Positions 1 to 64,000 of a stretch of DNA of 64,000 bases are shown piece by piece. The notes below the pieces were generated by a model that was not told the origin of the DNA, searched no databases, and saw only the letters and a program-made list of their open reading frames with translations. Every line of letters starts with the position of its first letter. The stretch's first letter is position 1. This DNA is from Gossypium raimondii (taxonomy: Eukaryota > Streptophyta > Magnoliopsida > Malvales > Malvaceae): contig NC_068567.1 of the NCBI RefSeq assembly GCF_025698545.1, forward strand, positions 3,100,001-3,164,000, written 5' to 3'. Position numbers and translations under genes: made by a program.

Positions 1-545
1 GCGAAGGAGCGGCAGCACGACGACATAAAGATGCTAGGGTCAAAACCCTAGCAGAGCAAAAGGGGGCAACAGTTTTTTTTTTTTGTTGTTTTAGAAAGTG
101 GGCTGTCAAATGATTTTTAAAACAGAAAATTTTGTTTAAATAATAAGGCAATACGGCGCCATTTCATTAGGCCCCCTGGACGCCCAAAACGGCGTCGTTT
201 TGGGGGCCAACCCGTGCACCGACCCGATCTGGTCCCAAATCCGCGTGTTTTGTAGCATGGGGGAATTTGCGCAATTGGTCCCCCTATTTTTGCAGTGTGT
301 TTAAATTAAATTTCTGATTTCTTTTAAATTTCACTGCACATTCTATTTTTACTTTAAATCAGTCCCTATTACTGTGCAGCGTTTTAGGGAGGCGGATTAT
401 TTCTCTTTTGGTCCTCCACCCTTGCGCGCGCATTCAATGTGATCCTGTTTTCAAATTTACTTCGAATTTAGTTTTTTTTAAGTTCAATTTAACCCTTTTA
501 TTAACTATTTTATTCATTTTTTTTATAATTATGTTATACTATGAC

Positions 546-607
<62 letters not shown>

Positions 608-1754
608 CATCATCATCATTATTATTATTATTCCTACTATATATATATACGCATGTTTTAAAATAATACATATACATACATTTTTTTAAAAGCTTTTAAT
701 ACATACATATATTTTGCATATACAAACATTTTTTTACTTTTGTAAATATGAATATACGTATTTTTATATTATCCTTCATAGATTTTTTACAAACGTATGT
801 ATATATGTATACCTACATATTTTAATACATATTTTAATACATTCATTTTCTATAGTATAAATATATATGTTTTTGTTTTAAATTATTATAAACATTTTAT
901 TATTTTATATATGCTCCATTATTTTATATACATATTGCACATATTTTTTTATATTTTTACTTTATTTACACAATTCTCATATACATATATACATGCATTT
1001 TTAGAAATTATTATAAGTTTTATGTATTTCATTCCCTTTTATATGTATACTTATATATGTGTTTTATATATGCATTAACATTTTATCATATTTTTAAAGA
1101 AAATATATTTTGGTTTCATCAAAGCATTAAAATCGTTTTATTTTTTAAAAATTTTTTTTAAATATTTGGCAATTATGATTCTCGAGAAAGATCGTGTCCT
1201 AACTTACTGGATTGCGATTATTTTTTTTGATGAATTTAGAAAACCAAGTATTTATTTTGCAATAAATTCATGAAATTTTCAAATAAAAGCTTATTCTCAA
1301 GAATCTAAAAATGTCGGGTCCTAACTTACTGGTCATGACATTTTGGCATCTCGAAATAAGAATTTTCAAAAGCAAAAGGCAATATTCTGGTATTTTGAAG
1401 ATTTAAAAATATTGTGCCCTAACTCACTGGGTGTGGTGTTTTATTTCTTTGAAATAAGAATGTCTTATTATTTTGATTCATTCATGAGATAAAAAGTTTC
1501 CTTTTAAAATCTTTTCAATTTTTCAACACCAAGACATTAACGAATCAATTTGGTACCGATTTTGGGGCGTTACGAGGGTGCTAATCCTTCCTCGTGCGTA
1601 ACTGACTCCCGGACTCATTTTCTCAAATTTTGTAGACCAAAATCATTTTAAGGTGAGCCGATCACACCTTAATAAAGGATCGGTGGTGACTCCAATTTTT
1701 GTTTTTTTTTAAGTCGACAACTAAAATTTTTGTTTACAAAAAATGGTTTCGACA
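1..1754 (+). mobile_element. LTR fragment (3' part of a long LTR; 5' end outside window)
   Basis: Noncoding and AT-rich. It shares its layout with the LTRs at 17707-20250 and 31518-34075: a GC-rich start with an ACGGCG/CGTCGTTTTG palindromic region (about 155-200), a run of TA/ATAC-rich sequence (about 640-1080), three spaced copies of a CCTAACTTACTGG-like motif (about 1199, 1319, 1419), a stretch around 1560-1690 (GGGCGTTACGAGGGTGC, then GGTGGTGACTCC), and a CA end at 1754. It abuts MULE transposase-like coding sequence directly, so the LTR probably inserted into that element. It holds a (TTA)n microsatellite. The ORFs within it are low-complexity and not genes. Confidence 0.75.
547..632. 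repeat. (TTA/TCA)n trinucleotide microsatellite
   Basis: An uninterrupted TTA/ATT run of about 20 units is followed by a few TCA units and more TTA. It lies inside the LTR fragment. The poly-Ile ORF across it is an artefact. Confidence 0.95.
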
Positions 1755-1761
1755 GAGCTAC

Positions 1762-2673
1762 AAGGATGGATAGCTGCTATGCGGGAGTACGTACCGTGGA
1801 CTGTGATTGAGTTATAGACAAAACCTTATTACGGCCTGGACGACCAGTTACAGCCAGGAAAAAGGATTTTCCATCGGATGTTCTGGACGTTTGATCCATC
1901 TAGAGCCAAACACATATTTTCGACAATGGTTGGGTACAATAGAGCCGTGGCAATGTGCTCAAAGTTTTGACGAGGGCTTTCGTTATGGACAAATGACCAC
2001 AAACTTAATGGAGGGGGTAAATGCTGTATTGTTGAAAACATGTTATCTTCCAATTGCATCTGTCTTCTCTACTACATTCTACAGGTTGGCTACCTTGATA
2101 CCAAGAATGAGTCAGCAACAAGTCGACCAGATGGAGGCGGGACACGTGTTTGTCGAAGATGTCAGGGATGTAATCAAACCGTCGGATGGCGATGTCCATG
2201 AATGTAGAAATATATTCACGACGTCTGGAAACATTTTGAGTTACTGAGACCATCGGTCGTCGACCTAGTATACCACCTACGTCTTATGGAGTTGATCTCC
2301 GAAATAGACGGTACGAGTGTAGGAGGTTCAAAACACTTCATTAACTATGTGCGCATGTCGTGGCAGCGTGTGCTAAAGTGAACCTTAATGTTGAACAATA
2401 TGTCGATGATGTGTACACGCTCGAGCGCACATTGCGTATCTGGGAAAATGAGTTCCCTATCCTACCTGACCTGTCTACGTGAGATGTGCCTCCGAAGACT
2501 TTTGAGCTTTTCCCAGACAAAGGGCTACGCAATAATTCAAGAGGTCGTCAGCAATCAACTAGAATCCGTAATGAAATGGACATTAGGGAGAAATTCGACG
2601 GTAAGTATTGTGGATTATGCAGGTTAAGTGGTCATAGTCGGAATAAATGCCCTCAGCGAAACTATCATGTCTG
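1762..2673 (+). pseudogene. MULE transposase, C-terminal fragment (degenerate)
   Basis: Reading frame 1 (1807-2247) encodes a stretch resembling the C-terminal half of plant MuDR-like transposases: a W-x-x-C-A-Q-S-F-D-E-G-F-R-Y-G segment, then MTTNLMEGVNAVL, an LPI..VFS..FYRLATL block and a QQQVDQMEAGHVFVEDV block. At about 2215 the frame shifts. The next frame keeps a SWIM-like Cys/His segment (about 2310-2370) and, near the end, a zinc knuckle of the form C-x2-C-x4-H-x4-C (CGLC...H...C, about 2608-2650). Stops lie in the second frame at about 2237, 2339 and 2479. The N-terminal catalytic half is absent, cut off by the LTR at 1754. This is a dead transposase that once mobilised a Mutator-like element. 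Its convergent partner is the PMD pseudogene at 3370-5238. Confidence 0.8.
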
Positions 2674-2744
2674 ACAGTCATCAGGATCGGGTCGAAATTG
2701 ACCTAATGCTGTCAAATTGTTATGTGTAATGTTGTAAAAAGTAT

Positions 2745-3165
2745 AATTCATTTGGAATAATTAAAATTATTCAGCTTATGCTTATGCTTAAATTGCATCC
2801 AAATTAAGGTATTAAAAACATGATTCATTTGGAATAATTAAAATTATTCGCTTATGCTTATGCTTAAATTGTATCCAAATTAAGGTATTAAAACATGATT
2901 CATTTGGAATAATTAAAATTATTCAATTTTATGCTTATGCTTAAATTGTATCCAAATTAAGGTATTAAAACATGATTCATTTGGAATAATTAAAATTATT
3001 CGCTTATGCTTATGCTTAAATTGTATCCAAATTAAGGTATTAAAAACATGATTCATTTGGAATAATTAAAATTATTCAGCTTATGCTTATGCTTAAGTTG
3101 TATCCAAATTAAGGTATTAAAAACATGATTCATTTGGAATAATTAAAATTGTATCCAATTTAAGT
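2745..3165. repeat. Minisatellite, about 77-bp unit, more than 5 copies
   Basis: The unit begins ATTCATTTGGAATAATTAAA, continues with a doubled GCTTATG, and ends with a GTATCCAAATTAAGGTATTA segment. Starts are at about 2745, 2823, 2898, 2975, 3051 and 3129. Copies are nearly identical. It lies between the two convergent MULE-element genes. Confidence 0.92.
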
Positions 3166-3369
3166 TATAAAAGGTGCAACAAATTAAGTAATTAAATTTA
3201 TACAATAAGTACAAACTTTGTAATGTACAAAAATATGCAATAAACCCCTAAAAATGATGGTTCGATGGTGTGGTCCTAGGGGTATACCTATGCGGAGGTC
3301 GACGGTCACGTTCTGGGTGTTGGCGACGACCAACTTCCTTATTTGGCGCAGGTGGGGGTGTGGTAAACA

Positions 3370-5238
3370 TAGAGGAAAAAATCATGTGACTCAATCGGCA
3401 TCATGAACTTGAACCTGAAGGGGTCCCATGATGCTGTAGGTACGAGCCGAGAGTGTCGTACTGCGGCGGGTATGATCCAAAGAGATCAAACTCGTTTGCG
3501 TATTCGCCCGCTGAGAAGCTTGGAATATAGTCATCGCCTGCCAAATCCGAATGATAGGATTATGAATCCCATGTGAATGTAACTGCTTAGGATCTAGCTC
3601 AGGCTCCGGGTCGGGTTTCGGCTTGGGCTCTGGTTCGGGATCATGATCTGTTGCAGGCTCTACCTCTATCGGGGTCGCTGGGTACAATCCCCCAGATAGC
3701 TGCATGTGCGGGGGGAATACAGTCGACTGGCCTCCAAGTATATATGGTTTTCCGCAACTATAGTACCATTGTATGTACTCTAATGATGGTTGCAATGATT
3801 ATGTCATAACCATCTGAGGTTTGCGACCCATCTGATCGTTCCATAGCGTAACAAATTTTCGATGCTTAACCCGCTAATCCAACTACAGTTTTCCCCTCCT
3901 ATTCATGCCGTGAACCGCCCCCACTTCGCGTGGTGGATCCGGGATATATTGGATGTAACCAAACTGTCTGCACCCGATCCCCGTGATACCACTCGACTAC
4001 ATTGAAATTTATAATTGGTGCGTTAGTGCACCACATTTCAAAATGAACATATGCAGACGAAGGTATCACAGCTATAATTTTCAGGCGACGATATGGCATC
4101 CATATAAACTGCATGATTAATAACATGGTTATAATTTAACACGGTGTGAGTAAGATATAGAAAGTAAATGAACTAATATTAGAATAGCTTACCCCTTATC
4201 CGGCATGTTGTTCGATCATGAGTCAGTATATTGGGACAGTGTACGACCTCTCGATACCCGGATAAATACTCCACCTACAAAAAGAAATATAGGGTTTATG
4301 GTTGGTAACATCAGTCAATATACTATGACTACAAATAATGACAAGTTATATTTTATCACCTGTTCACTAGTGGATAAACATACGGTTGGTGAGTAGCCGA
4401 TGCCAAAAATAACATCCGATAGAGCGCCCAGGACTACAGCAATGTAAGGCATCTGCCCATGTCTACAACAGAAGGTTTTGTCGTCCGATAAAGCTCCCGA
4501 TATAACACTGCTAGAATGGCGAAGCCCCAGCTATAGGAGCGGACATTGGACAAATCAGCTAATAGGGGCAAGTACATCATATGCACATTGTTGTTGTTTG
4601 CAACGGGCACCAGTACTCTCCCTAGGATATGTATGATGTACGCTTGAGCAGCGCACATCAATTCACCTTCAGTGGCATTTGCTGATAACTGTCCAAATTT
4701 GGCTTTCAGCCATGTAAATTTCAAGCTCGTAAAATTTTTCTCATCGTCATTTGGCGAGTCTTCTAGTAGCTGATTACATAGTGCAGCCGGATCAGTAAAT
4801 GAACTTACTCCCGTTATAGGACTTGCGTCGATTGGGAGCTCAAGCTACAGGGCAACATCCTTTAAAGTCACCATGCACTCCCCACACGAAAAATGAAAAG
4901 TGTGGGTCTCTGGGCGCCACCGCTTCACTAGCGCAGATAATAAATCATACCGCAAGTCGAACGTCTGGATCAATACTGCTGACCCAAATCTGACTTGCTC
5001 CAAGTATGGCATCAATCGTGAATTCGGGGGATGCTTTAAACCATTCACCCGGCCCCTTATTACTCAGTACGAGTCCTGATAGTGTTAAATTACAGAAAAA
5101 AATTAGGATAACATGATTTATTTCTATATATTACGTATATCCTTTTTTAATAGAACCCGTGATTAACAAATAATAATATATTACCATCTCATTAGCCGCA
5201 TCAGATATGTGTGTATCCCTACTAATCAATGAAGCCAT
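3370..5238 (-). pseudogene. Plant mobile domain (PMD) protein, transposon-associated, degenerate
   Basis: Read on the minus strand it starts at ATG 5238-5236 (MASLISRDTHISDAANEM). A short exon ends at about 5183 with a GT donor. After a short intron the PMD core begins near 5075: an NGLKHPPNSRLMPYLEQ segment, then ALVKRWRPETHTFHFSCGEC and TLKDVAL (5048-4845). It continues in 4724-4434 with LKFTWLKAKFG, the YLPLLADLSNVRSYSWG block and AVLYRELYR. Later come WMPYRR and VIPSSAYVH with NAPIINFNVVEWYHGDRV (about 4110-3950) and EYIQWYYSCGKPYILGGQS, followed by a Pro/Glu-rich tail (3795-3391). Stops, for example after DVAL and upstream of NGLKHPP, and frameshifts break it. PMD genes are often carried by Mutator-like elements, which fits the neighbouring transposase. 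Function of the intact family is tied to transposons and, for host copies, silencing. Confidence 0.78.
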
Positions 5239-5261
5239 TGCGATGCCTGCAACTTCAAAAA

Positions 5262-6300
5262 AAATTTAGTAAAAAACTCTTATTTCGGCCCTGTGTTCGT
5301 ATTTTTTTCTGAATTTTATTACTTTAAAAATTATCATATTTTCTAATTTTATTATTTTACATTATTTTAGTACATTATGTTTGAAATTTAAATAAATTTA
5401 GTGTGTTTTTAAATAAATTTAAAAAACCCTTATTTGGTCATTTGCTCGTATTTTTTCTCGAATTTTTTACTTTCAATAAAAATATATTATTTTGGTATTT
5501 TATTATTTAACTTTATCTTAGTACAAGTATGTTTTAAATGTATTAATTAATTGCTTTTTTTAAATTTAGTAAAAAACCCTTATTTCGCCCTTTCTTAGTA
5601 TTTTTACTTTAAAAAATCATATTTTCTAATTTTATTATTTTACATTATTTTAGTACATTATGCTTGAAATTTAAATAAATTTAGTGTGTTTTTAAATAAA
5701 TTAAAAAACCCTTATTTCGCCCTTTGCTTGTATTTTTTCCGATTTTTATTACTTTCAATAAAATATATTATTTTGTATTTTATTATTTTACTTTATCTTA
5801 GTACATTATGCTTGAAATGTATTAATTATTTCTGTTTTTTTAATTTAGTAAAAACCCTTATTTCGCCCTTAGTTCGTATTTTTTCCCAAATTTTATTACT
5901 TTAAAAATATCATATTTTGTAATTTTATTATTTTACATTATTTTAGTACATTATGTTTGAAATTTAAATAAATTTAGTGTGTTTTAAAATAAATTTAAAA
6001 AACCCTTATTTCGCCCTTTACTCAGATTTTTCCAATTTTATTACTTGCAATAAAAATATATTATTTTCGTATTTTATTTTTACATTATTTTAGTACATCA
6101 TGTTTGAAATGTATTAATTTTTTCTTTTTTAAATTTAGTAAAAACTCTTACTTCAAATTTCTTTGTTCGTATTTTTTTCTCTGCATTTTATTACTTTAAA
6201 AATATAATGTTTTCTAATTTTATTATTTTACATTATTTTATTTCATTATGTTTGAAATTTATTAATTTAGTGTGTTTTTAAATATACAATTTTTGAATTT
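5262..6300. repeat. AT-rich satellite, about 145-bp half units in about 290-bp dimers
   Basis: The phrase AAATTTAGTAAAAAAC followed by CCTTATTTCGCCC recurs at about 5264, 5411 (variant), 5562, 5700 (variant), 5842, 5993 (variant) and 6133. Each is followed by a TTTTATTACTTT and TATTTTACATTATTTTAGTACATTATG segment. Odd and even units differ consistently, giving a dimeric higher-order period. The satellite lies just upstream of the PMD pseudogene start, probably inside the same transposable element. Confidence 0.88.
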
Positions 6301-6594
6301 TATTACTTTCAAGTGAATATACAATTTCCTTTTTTTCTTTTCGTATTTTATGTTTTCTTAAACATGTTTTTTATAATTTTTTAATGTTAGTTTCCTAAAA
6401 AATAATTACAACATCCTAAATTAATTTCATAAAAAATTTTAATCAACATAGAATGTACATAACATGAATTTTTCATGCTAAATAAATTTCATAAAATATA
6501 TATACTAAATAAAATAATAAAACACATACAATATACATAACATAAATTTTTACACAAATATTACAAAAAATTAAATTAATACAAAAAATTACCT

Positions 6595-6720
6595 TTACTT
6601 CTTTTTTTCCTTTCTTTTTCCTTCCTTCCCTTTTCTTCTTCTCCTTTTTTTTTCTCTTTCTTCTCCTTCCTTTTCTTTCTTTCTTTCCTCTCCTTTCCTT
6701 CTCCTTTTCTTCTCCACCCA
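6595..6720. repeat. Polypyrimidine tract (C/T-rich)
   Basis: About 125 bases on the + strand are almost only C and T (runs of TTCC, TTTC). The complementary Lys/Glu/Arg-rich ORF (6742-6473) is a by-product and is not called a gene. Confidence 0.9.
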
Positions 6721-6734
6721 CCGGGCTGAATGGT

Positions 6735-6850
6735 CCCCCCATTATAAGGGAAGTGGTGCCGCCTGTGGTAGTGGCACCATCGGTGCCGCCTCTGCCATTG
6801 GCACCAATGGTGCCGCCTATGGCAGCCCCTTCACCAGGGTGCTATCACAT
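6735..6850. repeat. GGTGCCGCC-type short repeat block, followed by AT-rich spacer
   Basis: Several imperfect copies of GGTGCCGCCT and GGCACCA(A/T) alternate here. The base composition is far more GC-rich than the surroundings. It is probably the last recognisable part of the Mutator-like element. Nothing gene-like follows until the P450-1 promoter. Confidence 0.6.
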
Positions 6851-7040
6851 CCCTGTAGCTTTTTTTTAAAACTTTTTTTTGTATTATTTTGATAAATAAA
6901 AAAAGTTAATATTATTTTAATATTTTTTTATTTTATTTTTAATATTTTAGTAAAATACCCCATGTTGCTTATCCAACCTACTCTGACGTATGACGCACCC
7001 ATTGCGTCACTGCAAACGCAATTTTGGTCCTTCTACATGC

Positions 7041-7047
7041 TATAATA
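7041..7047 (+). promoter_or_regulatory. Probable TATA box of P450-1
   Basis: TATAATAAA lies about 45-50 bases before the start region. The sequence just upstream (CCAACCTACT..., GCAATTTTG.TCCTTC) is also found before P450-6 (about 44416-44467), so this promoter segment is shared between paralogs. Confidence 0.5.
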
Positions 7048-7084
7048 AAGGGGGCAATGGTTCTGGTTTAGACAAGAAAACTGA

Positions 7085-7093
7085 ATGCGTTGA
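7085..7093 (+). promoter_or_regulatory. Minimal upstream ORF (ATG CGT TGA) overlapping the P450-1 start
   Basis: Paralogs begin ATGAGTGGCTTGATG, with the first and fifth codons both Met in one frame. Here four bases are missing, leaving ATGCGTTGATG. The first ATG is now followed by one codon and TGA, and the TGA shares its last base with the ATG of the main frame at 7093. Confidence 0.75.
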
Positions 7094-9354
7094 TGAAGCT
7101 TCTAATTCTTGCTCCATGTTGTTTGTTCTTCATAGCTTTAATAAAATTACTTTATGATTACCTATGGATACCTCTCCGTATTCAGCATATGCTGAATTCA
7201 CAGGGGATCAAAGGACCTCCTTACAGATTCATCCATGGCAACAACAAGGAAGTTACCAAAATGAAACAAAAAGCTTTAAGTAAATCTGTGGGCTTGACGG
7301 ATGATTTATTTCCCAAAGTACAGCCACATGTTTACACCTGGACCAACAGATATGGTAAGATCCATGCTTGTTTTTTTCACTATGATTTATAACTTGTAGT
7401 TCTAAGAAAAGGTAGACCCTTTTTCTTTTCACGTTATTAGGGAAGAATTTTGTTTATTGGAACGGTGCTCGAGCTGAATTGGTGATTTCAGAGCCTGAAT
7501 TAATCAAAGAGGTTCTGAAAAATAGTGAACAAATTTTTCAGAAAAAGGAACTTTCAGATATTGGTAGAAAGTTCTTGGGGAATGGTCTTATATTCATTGA
7601 GGGGGAAAAATGGGCAAAGCATCGAAAGCTGGCCAATCACACTTTCCATGGGGAAAGTCTAAAGGTAAGGCTTCCAAATATATAAACCAGGTGTAATTAA
7701 TTTACAAGAATTATACATAGACTACAATATTTTGGTAAAATTTTGTATTGTTAGCTAAAGATAAGTTTATTATGGACGTTGAAAAAGTGTAGTAAAAACA
7801 TACTTTCGAAAATTTTAACACCATTTACTACTTAGGAGGTCAATTTTAAACTTGATGCTGCAAAATAAAAGATTGAATCAGAGATTTAAAAAAAGTAATT
7901 TCATTAAAAAGCACTCTTTTAGCTTTTAGACTTGGATTAAAATCTAGTTTGAAATAAGATTTAATTTGAAAAGGTGTTTATTTGTCAAATTTTTTAATTT
8001 GAAATCATGATTTTGTGTTGAAAAGTGTTTTCCAGACTCCAATTATATATGTCACTACTACTTACATATTGGAGGATTGTTTGGGCAGAACATGACTCCA
8101 GCAATAATTGCTAGTGTTGAAACAATGCTAGAAAAGTGGAAAGGCCAAGAAGGCAAAGAGATTGAAGTGTACCAAGAATTTAGGTTATTAACTTCAGAAG
8201 TGATTTCCAGAACAGCATTTGGTAGCAATTACATGGAAGGGGAGAAGATATTTGCCATCTTGAGAAAGTTGACAGTAATTATGAGTCGAAATCTTTCCAA
8301 GACTAGAATTCCTTTGATCAGGTATCTTCCCTCTAAGCTTAATTAATCCCAACTTTTTCCTTGATTTCATGTAGCTTTTGAATGCAACTTTTAGACTTTC
8401 ATTCCCCATGGATTTGGTTTTCTCATATATAGCTGACCCTGGTTTGCTTTTGCAGCAAGTTGTGGAAATCTGCTGATTTGCTAGAGTCTGAAAAACTTTC
8501 AAAAGAAATAAAAGATCGTGTGATGAAGATTGTTAAGAAAAGAGAAGACAAAGTTGTGAATGGAGAAGTCAATAGCTTCCGCAGTGATTTTCTTGGATTA
8601 CTTCTAAATGCCTATCATGATTCGGATGCGAAAAACAGGCTTTCATTGGAAGACGTGGTAGCTGAATGCAAAACATTCTATTTTGCTGGACAAGAAACTG
8701 TTAATTCCTTACTTGCATGGATAGTCTTGCATTTGGCAATCCATGGAGATTGGCAAGAAAAAGCGAGAAGAGAGGTGGTTGACATATTTGGTAACCAAAA
8801 TCCACATCTCGAAGGCATCGCCAAACTCAAAATAGTAAGAAAACTATCTAACTGGGAATTCAAATAGCCATCGACATGATGTAATCTGACATATTTTTCT
8901 ATTTTCCAAACAGATGACTATGATCATCAATGAAACTCTAAGATTGTATGGTCCAACAAGTGTCCTCCAAAGAACAGGTACAAGAGAAATTCAGTTGGGA
9001 AAGCTACTCTTGCCCGCTAATATAGATATTCTGCCTTTAAATATTGGACTTCACCGGGACCCTCACTTTTGGGGAAATGATGTGCATCATTTTAAACCTG
9101 AGAGATTCGCTGAAGGGATTGCCAAAGCTACCAATTACACCGCGGCTGCCTTTTTCCCCTTCGGATTAGGACCTCGATCTTGTGTTGGTATGACATTTGC
9201 AATGATAGAAACCAAGATTGCTCTCTCCATGGTTCTACAACGCTACACCATTACCCTTTCCCCTGCCTATGTCCACTCTCCAATACTTATTCTTACCCTT
9301 CAACCCCAAAATGGAATTCAAGTAATACTTGAGCCGATACATAGTAATGCATGA
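7093..9354 (+). CDS. CYP749A: P450-1: CYP749A-like cytochrome P450 (CYP72 clan), intact
   Basis: Exons are 7093-7354, 7441-7664, 8089-8321, 8456-8834 and 8914-9354. All introns are GT-AG and they join into 512 codons plus stop. An N-terminal membrane anchor (residues about 3-20, rich in L/I/F/C) is followed by the GPPYRF hinge. The I-helix motif AGQETVN is at about 317-323, the CYP72-clan segment GDWQEKARREV at about 339-349, ExxR as ETLR at 373-376, KPERF at about 427-431, and the haem loop FGLGPRSCVG with Cys about 456. It should be an ER-bound NADPH-dependent monooxygenase; its substrate is unknown. The start is Met 7093, because the ATG that paralogs use is out of frame here (see 7085-7093). 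It is closest to P450-2, and intron 2 (424 bp) starts like that of P450-2. Family level is certain; the CYP749A name is from memory of cotton and poplar homologues. Confidence 0.93.
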
Positions 9355-9439
9355 AGTACATAGCCGTTAAGAACTAGAGGTTTAACATGGTTCGTGAATT
9401 CTACTTTTAAGAGATGATATTTAATATGTTTAAAGGTTC

Positions 9440-10060
9440 TAGCATTTATCACAAAGACAAACGACTTGTGATAATGTTTACTTTTCATCTATCATGCAAT
9501 GTCGATGAGAAGATACCATTTACCAATTAGTTGGGTTATGAATTCCACTATTTTGAATGATGTTACATACTATAGAAGTTGTGTATCCAGTGCACCAACT
9601 TTTGGTTCTTTATCTTAGCCTTTTACTTGCATCAAAGTATACGAGCCATGCATGCATAGTCCATCATCTACTCAAGATTAAGGTATATCACACTATGAAC
9701 GTCACAAGTAAATAGATCCATAAATGGATTTAGAATCTATTCTCCTTAGGTCTTATCTAATGTACTGTCAGTCTAATCAATCACATCTATGTTTTTATCT
9801 TTTAAGAGTCATCTGTTCCATTCAAGACAAAGTTTCTCCACAATTGGGCTTGATAGATGACATATTAGTTTCTCAATCGATTTGCTCATTTTCAATTAGA
9901 CTAAGGACATATTATGGTTTATCTACTAATACAAGCTATTTTTTCATATCACGATCTGACCACGTGATACCGCTTAGTATTAATTTAAACATTAGATAAC
10001 CAATGAGTCAACATTTGCTTCCATTTTGCTTTGCATGCAAAAACATTGAGGACAATATCC
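9440..10060 (-). mobile_element. Noncoding LTR-retroelement remnant (same repeat as 63197-63760)
   Basis: Sequence from GACAAACGAC...TTTACTTTTCATCTATCATG to CCAATGAGTC matches 63197-63760 almost throughout, with scattered substitutions. An inverted diverged copy lies around 59600-59780 (GGAATTCATA..., ATATCCTCTCATTAG). No coding sequence is recognisable. Orientation is inferred from the copy at the window end, where a TATA-like signal reads on the minus strand. Confidence 0.6.
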
Positions 10061-10139
10061 AAAGGGTATTAATTTAATTAATAGATATTATTAAACCAAT
10101 TTGTTTAAAAAATATAATTATATAAAACGAACATAGTAC

Positions 10140-10850
10140 ACTTAGTGTACCAGATCCAACAGTGGTCACTACAGCTAGCATTGCTATAAGCAACATAACT
10201 TGACATTTTTGGAGTTGAAATCTTTTCAGCAAAATCAGTTGGGCAACGACTTAGATGATTTTGTGGACATGTGTTGGCTTATATTTGAAGATCCATTTTG
10301 TGGAATCAATCTTTGAAGATTAAATCAATTTGAATCAAGCAAATCGGATCACTTATTTTGTGGAGATTGGCTTGACTTATTTGAAAATTTATTTTCGAAA
10401 TCTTTGATTTATTCTTGACTTTGAGGATATTTGTAAAGGTTTTTTTTACAAGGCTATTTTTTGTGGGATATTGATTCTAATTGATCTTTTATCTTTGCAA
10501 ACATTAAATTCTTATATATTAGAGGCTTGTGTAAGTTAAAAAAAGATAGAGTTTTTATAGCACTTATTTTTTTCATTGAGGAACTTGTATTTGATAGTGC
10601 ATTAAGAGTGTAAAATAAGTTTGCTGCTTGGTTTTACAACCAAAATTCTCAAGGGAAGAACTTAGTGGTGAGTGATTTGGATATTTAGATACAAAAGTGA
10701 GGTTGCTATACCGAGTTGTGATAGGACTTTAATAACTTGTTGTCTTGGGATTAAAAATAATGGATTTACTCACTAAGTTAAGTTCCGTAGACATAGAAAA
10801 ATCGATATGCATAAACAATCATTTGTGTTCTATTTTTTGTTGTTGTGTTC
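10140..10850 (+). mobile_element. Probable degraded Ty1-copia-type LTR remnant
   Basis: Noncoding sequence with phrases typical of copia-type LTRs of dicots (TTTACTCACTAAGTTAAGTTCCGTAGAC at about 10763-10791, preceded by a GGATTAAAAATAATGG segment). No target duplication or partner LTR was found. The call rests on remembered repeat style, so confidence is low. Confidence 0.35.
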
Positions 10851-12003
10851 ATCATAGTGGCATCAAAGGTTGCCACTACAACCATCACTTTGGTCATCAA
10901 TTACGCACTTTATTTTAGCAATTATCAACTTTATGCGCCAAGAGAATGCTTGTTTCTAGTACTATTGGTCAATTTTGTAGGAAGCATAATGACAAAAAAG
11001 AAAATGATTACAATCAACCCCTTCTAACAACTCTATTTGTATCTTTGCATATTATAAAAAGGTGGTTGTTATAAAAAGATAATTATTGTAAACCTAAAAT
11101 AGAATTTATATTGTGAATTACTATCAAATCAAGAAAGTGGAAATTATATTAAAAAAGGAAAGTAGAAATCAAATCAACAAAATTAAAATATGCATGCATT
11201 ATTACCTTTATATTTTATTTTACATTTTCACATGATTAATTATGAAATTCATCAATCTAACAAATAATTAATCGATATGAGTTTAAATTAAATTAAATTA
11301 ATTAATTTATCATATGTTATTAAATTCAAGTAATTAATTTATAAGATTATGATGTTCTAAATTCATAGTAGAATATTTAATTAGAGAACTTAATAGTTTA
11401 TTGAATTGATATCTTTAATTCCACGAAGATTTTTTCATGTGAAATTTAAACATTTTATTAAAATAATATTTTAATTAAGATCATTTTTATTTAATAAATT
11501 ATAATTAATAGGCTTGTATATCGGTCCAGTGTAATTAATAGACTTGCTTAAATGAGTTTTAAAATATATTTTAAATTTGAATCTGAATTTAAAATTCTAT
11601 TATTTGTTTTCAGTTTTTTGAATAATGAATTGTTACCTGCTTAATTTATGAAATATCTTTATTGACTTATTTGATTGATAGTTTATATTTATGTCCGTAT
11701 TTAGTATTTTAAAATTTTATATATATAATATTTTAAAAAAATAATAATAAATCTAAAATCACACATCGAAACAGCTGAATTTTGGTACATGCGAATACCA
11801 ATAAAAAAAATCAACATCCACCGATTTACCCATTACTTTTTGGTATTAGGTAGTGGGAGAATTGGTTTTTGCTTTTGTTTTTGAGATGTTGATATCTTTC
11901 ACATCATCCATAAGATGGGCTCTACCTGACCTTTTGTTTGTCTGTTTCCCATGCTTTCCCATTTCTTCTACCATAAAAATCACTAAAAGAATGGGCTAAA
12001 ATG
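10851..12003. other. AT-rich intergenic DNA, nothing recognised
   Basis: Short TAAATTA-type runs only. There is no ORF with family features, no RNA gene and no clear terminal repeats. Confidence 0.6.
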
Positions 12004-12012
12004 TCAAATAAA

Positions 12013-13100
12013 GGCTATTTTACCAAAAAACACTTTTTTTTTAATATTTACTGAAATGGGCCGATTTTTTTAATTATTTACTGGAATTGGTCATTTTCCG
12101 CCAAATCGCGTCCACGTCAGCGCGATGTTAGGGTACGCGTCAGAAAATCGCGTCCACGTCAACGCGATTTGCTTACGTGGACACAAATCGCGCCTACGAG
12201 GACGCGATTTGCTGACGTGGCATGAACAGTTTATGTTTCTAAGCTTGGAAAACTTTGAAAGGCCATAACTTTTGGCTCGATTGTCCGATTGAGACGATTT
12301 TTTTATTTCGAATAACTTTTCGAGATCTACGCTACGACAAACAGTTAAGGCGGTTTTGCGCTTTCATCGAAAAAGATCCTTTTTGCCCCTAAATTTTGAT
12401 TTTTTCAGTTTAAAATTGAATTTTGAAACATTCAAATCATTATTTCTCTTATTTATTTGAAGTAAACACCGGATCTTTTTTTACTGTAATTGTCTTATAT
12501 CATCCTGTTATAGGTATAAGTAAGCTCATTCCACTTTTGAGAAGTTCCTAAAATTTTCATTTTATTCAATTTAGTCCCTAAAACCTAAATAGTCATATTT
12601 TCAAATATAAGCTTCGTTTTCAATTCAAATTCAATTTCGTCCTTCCATAACATCCAAATATTCTTAAATACAAAAATTTCATGTTAATTTTGAAATAATT
12701 ACACTTTAGTCCCTATACTGTAATTAACAAATTATACTTTACAAATTAGTCCCTATTCATCTCTAACCGCTTTGTCGTCACAGAGATCTCAAAATTTATT
12801 CGAAATAAAAAAAATCGTCTCAATCGGACAATCGAGCCAAAAGTTATGGCCTTTCAAAGTTTTCTAAGCTTAAAAACATAAACTGTTCATGCCACGTCAG
12901 CAAATCGCGTCCTCTTAGGCGTGATTTGTGTCCACGTAAGCAAATCGCGCTGACGTGGATGCGATTTTCTGACGCGTACCCTGACATCGCGCTGACGTGG
13001 ACACGATTTCGTGGAAAATGACCCATTCCGGTAAATAATCAAAAAATCGGCCCATTTCGGTAAATTTTGAAAAAAAAGGGCTTTTTTTGGTCATTTGCCT
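12013..13100. mobile_element. Nonautonomous MULE-type element with about 310-bp terminal inverted repeats
   Basis: The left arm (12013-12320) and right arm (12785-13100) are inverted copies. Both hold, in opposite orientation, GAAATGGGCCGATTTTTT, a set of AAATCGCGTCCACGTCAGCG-type repeats, CATGAACAGTTTATG, TTTGAAAGGCCATAACTTTTGG and CGATTGTCCGATTGAGACGA. The ends read GGC...ACCAAAAAA / ...TTTTTTGGTCATTTGCC. The 9-bp sequence TCAAATAAA occurs at 12004-12012 and 13101-13109, a target duplication of the size made by Mutator-like elements. The 460-bp middle (about 12320-12785) is AT-rich and noncoding. The minus-strand ORF 13026-12844 lies within the right arm and is not a gene. Confidence 0.9.
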
Positions 13101-13702
13101 TCAAATAAACTCTTCAAAAATAATTTTTTAAAAAATTAATTAAGTCCCTTATAATAAAGTGCACCAAATTGAGCTTTTTAAATCACAATTTGCACTTAAT
13201 TAATCCCCTTGAATTCATTTTCCCATTGAATCCTTTTACGGTCGTGTAATCACGACGCAGGGTGTGATGTGGAAAAATGATGGTGTGTTAGTTTATATGG
13301 CAAGCTAACATGGAGGGCTTAAATGATTTTTATTATTTTACAAGGGTTTAATTAATTATTTACATAAAAATTATTAAAATTTTAAAAATCTAATTTTAAA
13401 ATATAAATTATAAAAATCATAAAAATATTTTAAAAATATTAAAATGATAGAAATTTTTAAATGTTATAAAAGTTTATAAAAATACAGGAAATACATTATT
13501 ATAAAAATAGCATAAAATTTTAGAAATTATTAAAAAATACAAAGAAATACGAATAAGTTAGAGAAAATTATTAAAAATACAAAAAATATTAAAAATTAGT
13601 AGTAACTTTTATAAAAATTATTAAAATGTTATAAAAATTATAGATTTTTTTATTGGTTTGGAGTGTTTGGCATTTTTAATTTTATTTTTTTGGACCTCAT
13701 AC

Positions 13703-14105
13703 CAAATGCCTCCGTTTCCACTAAAGACCCTACTTACAAAAAGGGAGAGAAACAATGAAGCACGAGACAGAGTCGAGCGTCCTTAATCACCCACTAGAAG
13801 ACACTGTAAGAGAGCAGAGGTTCAGAGCCACCTTAGACAAATCAAAATTAACCACCAGCGACATTCCCAAAACAATACTCAAACAATGACTAAATCGTTA
13901 AAGGTTTTGGATCTGACAAATAAACAGAAAAATAAGAAAAGTAGCATATGGAGGCTTTAGGCACCACCACCCATCCACCATCTGGGAGTAGCAGTAAAAC
14001 ACTCACAAAAAAAGGAACACTAGCGTCAAAACACATCAGTCCTCCTCAACAATGGTTTGCTTGTGAGAAGAGAAAAAAAAATATATAAATAAAAGAGCCA
14101 CGAAA
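13703..14105. repeat. Dispersed repeat copy A (second copy at 22512-22870)
   Basis: Both copies share GCCTCCGTTTCCAC, AAAGACCCTACTTACAAAAAGGGAGAGAAACAATGAAGCACGAGACAG and further text to AAAGAGCCACGAAAGCTCAAACAA. Copy B lacks about 50 bases in the middle. Copy A continues to about 14470 with two imperfect repeats (GAGAG.(A)GGAT(A/G)(T/A)CA...AAAAATAGAGCA). Class is uncertain; possibly a LINE or LTR fragment read backwards. Confidence 0.65.
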
Positions 14106-14472
14106 GCTCAAACAAGGCCCCCAAAAAGGGTTTTTAAATTGAGAGAAGGATATCAAAAAATAGAGCAGAAGACAAGACCCCAAAAGAGATTATTAAATCG
14201 AGAGGATGACATTAAAAAATAGAGCAAAACAAGGAGGACGACGACCAATATCCGACAACAAGTGTTTGGCCATCTAAATCGAGAAACAAAAATATGACCT
14301 GGAGCAACAGGCAACCAAAGCAAGAGAAACAGGAAATTGAGAATACAATGATACAAAGCAACATAGCCTCTAATCCCTTGCTCCATTAGCTTAAAACAAG
14401 GTCCCAATAACACGAAATAAACCATTAAAACGTGGGAATCCACATTCTCTTGACTTTTTACAACATGAAAAT

Positions 14473-14600
14473 TAGGGGTGAGTATTCGATCTAGTCGAGT
14501 CAAAAAATTTTGAGTTGGTCGAGTTGATGAACCCTATTTTAGCAACCGAACTCAATTTGAATTTTTTCGATTCGAATCGAGTCAACAAATTTGGAGTCAA
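14473..14600. mobile_element. One end of a hAT-like element (TAGGGGTGAGTATTCGAT...)
   Basis: The terminal sequence TAGGGGTGAG, then TCGA-rich text (ATTCGATCTAGTCGAGTC), resembles the ends of the complete hAT-type element at 48795-50013. No matching right end was found, so the element is truncated or too diverged. Confidence 0.5.
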
Positions 14601-14894
14601 GTTAACGAATCCTATTATTTATGCTCAATATTGTGTTTATATGGACCTATTATTTAACTAGTAGACGAAATATAAGATTATTTAACTATGTAAACAATAT
14701 AATAGTTTTGCCTTTTAACCTAATGAGTAAACATTTATCAAAATGACATAGCCTTATCTTTTCTTATTCGGATTTTCGAATAATTCGAATATGAATTACA
14801 CAATTCATATTTAAGTTAAACCGAAAAACTTAATTTTTTATTTGAGTTTATCCCAATAATTTGATAAACTCAAATAACTTGAATCATTAATAAC

Positions 14895-15053
14895 TATTAT
14901 TTAATGACTGAAATCTTAATTTTTCTATTTAAAAACAATACTTGAAGTCCTCATCTCACGTTATGTTATTGACAAAAATATTTAAAAGTTTTAAGTCCAA
15001 AACCTAGTTTGAATTACAATCATTTAATAATTATTATCATATTTAAAATTAGT
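14895..15053 (+). repeat. P450-array upstream segment, one of four copies
   Basis: ACTATTATTTAATGACTGAAATCTTAATTTT...CTCATCTCACGTTATGTTATTGACAAAAATATTTAAAAG...CCAAAACCTAGTTTGAATTACAAT also occurs at about 23245-23400, 29578-29690 and 35238-35395. It marks the ancient duplication unit of the array upstream of P450-2, -3 and -4, and before the deleted copy. Confidence 0.75.
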
Positions 15054-15264
15054 AGTAACTTTTATAAAATTATTAAAATGTTATAAAATTATAAATTTTT
15101 TTATTGGTTTGGAGTGTTAGGCATTTTTAATTTTATTTTATTTGGACATTAGAGTCTTTGTTTTAGTAATAAGGAAATGGGGAGATTGAAGTGCGATGAT
15201 CAAACTTGTGAGGGGTTTGAGAAACCATGGGTTTAGTACTTGATGGCTTAAAGTGAGCGATCAA

Positions 15265-15483
15265 TAGAGGTGTTCATGGACCTATACTGTTCAAAAAATA
15301 AAAAAATGTTAAAAAAAGTTTTTCTAAATATTATATATATATTATAATTAAATTAAAAATATATTTTTATTATTTTTAAAATGGTGAAACGAATCATTTT
15401 GGCGAGCTAAGTCTAGTTGGGCTCAAGTCTAAAAAGTTTTATGAAATTAAGCTTAAGTTATACTCAACCCATGAACACATCTA
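15265..15483. mobile_element. 219-bp hAT-type MITE
   Basis: The terminal inverted repeats are TAGAGGTGTTCATGG and CCATGAACACATCTA (one mismatch). The flanks GCGATCAA (15257-15264) and GTGATAAA (15484-15491) match at 6 of 8 positions, consistent with an old 8-bp hAT target duplication. The interior is AT-rich with no ORF. Confidence 0.8.
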
Positions 15484-15499
15484 GTGATAAATAATGATG

Positions 15500-16970
15500 T
15501 TGTATTTGAGGAAAGATGATGCAAAAGACATTGATAAGGAAGGGTTGATATATGATGTATGACAATGCGTGAGAGAAAACAAAATGTGTAAAAATTTTAA
15601 ATTTTTTATAACTTTTCTTTAATTTTATATTTCTTTATAGTATTTGAATAGTTTTAATAAATTTTATATATTTTTCTAAAAAATTTATAACATTTTATAT
15701 TTTTCTATATTTTTAATGTCTTATAATTGTTTATAAATTTATAATAATTTTATGAATTTTAATTTATATTTAAAAACTAGATTTTTTAGAATTTAAAAAT
15801 CAAACAATTGAATAGGTGGAATCGCTTCTTTAAAAAATATTTTTTATATTTTTATAATCTTTAATTATTTATTTGATCGTTGTTAGTTTAGTTGTCGAAC
15901 CGATTGAATTAACTGGTTCATCAAAAGTGTCACATCATCAAATTTTTATATTTCTCAAGTGTTTGTATCAAAATAGATTAAATTGCTAAGTTTAAGAGGC
16001 AAAAGTTATATTATCCGAAAAATATAGATTAAATTAAAATAAATATGTGTCTTTCTATATGTCGTTAATATGCTGCAACGGTAAAGATTAAGGTATTCTG
16101 TTTTGTAATATTTGTCAATTACTACTTGGAAGACAAGGCTGAAAATTACTTAAACAATCACTAAATAATTATTTCAGTCCTCCTCATTAATTGTAAGGCG
16201 GCTTATAATAATATGTTAATTTTGAAGGCTTCAGAAAGAAAGACGACAGTCATTTCTATTAAATTATCACTTAACTCCAAATTTAAAGTAAAACAAAAGC
16301 TGCAGAATGGATTCAATAATGGGGAACTTTTTCAATTTTAGAAGTAAAACCTATCCAATGCATAATAGATTTTTAGAATCAGAATTAAATTGACACAGTA
16401 TATAAATATTAAGGATTAAAGTTGCTATTATATAAATTTTAAAAGTTGTTATTGTTAGCCAATCGGTGATTAAAAGATAAAATTAAATAATTGGGTGATC
16501 AAAAAAATTTATTAATAATTGGATGATTACTAATGTAGTTTACCCTAACATTAAAATGTATAAAATATTAAAATAAAATTTTGATTCAACTGATAAATTT
16601 AATATATTTATCATTTCAATTAAAACTTTATTATTTTAATACTTTTATTGTATATATTTGTTTCAACCGCATAATATAATATAATATTAATTTAAATTTA
16701 AATTAAAAAATAAATATCTTAAAGCCGACCCACCTGGTAAAGTTCCTCATCATAATGTTTCAGGACTGCAATCGGACAAAGGTTATTTGCCCAATTTTTT
16801 ACTTGTCACAATCAACGTGTTACAAGCGAAGTGATTGTATTTTGGCAATAATACTTAAATAATCACTGCATAATTACGACATAAAAAAATAATATTTAAT
16901 ATCTACATCTTTCATTAATTTAATTAATTTTTTTAATTTTAAAAAATTAGTTTATTTGTTGGATATGGAA
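15500..16970. other. AT-rich intergenic DNA upstream of P450-2, nothing recognised
   Basis: No conserved coding sequence, no clear terminal repeats and no RNA gene seen. Confidence 0.55.
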
Positions 16971-16976
16971 ATTATA

Positions 16977-16986
16977 ATATATAAAT
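16977..16986 (+). promoter_or_regulatory. Probable TATA box of P450-2
   Basis: TATATAAATA lies five bases before ATG 16991. A transcription start about 30 bases downstream would fall after ATG 16991 and before ATG 17039, which favours the latter as the real start. Confidence 0.5.
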
Positions 16987-17038
16987 ACAAATGAAATATC
17001 TGGATTCAGTGGTAAGAGAAGAAAACAAGAGTGGCTTG

Positions 17039-20000
17039 ATGGAGCTTGTAATTCTTGTCCCATGGTGTTTCTTCCTCATAGCTTTAACAAAGTTCCTTTA
17101 TCATTACCTGTGGGTACCTCTTCGCATACAGCATATGATGAATTCACAGGGAATCAAAGGACCTCCTTACAGATTCATCCATGGCAACAACAAAGAAGTT
17201 ACCAAAATGAGAAAGGAAGCATTAAGCAAAGCTGTGGGCTTGACAGATGATTTATTTCCCAGATTACAACCGCATATTTATTCCTGGATCAATACATATG
17301 GTGAAGTGGATGCTTGTTTTTTTCACCATGATTTATTATAACTTCTGCTTATCTAGCTTTAAGAAAAAGATGGACACTTTTTGTTTTTTGTTGTGTGATT
17401 AGGGAAGAATTTTGTCTATTGGAATGGCGTTCGAGCTGAAGTGGTGATTTCAGAACCTGAATTGATCAAAGAGGTTATGAAAAATAGTGAGAACATTTTT
17501 CAGAAAAGGAAGCTTACGGATGTTGGTGCGAAGCTACTGGGAAATGGGCTTGTGTTCATTGAGGGAGAAAAATGGGCAAAGCATCGAAAGCTGGCCAATC
17601 ATGCTTTTCATGGGGAAAGCCTAAAGGTAAATCCTCCAAATCTATAAATTAGTTGTAATTAATTTATAAGAATTATACATAGATTTCGTCATTAATCTTT
17701 ATCATATGTAGAAGCCCAATTTCGCCCGGGCCCATTTACAAAATAAACAAACCATTCAGACCCAAAAATAACTAAACCCCAAACAGCCCAAATACAAGCC
17801 CAATTACCCAAACCCATTTCCAGCAGCCCAAAACAAACAAAACAAAAAATCAGAAAACCCTACCCCTAGGTGCGCCGCACCTAGGGTCTTCTGACCCTTC
17901 TGTCCACCTGCCGCCACCTGCACCGCCGCTGCCTCCAACCACCACCTGCAAAATCAAAAAGCAAGAAGTGACAGCATATAGAATAGATTAAAAAAATATG
18001 TAAAAATCGGTTATAAAGACCGAAAAATGAAACCTTTGTAGCTTCTTCACAAACAGTTAATAAAAAACAACAATAGTGAATACAAAAAGCAGATCAAAAG
18101 AAAAAGGTTAACTACATCATCTTCTTCTTCCTTTTTTTTACGTTTTTTATTTCATTTTTTTTATTTTCTACAAACCTTTTTAAACAAAAACAAAAACCTT
18201 ACCTACGCCGCGCCGGAGAGAGGGGAAGGTGAGCGGATACCTCCTTTTCTTTTCGGTTTTGGCTCAACTTTCAAAGGATTTGGCTTTGAATACGAGTTCT
18301 AGGGGAGTTTGGCTTCAAACGGGGCTAAAAAGAGGTCTATTTTGCACCTCCGGCCGCCGCTTGCGGCGGGGATACGGCGGAGGTGTGCTAGCTCCTTTTG
18401 CCAGACCTAGGCCGGAGCTCAGAGGGCTGGGGAGCCTAGGAGTATTCTCAGTTTTTTTTAGAAGCTGTTAAAAAAATGAACTTTTAGGGGTTTTTTTTTA
18501 GGTTTTATAAGTATTTTAAAACGGCGCCGTTTTGATATTAAGGGTCAGGTGTCGTTTTGGCCCTGACTCGCGCGGTGACCCGACCCTGGGGGAGGATCCG
18601 CGCGTTTTCACCTGGGGGGCTATTTGTGCAATAGATCCCTCCACCTTTGCGGTTTGCTTCAATGCGGTCTTTTGTTTTTTTTATTATTTTGGCCTGAGAA
18701 TTTTACTTCTATTTCGATTTGGTCCTTAGACCATGTGCTGCCCCTAGTTGAAGCTCAGCGTTTCAGGACTGGGAAATATTTCCCCACAAGTCCCTCACGC
18801 TTTAATCGCATTTTACTTCAGTCCTGCACTATTCCTTTTGTTTATTTACATATTTAAACCCGAAGTTCGTTTGAAGTTTTAATTTAGTCCTTTTGTATTT
18901 TTTTAATTTCTTATTAAGTAATAAATTTGATGTTATACTGTTATTATTAATTATTATTGCTGTTATTTGCTCATTTATACCTTTAAAATTTTAAATTTTA
19001 TCATATATATATATGTATATACTTATTTTTATATTTTTATATTATATAATTTATATCTATATATCTATATACATATTTTATTCCTAAAATACATACACAT
19101 ACCTATATGTTTTATGTTTTCATATAGTTTTTATATACATACATATTCTTATATACACATACATATATTTTTATACTTTATAATTCTAACATACATATAT
19201 ATATATTATAATTTTATTCATTACTATTGTTTCATTTGGTGTTTATTTATTTATTTACATGCTCATTATTATTATTATTTACTTAAGTGTTTTAGTTTTT
19301 ATTTGTTTATTTACTTTTATTTGTGTATACATTGTTGATTTCTTTTTATTATATATTTGTCATCTTATATTTATTTATCTTTTCTTATTTTGCTTGTATT
19401 ATTTTATTTGCATTATCATCATTATTATTATTTTACATTCATTTTTACTCGGATTCGTCAAAATACAGAAAATTTTAAAATAAAAATCATATTTGATATT
19501 TAGGATCCTTTAGAGAATCGAGCCTTAACGTATTAGGTTTTGATTTCCTTCGTTGAATCTAAATAATCAAAACTATTTTTTTAAAACATCTCTAAAAGCT
19601 CGTTATTGGGAATTCAATATGTCGTGTTCTAATACATTGAATATGACACGTTTTCTCGAGACGATGATTTTTCTTATAAATATAATATTCAATGTTTAAT
19701 ATTTTGAGAAATTGTATCCTAACGTATTGGTTTGTAATTTTTTCACATGACTTAAACAATTGAATACCATTTTAAATTTTATTCTGTAAGTTTTTAGATA
19801 AGTTCATTTCGGAAGAGGTAAAATATCGTGCCTTAACTCATTTGGTGTGACATTTTTTCTTTCTGAAACGAGAGGGTCTTAATGAGTAACTTGATCTATA
19901 TAAGTTTTTTTTAAATAATAATAAATAAAAGATCCTATTTTGGATCTCTTTAAATTATTTAATTTTCGACATTAAGATATTAATTAATTAACTAGGTATT

Positions 20001-21951
20001 AATTTTTTGAGCATTACGAGAGTGTTAATCCTTTGCCGTACGTAATTGGCTTCCGAATTTGTTTTTTTGAATTTCGTGGACTAAAATCGTTGTTTTAATA
20101 AAATCAAATTATTTATTAAAAACAATCACTTTTCGAGGTGATTTAATCACACTTCATTAAAAAAGATTGGTGGCAATTCTTGTTTTCGTTTTCGTTTTTT
20201 TAAAAAAAAATTTAAGTTGATCCTGTTTTCATTCAAAAATGGTGTAAACATCCTATTAATTAAATTTGTTGATTGCTCTTTTAAAGAAAAGTCAAATCAC
20301 TTTTTAAATTAGGATACTAATAAAAACCTTAAATTTCTTTTAGAGATGCTGGCATGATAACTCATGTGACAGTTTACATATATTTCATACTAACATAACG
20401 TTATTTGTTTTATATGTTACACTAACAAATAATTTAAAAGTTATAAAAATATTTAAAATTCAAAAATATATGATAAAAAATTCATAAATATTCAAAAATT
20501 AACATGGAGTACCTATAAATTGTTTACAGGGTTGCAATATATAAAATTTAACATTTCAATTAGTATTTTAATTAAAAACAACAATTCAATTTTTTTAAAT
20601 GTTAAAAGATCAAATTCGACTTTTTTTTTTTAAAAAATTGAAGCCTAAATTAGCTTTTTTATGATTTTACTACTTAAATATTGTTGACTAAATCTTATGT
20701 TGCTACTACTTAATTTTGGAGGGTTGTTTGGGCAGAACATGACTCCAGCAATAATTGTTAGTGTTGAAACAATGCTAGAAAGGTGGAAAGGCCAAGAAGG
20801 CAAAGAGATTGAAGTGTATAATGAATTTAGATTATTGACTTCGGAAGTGATTTCAAGAACAGCTTTTGGTAGCAATTACTTGGAAGGGGAGAAGATTTTT
20901 GCCATGTTGAGCAAGTTGACAATACTCGTGAGTCAAAATATTTCCAAGACTAAGATTCCTTTCATCAAGTATGTTCCCTCTAACCTTAGTTAATCCCTAT
21001 GGCTTTAATTTTTTTTTTTTTTATATAGAGAGCTGACCTTTGTTTGCTTATACAGCAAGTTATGGAAATCTGCTGAAATGCTAGAGTCTGAAAAACTCGA
21101 AAAAGGAATACAAGATTATGTGATGGAGATGATTAAGAAAAGAGAAGATAAAGTCGTGAGTGGAGAAGCTGATAGCTTTGGCAATGATTTTCTGGGATTA
21201 CTAGTAAATGCTTATAATGATTTGGACGATAAAAACAGGGTTTCATTGGAAGACTTGGTAGGTGAATGCAAAACAATCTACTTTGCTGGACAAGAAACTG
21301 TCAATTCATTGCTTGCATGGATAGTCTTGCATTTGGCAATCCATGGAGATTGGCAAGAGAAAGCAAGGAGAGAGGTGATTGACATATTTGGTAACCAAAA
21401 TCCGCATCTCGAAGGCATTGCCAAACTCAAAATAGTAAGCAAACTATCTAACTGGAAATTCAAATTGCCATCAACATGATGTAATCTGACATGTTTTTCT
21501 ATTTTCCAAACAGATGACCATGATCATCAATGAAACTCTAAGATTGTATGGTCCGTCAAATGGCCTGCCAAGAACAGTCGCAAGAGAAGTACAGTTGGGA
21601 AAGTTAGTCTTGCCTGCTAATATAGATGTTCTGTCTTTAAATATTGGACTTCACCGTGACCCTCACTTGTGGGGGGATGATGTGCATCTTTTTAAACCAG
21701 AGAGATTCGCCGAAGGGATTGCCAAAGCTACCAATTACACCGCAGCTGCATTTTTCCCCTTTGGATTCGGACCTCGATCTTGTGTTGGTATGACCCTTGC
21801 AACCATAGAAACCAAAATTGCTCTGTCCATGATTCTACAACGTTACACCATCACCATTTCCCCTGCCTATGTCCACTCTCCAATACCTATTCTCACCATT
21901 CGACCACGACATGGAATTCAAATAATACTTGAGCCGCTGCATAGCTGTTAA
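17039..21951 (+). CDS. CYP749A: P450-2: CYP749A-like cytochrome P450, intact, with LTR inside intron 2
   Basis: Exons are 17039-17300, 17403-17626, 20736-20968, 21056-21434 and 21514-21951, giving 511 codons plus stop. Intron 2 is 3109 bp because it holds a solo LTR (17707-20250); the other introns are 80-102 bp. The motifs are anchor LVILVPWCFFLIALTKFLY, I-helix AGQETVN, GDWQEKARREV, ETLR, KPERF and the haem loop FGFGPRSCVG (Cys about 456). The ATG used by most paralogs reads AAG here. An in-frame ATG at 16991 would add 16 residues but lies next to the TATA box, so Met 17039 (the fifth codon of paralogs) is preferred. The exon 3/4 junction codon encodes Asn where paralogs have Ser. Role as for P450-1; substrate unknown. 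Long-intron splicing is the main doubt about expression. Confidence 0.9.
17707..20250 (+). mobile_element. Solo LTR (2544 bp) inside intron 2 of P450-2
   Basis: Starts TGTAGAAGCCCAATTTCGCC and ends ATGGTGTAAACA. The flanks TCATA (17702-17706) and TCCTA (20251-20255) match at 4 of 5 positions. Length and layout match the LTR at 31518-34075: GC-rich 5' part with ACGGCGCCGTTTTG (about 18520), TA-rich centre (about 19000-19200), three CCTAA..TA.TGG-like motifs (about 19630, 19716, 19832), and a terminal GGTGGCAATTC segment. No internal retrotransposon region is present. The ORFs inside it are not genes. Confidence 0.88.
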
Positions 21952-22029
21952 GAACTAGGGGCTTAATATTGTTGGTTCGTGTATTCACTTGTAAGAGATG
22001 ACATTCAGTGTATCTAAGGTGTTACAAAC

Positions 22030-22505
22030 TTAATAAAAAGAAAGAGGAATGAATTACTATGTGAAAGAAATAATATTACTTCTTAATTTTCATTAGGTTA
22101 GATAATCTATTTATAATAGAAACTAGATACACGAATAAGGAAAGATATGATATAAAATTGTGCTATTAAATTAGATACAAATAAGGAAAGATATGGTATG
22201 AATTACTTATGCAATATTTCACATTAACATCCCCCTCAAACTCAAGGTGGTGTTGTAGATCTTAGCTTGATTTTGAAAACTAAGTCTTGAAATCTAATTG
22301 GAAAATGACTTTTTAGGAAAATGATTGTGATATGAGCTGATGAGGAGACAGAAGCATGGTGTATGTGCCCTAAGTAACATGATGTCGTACAAATGAAAGA
22401 GAAAACCATCATTATCAAAGAAAACTTCAAGGACCAAAAGAGGAGGAATTATCATCGATCATAGAGGTGTCAGTCACCAAAGAAAACATTAGTGCTTATG
22501 ATCCC
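22030..22505. mobile_element. Possible copia-type retroelement end downstream of P450-2
   Basis: ACATCCCCCTCAAACTCAAGG (about 22229-22249) is a phrase seen at copia-type LTRs in dicots. The sequence before it includes repeated AATAAGGAAAGATATG segments (about 22135 and 22180). No termini were defined. Confidence 0.35.
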
Positions 22506-22511
22506 TCATAC

Positions 22512-22870
22512 TGAACGCCTCCGTTTCCACCAAAGACCCTACTTACAAAAAGGGAGAGAAACAATGAAGCACGAGACAGAACCGAGCGTCCTTGATCACC
22601 CACTAAAAGACACCGTAAGAGAACAGAGGCTCAGAGCCACTTAAACCAATCAAAATTAACCACCGCGACATTCCCAACACAACACTCAAACAATAACTAA
22701 ATTGTTAAATAAACAGAAAAATAAGAAAAGTAGCATATGGAGGCTTTAGGCACCGCCACCCATAAAAGGATCACTAGCATCAAAACAAATCAGTCCTCCT
22801 CAACAAAGGTTTGCTTGTGAGAAGAGAAAAAAATATATAAATAAAAGAGCCACGAAAGCTCAAACAATAC
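22512..22870. repeat. Dispersed repeat copy B (see 13703-14105)
   Basis: Long match to copy A, including AAAGACCCTACTTACAAAAA and AAAGAGCCACGAAAGCTCAA, with an internal deletion of about 50 bases. Orientation is the same as copy A. Confidence 0.7.
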
Positions 22871-23929
22871 GTGCCCTAAGATTGTAAAATCTACTTAAAC
22901 ATTCAAAAGGCCTCTCAACAATTCAAACGTTCTATACTTTTTGTATTCTAAACTTTAATTTTAATTTAAATAATACCAGTTAAATCAATTAACAAAAATA
23001 AGATGATTTTTTTTGTAAATATTATATGAAAATGGTAAGTGAATGTCACTTTACGGCGTAACATTTAGCCATTGTTGACTGATTGCATTTGCGGTGACGT
23101 GTGGTAGATGGCTCCCTTAAAATATCCATAAATATAAAAATTTTGTAGGTCCAATTAACTTTTGTAACTTCAAAGAACATCAGCATTAGCCATTATTTTA
23201 TTATAAGGCGAAATATGTGATTGTCGTGTAAGGCCAAACAACCATTATTTAATGACTGAAATCTTAGTTTTTTCTATTTTCAAACAACACTTGAAGTCAT
23301 CATCTCACGTGATGTTGTTGACAAAAATATTTAAAAAGTTTTAAGTCCAAAACCTAGTTTGAATTACAATCATTAATAATTATTATAATATTTAAAATAA
23401 AATAAATAAATGATAATTATTTAATTTAGGAGTAAGTATATATTAAAATTTTCTTATTAATAAAAATAATTAATAAATATCTACTTAATTTTTAAAACAT
23501 CCTCAAAACCAAGATCACTAAACCCACCATTTTATTTTTCAATATAATCATATTTAATTTTTATACTTTTGTATTTTGAAATTTCAATCTTAATTCAAAT
23601 AATATCTGTTAAATTTATTAACAAAAACAACATGATTTCTTTTAATATTATATGTTAATATCAGTGATAATATATTTATTGTATAAAATTATTTAAAATT
23701 AAAATTTAAAATTTAAATTTATACAAATAAAACCTATAGCATATTTTAACTTAATTCTAATATGAAATTTCAATCGTTCTTTTGTGATTATTGATTTTCT
23801 AGCCATTGTTGTCTAATTGCATTTCATAAATATAAAAATTCGAGTTTTATTAATAATCAGAAGTCAACCAAATCAATAACCACAAAAGGCCTAATACCCT
23901 GGGAAATGTAGTATAATTAAGTTATCATT

Positions 23930-24375
23930 TTGATATTTTTACTATTTTTCTCAGTTTAGTCCCTACACTTTCATTCTATATATCCCGCTATTTCAATCTA
24001 TTTTTGTTAAAAAATTAAACCAATCAATGACACTTGTCACGTGTAAAAATTTAGAAAATACTTGAAAGTTAAAAGATATTAAAATTTTAAAAATTATAAA
24101 AAATTCCCCAAATCCAAAAATATTAGAACTTAGAATATTTTAAAATTTTAAAAATCATAACTTTTGAGTTTTAATATTTTTGTGGAATTTATAAAACTAT
24201 GATTTTTAAATTTAAAAAGTTTTAGTTTTTCTATATTTTAAAATTTTAAAGTGAATTTAAATATTTTGACACGTGACAGCATGTCATTGATTGCTATAGT
24301 TTTTTTTTTAAACATAAATTTAGATTGGGTCAAGGGAAAGTTGATAGAAATTTTACATTACGGTCCAATTTAAAA
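23930..24375. mobile_element. MITE-like inverted-repeat element carrying G-boxes in the P450-3 promoter
   Basis: ATCAATGACACTTGTCACGTGT (from about 24023) is inverted at about 24269-24296 (ACACGTGACAGCATGTCATTGATT). The similarity extends outward through a CAATCTA.TTTTTGTTAAA segment on each side. CACGTG occurs at 24038-24043 and 24270-24275. The ortholog in front of P450-4 (about 35866-36315) keeps the first G-box (35962-35967), but the second reads ACCCGGG. Exact ends were not resolved. Confidence 0.6.
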
Positions 24376-24393
24376 GCAAAACGAGCTCTGGGA

Positions 24394-24400
24394 TATAATA
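24394..24400 (+). promoter_or_regulatory. Probable TATA box of P450-3
   Basis: TATAATA lies about 65 bases before the ATG. The same position before P450-4 reads TATATAATA. Confidence 0.4.
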
Positions 24401-24460
24401 GAATGCAAAGAATTAAAGGAGTCATAAGTCCAAATACTAAAGAGAGTTGAGAGAATCAAA

Positions 24461-26375
24461 ATGAGTGGCTTGATGAAGCTTGTAATTCTTGTCCCATGTT
24501 CTTTGTTCTTCGCAGCTTTAGTAAAGTTCCTTTATGATTACCTGTGGAGACCTCTCCGTATACAGCAAATGCTGAATTCACAGGGAATCAGAGGACCGCC
24601 TTACAGATTCATCCATGGCAACAACAAAGAAGTTGCCAAAATGAGACAAGAAGCATTAAGCAAGCCTATGGCCTTGAGGCATGATATATTTCCTAGAGTG
24701 CATCCACATATTTACACCTGGATCAACAAATATGGTAAGATCCATGCATGTTTTTCACTATGATTTCTAAATTCTAGTTCTAAGAAAAGATTGACCCTTT
24801 TGTTTATTTTATTTGGTCAGGGAAGAATTATCTTTCTTGGGATGGTGTTCGAGCTGAACTTGTGATTTCAGAACCTGAACTAATCAAAGAGGTTCTAAAA
24901 AATAGTGAAAAAGCTTTTCCCAAAAGGAAGCTTACAGTTTTCCTTACCAAGCTAGTAGGGAACGGGCTTGTGACAGTGGAGGGTGAAAAATGGGTGAAGC
25001 AACGGAAGTTGGGGAATTATGCTTTTCATGGGGAAAGCTTAAAGGTGAGACACTCTTAACATGTGAATTAGTTCTCTAAATCTTGCTTACATATGTTGTT
25101 GCTTACATGTTGATGGCTTGTTTGTGCAGAACATGACACCGGCAGTTATTTCCAGCGTTGAAACAATGCTAGAAAAGTGGAAAGGCTATGTGGGCAAAGA
25201 GATTGAACTGTTTGAAGAATTTAGATTATTAACTTCAGAAGTGATATCGAGAACAGCTTTTGGTAGCAGTTACTTGGAAGGGCAGAAAATTTTTTACATG
25301 TTGAGCAAGTTGGCAATAATTGCGAACCGAAATCTTTTCAAGACCAGAATTCCTTGGATCAGGTATGTTCCCTCTAAGCTTAATTTATCCCTAATTTAAA
25401 ATTGTTGATTCCCATGGATTTCGGGTTTTTTTTTTTCCCATATATAGACCTAACCTTGGTTTCCTTTTACAGCAAGTTATGGAAACCTGCTGATGTTCTT
25501 GAGTCAGAAGAACTTGCAAATGAAATACAGAGTTGTGTGATGAAGATGATTAAGAAAAGAGAAGACAGAGTTGTGAATGGAGGAGCTGATAGCTTTGGCA
25601 ATGATTTTCTAGGATTACTTGTAAATGCCTATCATGATTTGGACGACAAAAACATGCTTTCATTGGGAGACTTGGTAGATGAGTGCAAAACATTCTACCT
25701 TGCTGGACAAGATACTGTTAATTCCTTACTTGCTTGGACAATCTTCCTTTTAGCAATCCATGGAGATTGGCAAGAGAAAGCAAGAAGAGAGGTAATTGAC
25801 ATATTTGGTAACCAAAATCCACATTCTGAAGGCATTGTCAAACTCAAAATTGTAAGTGTCTTCCATGAATTTGAATAGTGACAGCAACATTAAATTATGT
25901 GATGTAATCTGACATATTTCTATTCTACAAACAGATGACCATGATCATTAATGAAACTTTAAGATTATATGGTCCAGCAAATGGCCTAATGAGAAAAGTT
26001 GGAAGAGAAGTTCAGATTGGAAAGCTAGTGTTACCTGCTAATATAGATCTTTATATTGTAAATGTTGTACCTCAACATGACCCTCAACTATGGGGAGACG
26101 ATGTGCATCTTTTTAAACCAGAGAGGTTCGCAGAAGGAATTGCCAAAGCTACCAATTACAATGCAGCTGCATTTTGTCCCTTTGGAATTGGACCTCGGTC
26201 TTGTGTTGGTATGAGCTTTGCAACCATGGAAACAAAGATTGCGCTCTCCATGATTCTTCAACGCTATACCATTTCCCTCTCCCCTGCTTATGTCCACTCA
26301 CCAATATCTGTTGTCACCATTCAACCAGAACATGGAATTCAAGTAATACTCAAGTCACTGCACAGCAATGTTTAA
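24461..26375 (+). CDS. CYP749A: P450-3: CYP749A-like cytochrome P450, intact
   Basis: Exons are 24461-24734, 24821-25044, 25130-25362, 25473-25851 and 25935-26375, giving 516 codons plus stop; introns are 83-110 bp. Anchor MSGLMKLVILVPCSLFFAAL is followed by LYDYLW and GPPYRF. The I-helix AGQDTVN is at 321-327, GDWQEKARREV at about 341-353, ETLR at 377-380, KPERF at 431-435, and the haem loop FGIGPRSCVG with Cys 460. All P450 hallmarks are present, so it is predicted functional. P450-4 is its recent duplicate: exons 1-4 are nearly identical, and the pair differs mainly right after ETLRLYG. ATG 24461 is well supported by conservation with P450-4, -5, -6, -7 and -8. Confidence 0.95.
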
Positions 26376-26449
26376 TGTACATGGTTGCTATGAATTCAGG
26401 GTTTAACCTTGCTGGTTTAGGATTTCTTGTTTAAGAGATTGCATTTAAT

Positions 26450-26606
26450 ATGTTAATTAAATGCTTACTTTACAATTTCGTGTGTTACAAATCACCTACT
26501 TAAATTGTCTACGCTGTATCTTTTTATCTAGAAAAAAAAATCTCCCCCAACAAGATGCTTTGCATACCGAATGGTGAGAACGATGTAGAAGATTCAAGAA
26601 ATAAGT
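26450..26606. repeat. Direct repeat, left copy, flanking an LTR fragment
   Basis: TTAATTAAATGCTTACTTTACAATTTCGTG...GCATACCGAATGGTGAGAACGATGTAGA.GATTCAAGAAA recurs at 27585-27740. The same sequence is single-copy 3' flank behind P450-4 (38430-38580). It is far too long for a target-site duplication. Confidence 0.85.
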
Positions 26607-27582
26607 CATTAAAAAATCGCGGAAAGGACTAAATTGAAATCGCGGAAAAATCGTGGGGTAAAATTAAAAAAATAAAAGTACTTGGTTGTAAAGCCATTAA
26701 AAAGCAGAAGGGCTAAAGGTACAATTAATCCTCCAACAAAACGGTCGGATCCTTGGCGGTTCGGTCGGGTCGATCCGATCTAGGTCAAAACGACGTCGTT
26801 TTGGGCGTTTTGGAGCTGGGCCAAAACGGCGCCGTTTTATGCGCCTATATAAGCCAAGTTTTTTTTTTTTAATTTCATTTTCCCTTTCTTTAAAAAAAAA
26901 ATTCAAAAACACTCTCCCCTTTCCTCTCTTCCCCAGAAATCGGCAAGCCTTCGGCAAGGGCTCATCCATCTACCACCGATCGACAATGGGTCGCCAGACA
27001 CTACAAGGGAGCCAAAAATTTTATTTTTTTTTCGATGCACTGCCTTGGCTACCTTGAGCAACCACCGATGAAAGTAAAAAAAAATCTTTCCTTTTTCTTT
27101 TATTTAATATTTCGAAATAATAATAATAAAAATAAACGAAAACAAAAATAAAAAAAGGCACCTTTAGTTTTTTTTTTTTTTGAATCTCTTTTTCTATTTC
27201 TCCAAAAAAAGAACCCCCTTTTACAATGTTCGAATGACTTTATATATAGTCATTTTACAATTTTTGGTTCTATTTATTTTTGCTGTCCTTTCTTTCTGAT
27301 TTTGCAGGTGCAAGTGGCGGAACAGTTGGGCGGTGCAGGTGGCGGCAGCAGGCCTAGGGCGTTAGGGACGTGCGGCGCCTGAGCTAGGAGGCAGAAGACC
27401 CTAGGTGCGGCGCACCTAGAGTTTTGTTTATTTTTTGTTTTTTCTGTCATGTGGGCTGCTAGGGTTTAGGGTATTGGGCCTGCTGTAATTTGGGCTCTTT
27501 TATTTTTGGTCTGATTTGGGGTTTGGGTTTTAATTAATTTGTTTGAATCTTATTGGACCCCGGGCAAAATTTGGGTCTTACA
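26607..27582 (-). mobile_element. LTR fragment (first about 975 bp of the 2.55-kb LTR family, minus strand)
   Basis: On the minus strand it starts TGTAAGACCCAAATTTTGCCC at 27582. It then has the GGTGCGGCGC..CCTAGGGTCTT region and the AACGGCGCCGTTTTGGCCCAGC / AACGACGTCGTTTTG palindromes (about 26790-26840). The 3' part of the family (TA-rich core, CCTAACTTACTGG motifs) is missing. No target duplication was seen; direct repeats of 3' gene flank lie on both sides. Confidence 0.8.
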
Positions 27583-27584
27583 AT

Positions 27585-27740
27585 ATTAATTAAATGCTTA
27601 CTTTACAATTTCGTGTTTTACAAATCACATACTTAAATTGTCTATGTTGTATCGTTTTATTAAAAAAAAAAAAAACTCTCCCACAACAAGATGTTATGCA
27701 TACCGAATGGTGAGAACGATGTAGAGGATTCAAGAAAAGG
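27585..27740. repeat. Direct repeat, right copy, flanking an LTR fragment
   Basis: Second copy of the P450-3 3'-flank segment at 26450-26606. It begins at the LTR boundary and continues collinearly with the 3' flank of P450-4 (AGGGTAAATTTTGGGTACACAAATGATAATGTTGGCA). Confidence 0.85.
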
Positions 27741-27775
27741 GTAAATTTTGGGTACACAAATGATAATGTTGGCAC

Positions 27776-28464
27776 TAGAGGTGTCCATGGGCCGGGCTCG
27801 GGCCGGGCCCAACAAAAAATTTCAGCCCGCTTCCTAGGCTCGGGCCCGGCCCGGCCCGAAATATGGGCCTGAGATTTTGCCCAGGCCCGGCCCGGGAAAA
27901 AAATATGGAACCCGAGCCCGGCCCGGCCCGCTTTTTAATTAAAATTAAAATTATATTTTTATTAAAATTAAAACTAATTGTTATTAAAATTAATTGTTAT
28001 CAAAATTAATTATTATTAAAATTGTATCAAATTATATATTTTTTGTACCAATCAACATTTTGTAAAATCTAACATTTTGTTAGTAAAATTATTAATTGTA
28101 TTAATTGTTACTAAAATTATCAAATTATATCAAATTATTAATTATTAATTGTTACTAACATTTTGTTAGTAAAATTATTAATTGTTAATTGTATTAATTA
28201 TTAGTAAAATTATCAAATTACATCAAATTATTAATTGTTAATTGTATTAATTGTTGTAACAAAATCTAAAATTTTGTAACTTAAAATAAAACTAAAACTA
28301 GTATATTTTAAAAATAAAAAAATATATATTTAATATATTTTCGGGCCGGGCCCGGGCCAAAAAAATCTTGCCCGAGGCCCGGCCCGTTTTCTAAACGGGC
28401 CTCGTTTTTTGCCCAAGCCCATACTTCGGGCCTATATTTTTACCCAAACCCTCCCATATTTCGG
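27776..28464. mobile_element. hAT-like element with GGGCCGGGCCC-rich ends, right terminus deleted
   Basis: Left end TAGAGGTGTCCATGGGCCGGGC resembles the TIR of the MITE at 15265. The arms are made of GGCCCGGCCCG repeats around an AT-rich core, and the right arm is the inverse of the left. The insertion point is clear by comparison with the P450-4 flank (TTGGCATCAAAGGACGGAGATAC), where it is absent. The right TIR and eight host bases are gone. A diverged relative is at about 47380-48006. Confidence 0.75.
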
Positions 28465-28545
28465 GCGGAGATACAACCCAATGCCATCAATATTTTCCCA
28501 ACCATTGATTTTGATGCGTGAGTTTTGTAAATCATTCCATTCCTT

Positions 28546-28740
28546 CAACCACAACATAGAATTCAAGTAATACTTGAGCCGCTGCATAGCTGTTAAGAAC
28601 TAGGGGTTTAACATAGCTGGTTCGAGTATTCACTTGTAAGAGATGACATTTAGCATGTCTAAGGTGTTACAAACTTAAGAAAAAGAAAAAGGAATGAATT
28701 TCTTCGTAAAAGAAAAAATATTACTGCTTAATTTTCAAAC
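28546..28740 (+). pseudogene. Relic of a ninth P450: last 17 codons plus 3' flank
   Basis: CAACCACAACATAGAATTCA onward reads QPQHRIQVILEPLHSC and stop (28546-28596), the C-terminus of this family. The flank after the stop (AAGAACTAGGGGTTTAACAT...TTCACTTGTAAGAGATGACATTTAG...) matches the P450-2 3' flank (21952-22080), not that of P450-3/4. It follows P450-3/4-type 3' flank (CATTCCATTCC) abruptly. This is the scar of a gene related to P450-2 lost by deletion or unequal crossing-over. Confidence 0.85.
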
Positions 28741-28741
28741 T

Positions 28742-29440
28742 TTGTTTTTGGAATTTTGGATTACCCAATCCAAGTTCAATGTAAACCTTATGCATAAAAA
28801 ATACAATATATAATTGGTCACACCAACACAACGATCCAAAAAACACTCACATATTTTAATAATAATTATATTTATCTAAATAATCATATCTCTTAATTAT
28901 TAATCAATAGATACAATTATACTTGTTTTAATAATTAAAAAAAATAACTTTTCACCAATAACTGGTCAGCTATAATTTGGAACGTTTCCATTTGGTCAAA
29001 TTTCGTAATTAAACTAATTTGCTGAAGTGAACAAAGCGTTATAGGCAGTGATGTTTGTTAAGTTCTAATATAATATAAATTTATGTAATAATATTCATAC
29101 AAAATATAATTAAAATAATATTTATTCTATGAAATTAATTTTAAATATTTTAAGAAAAATTTAAAAGTTGAATTCAAAGTAGAAATAAATATATAAAAAT
29201 AATTTAAGAAAAATTTGAAGTCAAATTCAAAATATAATAATATAAACAATAAAAATATAATCTTTCTATTTAAAATTTCTAAAGTCAATTTAGTCTTAGT
29301 CATCCTCATTCTATGTTTTCTTTTTTTATTGTTAGTGTCAGTTTTTCTATCTAACTCCGTAAATATATTATTGCAAGACTTGCATTGTCTTGTACCATTC
29401 GAGATAACATGCAGCACTTGATGAAAGTCATTTCCAAAAA
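28742..29440. repeat. Segmental duplicate of 39782-40395 (P450-5 upstream region)
   Basis: TTTGTTTTTGGAATTTTGGATTACCCAATCCAAGTT..., GGAACGTTTCCATTTGGTCAAATTTCGTAATTAAACTAA and TTGTACCATTCGAGATAACATGCA occur in the same order in both segments. It fits the upstream flank of another lost gene. The two overlapping ORFs at 29127-29421 are AT-rich noise. Confidence 0.75.
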
Positions 29441-29690
29441 AATTTTATACTAAGTGGTAGAAAGAGTCAAAATTGGTTGCTCATTCTTTCAATAAATCCC
29501 TTATTCATAGGTCTAATTAACTTTTGTAACTTCAAAGAACATCAGCATTAGCCATTATTTTATTATAAGGCCAACACTAGTCTTAATTTTTTCTATTTTC
29601 AAATAATACTTGAATTCCCCATCTCACGTTATGTTATTGACAAAAATATTTTAAAAGTTTTTAAGTCCAAAACTTAGTTTGAATTACAAT

Positions 29691-32600
29691 TGTCGAAATC
29701 TTTTTTTTTAAAAAAATGGGGTCGACTTGGATTTTGAAAACGAAACGAATATAGAAGTCGCCATCAATCTTTTTTGATGATGTGTGATCGGGTCACCTCG
29801 TAAAGTGGTTGTTTTTAATAAATGGTTTAGATTTATTAAAACAATGTTTTTGGTCTGCGAGATTCAAAAAAATGGGTTCGGGAGTCGGTCACGTACAAGG
29901 AAGGATTAGCACCCTCATAACGCCCAAAATTGGTACCTAGTTGATTAATTAGTGTCTTAGTGTCGAAAATTGAAAACTTTAAAGAGATTTAAAATCCGAT
30001 CATTTGCTAAAATATTGAAAATTTTCAAGAAAGAGCATATTTCACGTTAATCAAGAAAGAGAATTATGTCCCGTAAGGTAGGATACAATGTCTTAAATTC
30101 CCGATACGAGAATAAATACCGAAAAATTCACTTATTTGAAAGATATTCGATTATCTCGGTTTTAAAAAAAGATCATATTCCGTAAGTTAGAACACGATCT
30201 TTTATTAATTCCCGAGATTATTAAAAATTTATGCTTAAAAAGGTTCGTGTATTTGGATTTGTCGAGAAAATCGAAACCCCGTAAGTTAGGGCACGACCTT
30301 TTCGAATCTCAAAATACGAAGTTTTACTTATTTTAAAGTCATAATTTATGTATCGAGTAAAATTAATGTAACACGAATTGGTAGAAATAAAGTACGGTGT
30401 TAATATGTATAACGAAAAATAATAAATGCGATAAAATAAATATAAATAATATGAGTGAAAACAAAATAAGATAAATAAATAAATAAATAAGGACAAATCA
30501 ATTATGTATATACAATAACAAGTAAATAAAAATAAAACATTTTTAAAGAATAATAATGGACACATAAATAAATAAGTAAATTAATTTAATAATAATAGTA
30601 ATAAAATAAAATATAGAAACAAAAAAGTACAAAAAATAAAGATAGTTTTAAACACTAAAGTACCAATAAATAGTAACTATGTATTTAAAAAAATAGTAAA
30701 AATATGAAAGTAAAATAAAACAAAATCTATATAAAGAAAATAATAATAGCATAATAATATTACATTAATTAATTTAATAAAGAAATAGCCAAAATAACAA
30801 AAAGGACTAAATTGAGCTTTAAAACAAAATTTTGGGGCAAATCAGAAATAAATAAAAGGATAAGGGCTAAATTGGATGATCAAATAACAAGGAGGGACCA
30901 AATGGGAAATATTCCCTATCCTCCAAAACGCGCAGTTCCAATATGGACTAAAATGAAACAGGTGCAAAAATTACGGGGTAAAATTAAAAGAAAAAAGGCA
31001 AAGAGGACTAAATTAAAACAACCCAAAAATGCCGAAGGACCAAAAGAGTAAATAACCCTTTTTACACAAAAACACGCGGATCCTCCTGGATCGGGTCGGG
31101 TCACGCGCGGGTTGGCCCCAAAACGATGTCGTTTTGGCGGCTGAAGCTATGGCCCAAAACGGCGCCGTTTTACATGCCTATATAAATCAATTTTTTTAAA
31201 AAAAAAACTTCATTTTTGCCTTCTCTTAAAAAAAAACTAAAATCTCTTCTCTCTTTTTTTCAAAATCCTCTTCACCCTTCCCAGAATCCGGCCATCGGCC
31301 GCTGCGCCCACCGCCGGCCACCGGCGACGGTGCCACCATACATGATGGCCGGAAGTCCAAAAGGTACGCTTTTTTATATATTTTTTTTGCTATATATACA
31401 TATATATAGTTTTTTTTTTTAAAAAACAAAACAAAAGTAAAAAATAAAAGGTTTCAGAAACTAAAAGAAAAAAAGGAGAGACATTTTGCTCGCTCTCTTG
31501 TTTTCCTTAAATATGCTTGTAAGACCCAAATTTCACCCGGACCCATACCAGCAAAACAAATACAGAAACCCAATAACCTAGACCAAAACCCAAAGCCCAA
31601 CAAAATAAGCCCAAACCCGAATCAGGCCTAAAACAATTAGTCAAACTAGGGTTTCAGCTTTTCTGAAAGCCTAGTGCCGCCGCCGTCATCACATCAACAA
31701 GGCAAGTGGTGCGTTTTCCCTTTGCCATCGACCTACCCACTGCCACCTGCTCCATCAACGTCAAATACCTGTAAACAAGCAAGAAGAAGAGGGGTAGCAA
31801 CAACAGTAGAAAATAAAAAATTTTGTAACAAATCAGCTATAAAAAGCCGAAGGTAATCTCTGAAAAAGGGTTTTTTTTATGAACATCAGAGCATAAAAAG
31901 CAACATTTTAGAGGTGATCCTCTACTGTTCTTTCAATATTAGTTTGATTTTTTTTATTTGGTCTTTTTTTGTTTCTTTGTTATTTAAATAATAAAATAAA
32001 AAATGGAAAAGGAGGACTCACCGGGGAACCCTTGTAACCACATCGCCGGATGGGGTCTACGCCACCGTTGGGGCCGCATCCGAAAGGAGGCTGGGGCTCT
32101 CCTCTTGCGTTTCGGCGTTGAGAGGGTTCAACCCCTGAGAGCGCTGTGAAACGAAGGCTAAAAAGCCCATTTTCTCCATCGCTGTCCCCGGCCATGGCGG
32201 TCGGGCGGCGGACGGACGGTGGAGCCTTAGGCCGAAAAGGGGTGGGGGTGAGAGAGAGATGGGGATTTTTGAATATTTTTTTAAAAAAAAACATAGCAGA
32301 AATGAGGCTATTCAGAAAATTTTGGTATTTAAGGAGGCATTAAATGGCATCGTATTTGGACTTAGGGTTTAGAGGCCAAAACGACGTCGTTTTGGCCTCT
32401 GACCTGCGACCCGACCCGATGGCCCTGAGGATTTGTGTGTTTTCGTAAAAGGGGCTATTTGCGCAATAGGCCCCTTCGCCTTTGCAAAGTTTTCGATGCG
32501 GTCTTTGTTGCATTTTCTAATTTTGGCCACATAATTTTGTTTCTTTTTTTATTTGGTCCATAGACCATGCATAGGTGCCTCCTTGGGGCGACGCCGTTTT

Positions 32601-34440
32601 GCCGACATGGGATATTTTCCCAATTAATCCCCACTTTTCTTTGGGCATTTGAAATTGGTCCCTTTATTTATTTATATTTTAATCTATCCTGCTAATTTAG
32701 TTTAAGCTACAATTAAGCCCTTTTTATCTTAATTCTTTATTTATTCATTTATTTATTTGTTTGCTTATTTATATCTTTATTTAAAACTTTGTTATACACG
32801 TACATACACACATTTTTATAATATACATACGCACATATATTTTATGTTTTATATATTTATACATACATATGTTTTTATATTCTATAACTTTAAAATATAT
32901 GTATATATACATGCATTCTTCTAATATTTATGTGTTTTACATTTTATAACTCCTATATATATACATACATATATTCTTTTTTTGTATATACTTTATAATC
33001 TTAAAATATACGTATACTTATACACATTTTATAATACATATATGTACATATATTTTATCATTTATATATACATATATATTTGTTATATTTTGACAATTTT
33101 AAAATATATATATATATATATATGCACACATATTCTTATACTCTTTATAGTTTTATTAAATTTATTTATTGCATTTTGTTTCACTCGATGTTAATTTATT
33201 TATTTGCGTATATGTTCGTTATTATTTGAAAGGAATGCCTTAATTATTCATCTATTTATTTGATGTGATATGATCGATTTGTCTCTCCTATTATTTATCT
33301 CGTTTACTATGTCGTGCGTATTATTTATGCTTACATTATCGTGTTCATCATTGTTTGCTACGCACATTAATGTCATGCTCTACTATTCGGAGTTAGATTA
33401 ATTTCAATGCATAAATTACGATTTTTTGAATAAGCAAAATCTCGTGTTTAGATTCGAGAAGGTTGTACCCTAACTTACGGGGTTTCGATTTTCACAATAA
33501 ATCTAAATACATAAATCTTTTCAAACTCAAGTTTTAAACGATCTTGGGAATTAAGAAAAGATTGTGTCCTAACTTACTGGGCATGATCCCTTTTTTTTTT
33601 AATCCGAGATAGCTAAATATCTTTTAAATAAGTAAATATTTGACATCTATTTGCGCATCGGGAATTCAAGACATTGTATCCTAACTTACTGGATATAATT
33701 TTCTTCCTCGATTAACGTGAAATATGCCATTTTCTCGAAAATTTTTAACATTTCAATAAAGGATCGTATTTTTAAAATTCTTCAAAATTTTTATTCTTCG
33801 ACACTAAGACACTAATTAATCAACTAGGTACCAATTTTTGGGCGTTACGAGGGTGCTAATCCTTCCTCGTACGTAACCGACTCCCGAACTCGTTTTCCTG
33901 AATTTCGTGGACCCAAAATCATTGTTTTAATAAAATTAATTTGTTTATTAAAAACAACCACTTTTTGAGGTGGCCCGATCACACCTCATCAAAAGAGATT
34001 GGTGGCGACTCCCATTTTCGTTTTCATTTTCAAAATCCAAGTCGACCCCGTTTTACAAAAGAAATGGTGTCAACAATGCTTTTGTTGCTTTTTGTTCTTT
34101 TGTATATTTGAATTTTTGTATTCAAAAATGAAAATTCCTAGAGAGATACAATGTTCTTGCTTGGCTTCTTTTATAGCCATTTTACACGATTTTTTTTATT
34201 TCTTGCGTTCACTGTCTTTTCTCTTTGATGTTTTACAGGTGGCGGTGAAAGTGGAGGGCTTTGACCGACGTGACAGTGGAGATGGCAACAGGCTAGGAGA
34301 CCTAGGTGAGGCGCACCTAGGGTTAGGGGGTATTAGGGTTTTTTGATGATTTTGGGCTATTGGGCTTAATTGGGTTTTAATTTTTGTATTTGGTTTTGTT
34401 TGAGTTTTATTGGGCCTCGGGCAAATTGGGCCTATTACAG
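29691..34440 (-). mobile_element. Minus-strand LTR split by a nested solo LTR
   Basis: On the minus strand the LTR runs from TGTAATAGGCCCAATTTGCCC (34440) to the end at 29691 (plus strand TGTCGAAATC...GGGGTCGACTTGG). It is interrupted at 31513-34080 by another LTR. Without the insert it is about 2.18 kb. Three inverted CCTAACTTACGG motifs are at about 30067, 30180 and 30277, and the ACGGCGCCGTTTTG/CGATGTCGTTTTG palindromes at about 31120-31170. The bases just outside its 5' end read, on the minus strand, AAAGAGGGGCAGC, a polypurine tract, so this was the 3' LTR of a minus-strand element whose remaining internal part is 34441-35060. The short ORFs inside are not genes. Confidence 0.8.
31518..34075 (+). 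mobile_element. Solo LTR (2558 bp), nested, perfect 5-bp target duplication
   Basis: Starts TGTAAGACCCAAATTTCACC and ends ATGGTGTCAACA. ATGCT lies on both sides (31513-31517 and 34076-34080). It contains the AACGACGTCGTTTTGG palindrome (about 32377), a TA-rich core (32790-33160) and three CCTAACTTACTGG-type motifs (about 33467, 33566, 33680). No internal region is present, so it is a solo LTR left by LTR-LTR recombination. It has the opposite orientation to the LTR it interrupts. Confidence 0.93.
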
Positions 34441-35060
34441 CTGCCCCTCTTTACTCATTGTCGTGTAACGGGAATGGAGCAAAAACTTCAAAAAGAGCCA
34501 ATTTTGCCCAATTTAGCCAAATCTTGACTTATTGGTGCTTTTCTTCTTCGGTAGCTTCATTCCAGTCCACTGCGTCTTGTTACTTCGATCCATTCCACTA
34601 CAACTTCAGAGGATGAGATTTGTGGTTTTAGTCTGCTCCACTGCAATGTTAGGGAGATAAGACTTGTAACTCCAACCTGCTCCACTGCAATTGTAGGGAG
34701 ACCAGATTTGCTGTCTTCAACCTGCTCCACTGCAACTTCAGAGAGATAAGATTCACTATCTTCAGTCTACTCCACTACAACTTCAGGGAGATAATATTTT
34801 ATATGATCTGCTCTACTGCAATTTTAGAGATATTAGATCTGCAATTTATAGCTTCAATCTGTTCCACTGCACTTCAGGGGAATAAGATTTGCTATCTTCA
34901 GTTTGCTCCACTGCAACTTTAGGGAGATAAGACTTACTATGGTAGATTTAATCCGACCTACTGCAACTTTAGAGGTATAGGATTCATCGTTTTAATCCGC
35001 TCCACTGCAACCTTAAGGAGATAGGATTAGTAGCTTCAATCTACTCCACTGCAACTCTAT
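34441..35060 (-). repeat. Retroelement internal remnant with about 45-bp tandem repeats
   Basis: After the polypurine tract (34441-34453), CTGCTCCACTGCAACTTCAGGGAGATAAGATT-like units recur about 10-11 times (for example about 34636, 34677, 34722, 34768, 34812, 34860, 34905, 34950, 35000, 35040) with variable tails. There is no conserved coding domain. This is the 3' noncoding internal part of the minus-strand LTR element. Confidence 0.8.
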
Positions 35061-35109
35061 AATTACATCAATCTCAAAACTCTATATTTTTAGATTTAAT
35101 AGCAAAACA

Positions 35110-36408
35110 AATATACATAAATATAAAAATTTTGTAGGTCTAATTAACTTTTGTAACTTCAAAGAACATCAGCATTAGCCATTATTTTATTATAAGATAA
35201 GGCGAAATATGTGACTGCCGTGTAGGGCCAAACAACCATTATTTAATGATGAAGTCTTAATTTTTCTATTTTCAAATAATACTTGGAAGTCCTCATCTCA
35301 CGTTATTTTATATATTGACAAAAATATTTAAAAGTTTAAGTCCAAAACCTAGTTTGAATTACAATCATTAATAATTATTATAATATTTAAAATAAAAATA
35401 AATAAATGATAATTATTTAATTTAGGGTAAATATATATTAAAATTTTCTTATTAATAAATATCTACTTAATTTTTAAAAGATCCTCAAAACCAATAATTT
35501 GATCATCAAACCCACCCTTTTATTTTTCAATATAATCATATTTAATTTTTATACTTTTTGTATTCTAAAATTTCAATCTTAATTCAAAAATATCTGCTAA
35601 ATTTATTAATAAAAACAACATAATTTCGTTTAATATTATACGTTAATATCACATTATGTGTGATAATATATTTATTGTATAAAATTATTTAAAATTAAAA
35701 TATAAAATATAAAATCTAAATTTATAAAAATAGAAACCTATAACATATTTTAACTTAATTCTAATATGAAATTTCAACCGTTGTTTTGTGATTATTTGTT
35801 TTCTAGCCATTGTTGATTAATTGCATTTCATAAATATAAAATTTGAATTTTGATATTTGTACTATTTTTATCAGTTTAGTCCCTATATTTTTATTCTATA
35901 TATCCCGCTATTTCAATCTAATTTTCTGTTAAAAAATTAAACTAAAATAATGACACGTTGTCACGTGTAAAAAGTTTAGAAAATACTTGAAAATTAAAAG
36001 ATATTAAAAATTCAAAAAATTATAAAAATTCCCAAATCCAAAAATATTAGAACTTAGAATATTTTAAAATTTTAAAAATCATAACTTTTGAGTTTTAATA
36101 TTTTTGTGGAATTTATAAAACTATGATTTTGTGGAATTTATAAAACTATGATTTTTAAAATTTAATAAGTTTTAGTTTTTCTATATTTTAAAATTTTCAA
36201 GTGAATTTAAATATTTTGACACCCGGGAGCATGTCATTGATTGCTCTATTTTTTTTTTTAACATAAATTTAAACTGGGTCGCGGGAAAGTTGATAGAAAT
36301 TTTACATTACGGTCCAATTTAAAAGCAAAACAGCTCTGGTATATAATAGAATGCAAAGAATTAAAGGAGTCATAAGTCCAAATACTAAAGAGAGTTGAGA
36401 GAATCAAA
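35110..36408 (+). repeat. Upstream duplicated block of P450-4 (partner: 23066-24460)
   Basis: Collinear match to the P450-3 5' flank, including the four-copy array segment (35238-35395) and the G-box inverted-repeat element (about 35866-36315). A local 24-base repeat (GTGGAATTTATAAAACTATGATTTT twice, about 36109-36157) is new in this copy. Confidence 0.8.
36340..36348 (+). promoter_or_regulatory. Probable TATA box of P450-4
   Basis: TATATAATA lies about 60-70 bases before the ATG and is aligned with the weaker TATAATA before P450-3. Confidence 0.45.
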
Positions 36409-38350
36409 ATGAGTGGCTTGATGAAGCTTGTAATTCTTGTCCCACGTTCTTTGTTCTTCGCAGCTTTAGTAAAGTTCCTTTATGATTACCTGTGGAGACC
36501 TCTCCGTATACAGCAAATGCTGAATTCACAGGGAATCAGAGGACCTCCTTACAGATTCATCCATGGCAACAACAAAGAAGTTGCCAAAATGAGACAAGAA
36601 GCGTTAAGCAAGCCTATGGCTTTGAGGCATGATATATTTCCTAGAGTGCAGCCACATATTGACACCTGGATCAACAAATATGGTAAGATCCATGCATGTT
36701 TTTCACTATGATTTCTAAATTCTAGTTCTAAGAAAAGATTGACCCTTTTGATTATTTTATTTGGTCAGGGAGGAATTATCTTTCTTGGGATGGTGTTCGA
36801 GCTGAACTTGTGATTTCAGAACCTGAACTAATCAAAGAGGTTCTAAAAAATAGTGAAAAAGCTTTTCCCAAAAGGAAGCTTACAGTTTTCCTTAGCAAGT
36901 TATTAGGGAACGGGCTTGCGACAGTCGAGGGTGAAAAATGGGAGAAGCGACGGAAGTTGGGGAATTATGCTTTTCATGGGGAAAGCTTAAAGGTGAAACA
37001 CTCGTAACATGTGAATTAGTTCTCTAAATGTTGCTTACATATGTTGTTGCTTACATGTTGATGGATTGTTTGTCCAGAACATGACACCGGCAATAATTGC
37101 CAGCGTTGAAACAATGCTAGAAAAGTGGAAAGGCTATGTGGGCAAAGAGATTGAAGTGTTTGAAGAATTTAGATTATTAACTTCAGAAGTGATATCGAGA
37201 ACAGCTTTTGGTAGCACTTACTTGGAAGGGCAGAAAATTTTTTACATGTTGAGCAAGTTGGCAATAATTGCGAACCGAAGTTTTTTCAAGACCAGAATTC
37301 CTTGGATCAGGTATGTTCCCTCTAAGCTTAATTTATCCCTAATTTAAAATTGTTAATTCCCATGGATTTCGGGGTTTTTTTTCCATATATAGAGCTAACC
37401 TTGGTTTCCTTTCACAGCAAGTTATGGAAATCTGCTGATATTCTTGAGTCAGAAGAACTTGCAAATGAAATACAGGGTTGTGTGATGAAGATGATTAAGG
37501 AAAGAGAAGACAGAGTTGTGAATGGAGAAGCTGATAGCTTTGGCAATGATTTTCTAGGATTACTTGTAAATGCTTATCATGATTTGGATGACAAAAACAT
37601 GCTTTCATTGGGAGACTTGGTAGATGAGTGCAAAACATTCTACCTTGCTGGACAAGATACTGTTAATGGCTTGCTTGCATGGACAGTCTTACTTTTAGCA
37701 ATCCACGGAGATTGGCAAGAGAAAGCAAGAAGAGAGGTGATTGACATATTTGGTAACCAAAATCCACATCCTGAAAGCATTGTCAAACTCAAAATTGTAA
37801 GTAAACTATCAAACCAATTCAATATATATCTTGTCTTCCATGGATTTGAATAGTGACAGCAACATTAAATTATGTGATGTAATCTGACATATTTCTATTC
37901 TACAAACAGATGACCATGATCATTAATGAAACTTTAAGATTATATGGTCTACAAAATGGCATAATAAGAGAAGTTGGAAGAGAAGTTCAGATTGGAAATC
38001 TAGTGTTACCTGCTAATATAGATCTTTATATTGCAAATGTTGTACCTCAACATGACCCTCAACTATGGGGAGACGATGTCCATCTTTTTAAACCAGAGAG
38101 GTTCGCAGAAGGAATTGCCAAAGCTACCAATTACAATGCAGCTGCATTTTGTCCGTTTGGAATTGGACCTCGGTCTTGTGTTGGTATGAGCTTTGCAACC
38201 ATGGAAACAAAGATTGCACTCTCCATGATTCTTCAACGCTATACCATTTCTCTCTCCCCTGCTTATGTCCACGCGCCAATATCTGTTCTCGGCATTCAAC
38301 CAGAACATGGAATTCAAGTAATACTCAAATCACTGGACAGCAGTGTTTAA
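36409..38350 (+). CDS. CYP749A: P450-4: CYP749A-like cytochrome P450, intact, near-duplicate of P450-3
   Basis: Exons are 36409-36682, 36769-36992, 37078-37310, 37418-37796 and 37910-38350, giving 516 codons plus stop. Motifs and positions are as in P450-3: AGQDTVN 321-327, ETLR 377-380, KPERF 431-435, and haem loop FGIGPRSCVG with Cys 460. The clearest difference is just after ExxR. P450-3 reads LYGPANGLMRKVG; this gene reads LYGLQNGIIREVG, losing the Pro that all other copies keep. This is the SRS5 region, so its substrate range may differ. Intron 4 (113 bp) is 30 bp longer than in P450-3. Predicted ER-bound monooxygenase; substrate unknown. Confidence 0.95.
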
Positions 38351-38429
38351 TGTACATGGTTGCTATGAATTCAGGGTTTAACCTTTCTGGTTTATGAATT
38401 CTTCTTTAAGAGATTGCATTTAATATGTT

Positions 38430-38740
38430 AATTAAATGCTTACTCTACAATTTCGTGTTTTACAAATCACCTACTTAAATTGACTATGTTGTGTCTTTTT
38501 ATTAAAAAATAAAACTCTCCCACAACAAGATGTTATGCATACCGAATGGTGAGAACGATGTAGAAGATTCAAGAAATGAGTAAATTTTGGCTACACAAAT
38601 GATAATGTTGGCATCAAAGGACGGAGATACAACCCAATACCTTCAATATTTTCCCTACCATTGATGGTAACATTTGTGACTTCTTGATTTTGATGCGAGA
38701 GTTTTGTAAATCATTCCATTCCTATTATTATATAATACTA
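38430..38740 (+). other. P450-4 3' flank, uninterrupted version of the P450-3 flank
   Basis: This holds, as one continuous stretch, the sequence that behind P450-3 is broken by an LTR fragment and a hAT-like insert, and so serves as the reference for dating those events. It continues to CATTCCATTCCTATTATTATA, where the P450-3 side instead jumps to the P450 relic. Confidence 0.75.
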
Positions 38741-38999
38741 CACATGATGCTACAATTGTAAGGTCAACAAGTATTACTATTTGAAAGGTAGTACATTTCA
38801 GACACGTTTTGTGATTTTTAAAATTCATCAAAATTATAATATTTTTATTTTAAGAATATAAGAGTGAGTCGTTGTAGAATATTTAAAAAAAAAACTTAAA
38901 AACACCATTTAAGTCGATTCTGATGCAGATTTTCGTTAAAGTTTAAAGATTCCCAATTGATTTCTTAGGAGATTAAAATGAGTTTTTTTTTCCTTCGGT

Positions 39000-39775
39000 T
39001 ATACTGTATCTAGGATGTTTTTATTTTCAAACATGAACTAATTTTCTAAACACCTAGGGAGATGAACCCTATGATGAATTCTGTTGTTTGATTTTTATTT
39101 TACGCAATAAATACTTAGTTGTTTATTGTCAATTATGTGTGCCTAATTCTTAGTTTAATATTTCCAAATTATTTACCTAAATCAAAGGAGACATATACCC
39201 CTTTTAAGAGTAAATCTTGTGTAATTGAGTGGAGTTGCATGTAATCCTAGAAATAGGACGAAATAAACCTACCAGATTAGAGTCAAATCTAATAAGGGAA
39301 TCCATAGCACGAGTTAATGCGATAATAGGATTTTTAATTAGAAAGAAATTTCAATTAATCAATCTAAAGTCAGTTGCTCTTACTCTCGAAAGAGATATTA
39401 GCATAATTTAAGGATTTTTACAAATCAAGTTACTAAGTAAAGAAATTACGTAATTTAGATTGATAGCGACCGATGAAAGCTAGGTGAATTCTTTCCTAGG
39501 TATTGTTTCCCTTCTTGGTTGTTAATAGTTTATTTTCTTGATTTGTTATTTGTCGTTTTCGTTAATTAATTTAGTTAATTTTAGTTTTAATCAATCACTT
39601 ATTTATTCAGTTAAATAGTAGAAAAACGATAATTACTAGTACTTTTAGTCTTCCCGAAACGATATCTTTACTCACTATAGCTATATTATTAATTGATAGG
39701 TACTGCACTTACCTCAATCAAATTTTTAGTTAACTCACGACGCATCATTTATTAAATATTAATTGATAGGAGATC
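39000..39775. mobile_element. Probable noncoding LTR-retroelement remnant
   Basis: Noncoding sequence with retroelement-like phrases (TTGATAGGTACTGCACTTACC at about 39696, followed by AACTCACGACGCATCATTTATTAAATATTAATTGATAGGAG). TTAATTGATAGG occurs twice (39691, 39760). It separates P450-4 3' flank from the duplicated P450-5 5' flank. No coding domain or ends were identified. The ORF at 39229-39411 has no recognisable features. Confidence 0.4.
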
Positions 39776-39781
39776 AAAATC

Positions 39782-40395
39782 AAAGTTTGTTTTTGGAATT
39801 TTGGATTACCCAATCCAAGTTAAATATAAACCTTACGCATAAAAAGTACAACCAACACAAATAGTAACATATTTTAATAATAATTATATTTATCCAAATA
39901 ATCATATTTCTTAATTATTAATCAATAGATACAATTATACTTGTTTTAAGAATTAAAAGAAATAACTTTTCGCTATAATTTGGAACGTTTCCATTTGGTC
40001 AAATTTCGTAATTAAACTAAGTTGCTGAAGTGAAGAAAGCGTTATAGGCAGTGATGTTTTGTGTACGTGATTATTGTTAGGTTTTAATATAATACAAAAT
40101 AATATTCATTCTATTAAATTAATTTTAAATATTAAAATAAAATATTTTAAGAAAAATTTGAAGTCAAATTCAAAATGTTAATTTTATAATATAAACAATA
40201 AAATACTTATAGAAATCTTTCTACATCTTAATTTTTCTATTTAAAATTTCTAAAGTCAATTTAGTGTTAGTCAGATATGTTTTTTATTTGTAAAGGATCA
40301 TCTTCAATTACACATTCTTCTTTATATGTCTTCTTTTGCAAGACTGGCATTGATTGTTTCTACTCTTGTACCATTCGAGATAACATGCATCACTT
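39782..40395. repeat. Segmental duplicate of 28742-29440
   Basis: Collinear with the earlier segment (TTTGGATTACCCAATCCAAGTT..., GGAACGTTTCCATTTGG..., TTGTACCATTCGAGATAACATGCA). It forms the distal 5' flank of P450-5. Confidence 0.75.
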
Positions 40396-40685
40396 AATAA
40401 AATATTAATAGTTTTACAAATTTCGGTGATAAAAATCTCAAGTTAGGTGACATAACTACAAATTTTCAAAAATAAAAGGACCAAAAGTGTAATTTATTTA
40501 AAATTATGATTATTTAAATAGTATATATAACGTACGTCTCTCCTTTTTATCGAATATAGCTTGTTCACGTAATAATATATAATGATGAATGAATATATAA
40601 TTGGGAGCATCTCTTATAATTTAGAAGTAAAAAGGACAAAATAGCGTCAAACATCAGGTTGTAATTCAGAAGCAAGAGCAGAAAA

Positions 40686-42602
40686 ATGAGTGGCTTGATG
40701 AAGTTTGTAATTCTTGTCCCATCTTCTTTCTTCCTCGTAGCTTTGATAAAGTTCCTTTATGATTACTTGTGGATACCTCTCCGTATACAGCATATGCTGA
40801 ATTCGCAGGGAATCAAAGGACCTCGTTACAAATTCATCTACGGAATCAACGATGAAGCTACCCAAATGACAAAGGAAGCATTAAGCAAACCCATGGCCTT
40901 GACGCATGACATATTTCCCAGAGTGCAGCCACATATTTACTCATGTATCAACAGATATGGTAAGATCTGTGCATGTTCTTTCACTATGGTTTCAATCTTC
41001 CAGTTCTAAGAAAAGATGAACCCTTTTTGTTTTTTGTTTGATTAGGGAGGAATTTTCTTTATTGGGACGGTGTCCGACCTGAACTTGTGATTTCAGAACC
41101 TGAACTAATTAAAGAGGTTTTGAAAAATAGTGAAAAAACTTTTCCCAAAAGGAAGCCTACCATTTTCATTAACAAGCTACTAGGGAACGGGCTTGTGACA
41201 GTGGAAGGTGAAAAATGGGTGAAGCAGCGGAAGTTGGCGAATAACGTTTTTCATGGGGAAAGCTTAAAGGTAAACCCCTCGAAATATATGGATTAGATGT
41301 AAACTAATGTAAAAGAATTTTATATTATTGGAGAATTCTTTGGGCTGGACATGAGACCAGGAATAATTGCTAGCGTTGAAACAATGCTAAAGAAGTGGAA
41401 AGGCCAAGTAGGCAAAGAGATCGAAGTGTTCCATGAATTTAAATTATTGACTTCCGAAGTGATCTCGAGGACAGCTTTTGGTAGCAGTTACTTGGAAGGG
41501 GAGAAGATTTTTGAAATGTTGAACAAGTTGTCAATAGTTCTGAGCCGAAATCTTTCCAATACTGGAATTCCCTTATTCGTGTATATTGCCTCTAAGCTTA
41601 ACTGATCCCTCAATTTTTCCAAGATATAGAGCTAACCTTGATTTGCTTTTACAGCAAGTTACAGAAACCTGCTGATATGCTAGAGGCAGAAGAACTTGCA
41701 AAAGGAATACAGGACTGTGTGTCGAAGATTGTGAAAACGAGAGAAGACAAAGTTGTGAAGGGAGAGGCTGATAACTTTGGCATTGATTTTCTAGGATTAC
41801 TTATAAATGCCTACCATGATACGGACGAAAATAACAAACTTTGATTGGAAGACTTGGTAGATGAGTGCAAAACATTTTACTTTGCTGGACAAGATACTGT
41901 TAATTCCTTACTTGCTTGGATGGTCTTACTTTTAGCAAGTCATGGAGATTGGCAAGAGAAAGCGAGAAGAGAGGTGATTGAGATATTTGGTAACCAATAT
42001 CCAAATTCTGAAGGCCTTTCTAAACTCAAAATTGTAAGTAAACTGTCAAACCCTTTCAATACATTGTGTATACCCGGCATTTAAATCAAAGTCATAAAGG
42101 CTGTTAGTACATAAAAAATCCTGGTCTATACTCTTTAGTCTACTCTGACATATTCCTATTCTGCAAACAGATGACCCTGATTATTAATGAATCTCTAAGA
42201 TTGTATGGTCCAGCAGTTGGCCTATTGAGGAAAGGTGGAAGTGAAGTTCGGTTAGGAAATCTAGTCTTGCCTGCTGATATAGATATTCTTATTGCAAATG
42301 TTGCACTTCACCATGACCCTCAACAATGGGGAGATGATGTGCATCTTTTTAAGCCAGAGAGATTCGCCGAAGGGGTTGCCAAAGCTACCAATTACAACAC
42401 AGCTGCATTTTGTCCCTTTGGATTGGGACCTCGAACTTGTGTTGGTACAACCTTCGCACTCATGGAAGCGAAGATTGCAGTCTCCATGATTCTACAACGC
42501 TACACCATTTCCCTCTCCCCTGCCTATGTCCACGCGCCAGTATCTATTATCACCGTTAAACCACAACATGGAATACTCGAGTCACTGCATCACGATGCTT
42601 AA
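40686..42602 (+). pseudogene. P450-5: CYP749A-like P450, two lesions
   Basis: Exon equivalents are 40686-40959, 41046-41269, 41348-41580, 41655-42033 and 42171-42602, nominally 513 codons. Two defects are visible. The acceptor before exon 3 reads GGGCTG|GAC where all paralogs have CAG|AAC, and no nearby AG restores frame. TGA at 41842-41844 in exon 4 replaces a Ser codon, about 15 residues before the I-helix motif. The rest looks intact: AGQDTVN, GDWQEKARREV, ESLR, KPERF, haem loop FGLGPRTCVG. Three codons near the C-terminus are deleted. N-terminal and exon 2 sequence is close to P450-6. The lesions are few and the frame is otherwise clean, so inactivation is recent. A truncated product would lack the haem-binding half. 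Confidence 0.92.
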
Positions 42603-42609
42603 ACTACAC

Positions 42610-43400
42610 GGCAGCTAAGGGCTCAGCGTTCAACTCAGTTTGCTCATGTATTCTCATTTTAAGAGATGACATTTCATAGATCGGGGGCTTTTGCATTAGC
42701 AGCCACTTCCCTATTTATGCGCTCCTTCGTGCATAAATAACTGCAAATATCTGCTCATTTCCAAGATGGTAAGGCATGCAATAAATGAAAATGAAACACA
42801 ATTTATCATTTTAATAATTTATATTTTTAATTTTTAAATGATTAAATTAAATTTTTATTATTTTTTAATGTTCAAGTTCGAACCTAATTCATATTGTAAA
42901 TGAGACTAATTTTTTTACCTAAACTCATTTTTTGGGCTTAATATTTTTACTCAAAATATAAATAGATAATAATTATTTAATTTATGAGTAAATATATATA
43001 TTAAAAATGTATTAACAATAGAAGTAATTAATAAAAATCTACTTAATCTTTCAAAAAGCCTCTCAAAATCAACTATTTGACCAATATACTAATCATTCTG
43101 TTCTTTAATTTAATCATTTTTATACTTTTGTGTTTTAAAATAGTAAATTTATTAACAAAAATAACATTGTTTCTTTTAATATTATATAAAATAACAAGTT
43201 AATGTTATATTTCGCACGAAAATTTTGAAATTTTATTTTTAACATAATTTTAGTAAGAAATTCCTATGGTTGTATTGTGATTATTGTTTTTGCAGCAATT
43301 GTTGACTAATTTGCATTTGTGATGACGCATGGTAGATGGCTCCCAATAAAATATTCATAAATATAAAAAAATCGAGTTTTATTAAGATAATTTTAATTGA
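42610..43400. other. Intergenic DNA, partly array-derived flank
   Basis: Mostly AT-rich. TGTTGACTAATTTGCATTTG...GGTAGATGGCTCCCAATAAAATATTCATAAATATAAAA (about 43303-43372) matches 23073-23145 before P450-3, so part is old duplicated P450 5' flank. No gene was seen. Confidence 0.5.
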
Positions 43401-43606
43401 TAAATTATGTGTAAAATATTATTTTTAGCCGAAGTAGGTGGTATGCCAACTCATTTTAGGGACCACATGACCCCACTATCCCAAAAATCTATTATTTTTA
43501 AATTTTTTAATGTTCATATAATCAAGATGATGATTGGATTATCAAAACATATATATACAATTTAATTGCAAGAGCACAGAGTGTTATTGGACAACAGTTA
43601 GAAGAG

Positions 43607-43783
43607 GTGAGATTCTTGCACGTGTCCTGTATACTCGGTGGGACTAAATTGGAGCCTACGTTTATTAGTGCTTTGCTAGAAAGATAGAGACTCGAGACAC
43701 ACACATTTCATTTTCTGTGCGATGGTGATATGATTACACTTGAGGATGTGATATTAGAACTTGGTCTATTGGTTGATGGGCCA
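43607..43783 (+). pseudogene. Plant mobile domain (PMD) fragment
   Basis: Frame 43607 reads a PMD-like stretch: VRFLHVSCILGGTKLEP, ISALLER, stop (TAG), then LETHTFHFLCDGDMITLEDV and LELGLLVDGP. It aligns with the ALVKRW..ETHTFHF.CGEC..TL.DVAL region of the PMD pseudogene at 3370-5238, though from a different subfamily. Only about 59 codons remain and the reading stops on both sides. Transposon debris between P450-5 and P450-6. Confidence 0.75.
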
Positions 43784-44532
43784 ATAATTTAGGGAAATTT
43801 GAATAAAAATAATACCAAACATATTTAGTAATTTAGGGAAATTTTAATAGCTTCACATTCTTCAGCCTATAAATAGTGGATTCATGTCATGAGTTGCAGG
43901 TCAAAGCTCATGATGAATGCACACAAAGCGTCTTATGGAGGTCACCAATTTTGGTTGACACTAGAAATGAAAAGAAAATGTATATTTTTTATAAAAGAAT
44001 ACTAGGTGGCATTTTTTGATTGGCCACCAATTTTTTTAATGTTAAAAATTGGATTAAAATTTATAACGGATAATACTTTAAGTACTAAATTAAGTTAAAA
44101 AAACTTTAAGTACCAAAATTACTGGTGAATTAGACAAAAATTAGTGGTGAGAATGGAGGTTTAGAGAGAAATAATGCTTCATTATTTTATTCATTCCCAA
44201 TAAGCATGGATATGTAATCAGTACATAAGTTAAAGAAACCGCAAATGCCAAAATCACTCAACACGTATAGCCTCCTAGTTCAGCTGATGCCGACGCTTTT
44301 AAGGTCAACAAGGAAAACAATTTGGCAAGTATGGTACATTTCAGCAGGAAAGTTGCACACGTTTCTTATACACACTTATGAACTATTGTATGGAAAATGT
44401 CTCACGAATACGTCCAACCTACTTTGAACGAGAACGAGGATTGCAAATGCAATTTTGCTCCTTCACCACTTTTGGAGTGCTCCTAATGATGCTATTATGA
44501 ATGGGAAAATGGTTAAAGTTTAGAGACGAAAA

Positions 44533-46587
44533 ATGAGTGCCTTGATGGAGCTTGTAACTCTTGTCCCATGTTGTTTCTTCTTCATAGCTTTAATAAAGTT
44601 CCTTTATGATTACCTATGGATACCTCTCCGTATACAGCATATGCTGAATTCACAGGGGATCAAAGGACCTCCTTACAGATTCATCCATGGCAACAACAAG
44701 GAAATCGCCAAAATGAGACAAGAAGCATCAATCAAACCTATGGCCTTGACGCATGATATATTTCCCAAAGTGCAGCCACAGATTTACTCCTGGATCAACA
44801 AATACGGTAAGATCCATGCATGTTTTTCACTATGGTTTCAATCTTCTAGTTCAATTAAAAGATGGACCCTTTTTTTGCTTTTTGTTTGATTAGGGAGGAA
44901 TTATCTTTTTTGGAACGGTGTTCGAGCTGAACTTGTGATTTCAGAACCTGAACTAGTGAGAGATACTAAAAAATAGTGAAAAAACTTTCCCGAAAAGGAA
45001 GCCTACCATTTACCTTAGCAAGCTACTAGGGAAGGGGCTTGTGACGGTTGAGGGTGAAAAATGGGCGAAGCAGAGGAAGCTGGCGAATTACGCTTTTCAT
45101 GGGGAAAGCTTAAAGGTGAACCCCTCGAAACATGTGATTAGTTGTAAACTAATGTTAAAGAATTTTATATTGTTGGAGAATTGCTTTTGCAGAACATGAC
45201 ACCAGCTGTAATTGCTAGCGTTGAAACAATGCTAGAGAAATGGAAAGGCCAAGAAGGCAAAGAGATTGAAGTGTTCCATGAATTTAGATTATTGACTTCA
45301 GAAGTGATATCAAGAACAGCTTTTGGTAGCAGTTACTTGGAAGGAGAGAAGGTTTTTGCCATGTTGAACAAGCTGTCAATAATTATGAGTCGAAATCTTT
45401 ATAATACTAGAATTCCTTTGATCAAGTATGTTCCCTCTAAGCTTAATTAATCCCAAGTTTTTCCTTAATTGTGTTTTCCACCCCCATGAATTTATTTTTC
45501 TCCTTATATATGGCTAACATTAGTTTTCTCTTCTAGCAAGTTATGGAAACCTGCCGATATGCTAGAGTCTGAAGAACTTGCAAAAGAAATACAATATTGT
45601 GTGATGAAGATGGTTAAGAAAAGAGAAGACAGAGTTGTGAATGGAGAAGCTGATAGCTTTGGGAATGATTTTCTAGGATTACTTGTAAATGCCTATCATG
45701 ATTCGGACAAAAATAACAAGCTTTCAATGGAAGATCTGGTGGATGAATGCAAAACATTCTATTTTGCAGGACAAGATACTGTTAATGCCTTGCTTGCCTG
45801 GACAGTCTTGCTTTTAGCAATCCATGGAGATTGGCAAGATAAAGCAAGAAGGGAGGTGATTGGCATATTTGGTAACCAAAATCCACAACCGGAAGGCATT
45901 GCAAAACTCAAAACTGTAAGCAAACTTTCTAACCATTTAAGACCGCACGCATTGTGTTACAGTCAATATTTTGTAGTTTCGACTCTTTCTACATTGATAT
46001 TCATTGCTAATATTTACCACAATTAATTGCGATAACATCCATCATATACAACACTGCCATAATTTAAATCCCCGGTGTATGCTAGCATGAGTTTAGAACA
46101 TTAGATTATGTGATGTTAATCTTATATATTCCTATTCTGTATACAGATGACGATGATCATTAATGAAACTCTAAGATTGTATGGTCCATCAAATGGAATG
46201 TTGAGAAGAGTTGGAAGAGAAGTTCAAATGGAAAAGGTAGTCCTCCCTGCTAATATAGATATTCTAATTGCAAATGTTGCACTTCACCATGACCCTCAAC
46301 TGTGGGGAGAAGATGTGCATCTTTTTAAACCAGACAGATTTGCGGAAGGGATTGCCAAAGCTACCAATTACAATACGGGTGCATTTTTTCCCTTTGGATT
46401 GGGACCTCGAACTTGTGTTGGTATGACCTTTGCAACCACAGAAACCAAGATTGTTCTCTCCATGATCCTACAACGCTATGCTATTACCCTTTCCCCTGCC
46501 TATGTCCACTCACCAATACCTATAATCAGCCTTAAACCACAACATGTAATTCAAGTAATGCTCAAGTCACTGCATAGCGATGCTTGA
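44533..46587 (+). pseudogene. P450-6: CYP749A-like P450 with a 2-nt deletion in exon 2
   Basis: Exon equivalents are 44533-44806, 44894-45115, 45193-45425, 45537-45915 and 46147-46587. Exon 2 is 222 nt where every paralog has 224. The deletion lies between about 44955 and 44967, in the codons following SEPEL, and a TAG at 44974-44976 ends translation after about 118 residues. All splice sites, AGQDTVN, GDWQDKARREV, ETLR, KPDRF and haem loop FGLGPRTCVG are otherwise intact. KPDRF (Glu to Asp) differs from all siblings. It has the appearance of a very recent null allele; a base error in the assembly would look the same. Intron 4 (231 bp) is the longest of the array. Confidence 0.88.
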
Positions 46588-46589
46588 TG

Positions 46590-47379
46590 TTTCATCGCTG
46601 TTGTTATCAACAATCTGAAAAAGATGGGTATGAATGCATTTAATACGTATTATCGAGTTAAGGGTTATGAATAGTTTAGGCATTAAATAAAAATAATCTA
46701 CATAACCATTAGGAATTTAGAGTTTAATAAAAAAAATTATTTCATGTCTATTATCTCTTCTTTTACAACCACTTTCTCCTTTTCTCTATCTAATATGTGA
46801 TCTAATTGCAAATACATACCAACCAAGTCCCCTTACGTACACAATTTATTATCAATTTAATCCCTTTATTTAATTTCCTTTTCCATTCAACACATTTAAG
46901 TTAAAACAGTAGTGCTATTTAAATAACACGTTTTATATTAATTTTAATTGGTAAATAAATTCATTATAAATTATTTTATTACATAATAAATCTATAAAAA
47001 ATTTATTTTTATGTAATAAATAGATATATATTTATTGAAAAATTAATATAAATTAATAAAATTAACATTACAAGAAAAAATTATTATAAAATCATTATAT
47101 AAAATAAATATAATTTTAATAAACTTTAATTATTTATTACTTTCATAAATTTCTAATAAATTGAAATTTTATGATATAAGTCTAATTTAACATTCTTATT
47201 TTTGCTCTCTTTATTCTCACTTTATTATATTACTACAATTAAACACATATTTCATTATTGATTTTAATCTCATTTTTTCAATAATTTATCTCAATAGATA
47301 AATTCTGTCCTTCTTAGTCATTTGCAGACCATGGGCCTACTCACACTTCTCCCTCATAGCTGATGTAGTTGATACAGTG
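46590..47379. other. AT-rich intergenic DNA, nothing recognised
   Basis: No coding, RNA or terminal-repeat signal was seen. Confidence 0.55.
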
Positions 47380-48006
47380 AAGTTGGCCGGGCGGAGCTGG
47401 GTACAACAAAAAATCTAATTCCGATTCCATTGAAAAATAGGTTTAAAATATTACACAAGTTTAATTTGGATAAAAATATTAAAATTTAAGTTCGATTCAG
47501 TCTGCCCATATTATCTTTTATATATATTTTAAAATATAATATATCAAAATATTAAAATATTAAAATAAATATTTTCTAATAAATTGAAAATAAATTTTAA
47601 AAAATTGTGTATACTTAAATAACACTAAGATAAGTGCAACTTAACAAACAAATATGAAATACCTCTAAAATAGTAACAAAAGTAATAATAAAACCAGAGT
47701 TATACAATATCCAACTAATAACAAAAAAAATAATAGCAACATAATTATGAAATGGTAATAAAATAGTGAAAAAAAAAACAACCAGAAAATAGCAAGAAAA
47801 TAGTAAAAAAAATGGCAGTTTCTTTTTTGCATATTCGGGCCGAGCTCTGGCAAAAAAAATCTTACTCGAGACTTAATCCGTTTTCTAAACATGCCTTCTG
47901 TTTTTGCCAAACTCATTTTTCGAGCCTATATTTTTACCTAAACTCTCTCACTTTTCAAGCAGACCTTCAAATTGAACTGAATAACCCGACTCATGAACAA
48001 ATTTAA
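47380..48006. mobile_element. Diverged relative of the GC-armed hAT-like element
   Basis: The left part has GGCCGGGCGGAGCTGGGTACAACAAAAAATCT. The right part (TCGGGCCGAGCTCTGGCAAAAAAAATCTT, TCCGTTTTCTAAAC, GCCTATATTTTTACC) aligns with 28340-28445. It ends ACTCATGAACAAATTTA, similar to the CCATGAACACATCTA TIR. The CG-rich arms have decayed to TA. Older than the copy at 27776. Confidence 0.6.
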
Positions 48007-48794
48007 AGTAAAGGCCACCAAAAAAAATAAAAAGGCAAGTTTGAGACTTTAAGGAGAGTGAATTGTTGAGGGAGGTAGAGGTTATATACTAAGACTATTT
48101 CTCTTAATCGTAATTAAAATATTCAATATTAATAACAGTGATTAATCCTATAATTAATCATGAAAAATATTTTTTTATGAGCGAAAATTCAACCTCAAAT
48201 CACTTAATTAAAGGTTAAAAGAATAAAATCAATATATTATGATTGGATACAAAAAAGATAAAGCTCACAAATATCCAAATACAAAGTTGAAATCCACATC
48301 ATCAACATATATCATACAACGGATCTTCAAAGGAATGAAAATATTAGTATATAATGAATAAAGAAATCAAGGAAACCCCAAATGCCAAAATCACTCTACA
48401 CGTACAGCCTCCAAATGCAGCTAATGCCGACACTTGTGTGTTGAGATAGTAAATGATGTCGACAAATGTCAAAAAAATTATTTATTGATGTATATGTAAC
48501 TATTTTTTTGTCAAGGTAATAGCTATAAATAGTTATCGACTCTGTATGATCATTACGCTTCAATTGGATTATTCTATTCTATCTCTTAGAACGAAAAGAA
48601 CTTAAATCAAAATATTTAGTAGCATGGCGATACATTTATACAAAACTTCTACCACGGGCGCATGCAATGGAGCCGTAGTCAGTCAAGTGAAATCTAATCC
48701 ACGAAATAATTTGATCTATGGATAGTATTGTTATGGTAAAGGTTGTAATGCTAGAGGAATCATTACCGCAAGGCATAGAGGAGGAGATCATAAG

Positions 48795-50013
48795 TAGGGT
48801 GAGCAAAACTCGATTCTACTCGAAAAAATTGAAAAAAAAATTCGAATTTCGAGTTAAACGAATCAAGTTATTCGAGTTAATCAAGTTATTCGAATCAAGT
48901 CGAATTTTTTTTCGAATTTCGAATTCGAATCAAGTTGAGTTTTCGAATTCGAATAATTCGAATATCAAACTATAATATTTTACATTTTTAACCCAAACTC
49001 CTAAACCTTTTTACTTTTCCCTCAAAACTTTTACTCCTTCCCACTTTCCCCCCAAAACTTTTACTCCTCTCCCCTCCCAACCCCCCAATCTATCCAAAAT
49101 CAATTTCCCACCAAAATTTTACTCTCCCATTTACTTTTTCTCAAAATTTTACTCCCAAAAACCCTCAAAACCTTTTATTTTCCCCCAAAATTTTTATTCC
49201 TTCCCACTTTTCCCCTAAAACTTTTATTCCCTTCCCATCCCACCTCCCATCTACCCCAAACCCTCCCCCCTCCAATTTTTTTTAATATTTTCCCTCCAAA
49301 ATTTTACTCCCCCTAATTACATTCCCTCAAACTTTTATTCCCTAAAACTTTTTATTTTCCCCCTAAACTTTTACTTTTCACCCTTTACTCTCAAATAAAA
49401 ATCAAAATTATCCAAAAAATCACTAAACATAAATAGTAATAATTTTATTTATATCTACTATTTATATTATTAAATTAAATTTCACATTTTATATTATTTA
49501 TATTATTGAATTATTTAGTCATATTGAATATTTATATTAAAATTGAATTATTAATTATGCCATAAAATATTCGTGTTAAAATTTTATATTGGTATCAATT
49601 TCACATTTTATTTTTAAAATAACTTTTATTAAAAATCATATTTTTACATTTAATATATTTTAATTCTAAAATATATAGTGACAAGAATCAAGACAATTGA
49701 AACAACTAAGCAAGCAAAGAAGCTAACCAATATATAAAAAATTAATAAATAAATTATGAGGTGATGAAAGTTAATAAAAAATTTGATTAAGGTGGACAAA
49801 TTTTATTACGATAGGTGACAGTGGTTACAAGAACCCAAAATTATTTTTTAAATTTTAACTCGAACAAATATATTCGATTCGATTCAATTCGAATTTCATC
49901 TCACTCGACTCGATTCGAGAAAACTTCAAATAAAGTTAGGATGATAAAATGAGATTCGAAAACTCGATTAACTCAAAAATTTTCTATTCGATTCGATCGA
50001 ATGCTCACCCCTA
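48795..50013. mobile_element. hAT-type nonautonomous element, 1219 bp, perfect 8-bp target duplication
   Basis: Ends TAGGGTGAGCA and TGCTCACCCCTA; ATCATAAG flanks both sides (48787-48794 and 50014-50021). The subterminal regions are TTCGAATTCGAAT-rich and inverted relative to each other (48810-48965 and about 49858-50000). The centre (about 48985-49390) is a pyrimidine-rich series of CCCCAAAACTTTTACTCC-like units. No transposase ORF is present; the ORF at 48718-48975 runs across the left end and is spurious. Confidence 0.93.
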
Positions 50014-50021
50014 ATCATAAG

Positions 50022-50763
50022 CATCTATACTGTAAAATTAATCTTCGACGAAATGGAAAAGACATATATAATAAAATCGTAACCATAAAATACAACCCTA
50101 ATCGAAATGCATATATTTATCTCAATATCTCTCTCAATTCGATCACTCTGTACAATACTCATTCATAAGAAAATGTTTTATATTTTGGAACTTATTTTAT
50201 TTGAGTTTTATTAGTTATCATGATTTGAAGTGAGAATTAATACTCGTATATTTTACATCAATTCGCTAATGAAAATTAAATAAATCATCTTTTTAAAAGA
50301 AGCAACGTTTAAGAATTTTATAAAATGAAAATCATTAAATTCTTTAATAAATATTTATATAATATTTTATATTTCACACCATAATTGATTATAATGATCT
50401 AATCGAACATGTCAGTCGATTAATATATTTAAATAAATAAATTTCTAATTTATTATACTAATATATATAATATTAATGAAAACAAATTGTCAATAGATAC
50501 AAATTGTCTAATGATACAAATCTAGGACTTCAATTGAAGATGATCTTCAAAGATCATGAAAGTCGCATTCTGCACCAGTTGACTTTCACAAATTAATTAG
50601 TTGTTTACACGTTCAAAGTTGCTTCTTTTTTTAAAAAAATAAATAAGTAAATTTCTAATTTTAAAATGATAAAAACGAAAAATTAGTTGTCAAGACCCTA
50701 CAAATTGAATAAAATAATTCTAAATCTCTCTTTTACTATGCAATAATTGTCAACCTAAACTCA
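50022..50763. other. Intergenic DNA upstream of P450-7
   Basis: AT-rich; no gene was seen. The last about 130 bases (CAAATTGAATAAAATAATTCTAAAT.TCTCTTTTAC.ATGCAATAATTGTCAACC) match the P450-8 promoter at 56544-56676. Confidence 0.55.
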
Positions 50764-50773
50764 CCATAAATAG
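50764..50773 (+). promoter_or_regulatory. Probable TATA box of P450-7
   Basis: CCATAAATAG, 45-55 bases before the ATG, is conserved as CCATAAATAC before P450-8 (56624-56633). Confidence 0.45.
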
Positions 50774-50817
50774 AAAGCTAAAGGAGCATTTCAATTCGTT
50801 GTTGAGAGAAGAAAAAA

Positions 50818-52690
50818 ATGAGTACCTTGGTGAAGCTGGCAATTCTTCTCCCATGTTCTTTCTTCCTCGTAGCTTTGATAAAGTTCCTTTATGATTACTT
50901 GTGGATACCTCTCCGTCTACAGCATATGATGAATTCACAAGGAATCAAAGGACCTCCTTACACATTCATCCATGGAAACAACAAAGAAGCTACCAAAACG
51001 ACAAATGAAGCCTTAAGCAAACCTATGGCCCTGAGACATGATATATTTCCCAGAGTGCAGCCACATGTTTACTCATGTGTCAACAGATATGGTAAGATTC
51101 CATGCATGTTTTGCACTATGGTCTCGATCTTCTGGTTCTAAAAAAAGAATGACCTTTTTTTAAAAATTTGATCAGGGAGGAATTATCTTGCTTGGGACGG
51201 TAAGCAACCTGAACTGGTGATTACAGAACCTGAACTTGTCAACGAGGTTCTCAAAAATAGTGTGACAACTTTTCCGAAAAGAAAGCCTACTTTTTTTCTC
51301 ACTGGGATATTTGGGAACGGGCTTGTGACAGCTTTGGGTGAAAAATGGGTGAAGCAACGGAAGTTGGCGAATTATGCTTTTCATGGGGAAAGCTTAAAGG
51401 TAAAACTCTCCAAACATGTGAATTAGTTGTCTAATTAATCTTCTTATATGTTGGAGTATTGATTGTGCAGAACATGACACCAGCTGTTATTGCTAGTGTT
51501 GAAACAATGCTAGAAAAGTGGAAAGGCTATGTAGGCAAAGAGATAGAAGTGTATCATGAATTTAGATTATTGACTTCGGAAGTGATATCCAGAACAGCTT
51601 TCGGTAGCAGTTACTTGGAAGGGGAGAAGATTTTTGACATGTTGAACAAGTTGTCAATAATTAGGAGCCGAAATCTTTTCGAAACTCGAATTCCTCTGAT
51701 CAAGTATGTTCCCTCTAAAAGCTTATTTGATCCCTCGGTTTTGTCATATTACTGACCTTGGTTTACTTTTACAGCAAGTTATGGAAATCTGGTGATGTGC
51801 TAGAGTCTGAAGAACTTTCAAAAGGAATACAAGATTGTGTGATGAAGATTGTTAAGAAAAGAGAAGACAAAGTTGTGAATGGAGAAGCCGATAGCTTCGG
51901 CAATGACTTTCTAGGATTACTTGTAAATGCCTATCATGATTCGAATAAAAATAACAGGCTTTCAACGGAAGACTTGGTGGATGAGTGCAAAACATTCTAC
52001 TTTGCTGGACAAGATACCGTGAATTCCTTACTTGCATGGATAGTCTTCCTTTTAGCAATTCATGGAGATTGGCAAGAGAAAGCAAGAAGAGAAGTGATTG
52101 AGATATTTGGTAACCAAATTCCGAATTCTGAAGAGATGTCTAAACTCAAAATCGTAAGTAAACTGTCAAACCCTTTCAATATAATATTTTGTTGCAGCTA
52201 TTATTTAATTTTTTTAATGCAATGTGACACGTTCCTTTTCTGGAAACAGATGACCATGATTATTTATGAAACTCTAAGATTGTATGGTCCATCAAATGGC
52301 ATGATGAGAAGAACTGAAAGTGATGTTCAGTTAGGGAAGCTAATCTTGCCTGCTAATCTTGATCTTCTAGTTATACATGCTGCACCTCACCATGACCCTC
52401 AATTATGGGGAGATGATGTGCATCTTTTTAAACCAGAGAGATTCGCAGAAGGGATTGCCAAAGCTACCAATTACAATGCAGGTGTATTTTGTCCCTTTGG
52501 ATTGGGACCTCGAAATTGTGTTGGTATGAACTTTGCAACCACGGAAACGAAGATTGTGCTGTCCATGATTTTACAACGCTACACCATTTCCCTCTCCCCT
52601 ACCTATGTCCACTCACCAATACCTTATATCACCGTTCAACCACAACACGGAATTCAAGTAATACTCGAGTCATTGTATAATGATGCGTAA
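50818..52690 (+). CDS. CYP749A: P450-7: CYP749A-like cytochrome P450, intact
   Basis: Exons are 50818-51091, 51176-51399, 51471-51703, 51775-52153 and 52250-52690, giving 516 codons plus stop. The motifs are anchor LAILLPCSFFLVALIKFLY, GPPYTF, AGQDTVN (321-327), GDWQEKARREV, ETLR (377-380), KPERF (431-435) and haem loop FGLGPRNCVG (Cys 460). The exon 2 region (ITEPELVNEVLKNSVTTF, NGLVTALGEKW) differs from other pairs but is shared with P450-8. The residue before ETLR is Tyr where most copies have Asn. Intron 4 is 96 bp, a multiple of three with no stop in frame, so its retention would add 32 residues instead of truncating. Predicted active ER monooxygenase; substrate unknown. Confidence 0.94.
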
Positions 52691-52699
52691 TGTAACATA

Positions 52700-55600
52700 G
52701 CTGCTAAGAATTCCGAGTTTAATTTAGTGAAAAAATTATTTTATAAAATTTATATGTCAACAAGTAATTATATAATGTGGTTAACATAAGCTCCTTTCAA
52801 TTGGGAACCAACAAAGCTACCAAGTCACCAAAATTTTGCTTAACAAAGTCTAACGATTTAGCTTTTACTTTACTAATAACAACACCCAACTTATAACCAC
52901 CACTTATAACCACCATTAAAGTATATGTAGATAACAGAAGTATTATTTAATAATAATTTGTTAATATTATTTAATAATATTTGACGTTGTTACAATGTGT
53001 CGAGGGAACTGCCACTTCCTTCACCACTACGACAAAATAGCTTGTCATATTTGAAAATTTAACAATTTATTGAATCGAATCTTTGGACTATGTTAATTTT
53101 GTGGAATGATTTTAGCCTATCAATGAGAATCAATTCACTAAACATATTTTGAGAATTGTATCGGATTGAGTACATCAAATCCATTGGATCAAAGATGTTT
53201 GATCGAATCAAAATTGGAAGACTTATCTACCAACAATCCATTTTACTTTAGTTGTTAATATTATATTGTATTCGACTATTTTAGACATACAAGATTTTAC
53301 TAATTCATCTTCATTTGTCGAAAGAAGTCTATCCTCAAATTTCAACAAATTTCCACCACTAGCCATTTTCACAGTATCTGAATTTTATCTCCACACTTTT
53401 TTTTAACATTAATCTTATTATACTTAAAACTATCCATAGTCCCTCCTCAACCCTTAGATAGAAGGATAATACACTTCAGTGCACTCGAACCCACGCCCTG
53501 CTGCACTAACAACAATACCGATGCTAATCGAGTTAAGACTCTGACCACTAAAATATCACCATAAGCATAAATCTATAATCAAATTTATAATTAAAATACA
53601 AGTTTTTTACAAATACTTTATAAAAAAAACCATACTACAAAATTAAAACAAAGAAAAAGAACACATAAAAATAAGAATATAATAATATTTAAACAACTAG
53701 TAAAAAAAATATATTTTTCAAACACTTAAAAATAATATATATCAATATAACTACAATAATATAAATAATAATAAACTAACACTAAAAATATTTTTTACTT
53801 TAAAAAATCTAATGTCTTAAAAAACCCTAAAAAACATAAAAGTATAAAAAGTATAAAATGCACAAATCATAAAAATATCTAACACTTAAGGTAGATTTTG
53901 ATACATCTATATATATGTTGTAATTGAGAAAATAGAAAACGAGAGAAGAAAATGTTGGGAGAATGAGCAGTTTGTGCATTTATATATACAAAAATTTAAA
54001 GGATTAAATTGCATAAGAATTAAAACTATTATTCAACAATAATAATATACCCAATTGCTTACTTACCACAATTATTTGGCCTGCATGATTATTGTTTCAA
54101 GACCATGCATGCTTGTTGCCACCTTGCTTTTATATTTCTGCCATGCATGCTTGCTGCCATTATTTTTCTGCATGCCATGGTTGTTGTCACCCTTGCTGCC
54201 TCTTATTTTTCTACCTTGCATACCATTAGAATCCAAATGAAGTGCGTTTTAAAAATCTCTTACATTTAATCTTTACAGGCACCTGTCGAAATCAATCTTT
54301 AATCCCAATTTCATTTACTCTTTCAAGACTGTCCCTTTAGAGATTTTATGAAGAGAAGGAAAAACAATGGAATTGTAAAGATGGCACCCATAGAAACCTT
54401 AGAATGGTGGACGGTGCAACAGGGATCGAGCGGGTCTCCCTTGTCAATGATGAAATCACCTATATACTCTTTAAAGATTTTAGGGCTCTTAGTTTCGTCC
54501 CCAGAAGAAAAAGAAAGAAAAGTAAACAGATTGGTTTTAAGGTATTGGGAAAGTCGAATTAGAATTTAAATATATGTTTGTTTTCTTTAATTTAACTTTT
54601 TTATTTTTAAATTTTAATATATTTTTTATTTTTAAAATTTTAATATTTTTTATATATTTTTAAATAATATTATGACCTCTTTATGAAATCACCATTTTCA
54701 CATGTCACGATCTAAGATTGTCACGTGTCTTGAATATCAAAAACATTTACAAAATAAAAATTCAAGACCTAAATTGAGAAAAAAATATAAATATTAATTT
54801 AGGAGAAAGTGAGAAATACGAAGGCCAAATAAGCCTAATTAATATGATTCCATACATCTTGAGGTTAAAATAAAATTCAAGGTTTACTTAATTTTTTATA
54901 AAAATTATGTTAGGTCTAGTTAAAATTTAAAAAAAATTAAAAGGTTTAATGAGATTGACAAAAATTTTAGAGGATCTATTAAAAACATTGAAAGGTTTAA
55001 TGAGAAATTCCAAATTTGGGGCCTGATTTAATTTTTTAAAATTAATGGTCTAAAATGAATTTCAAAATTTTCTAAGGTCGTCCCGCTTCGCATTGGGTTG
55101 ATTATTTATTTTTAAAACTATAAAGAAAAATTTAAATGTTAAAATATGATCTAAGACATACACTTCAGATATTTGAATTTTAGTCTTCATAATCTTATTT
55201 TTAGAAATTTAATCAACTTCTTTTCGGATTTAAAATTTAGGATCTATTATTACCACTGTTAATATTCTTCTATTAAATTCATTGGTGTGACGTTTTGGAA
55301 CTTAGTTTCCATACTCTTATTTTAAATAATTTAATTATCTACTTTTCGATTTAAAATTCAGGACCCATTATTATCACCGTTAAAATTCCTCTATTAAATT
55401 CATTGGTGTGACGTTTTGGAATTTAAAATATATATATATTCACTTGGTCATCATGTAATAATAAAATAAAATTGAAAATACTAAATAGAATTTTTTTTCT
55501 TAAAACACTCATTCAAACTTTTCAGGATGAAATAATTTTTGGTGGAAATAGCATTCTTAAGAAACATTGACATCAACATTTTGATTGAAATAGATCATAA

Positions 55601-56543
55601 TATTAATGATTTAGACTCAATATTAACATTATAAAAATAGATGGGTCAAATTATGTTAAAATTTAAAATATATATTATTTTTAAGTTTCAACATAGTATA
55701 GGGTCAAACTGAAAATTGACTATAATATTAAAAAAAAAACCCCAAGGCAAACTTAAAAGAAAGGTAAAACCATGCTCAGTCTCTAAAACTGTTAGAGTAT
55801 TATTTCAATTATACGTAACCATTTAACATTTTAATAAAAATTAACTATATTAACTATTCGAACTAATTCATAACGTTATAAAAATATAAATAGAAAATCA
55901 AATTAGAAATTAAAGTATATAGATTAAATTTCAAATTTAAAAATAATAGAACCACAAATAAAATTTAATCATTTTATAATAAAAAAGGGTGATGATGTTT
56001 ACTGTGTTAACAAAAAGTCCACATATATATATACAATCAACCCTCTTTATAATAACCGCCCTTAATAACAACTAAATTTTATAGTAGAACCAATTTTTAT
56101 GTTTTATTTTAACATTCTATAACAATTTTTCACGTGTAACAACAATAACCATAGTTTTAAAGTACATTATTTATTAAATTTTTAAGTAAAATTAGAGTTA
56201 TTTCATATAAACGAGCCTATTAACTATAATTTATTAAATAAAAATTATCTTAACTAAAATATTTAAATTCCACATGAAAAGCCTATTACTCATATTTTAT
56301 TAAATGAAAATAATTTTTCAATAAATGAAATGAAATATATCTATTGAATAAACTATCAAGTTTTCTCGTTCTTTTCTTACAATAATTTCTATTTTTTCAT
56401 TATATGAATTATTGCTGCCTCTCTATAAAAAATAAAATTTTGACAGATAAATAAAGTTATTATAGAAAAAGTAATAACGGAACCAAATACCTTATCGATT
56501 AATTTTAAAATGATATGCACCAGAAAATAATATCCAAAGAACC
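52700..56543. other. Intergenic DNA between P450-7 and P450-8
   Basis: AT-rich with no supported gene. A local tandem duplication of about 115 bp lies at about 55197-55420 (CTATTAAATTCATTGGTGTGACGTTTTGGAA twice). CCCTCCTCAACCCTTAGATAGAAGG...CAGTGCACTCGAACCCACG (about 53440-53500) looks like a dispersed plant repeat. GCATGC-rich, T/C-rich text at 54060-54240 gives low-complexity ORFs. The 73-residue ORF at 54348-54569 has no recognisable features. Confidence 0.55.
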
Positions 56544-56623
56544 TACAAATTGGCAGGCAAATTAATAAATAAAATAATTCTAAATATCTCTTTTACCATG
56601 CAATAATTGTCAACCTAAATTCA

Positions 56624-56633
56624 CCATAAATAC
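56624..56633 (+). promoter_or_regulatory. Probable TATA box of P450-8
   Basis: CCATAAATAC is aligned with the P450-7 element in an otherwise matching promoter, so the promoter seems intact although the gene is broken. Confidence 0.4.
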
Positions 56634-56676
56634 AAATGCTAAAGGAGCATTTCCATTCATTGTTGAGAGACGAAAA

Positions 56677-58547
56677 ATGAGTGCCTTGCTGAAGCTTGCA
56701 ATTCTTGTCCCATGTTGTTCCTTCATCGTAGCTTTAATAAGGTTCCTTTATGATTACTTGTGGAGGCCTCTCCGTCTACAGCATAAGATGAGTTCACAGG
56801 GAATCAGAGGACCTCCCTACAGCTTCATCCATGGAAACAACAAAGAAGCTACTAAAATGACAAAGGAAGCATTAAGCAAACCTATGGCCTTGAGGCATGA
56901 TATATTTCCCAGAGTGCAGCCACATATTTACGCATGTGTCAATAAATATGGTAAGATTCCATGCATGTTGTTCTCACTATGGTTTCGATCTTCTAGTTCT
57001 AAGAAAAGATTGACCCTTTTTTTTTTTTTTGATTAGGGAGGAATTATCTTTCTTGGGACGGTAATCGACCGGAACTAGTGATTACAGAACCTGAACTTGC
57101 CAACGAGGTTCTCAAACATAGTGTGACAACTTTTCCGAAAAGGAAGCCTACTGTTTTTGTCAGTAGGATATTTGGGAATGGTCTTGTGACAGCTTTGGGA
57201 GAAAAATGGGTGAAGCAACGGAAGTTGGCGAATTATGCTTTTCATGGGGAAAGCTTACAGGTAAAAACGCTCTAAACATGTGAATTAGTTGTCTAAATCT
57301 TTCTTATATGTTGGAAGATTGATTGTGCAGAACATGACACCAGCTGTAATTGCTAGTGTTGAAACAATGCTAGAAAAGTGGAAAGGCTATGCAGGCAAAG
57401 AGATGGAAGTGTATCATGAATTTAGATTATTGACTTCGGAAGTAATATCCAGAACAGCTTTCGGTAGCAGTTACTTGGAAGGGGAGAAGATTTTTGACAT
57501 GTTGAACAAGTTGTCAATAATTAGGAGCCGAAATCTTTTCGAAACTCGAATTCCTCTGATCAAGTATGTTCCCTCTAAAAGCTTAATTGATCCCTCGGTT
57601 TTGTCATATTACTGACCTTGGTTTACTTTTACAGCAAGTTATGGAAATCTGGTGATGTGCTAGAGTCTGAAGAACTTTCAAAAGAAATACAAGATTGTGT
57701 GATGAAGATTGTTAAGAAAAGAGAAGACGAAGTTGTGAATGGAGAAGCCAATAGCTTCGGCAATGATTTTCTAGGATTACTTGTAAATGCCTATCATGAT
57801 TCGGATGAAAATAACAGACTTTTAATGGAAGACTTGGTGGATGAGTGCAAAACATTCTACTTTGCTGGACAAGATACTGTTAATTCCTTACTTGCATGGA
57901 TAGTCTTCCTTTTAGCAATTCATGGAGATTGGCAAGAGAAAGCAAGAAGAGAAGTGATTGAGATATTCAGTAACCGAATTCCGGATTCTGAAGGCATGTC
58001 TAAACTCAAAACTGTAAGTAAACTGTGAAACTCTTTCAATACAATATCGTGTTGCAGTTATTTATCTTCTTTAATGTAACCTGACATAATCATATTCTTC
58101 AAATAGATGACTATGATTATTTAGGAAACTTTAAGATTGTATGGTCCACCAAATGGCCTACCAAGAAGGGTTACAAAAGAAGTGCAGTTGGGAAAGCTAG
58201 TCTTGCCTGCTAGCATAGATATTTTGGTTCAAAATATTGCACCTCACCATGACCCTCACATGTGGGGAGATGATGTACATCTTTTTAAACCAGAGAGATT
58301 TGCAGAAGGGATTGCCAAAGCTACCAATTACAATGCAGGTGCATTTTGTCCCTTTGGATTAGGACCTCGAAATTGTGTTGGTATGAACTTTGCAACCATG
58401 GAAACGAAGATTGTGCTCTCCATGATTCTACAACGCTACACCATTTCCCTCTCCCCTACCTATGTCCACTCACCAATACCTTATATCACCGTTCAACCAC
58501 AACACGGAATTCAAGTAATACTTGAGTCACTGGGTAATGATGCTTAA
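56677..58547 (+). pseudogene. P450-8: CYP749A-like P450 with a nonsense codon before ExxR
   Basis: Exon equivalents are 56677-56950, 57037-57260, 57331-57563, 57635-58013 and 58107-58547, all of normal length with GT-AG splice sites. TAG at 58122-58124, the sixth codon of exon 5, lies directly before the ETLR codons. Translation would stop after about 375 residues and lose ExxR, PERF and the haem loop (FGLGPRNCVG is still encoded downstream). No other lesion is visible. At this codon P450-7 has TAT (Tyr) and the other copies AAT (Asn). Exons 1-4 and the end of exon 5 match P450-7 closely, including intron 3, while the first 50 codons of exon 5 resemble P450-2 in part, suggesting gene conversion. 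Confidence 0.92.
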
Positions 58548-58559
58548 TATGCAAAGCTG

Positions 58560-59240
58560 CAATCCAATAAATTCATCTTTCACCTTCAACTTGTTTTGAG
58601 TTTTGATGTTTGCGCAAATGATCCCGATGAGTTTAGAGAATGTTGGGTTGGGATGGCTTGGGTTAGAATGTTTTCTACTTATTGGGTTTGTTTTTTTACT
58701 GTATTTTGTTATAGTTTGAGTTGAAATTTCTCTAAAATAAGATTATCTACTAAAATAATATGAAATCTACATGAATGTGAGTGTCATTCTTGTCCTAAAT
58801 AACTATATCCAAAATATTTTAGAAATAATTTGAAACTCAAATTAACACTTTGATAGAAAAGTTAACCATATTAACTATTTGAATCAATTAACAACAACAA
58901 AATTAGATTATGTAACTCTCTGAAAACAATTATATAATATATTTATTTAAAATAGATGCCATAAAAATTAATTTTTACTTTGGTTGAAATGGTAAAATTG
59001 GAAGTGTACATATTTTATGTTGTCTTAGGTTTAAATCCTATTATAAGTATGTATTTTTCCTGGATTTTATATAAAAGATAAAAATACCTTCAAATTGATA
59101 TTTATTGCTTTGTTAAAATAAGAGCATTTTGATAATTTAACTCTTGAGTTAGTGAATATAGATACTAACAATATGGGTGAAAACTTTTGTGTAATAATAT
59201 TAGATCATTGATTGTCTAAGTTTGAACTGATAGTAGCACT
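58560..59240. other. P450-8 3' flank and AT-rich spacer
   Basis: No gene or repeat boundaries were recognised. Confidence 0.5.
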
Positions 59241-59244
59241 GTAA

Positions 59245-61270
59245 GAACATTTACATTACAAGAAAGACAACTTATTTCAGTAGATAATCTAAACGAGTTT
59301 GTAATCCCGTAAAAGAATCAAAGTTAGAATTTGATTCAAATACTTAGAAGAAATTATGACGCGTCTACAATTTCAATTGGTGAGATGACTAGTCTTGGCT
59401 ATTGGAGCAACTAACTCCACGAGTAGATCACATATATGTACTAATTAGAAGAAAGATACATTGGACTGGACCCAAGTTGAGATACATCCGAATTCGTTTG
59501 TGAATTAATTCACTTGTTACGTTCATGGTATGACTTACCTAAATCCTGAGACTAGCCATGCGTATGTAACTCATGTGCTTTAATATAAATGGAGGCTTAT
59601 ACTCTAAAGATGATCGAGCCGATAGTCAGTATGTTGGGTACATGACTTGTATATGGCATGACTTTACTAACAACAATGGAATTCATAGCTTAATTTAAAA
59701 GTTAACGATATCCTCTCATTAGTATTGTGTGGATTGATAAATATGGAACGTGGAAATGGGTTGCGTGTTCTCTAACGAGTAATTTATCATAGTCATTAGT
59801 TGACAATGATTATATTAATTAAGAAGACACAATGGTGACAATGAGATAAAATAGGACTGTATTGAGTGAACAAATTTAACTTAAAGGAATCAAAGATATC
59901 ATATGAGAGTAACACACATGGTGATAGGTCATTAGACAAAGTAGTTTGATGAACTACTTTAGTAAATAGTATACAATAAGGAGTGTTCAATAATGGTACT
60001 TATTGTGGATTAACTCAATGATTAAGTAAATTGTGACTTATTAAAATGATGCTTCTAAACATATTTGCAATTACTCGAACCTAATTGTATATGTCCGATT
60101 GGTCCATCCGCTAGCTCAACAAAAATTCGATCAGACTGCATTTGAATCAGAAGAAAATTCCACAACTTTGGAAATAATTTAATTGAGTCGCTTTATTCGA
60201 TAAGGAATTAAATTTGATGGTTGTGTGAATTGTTCAATTAGAGAAGTTGATTAAATAATTTTCTTGAAAAAATAATTTGGAAAATCTTATTGATTTTTGA
60301 GAAAATAACTTTTGATCAAGTAAAATTAAATTAATCAAATTAATTAAAATAAATATAATGTTTTTAAAAATCAATTTTTAAGTCAAACAATTGGTCAAAT
60401 GGATAATTGAACTTAAAAATTGGACCCAAGAACCAAAACCAGAGACTGAAACCCAAAAAATGGTTGAATTGGACCCAGTGTATGAAACTGGATCAACAAT
60501 CCAACCGGTGGCTAGACCGAATTGGTCGAACCGTCACTGGCCCGAATCAAACCGGTAGCAGCCGAACTGACCAGGCCCATTCGGGCAAAACGGTGATGGT
60601 TCGAGGTGCTGAAGGGAAGTGGCATCGATAAAGGCACCATTGAGCACAGGGGCAATCCAGCAACCGGCGACTGGCAGATGGTAAGCGGTGGTGGTTCTTT
60701 GGTGGTAGAGCAGTGGAAAAATTAGACTCCTAGTAGGACTCTACTAAGCAACTTGATTTCAAATTAATTTTTCCAAAGATAATATTGTTTTAATGAATTT
60801 AATATTAAATTAAATTTAATATTTATCTAGATATTAATATTATATTTAATTTAGTATTTATCTAGATAATATTTTATTAACCTAATATTAATGTGATTAA
60901 TTCTAGTCCTAGTTGAACTCTTTCTAAACTCTCCATATATAAAGAGAGTTTGGGTCATTATTCTCACACACTTGAATTCAAAAAAAGTAGAGCGAAAATT
61001 ATTTGAAAAAAAAATATTTTAGAAAATTTCTAGAGATATTCTTGTTATTTACAACTTGACTCTAAAAATTTAGAGAAATTACAAAATTGTCCCACTAGTA
61101 ATTTTGTGAAAATTTTTCTAATTCGAATTGAGCCCACACTCGATAGACGTGAGCTTGAGGATAGCAGAGAAAACTACTCGGTCAAAGTGTTCATTTTAGA
61201 CGAATCATAAATGTACGATTTTGATTAAGTGTTTATTATTTTAGATAACACAATCAAGTTCTTGTTTTTG
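59245..61270 (+). mobile_element. Noncoding LTR-retroelement remnant, plus orientation
   Basis: 59600-59780 is an inverted, diverged copy of the repeat at 9440-10060 and 63197-63760. Further on, CCATATATAAAGAGAGTTTGG (about 60932) resembles an LTR TATA box. It is followed by R/U5-like text (GAGCCCACACTCGATAGACGTGAGC, GATAGCAGAGAAAACTACTCGG, then TTTAGATAACACAATCAAG). The ORF at 60407-60631 has no recognisable domain. Ends and target duplication were not found. Confidence 0.55.
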
Positions 61271-61402
61271 GAAAAAAATTAAAACTCTAATTTTCCCTTA
61301 AACCTATTCTTTGTTGCATTTTTCGGACCTGATTTTCCAACATTTTTGTGTTGATTTAAGCCCATCAACATTTGATCTTCAGTCACCTCGAAGATTTGAA
61401 AT

Positions 61403-61590
61403 GTTGAACAGATCTTCCCTCTATCTTGATGCTTTGAAGTGTTAGGAGAATCTTGCCACCATCTTGAAGCTTTGAAGTGTTGAGCGAATCTTCCCACCAT
61501 CTTGATGCTACTAAGGGTTGACTAGACTTCCCACCTTATTGATGCTACAAAGAGTTGAGCAAATTTCTTCATCATCTAGATGCATTAAAT
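61403..61590. repeat. 38-bp minisatellite, 5 copies
   Basis: Units such as TTGAGCGAATCTTCCCACCATCTTGATGCT plus an 8-base tail start at about 61403, 61441, 61479, 61517 and 61554. They lie between two oppositely oriented retroelement remnants. The ORF on the minus strand (61500-61279) is a by-product of the repeat. Confidence 0.85.
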
Positions 61591-61869
61591 TTGGGGTGAA
61601 TCTTCCTTGGTTGCCAAAAGTGATGAGTGAGTTATCTTTCACCATCCTTAAAATCTAGATGGATCATCTTTAGTGTGCATAGGTCATCTTTCACCTTCTT
61701 ACTGCATCTAATTCCGGGGTGGACTTTCTTTATAACATGTTGTACCTCTTGTCATGCTGAAGTTGCAAAGTTCAAGATTGTTCTCATAGGTGTCACAAGT
61801 TCTATCTATGGCCATGTTGATGTTACACAGTTTGGAATGTGCCCTCCTCTTGTTGGATAAAATCCAGTT

Positions 61870-63765
61870 TAAAAATGGTTTTCTGTCACAATGAAAAATT
61901 AAACTTTTTAAAAATTGAGTCGGTTTGTGATATTTATAGCAATAGACTTTTCCCGAAAAGTACTTGTGCTTTGTGCGAGACGGATCCTAGACATTCTTAG
62001 CTTTCAACCGAACAACCTTCTCTGTTATTCTAGTACCACAAATCACTTCAGGTGTGGGGCTGAAACAATCACGAATCAAACATAAAACCAGAAACAATTT
62101 TCTTTACTTTCAGTAGGAAAGTAAATATCTCTTTTAATAGAATCTGGTTGAATTTTTATTCCTAAAAAGTATAATTTATACTTAGAAATAAATTCTCACT
62201 ATTTTCGGACAGAATAACAATATTGAAAACTTATGTTATTTTAGTCCTACCAGTGCCATCTATTTATAGGGATATATAAAAGAATCTTGGTTGAATTTGT
62301 AGAATACAAATAATATTTATTTGAGAGAAAAACTAGTCCCTTAGTTCTACTAGGAGAGAGGGGTGGCACACCTTAATATTTAATTTGGGTGTGCCACCCC
62401 ATCATACATATTATGAGGGATTTTGGGTCTCTCCTGTATTGAGTCAAATTATATGTGTTTTTTAAACTTTTAACCCAATACTTTATAATTTAATTCAACT
62501 CAATACATGTTTTTCTATTTTCAAAATAAATATTTTTTATTAAATAAATTTAAATAATTTTCTCAACTCAATTCTAGTTCTGTTAAAGTCATGTCAACTT
62601 TACCATAAAATAATCTATAAGAAATATATTTAATTTTCATATTCAATGGATTCACAATGATCAATTAATTTAAATTCATTTTCAAACTTCAATTATTTGA
62701 AAATAATAATTTAAAAACTTGAATTAATTCTCTGGTAATTTCCATGCTAAGTGAGAAATCACATTCATTTTCGAGTGTAACACATTCCTCTAACTTTATC
62801 ATTTCTATCCATTTCTGTTCATTTGATTCTAAATGCAATTCATTTCTGGTTTCAACGAGCTAGCAGAGGGACCAATTGAGCATATATCATTAAGGCTTCA
62901 AATCATTTATAAAGTTCTAGCTTTTCGCCTATTAATTATGAACTTATTTAGTCACGAAGTAATTTCACTATAGTATTGTGACTGAGCTCTCCTTAATTAC
63001 ATGCCACTACTAAAGCTACTTGATCAATACTCATCCAATGATCTTATCATACGTGTGTAACCCTCATAAGATATCCTTAATCTCTTTAGGATAAACTCGT
63101 TCTACGAATGTAATCCTATTTTATCTCATTGTAATCATTACATTTTCCTTCATGAAAATTTAATTACTATCAAATAGTAATTAAGTAATTCATCATAAAG
63201 ACAAACGACCCGTGACCACGTTTACTTTTCATCTATCATGTAATGCCAATGAGAGGATATCATTTACCTATTTATTGGGTTTTAAATTTCACTGTTGTGA
63301 ATTATGCTACATACTATATAAGTCGTATATCCAACACATTAGCTTTCGATTCCTTATCTATTTAAATTCAAGCTTTTACTTACATCAAAATATATGAGTC
63401 ACGCATACATAGTTCATCATCCACTCGGGATTAAGGTATGCCACACTATAAATGTCACAAGTGAATAAATACATAAACAAATTCAAGATCTATTCTACTT
63501 AGGTTTTGTCTAATGTACTGTCAATCCAGTTAGTTACATTTATGTCTCTATCTTCTAGGAGTCATTCTCTCCAATGCTCAAGAAAAAGCATCTCCTCAAT
63601 TGGACTTGATAGATGACATATTAATCTTTCAATTGGTTTGCTCATTTCTAATCAAACAAATGACATGTTTAGATTCATCTACTAATACAAGTTGTTTTTT
63701 CGTATTACGATCCAAACCACGTAAAACAACTTAGTATTAGTTAAACGTTAGGTCACCAATGAGTC
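61870..63765 (-). mobile_element. Noncoding LTR-retroelement remnant, minus orientation
   Basis: 63197-63760 matches 9440-10060. On the minus strand a TATA-like TCTTTTATATATCCCTATAAATAG lies at about 62285-62262. It is followed by TAGAATAACAGAGAAGGTTGTTCGG-like text (about 62030), resembling the post-TATA part of the plus-oriented remnant at 59245-61270. No coding domain. Confidence 0.55.
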
Positions 63766-63768
63766 CAA

Positions 63769-64000
63769 TGGTGGAGCCAGGGGGCTAAAAGGGCCTTGGC
63801 CCCCCTAAAATGGAAAAAATTTCATTTAGGCCCTTTATAATTTATCAAATTTTAAATTAGTAATGGTACAATTGTACTTTGGCCCCCTAAAAATAATAAA
63901 AATTTGATTTAATCCTTTAAAAATTATAAAGATATAAACTATTAAAATGGTGAAATTGTATTTTTACTATTGTAAAAGTATACAATTTAATTCCGGCCCC
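63769..64000. mobile_element. Left part of a nonautonomous element (GGTGGAGCCAGGGGGC...), cut by window end
   Basis: GGTGGAGCCAGGGGGCTAAA and GGCCTTGGCCCCCCTAAAAT, then AT-rich text and GGCCCCCTAAAAATAATAAAAATTTGATTT, is a recurring dicot noncoding repeat style. Its right end is outside the window, so class and target duplication cannot be judged. Confidence 0.5.

Follow-up and report, generated by a model that had tools for sequence, protein, structure and literature searches.

Divergence of the segment following the ExxR motif in a tandem cytochrome P450 array of Gossypium raimondii

The 12 residues that follow the E-[TS]-L-R-L-Y-G sequence in exon 5 are different in every one of the eight cytochrome P450 genes found in the 64-kb stretch of Gossypium raimondii DNA analyzed here. 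It is very probable that these genes belong to a tandem birth-and-death array, in which this segment evolves near-neutrally (omega about 1) beside a conserved exon-5 core, and segments are reshuffled between copies. The segment would form a turn and a strand lining the substrate pocket, and its shuffling would proceed through ectopic gene conversion or unequal exchange. Near-neutral change and reshuffling together would leave nearly every copy with a segment of its own. The divergence of the segment is real but is ordinary P450 evolution; it is the usual route by which such families diverge, and nothing new.

The P450 genes and the segment after ExxR

All eight genes consist of five exons and lie on the forward strand, and five of them retain an open frame in the gene models (Table 1). 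Of the two methionines usually present, copy 1 starts at the second. Intron 2 of copy 2 has a length of 3109 nt (17627-20735), and the exon-3 acceptor of copy 5 is CTG instead of CAG. The search for RNA families in the 64-kb stretch gave no matches.

P450 proteins are characterized by the heme-thiolate loop FxxGxRxCxG, the I-helix motif AGx[DE]T, and the C-helix motif WxxxR. The loop F-P-F-G-x-G-P-R-x-C-V-G and the ExxR motif of helix K, in the form E-[TS]-L-R, are present in all eight copies. The I-helix AGQ[DE]T and the C-helix W-[AVE]-K-x-R were recognized in seven in-frame translations, and in copy 6 through its exon frames. Copy 4, the one copy scanned, matched the Pfam p450 family at residues 89-487 with the e-value 1.6e-65. 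These features place the eight copies in the cytochrome P450 superfamily, with predicted heme binding and monooxygenase activity. The genes are assumed here to belong to the CYP72 clan and to be probably of the CYP749 type, a name supported by the published description of CYP749A16 (PMC6131939). Membership of a P450 family is set at more than 40% identity to named members, and that of a subfamily at more than 55%.

Table 1. Positions of the P450 copies, their post-ExxR segments, and the conversion-like tract in the 64-kb stretch
Feature	Position	Strand	Remark
P450 copy 1	7093..9354	+	five exons, open frame
P450 copy 2	17039..21951	+	five exons, open frame
P450 copy 3	24461..26375	+	five exons, open frame
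P450 copy 4	36409..38350	+	five exons, open frame
P450 copy 5	40686..42602	+	broken: in-frame TGA in exon 4
P450 copy 6	44533..46587	+	broken: 2-nt deletion in exon 2
P450 copy 7	50818..52690	+	five exons, open frame
P450 copy 8	56677..58547	+	broken: TAG one codon ahead of the ExxR glutamate, in exon 5
Copy 1 segment PTSVLQRTGTRE	8953..8988	+	outside the earlier note's interval
Copy 2 segment PSNGLPRTVARE	21553..21588	+	outside the earlier note's interval
Copy 3 segment PANGLMRKVGRE	25974..26009	+	
Copy 4 segment LQNGIIREVGRE	37949..37984	+	
Copy 5 segment PAVGLLRKGGSE	42210..42245	+	
Copy 6 segment PSNGMLRRVGRE	46186..46221	+	
Copy 7 segment PSNGMMRRTESD	52289..52324	+	
Copy 8 segment PPNGLPRRVTKE	58146..58181	+	
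Copy 8 conversion-like tract (putative), intron 4 and first 60 exon-5 codons	58014..58286	+	limits approximate

An earlier note on this DNA had claimed that the segments differ in every copy, and the letters match those it gave. The interval 25935-58280, which it assigned to the whole array, covers the segments of copies 3-8 and misses those of copies 1 and 2. Its placement of the segment at substrate recognition site 5 (SRS5) is supported by a residue-by-residue alignment of an intact copy with the CYP3A4 and CYP3A7 chains, where the segment comes directly after ExxR; the corresponding stretch of CYP3A4 is known as SRS5. The Arg at exon-5 position 20, inside the segment, is identical in all 24 array copies and invariant in an alignment of 26 sequences, and it is expected to hold a heme propionate. 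Structure prediction with exon 5 alone reached a mean pLDDT of 35.4, and the model was discarded. The segment residues are expected to contact the substrate, and through such contacts it is plausible that the intact copies differ in substrate preference.

Divergence and omega of the segment

Divergence among the eight copies was counted with the Nei-Gojobori method over all 28 pairs, which are mutually dependent. The segment (codons 384-395) shows pN 0.307 and pS 0.252, compared with 0.118 and 0.271 in exon 5 outside the segment, and 0.118 and 0.269 in the whole gene. Its pN ranks first among the 505 twelve-codon windows of the gene, while its pS is ordinary. One foreign conversion tract behind the whole pattern was rejected because synonymous divergence is not raised in the segment, though a tract does account for copies 7 and 8.

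The flanks of the segment had been described as nearly invariant. This is correct upstream, where exon-5 codons 1-13 show pN 0.023, but not downstream, where codons 36-52 (pN 0.241) and 124-130 (pN 0.319) are strongly variable; pN at codons 26-35 is 0.143. The post-ExxR segment is one of several variability peaks. Codons 36-52, which we take not to be a classical SRS, are as variable as SRS5 and outrank it over 24 copies, and thus substrate contact is not the sole cause of the variability.

The 64-kb stretch is part of an array of approximately 261 kb with at least 24 near-complete exon-5 copies, a number that is a lower bound. Over these 24 copies, the segment takes rank 10 among the 125 windows of exon 5, and windows near codons 35-52 come ahead of it. 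In the C13 and C1 clusters, with 5 copies each, the same segment is 4th of the 125 windows, and in a set of 12 related copies from outside the array it is 5th; the cluster group counts omit L043, L046, and L052-L056, out of 18 stretches. A novelty specific to the array was rejected, since other P450 clusters of the genome peak at the same place.

Codon models were fitted with an in-house implementation using F3x4 frequencies. For both the site models and the partition tests, branch lengths were taken from M0, with a common scale as their one free parameter. A local tree was based on exon-5 codons 1-60, and a 19-copy set was obtained from the 24 copies by removing the lesion-bearing copies 5, 6, 8, L020, and L026. 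In the partition test with 24 copies, omega was 1.07 in the segment and 0.40 in the rest (LRT 32.6, p 1.1e-8), and on the local tree the values were 1.02 and 0.42 (p 2.8e-6), p-values that are optimistic because the earlier note had picked the segment after its variability was seen. On the local tree, the 19-copy set gave 1.01 and 0.41. The first refuting condition named in the earlier note, dN/dS at these codons no higher than in the remainder of exon 5, does not apply: omega is approximately 1.0 against 0.4, and synonymous divergence in the segment is not elevated.

The segment omega stays at 1.02-1.09 across the 8-, 19-, and 24-copy sets. It does not differ from 1 with 24 copies (p 0.66) or on the local tree (p 0.93), nor in the five intact copies of the 64-kb stretch, where it is 1.44 (p 0.23). 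The segment omega is clearly raised but not above 1, and hence positive selection is not demonstrated.

Copies 3 and 4 had been called near identical except in the segment. This description fails: they share 92.8% identity, and 32 of their 37 residue differences fall elsewhere, with 5 inside the segment. The excess of residue differences in the segment has a permutation P of 0.0006 if the segment had been named in advance, and of 0.08 when all windows along the gene are allowed for. At the codon level, the two segments are separated by 6 nonsynonymous and 0 synonymous differences.

Mosaic ancestry and alternative explanations

The trees of exon 4, exon-5 codons 1-60, and exon-5 codons 61-136 disagree. 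This analysis used 22 of the 24 array copies, with L015 and L026 left out, and the AU test gave p ≤ 0.0026 in six of six comparisons; in one of the six, where the 3' part of exon 5 was evaluated on the tree of exon 4, the SH test does not reject (p 0.12). The sharpest pair is copies 7 and 8. The tract of copy 8 is approximately 20% different from copy 7 (19/93 in intron 4 and 37/180 in exon-5 codons 1-60), while the flanks are 3-5% different (19/379 in exon 4 and 6/210 in exon-5 codons 61-130). A conversion-like tract explains this pair. Intron 1 of the two copies is 15.5% different, and thus their history is more mosaic than a single tract.

The contrast between copies 7 and 8 is consistent with diversity that was mainly moved and not made, ectopic conversion transferring among the copies a block made up of the end of intron 4 and exon-5 codons 1 to ~60. 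In the tree of the block, copy 8 groups with L019 (bootstrap 85); in the trees of the two flanks, its partner is copy 7 (bootstrap 82 and 91). The nearest relative of L014 in the block differs from that in either flank, as expected for moved blocks. However, Bonferroni correction leaves only 3 discordant pairs out of 231, and these come down to two block changes, those of copy 8 and L014. A conversion donor for the copy 4 segment was also rejected: among the 29 other copies compared, none is closer than copy 3, which points to point substitutions or an unsampled donor. Such movement as the main source of diversity is possible but doubtful. It is improbable that the region from the end of intron 4 to about exon-5 codon 60, including SRS5 and the second variable stretch, acts as a swap cassette, passed on whole by ectopic exchange within the array and creating new specificities in single events.

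Positive, diversifying selection on SRS5, giving each copy a new substrate specificity, is unlikely. Several results hint at it: M1a vs M2a with the eight full genes (LRT 7.1, p 0.029; codon 389 with posterior 0.96), M8a vs M8 with the 24 exon-5 copies on one tree (p 0.041; codon 389 with posterior 0.94), the purely nonsynonymous differences between the segments of copies 3 and 4, and the omega of the intact copies. With the 24 copies, however, M1a vs M2a (p 0.27) and M7 vs M8 (p 0.07) are not significant, none of the site-model hints survives when the local tree is used (p 0.85, 0.58, and 0.15), and the segment omega is indistinguishable from 1 in all sets described above. Exchange between gene copies also increases false positives in selection tests.

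Simple decay of a dying array, whose segment drifts since the genes no longer matter, is already disfavored and very improbable; lesions disrupt three of the eight genes and are also found outside the 64-kb stretch in L020, L026, and probably L012 (exons 1-3 being left out of that check), but the exon-5 core keeps pN/pS of 0.21-0.26 in the array and 64-kb-stretch sets and 0.21 in the five intact copies, and omega of the remaining block holds at 0.41 without the broken copies.

The birth-and-death array with a near-neutral, reshuffled segment is therefore preferred. It documents a large P450 tandem array whose putative substrate-contact stretches evolve neutrally in rate, with an SRS5 block acquired by exchange in at least two of the copies.

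Comparison with known P450 systems

Recently multiplied P450s of CYP72A (PMC5036807) and CYP71AJ (PMC4482195) are described as having their differences gathered in SRS1, SRS3, SRS5, and others. A CYP72A model has SRS5 as a beta sheet along the wall of the entry channel (PMC5036807). For CYP71AJ, the congruent positively selected sites fell outside the SRSs and were judged likely false positives (PMC4482195). The array is similar to these blooms, as portrayed there, in the concentration of differences in SRS stretches, and is unlike them in that the signal is traced along a single physical array that contains mosaic tracts.

CYP749A16 of upland cotton is reported as needed for sulfonylurea herbicide tolerance and is located on D10 near 28.46 Mb (PMC6131939). 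From this account, it is probably of the same family as the array, the family name being assigned in this study. An exon 5 related to the array was found at 28.09 Mb of C10. CYP749A16 is a locus separate from the array; provided that the C10 gene is its counterpart, its exon 5 is approximately 70% identical to the array query copy. The family so assigned would include a known herbicide-tolerance gene.

CYP337B3 of Helicoverpa armigera is described as a chimera derived from recombining neighboring P450 genes and is linked to resistance (PMC6211633). Unlike the resistance-linked CYP337B3, the mosaics of the array are deduced from sequence alone, and the clearest one, copy 8, is broken. The array and CYP337B3, as characterized in that report, would share the origin of a new combination through recombination of adjacent P450 genes (PMC6211633).

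Organization of the P450 array

Eight P450 genes, each with five exons on the + strand, were recognized in the window from predicted models built on conserved splice sites, with exon borders at codons 91, 166, 243, and 370 of the 516-codon alignment. The predicted frames are open in copies 1, 2, 3, 4, and 7. Copy 5 contains TGA in exon 4 and has CTG as the exon-3 acceptor, copy 6 is 2 nt short in exon 2, and copy 8 has TAG one codon upstream of the E of ExxR. The compared introns do not exceed a few hundred bases, except for intron 2 of copy 2.

Searching the genome (750.8 Mb, 281 contigs) with exon 5 of copy 2 revealed at least 24 near-complete copies of this exon, every one of them on the + strand, together with three partial matches. 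They span 2918249 to 3179522 (~261 kb) of C3, the contig that carries the window at 3100001-3164000. Further related exon-5 copies were found from C13, C10, C4, C1, and small contigs of the same genome. The 24 array copies carry 20 distinct sequences of the segment, the 12 residues following ETLRLYG (gene codons 384-395). Outside the window, L012 has CTG as the exon-5 acceptor, L020 has a stop within exon 4, and L026 lost the frame at the exon-5 start, with exon 4 matched only in part. The Gly of ETLRLYG (exon-5 codon 13) is present in 24/24 array copies. Of the 12 relatives located elsewhere, nine have Pro at this position, two have Ser, and one has Thr.

Features located in the window
Feature	Position	Strand	Detail
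Plant mobile domain match	4437-4844	-	E 1.7e-18
Inverted repeat	12011-12341 and 12771-13101		331-nt arms, 85% complementary
Tandem repeats	2746-3150; 5262-6284		units 77 and about 293 nt
Intron 2 of copy 2	17627-20735	+	3109 nt
Exon-5 codons 36-52 (copy 3)	26040-26090	+	3' of the segment
Exon-5 codons 124-130 (copy 3)	26304-26324	+	SRS6-like

Peaks of variability in exon 5

The earlier note placed an unusually variable stretch right after ExxR. Alignment to CYP3A chains confirmed this location, which corresponds to substrate recognition site 5 (SRS5), and among the eight copies the segment ranks 1/505 by pN among the 12-codon windows of the gene. Its Nei-Gojobori pN and pS are 0.307 and 0.252, against 0.118 and 0.271 for the remainder of exon 5. 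Other windows with high pN are codons 407-418, 127-138, 492-503, and 228-239. From their place in the CYP3A alignment and the usual definitions, we take codons 127-138, 228-239, and 492-503 to be the substrate recognition sites SRS1, SRS2, and SRS6; codons 407-418 presumably match no classical SRS.

Among 125 exon-5 windows, the segment ranks 10 over the 24 array copies and 15 over the 16 array copies outside the window, where the top window starts at codon 35. Thus, the peak after ExxR stands, but it is one of three in exon 5, and the divergence is not focused there alone. Exon-5 codons 36-52, presumably no classical SRS either, are about as variable as the segment (omega 0.79 in the four-part fit) and rank first when the 24 copies are counted.

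In the five-copy clusters on C13 and C1, the segment window ranks 4/125 with pN 0.155 in both (core 0.055 and 0.023), and in the 12 related copies outside the array it ranks 5/125 with pN 0.336 (core 0.119). Codons 124-130 peak in all three sets; the codon 36-52 peak is clear for C1 and the 12 related copies and weak for C13 (0.084 versus 0.055). Since the peaks recur in these controls, the pattern belongs to these P450s, not to the C3 array. The first observation is real, and its context needs correction.

Probable exchange between copies and tests of selection

Separate trees built from exon 4, exon-5 codons 1-60, and exon-5 codons 61-136 disagree with one another. Between copies 7 and 8, divergence is 5.0% for exon 4 and 2.9% for exon-5 codons 61-130 but reaches 20.4% for intron 4 and 20.6% for exon-5 codons 1-60; their introns 1 and 3 diverge by 15.5% and 1.4%. 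Both flanking trees unite copies 7 and 8 (82, 91), while in the tree of the block (the end of intron 4 and about the first 60 codons of exon 5) the partner of copy 8 is L019 (85) and that of copy 7 is L033 (99), making copy 8 the likely recipient of an exchanged block. After Bonferroni correction, 3/231 pairs are block-discordant, traced to copy 8 and L014. Copy 1 is nearly identical to L011 and L014 in exons 3-4 and diverges from intron 4 onward. Within the segment, copies 3 and 4 are separated by 6 nonsynonymous and no synonymous changes, for which a closer donor was not found among the 29 other copies compared; this pattern is unlike the exchange pattern of copies 7 and 8.

The dN/dS comparison proposed in the earlier note places the segment above the rest: omega is 1.07 versus 0.40 in the two-omega partition fit of 24 copies (LRT 32.6, p 1.1e-8), with no rejection of 1 for the segment (p 0.66). 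Because the trees conflict, the test was redone on the local tree from exon-5 codons 1-60, giving 1.02 versus 0.42 (p 2.8e-6; segment against 1, p 0.93). The values are 1.01 and 0.41 without lesion-bearing copies, 1.09 and 0.35 for the eight window copies, and 1.44 and 0.36 for the five intact ones (segment against 1, p 0.23). On single trees, codon 389 showed a hint of positive selection with eight genes (M1a-M2a p 0.029) and 24 copies (M8a-M8 p 0.041; M1a-M2a p 0.27 and M7-M8 p 0.07 were not significant), and the hint was gone once the site models were run with the local tree (p values 0.85, 0.58, and 0.15). The strongest signal is at exon-5 codons 124-130, a stretch picked post hoc, with omega 1.55 (>1 at p 0.028).

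Family and function

The array genes presumably belong to the CYP72 clan and CYP749. The Arg at exon-5 position 20, which we assume to act at the heme propionate, is invariant in 24/24 array copies. Substrate differences among the intact copies are plausible. A related exon 5 is located on C10 at 28.091 Mb, similar in place to cotton CYP749A16, reported on D10 near 28.456 Mb in the consulted part of PMC6131939; this is a lead only, as contig numbers may differ from chromosome names.

Known P450 biology best accounts for these findings: substrate-contact stretches under weak constraint within a tandem birth-and-death array, with exchange among its copies. In CYP72A, as described in an excerpt of PMC5036807, SRS5 is in the sheet that lines the entry channel, and SRS1, SRS3, and SRS5 differ most. 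For the CYP71AJ bloom, the portion of PMC4482195 consulted describes variable SRSs and no trustworthy positively selected SRS site.
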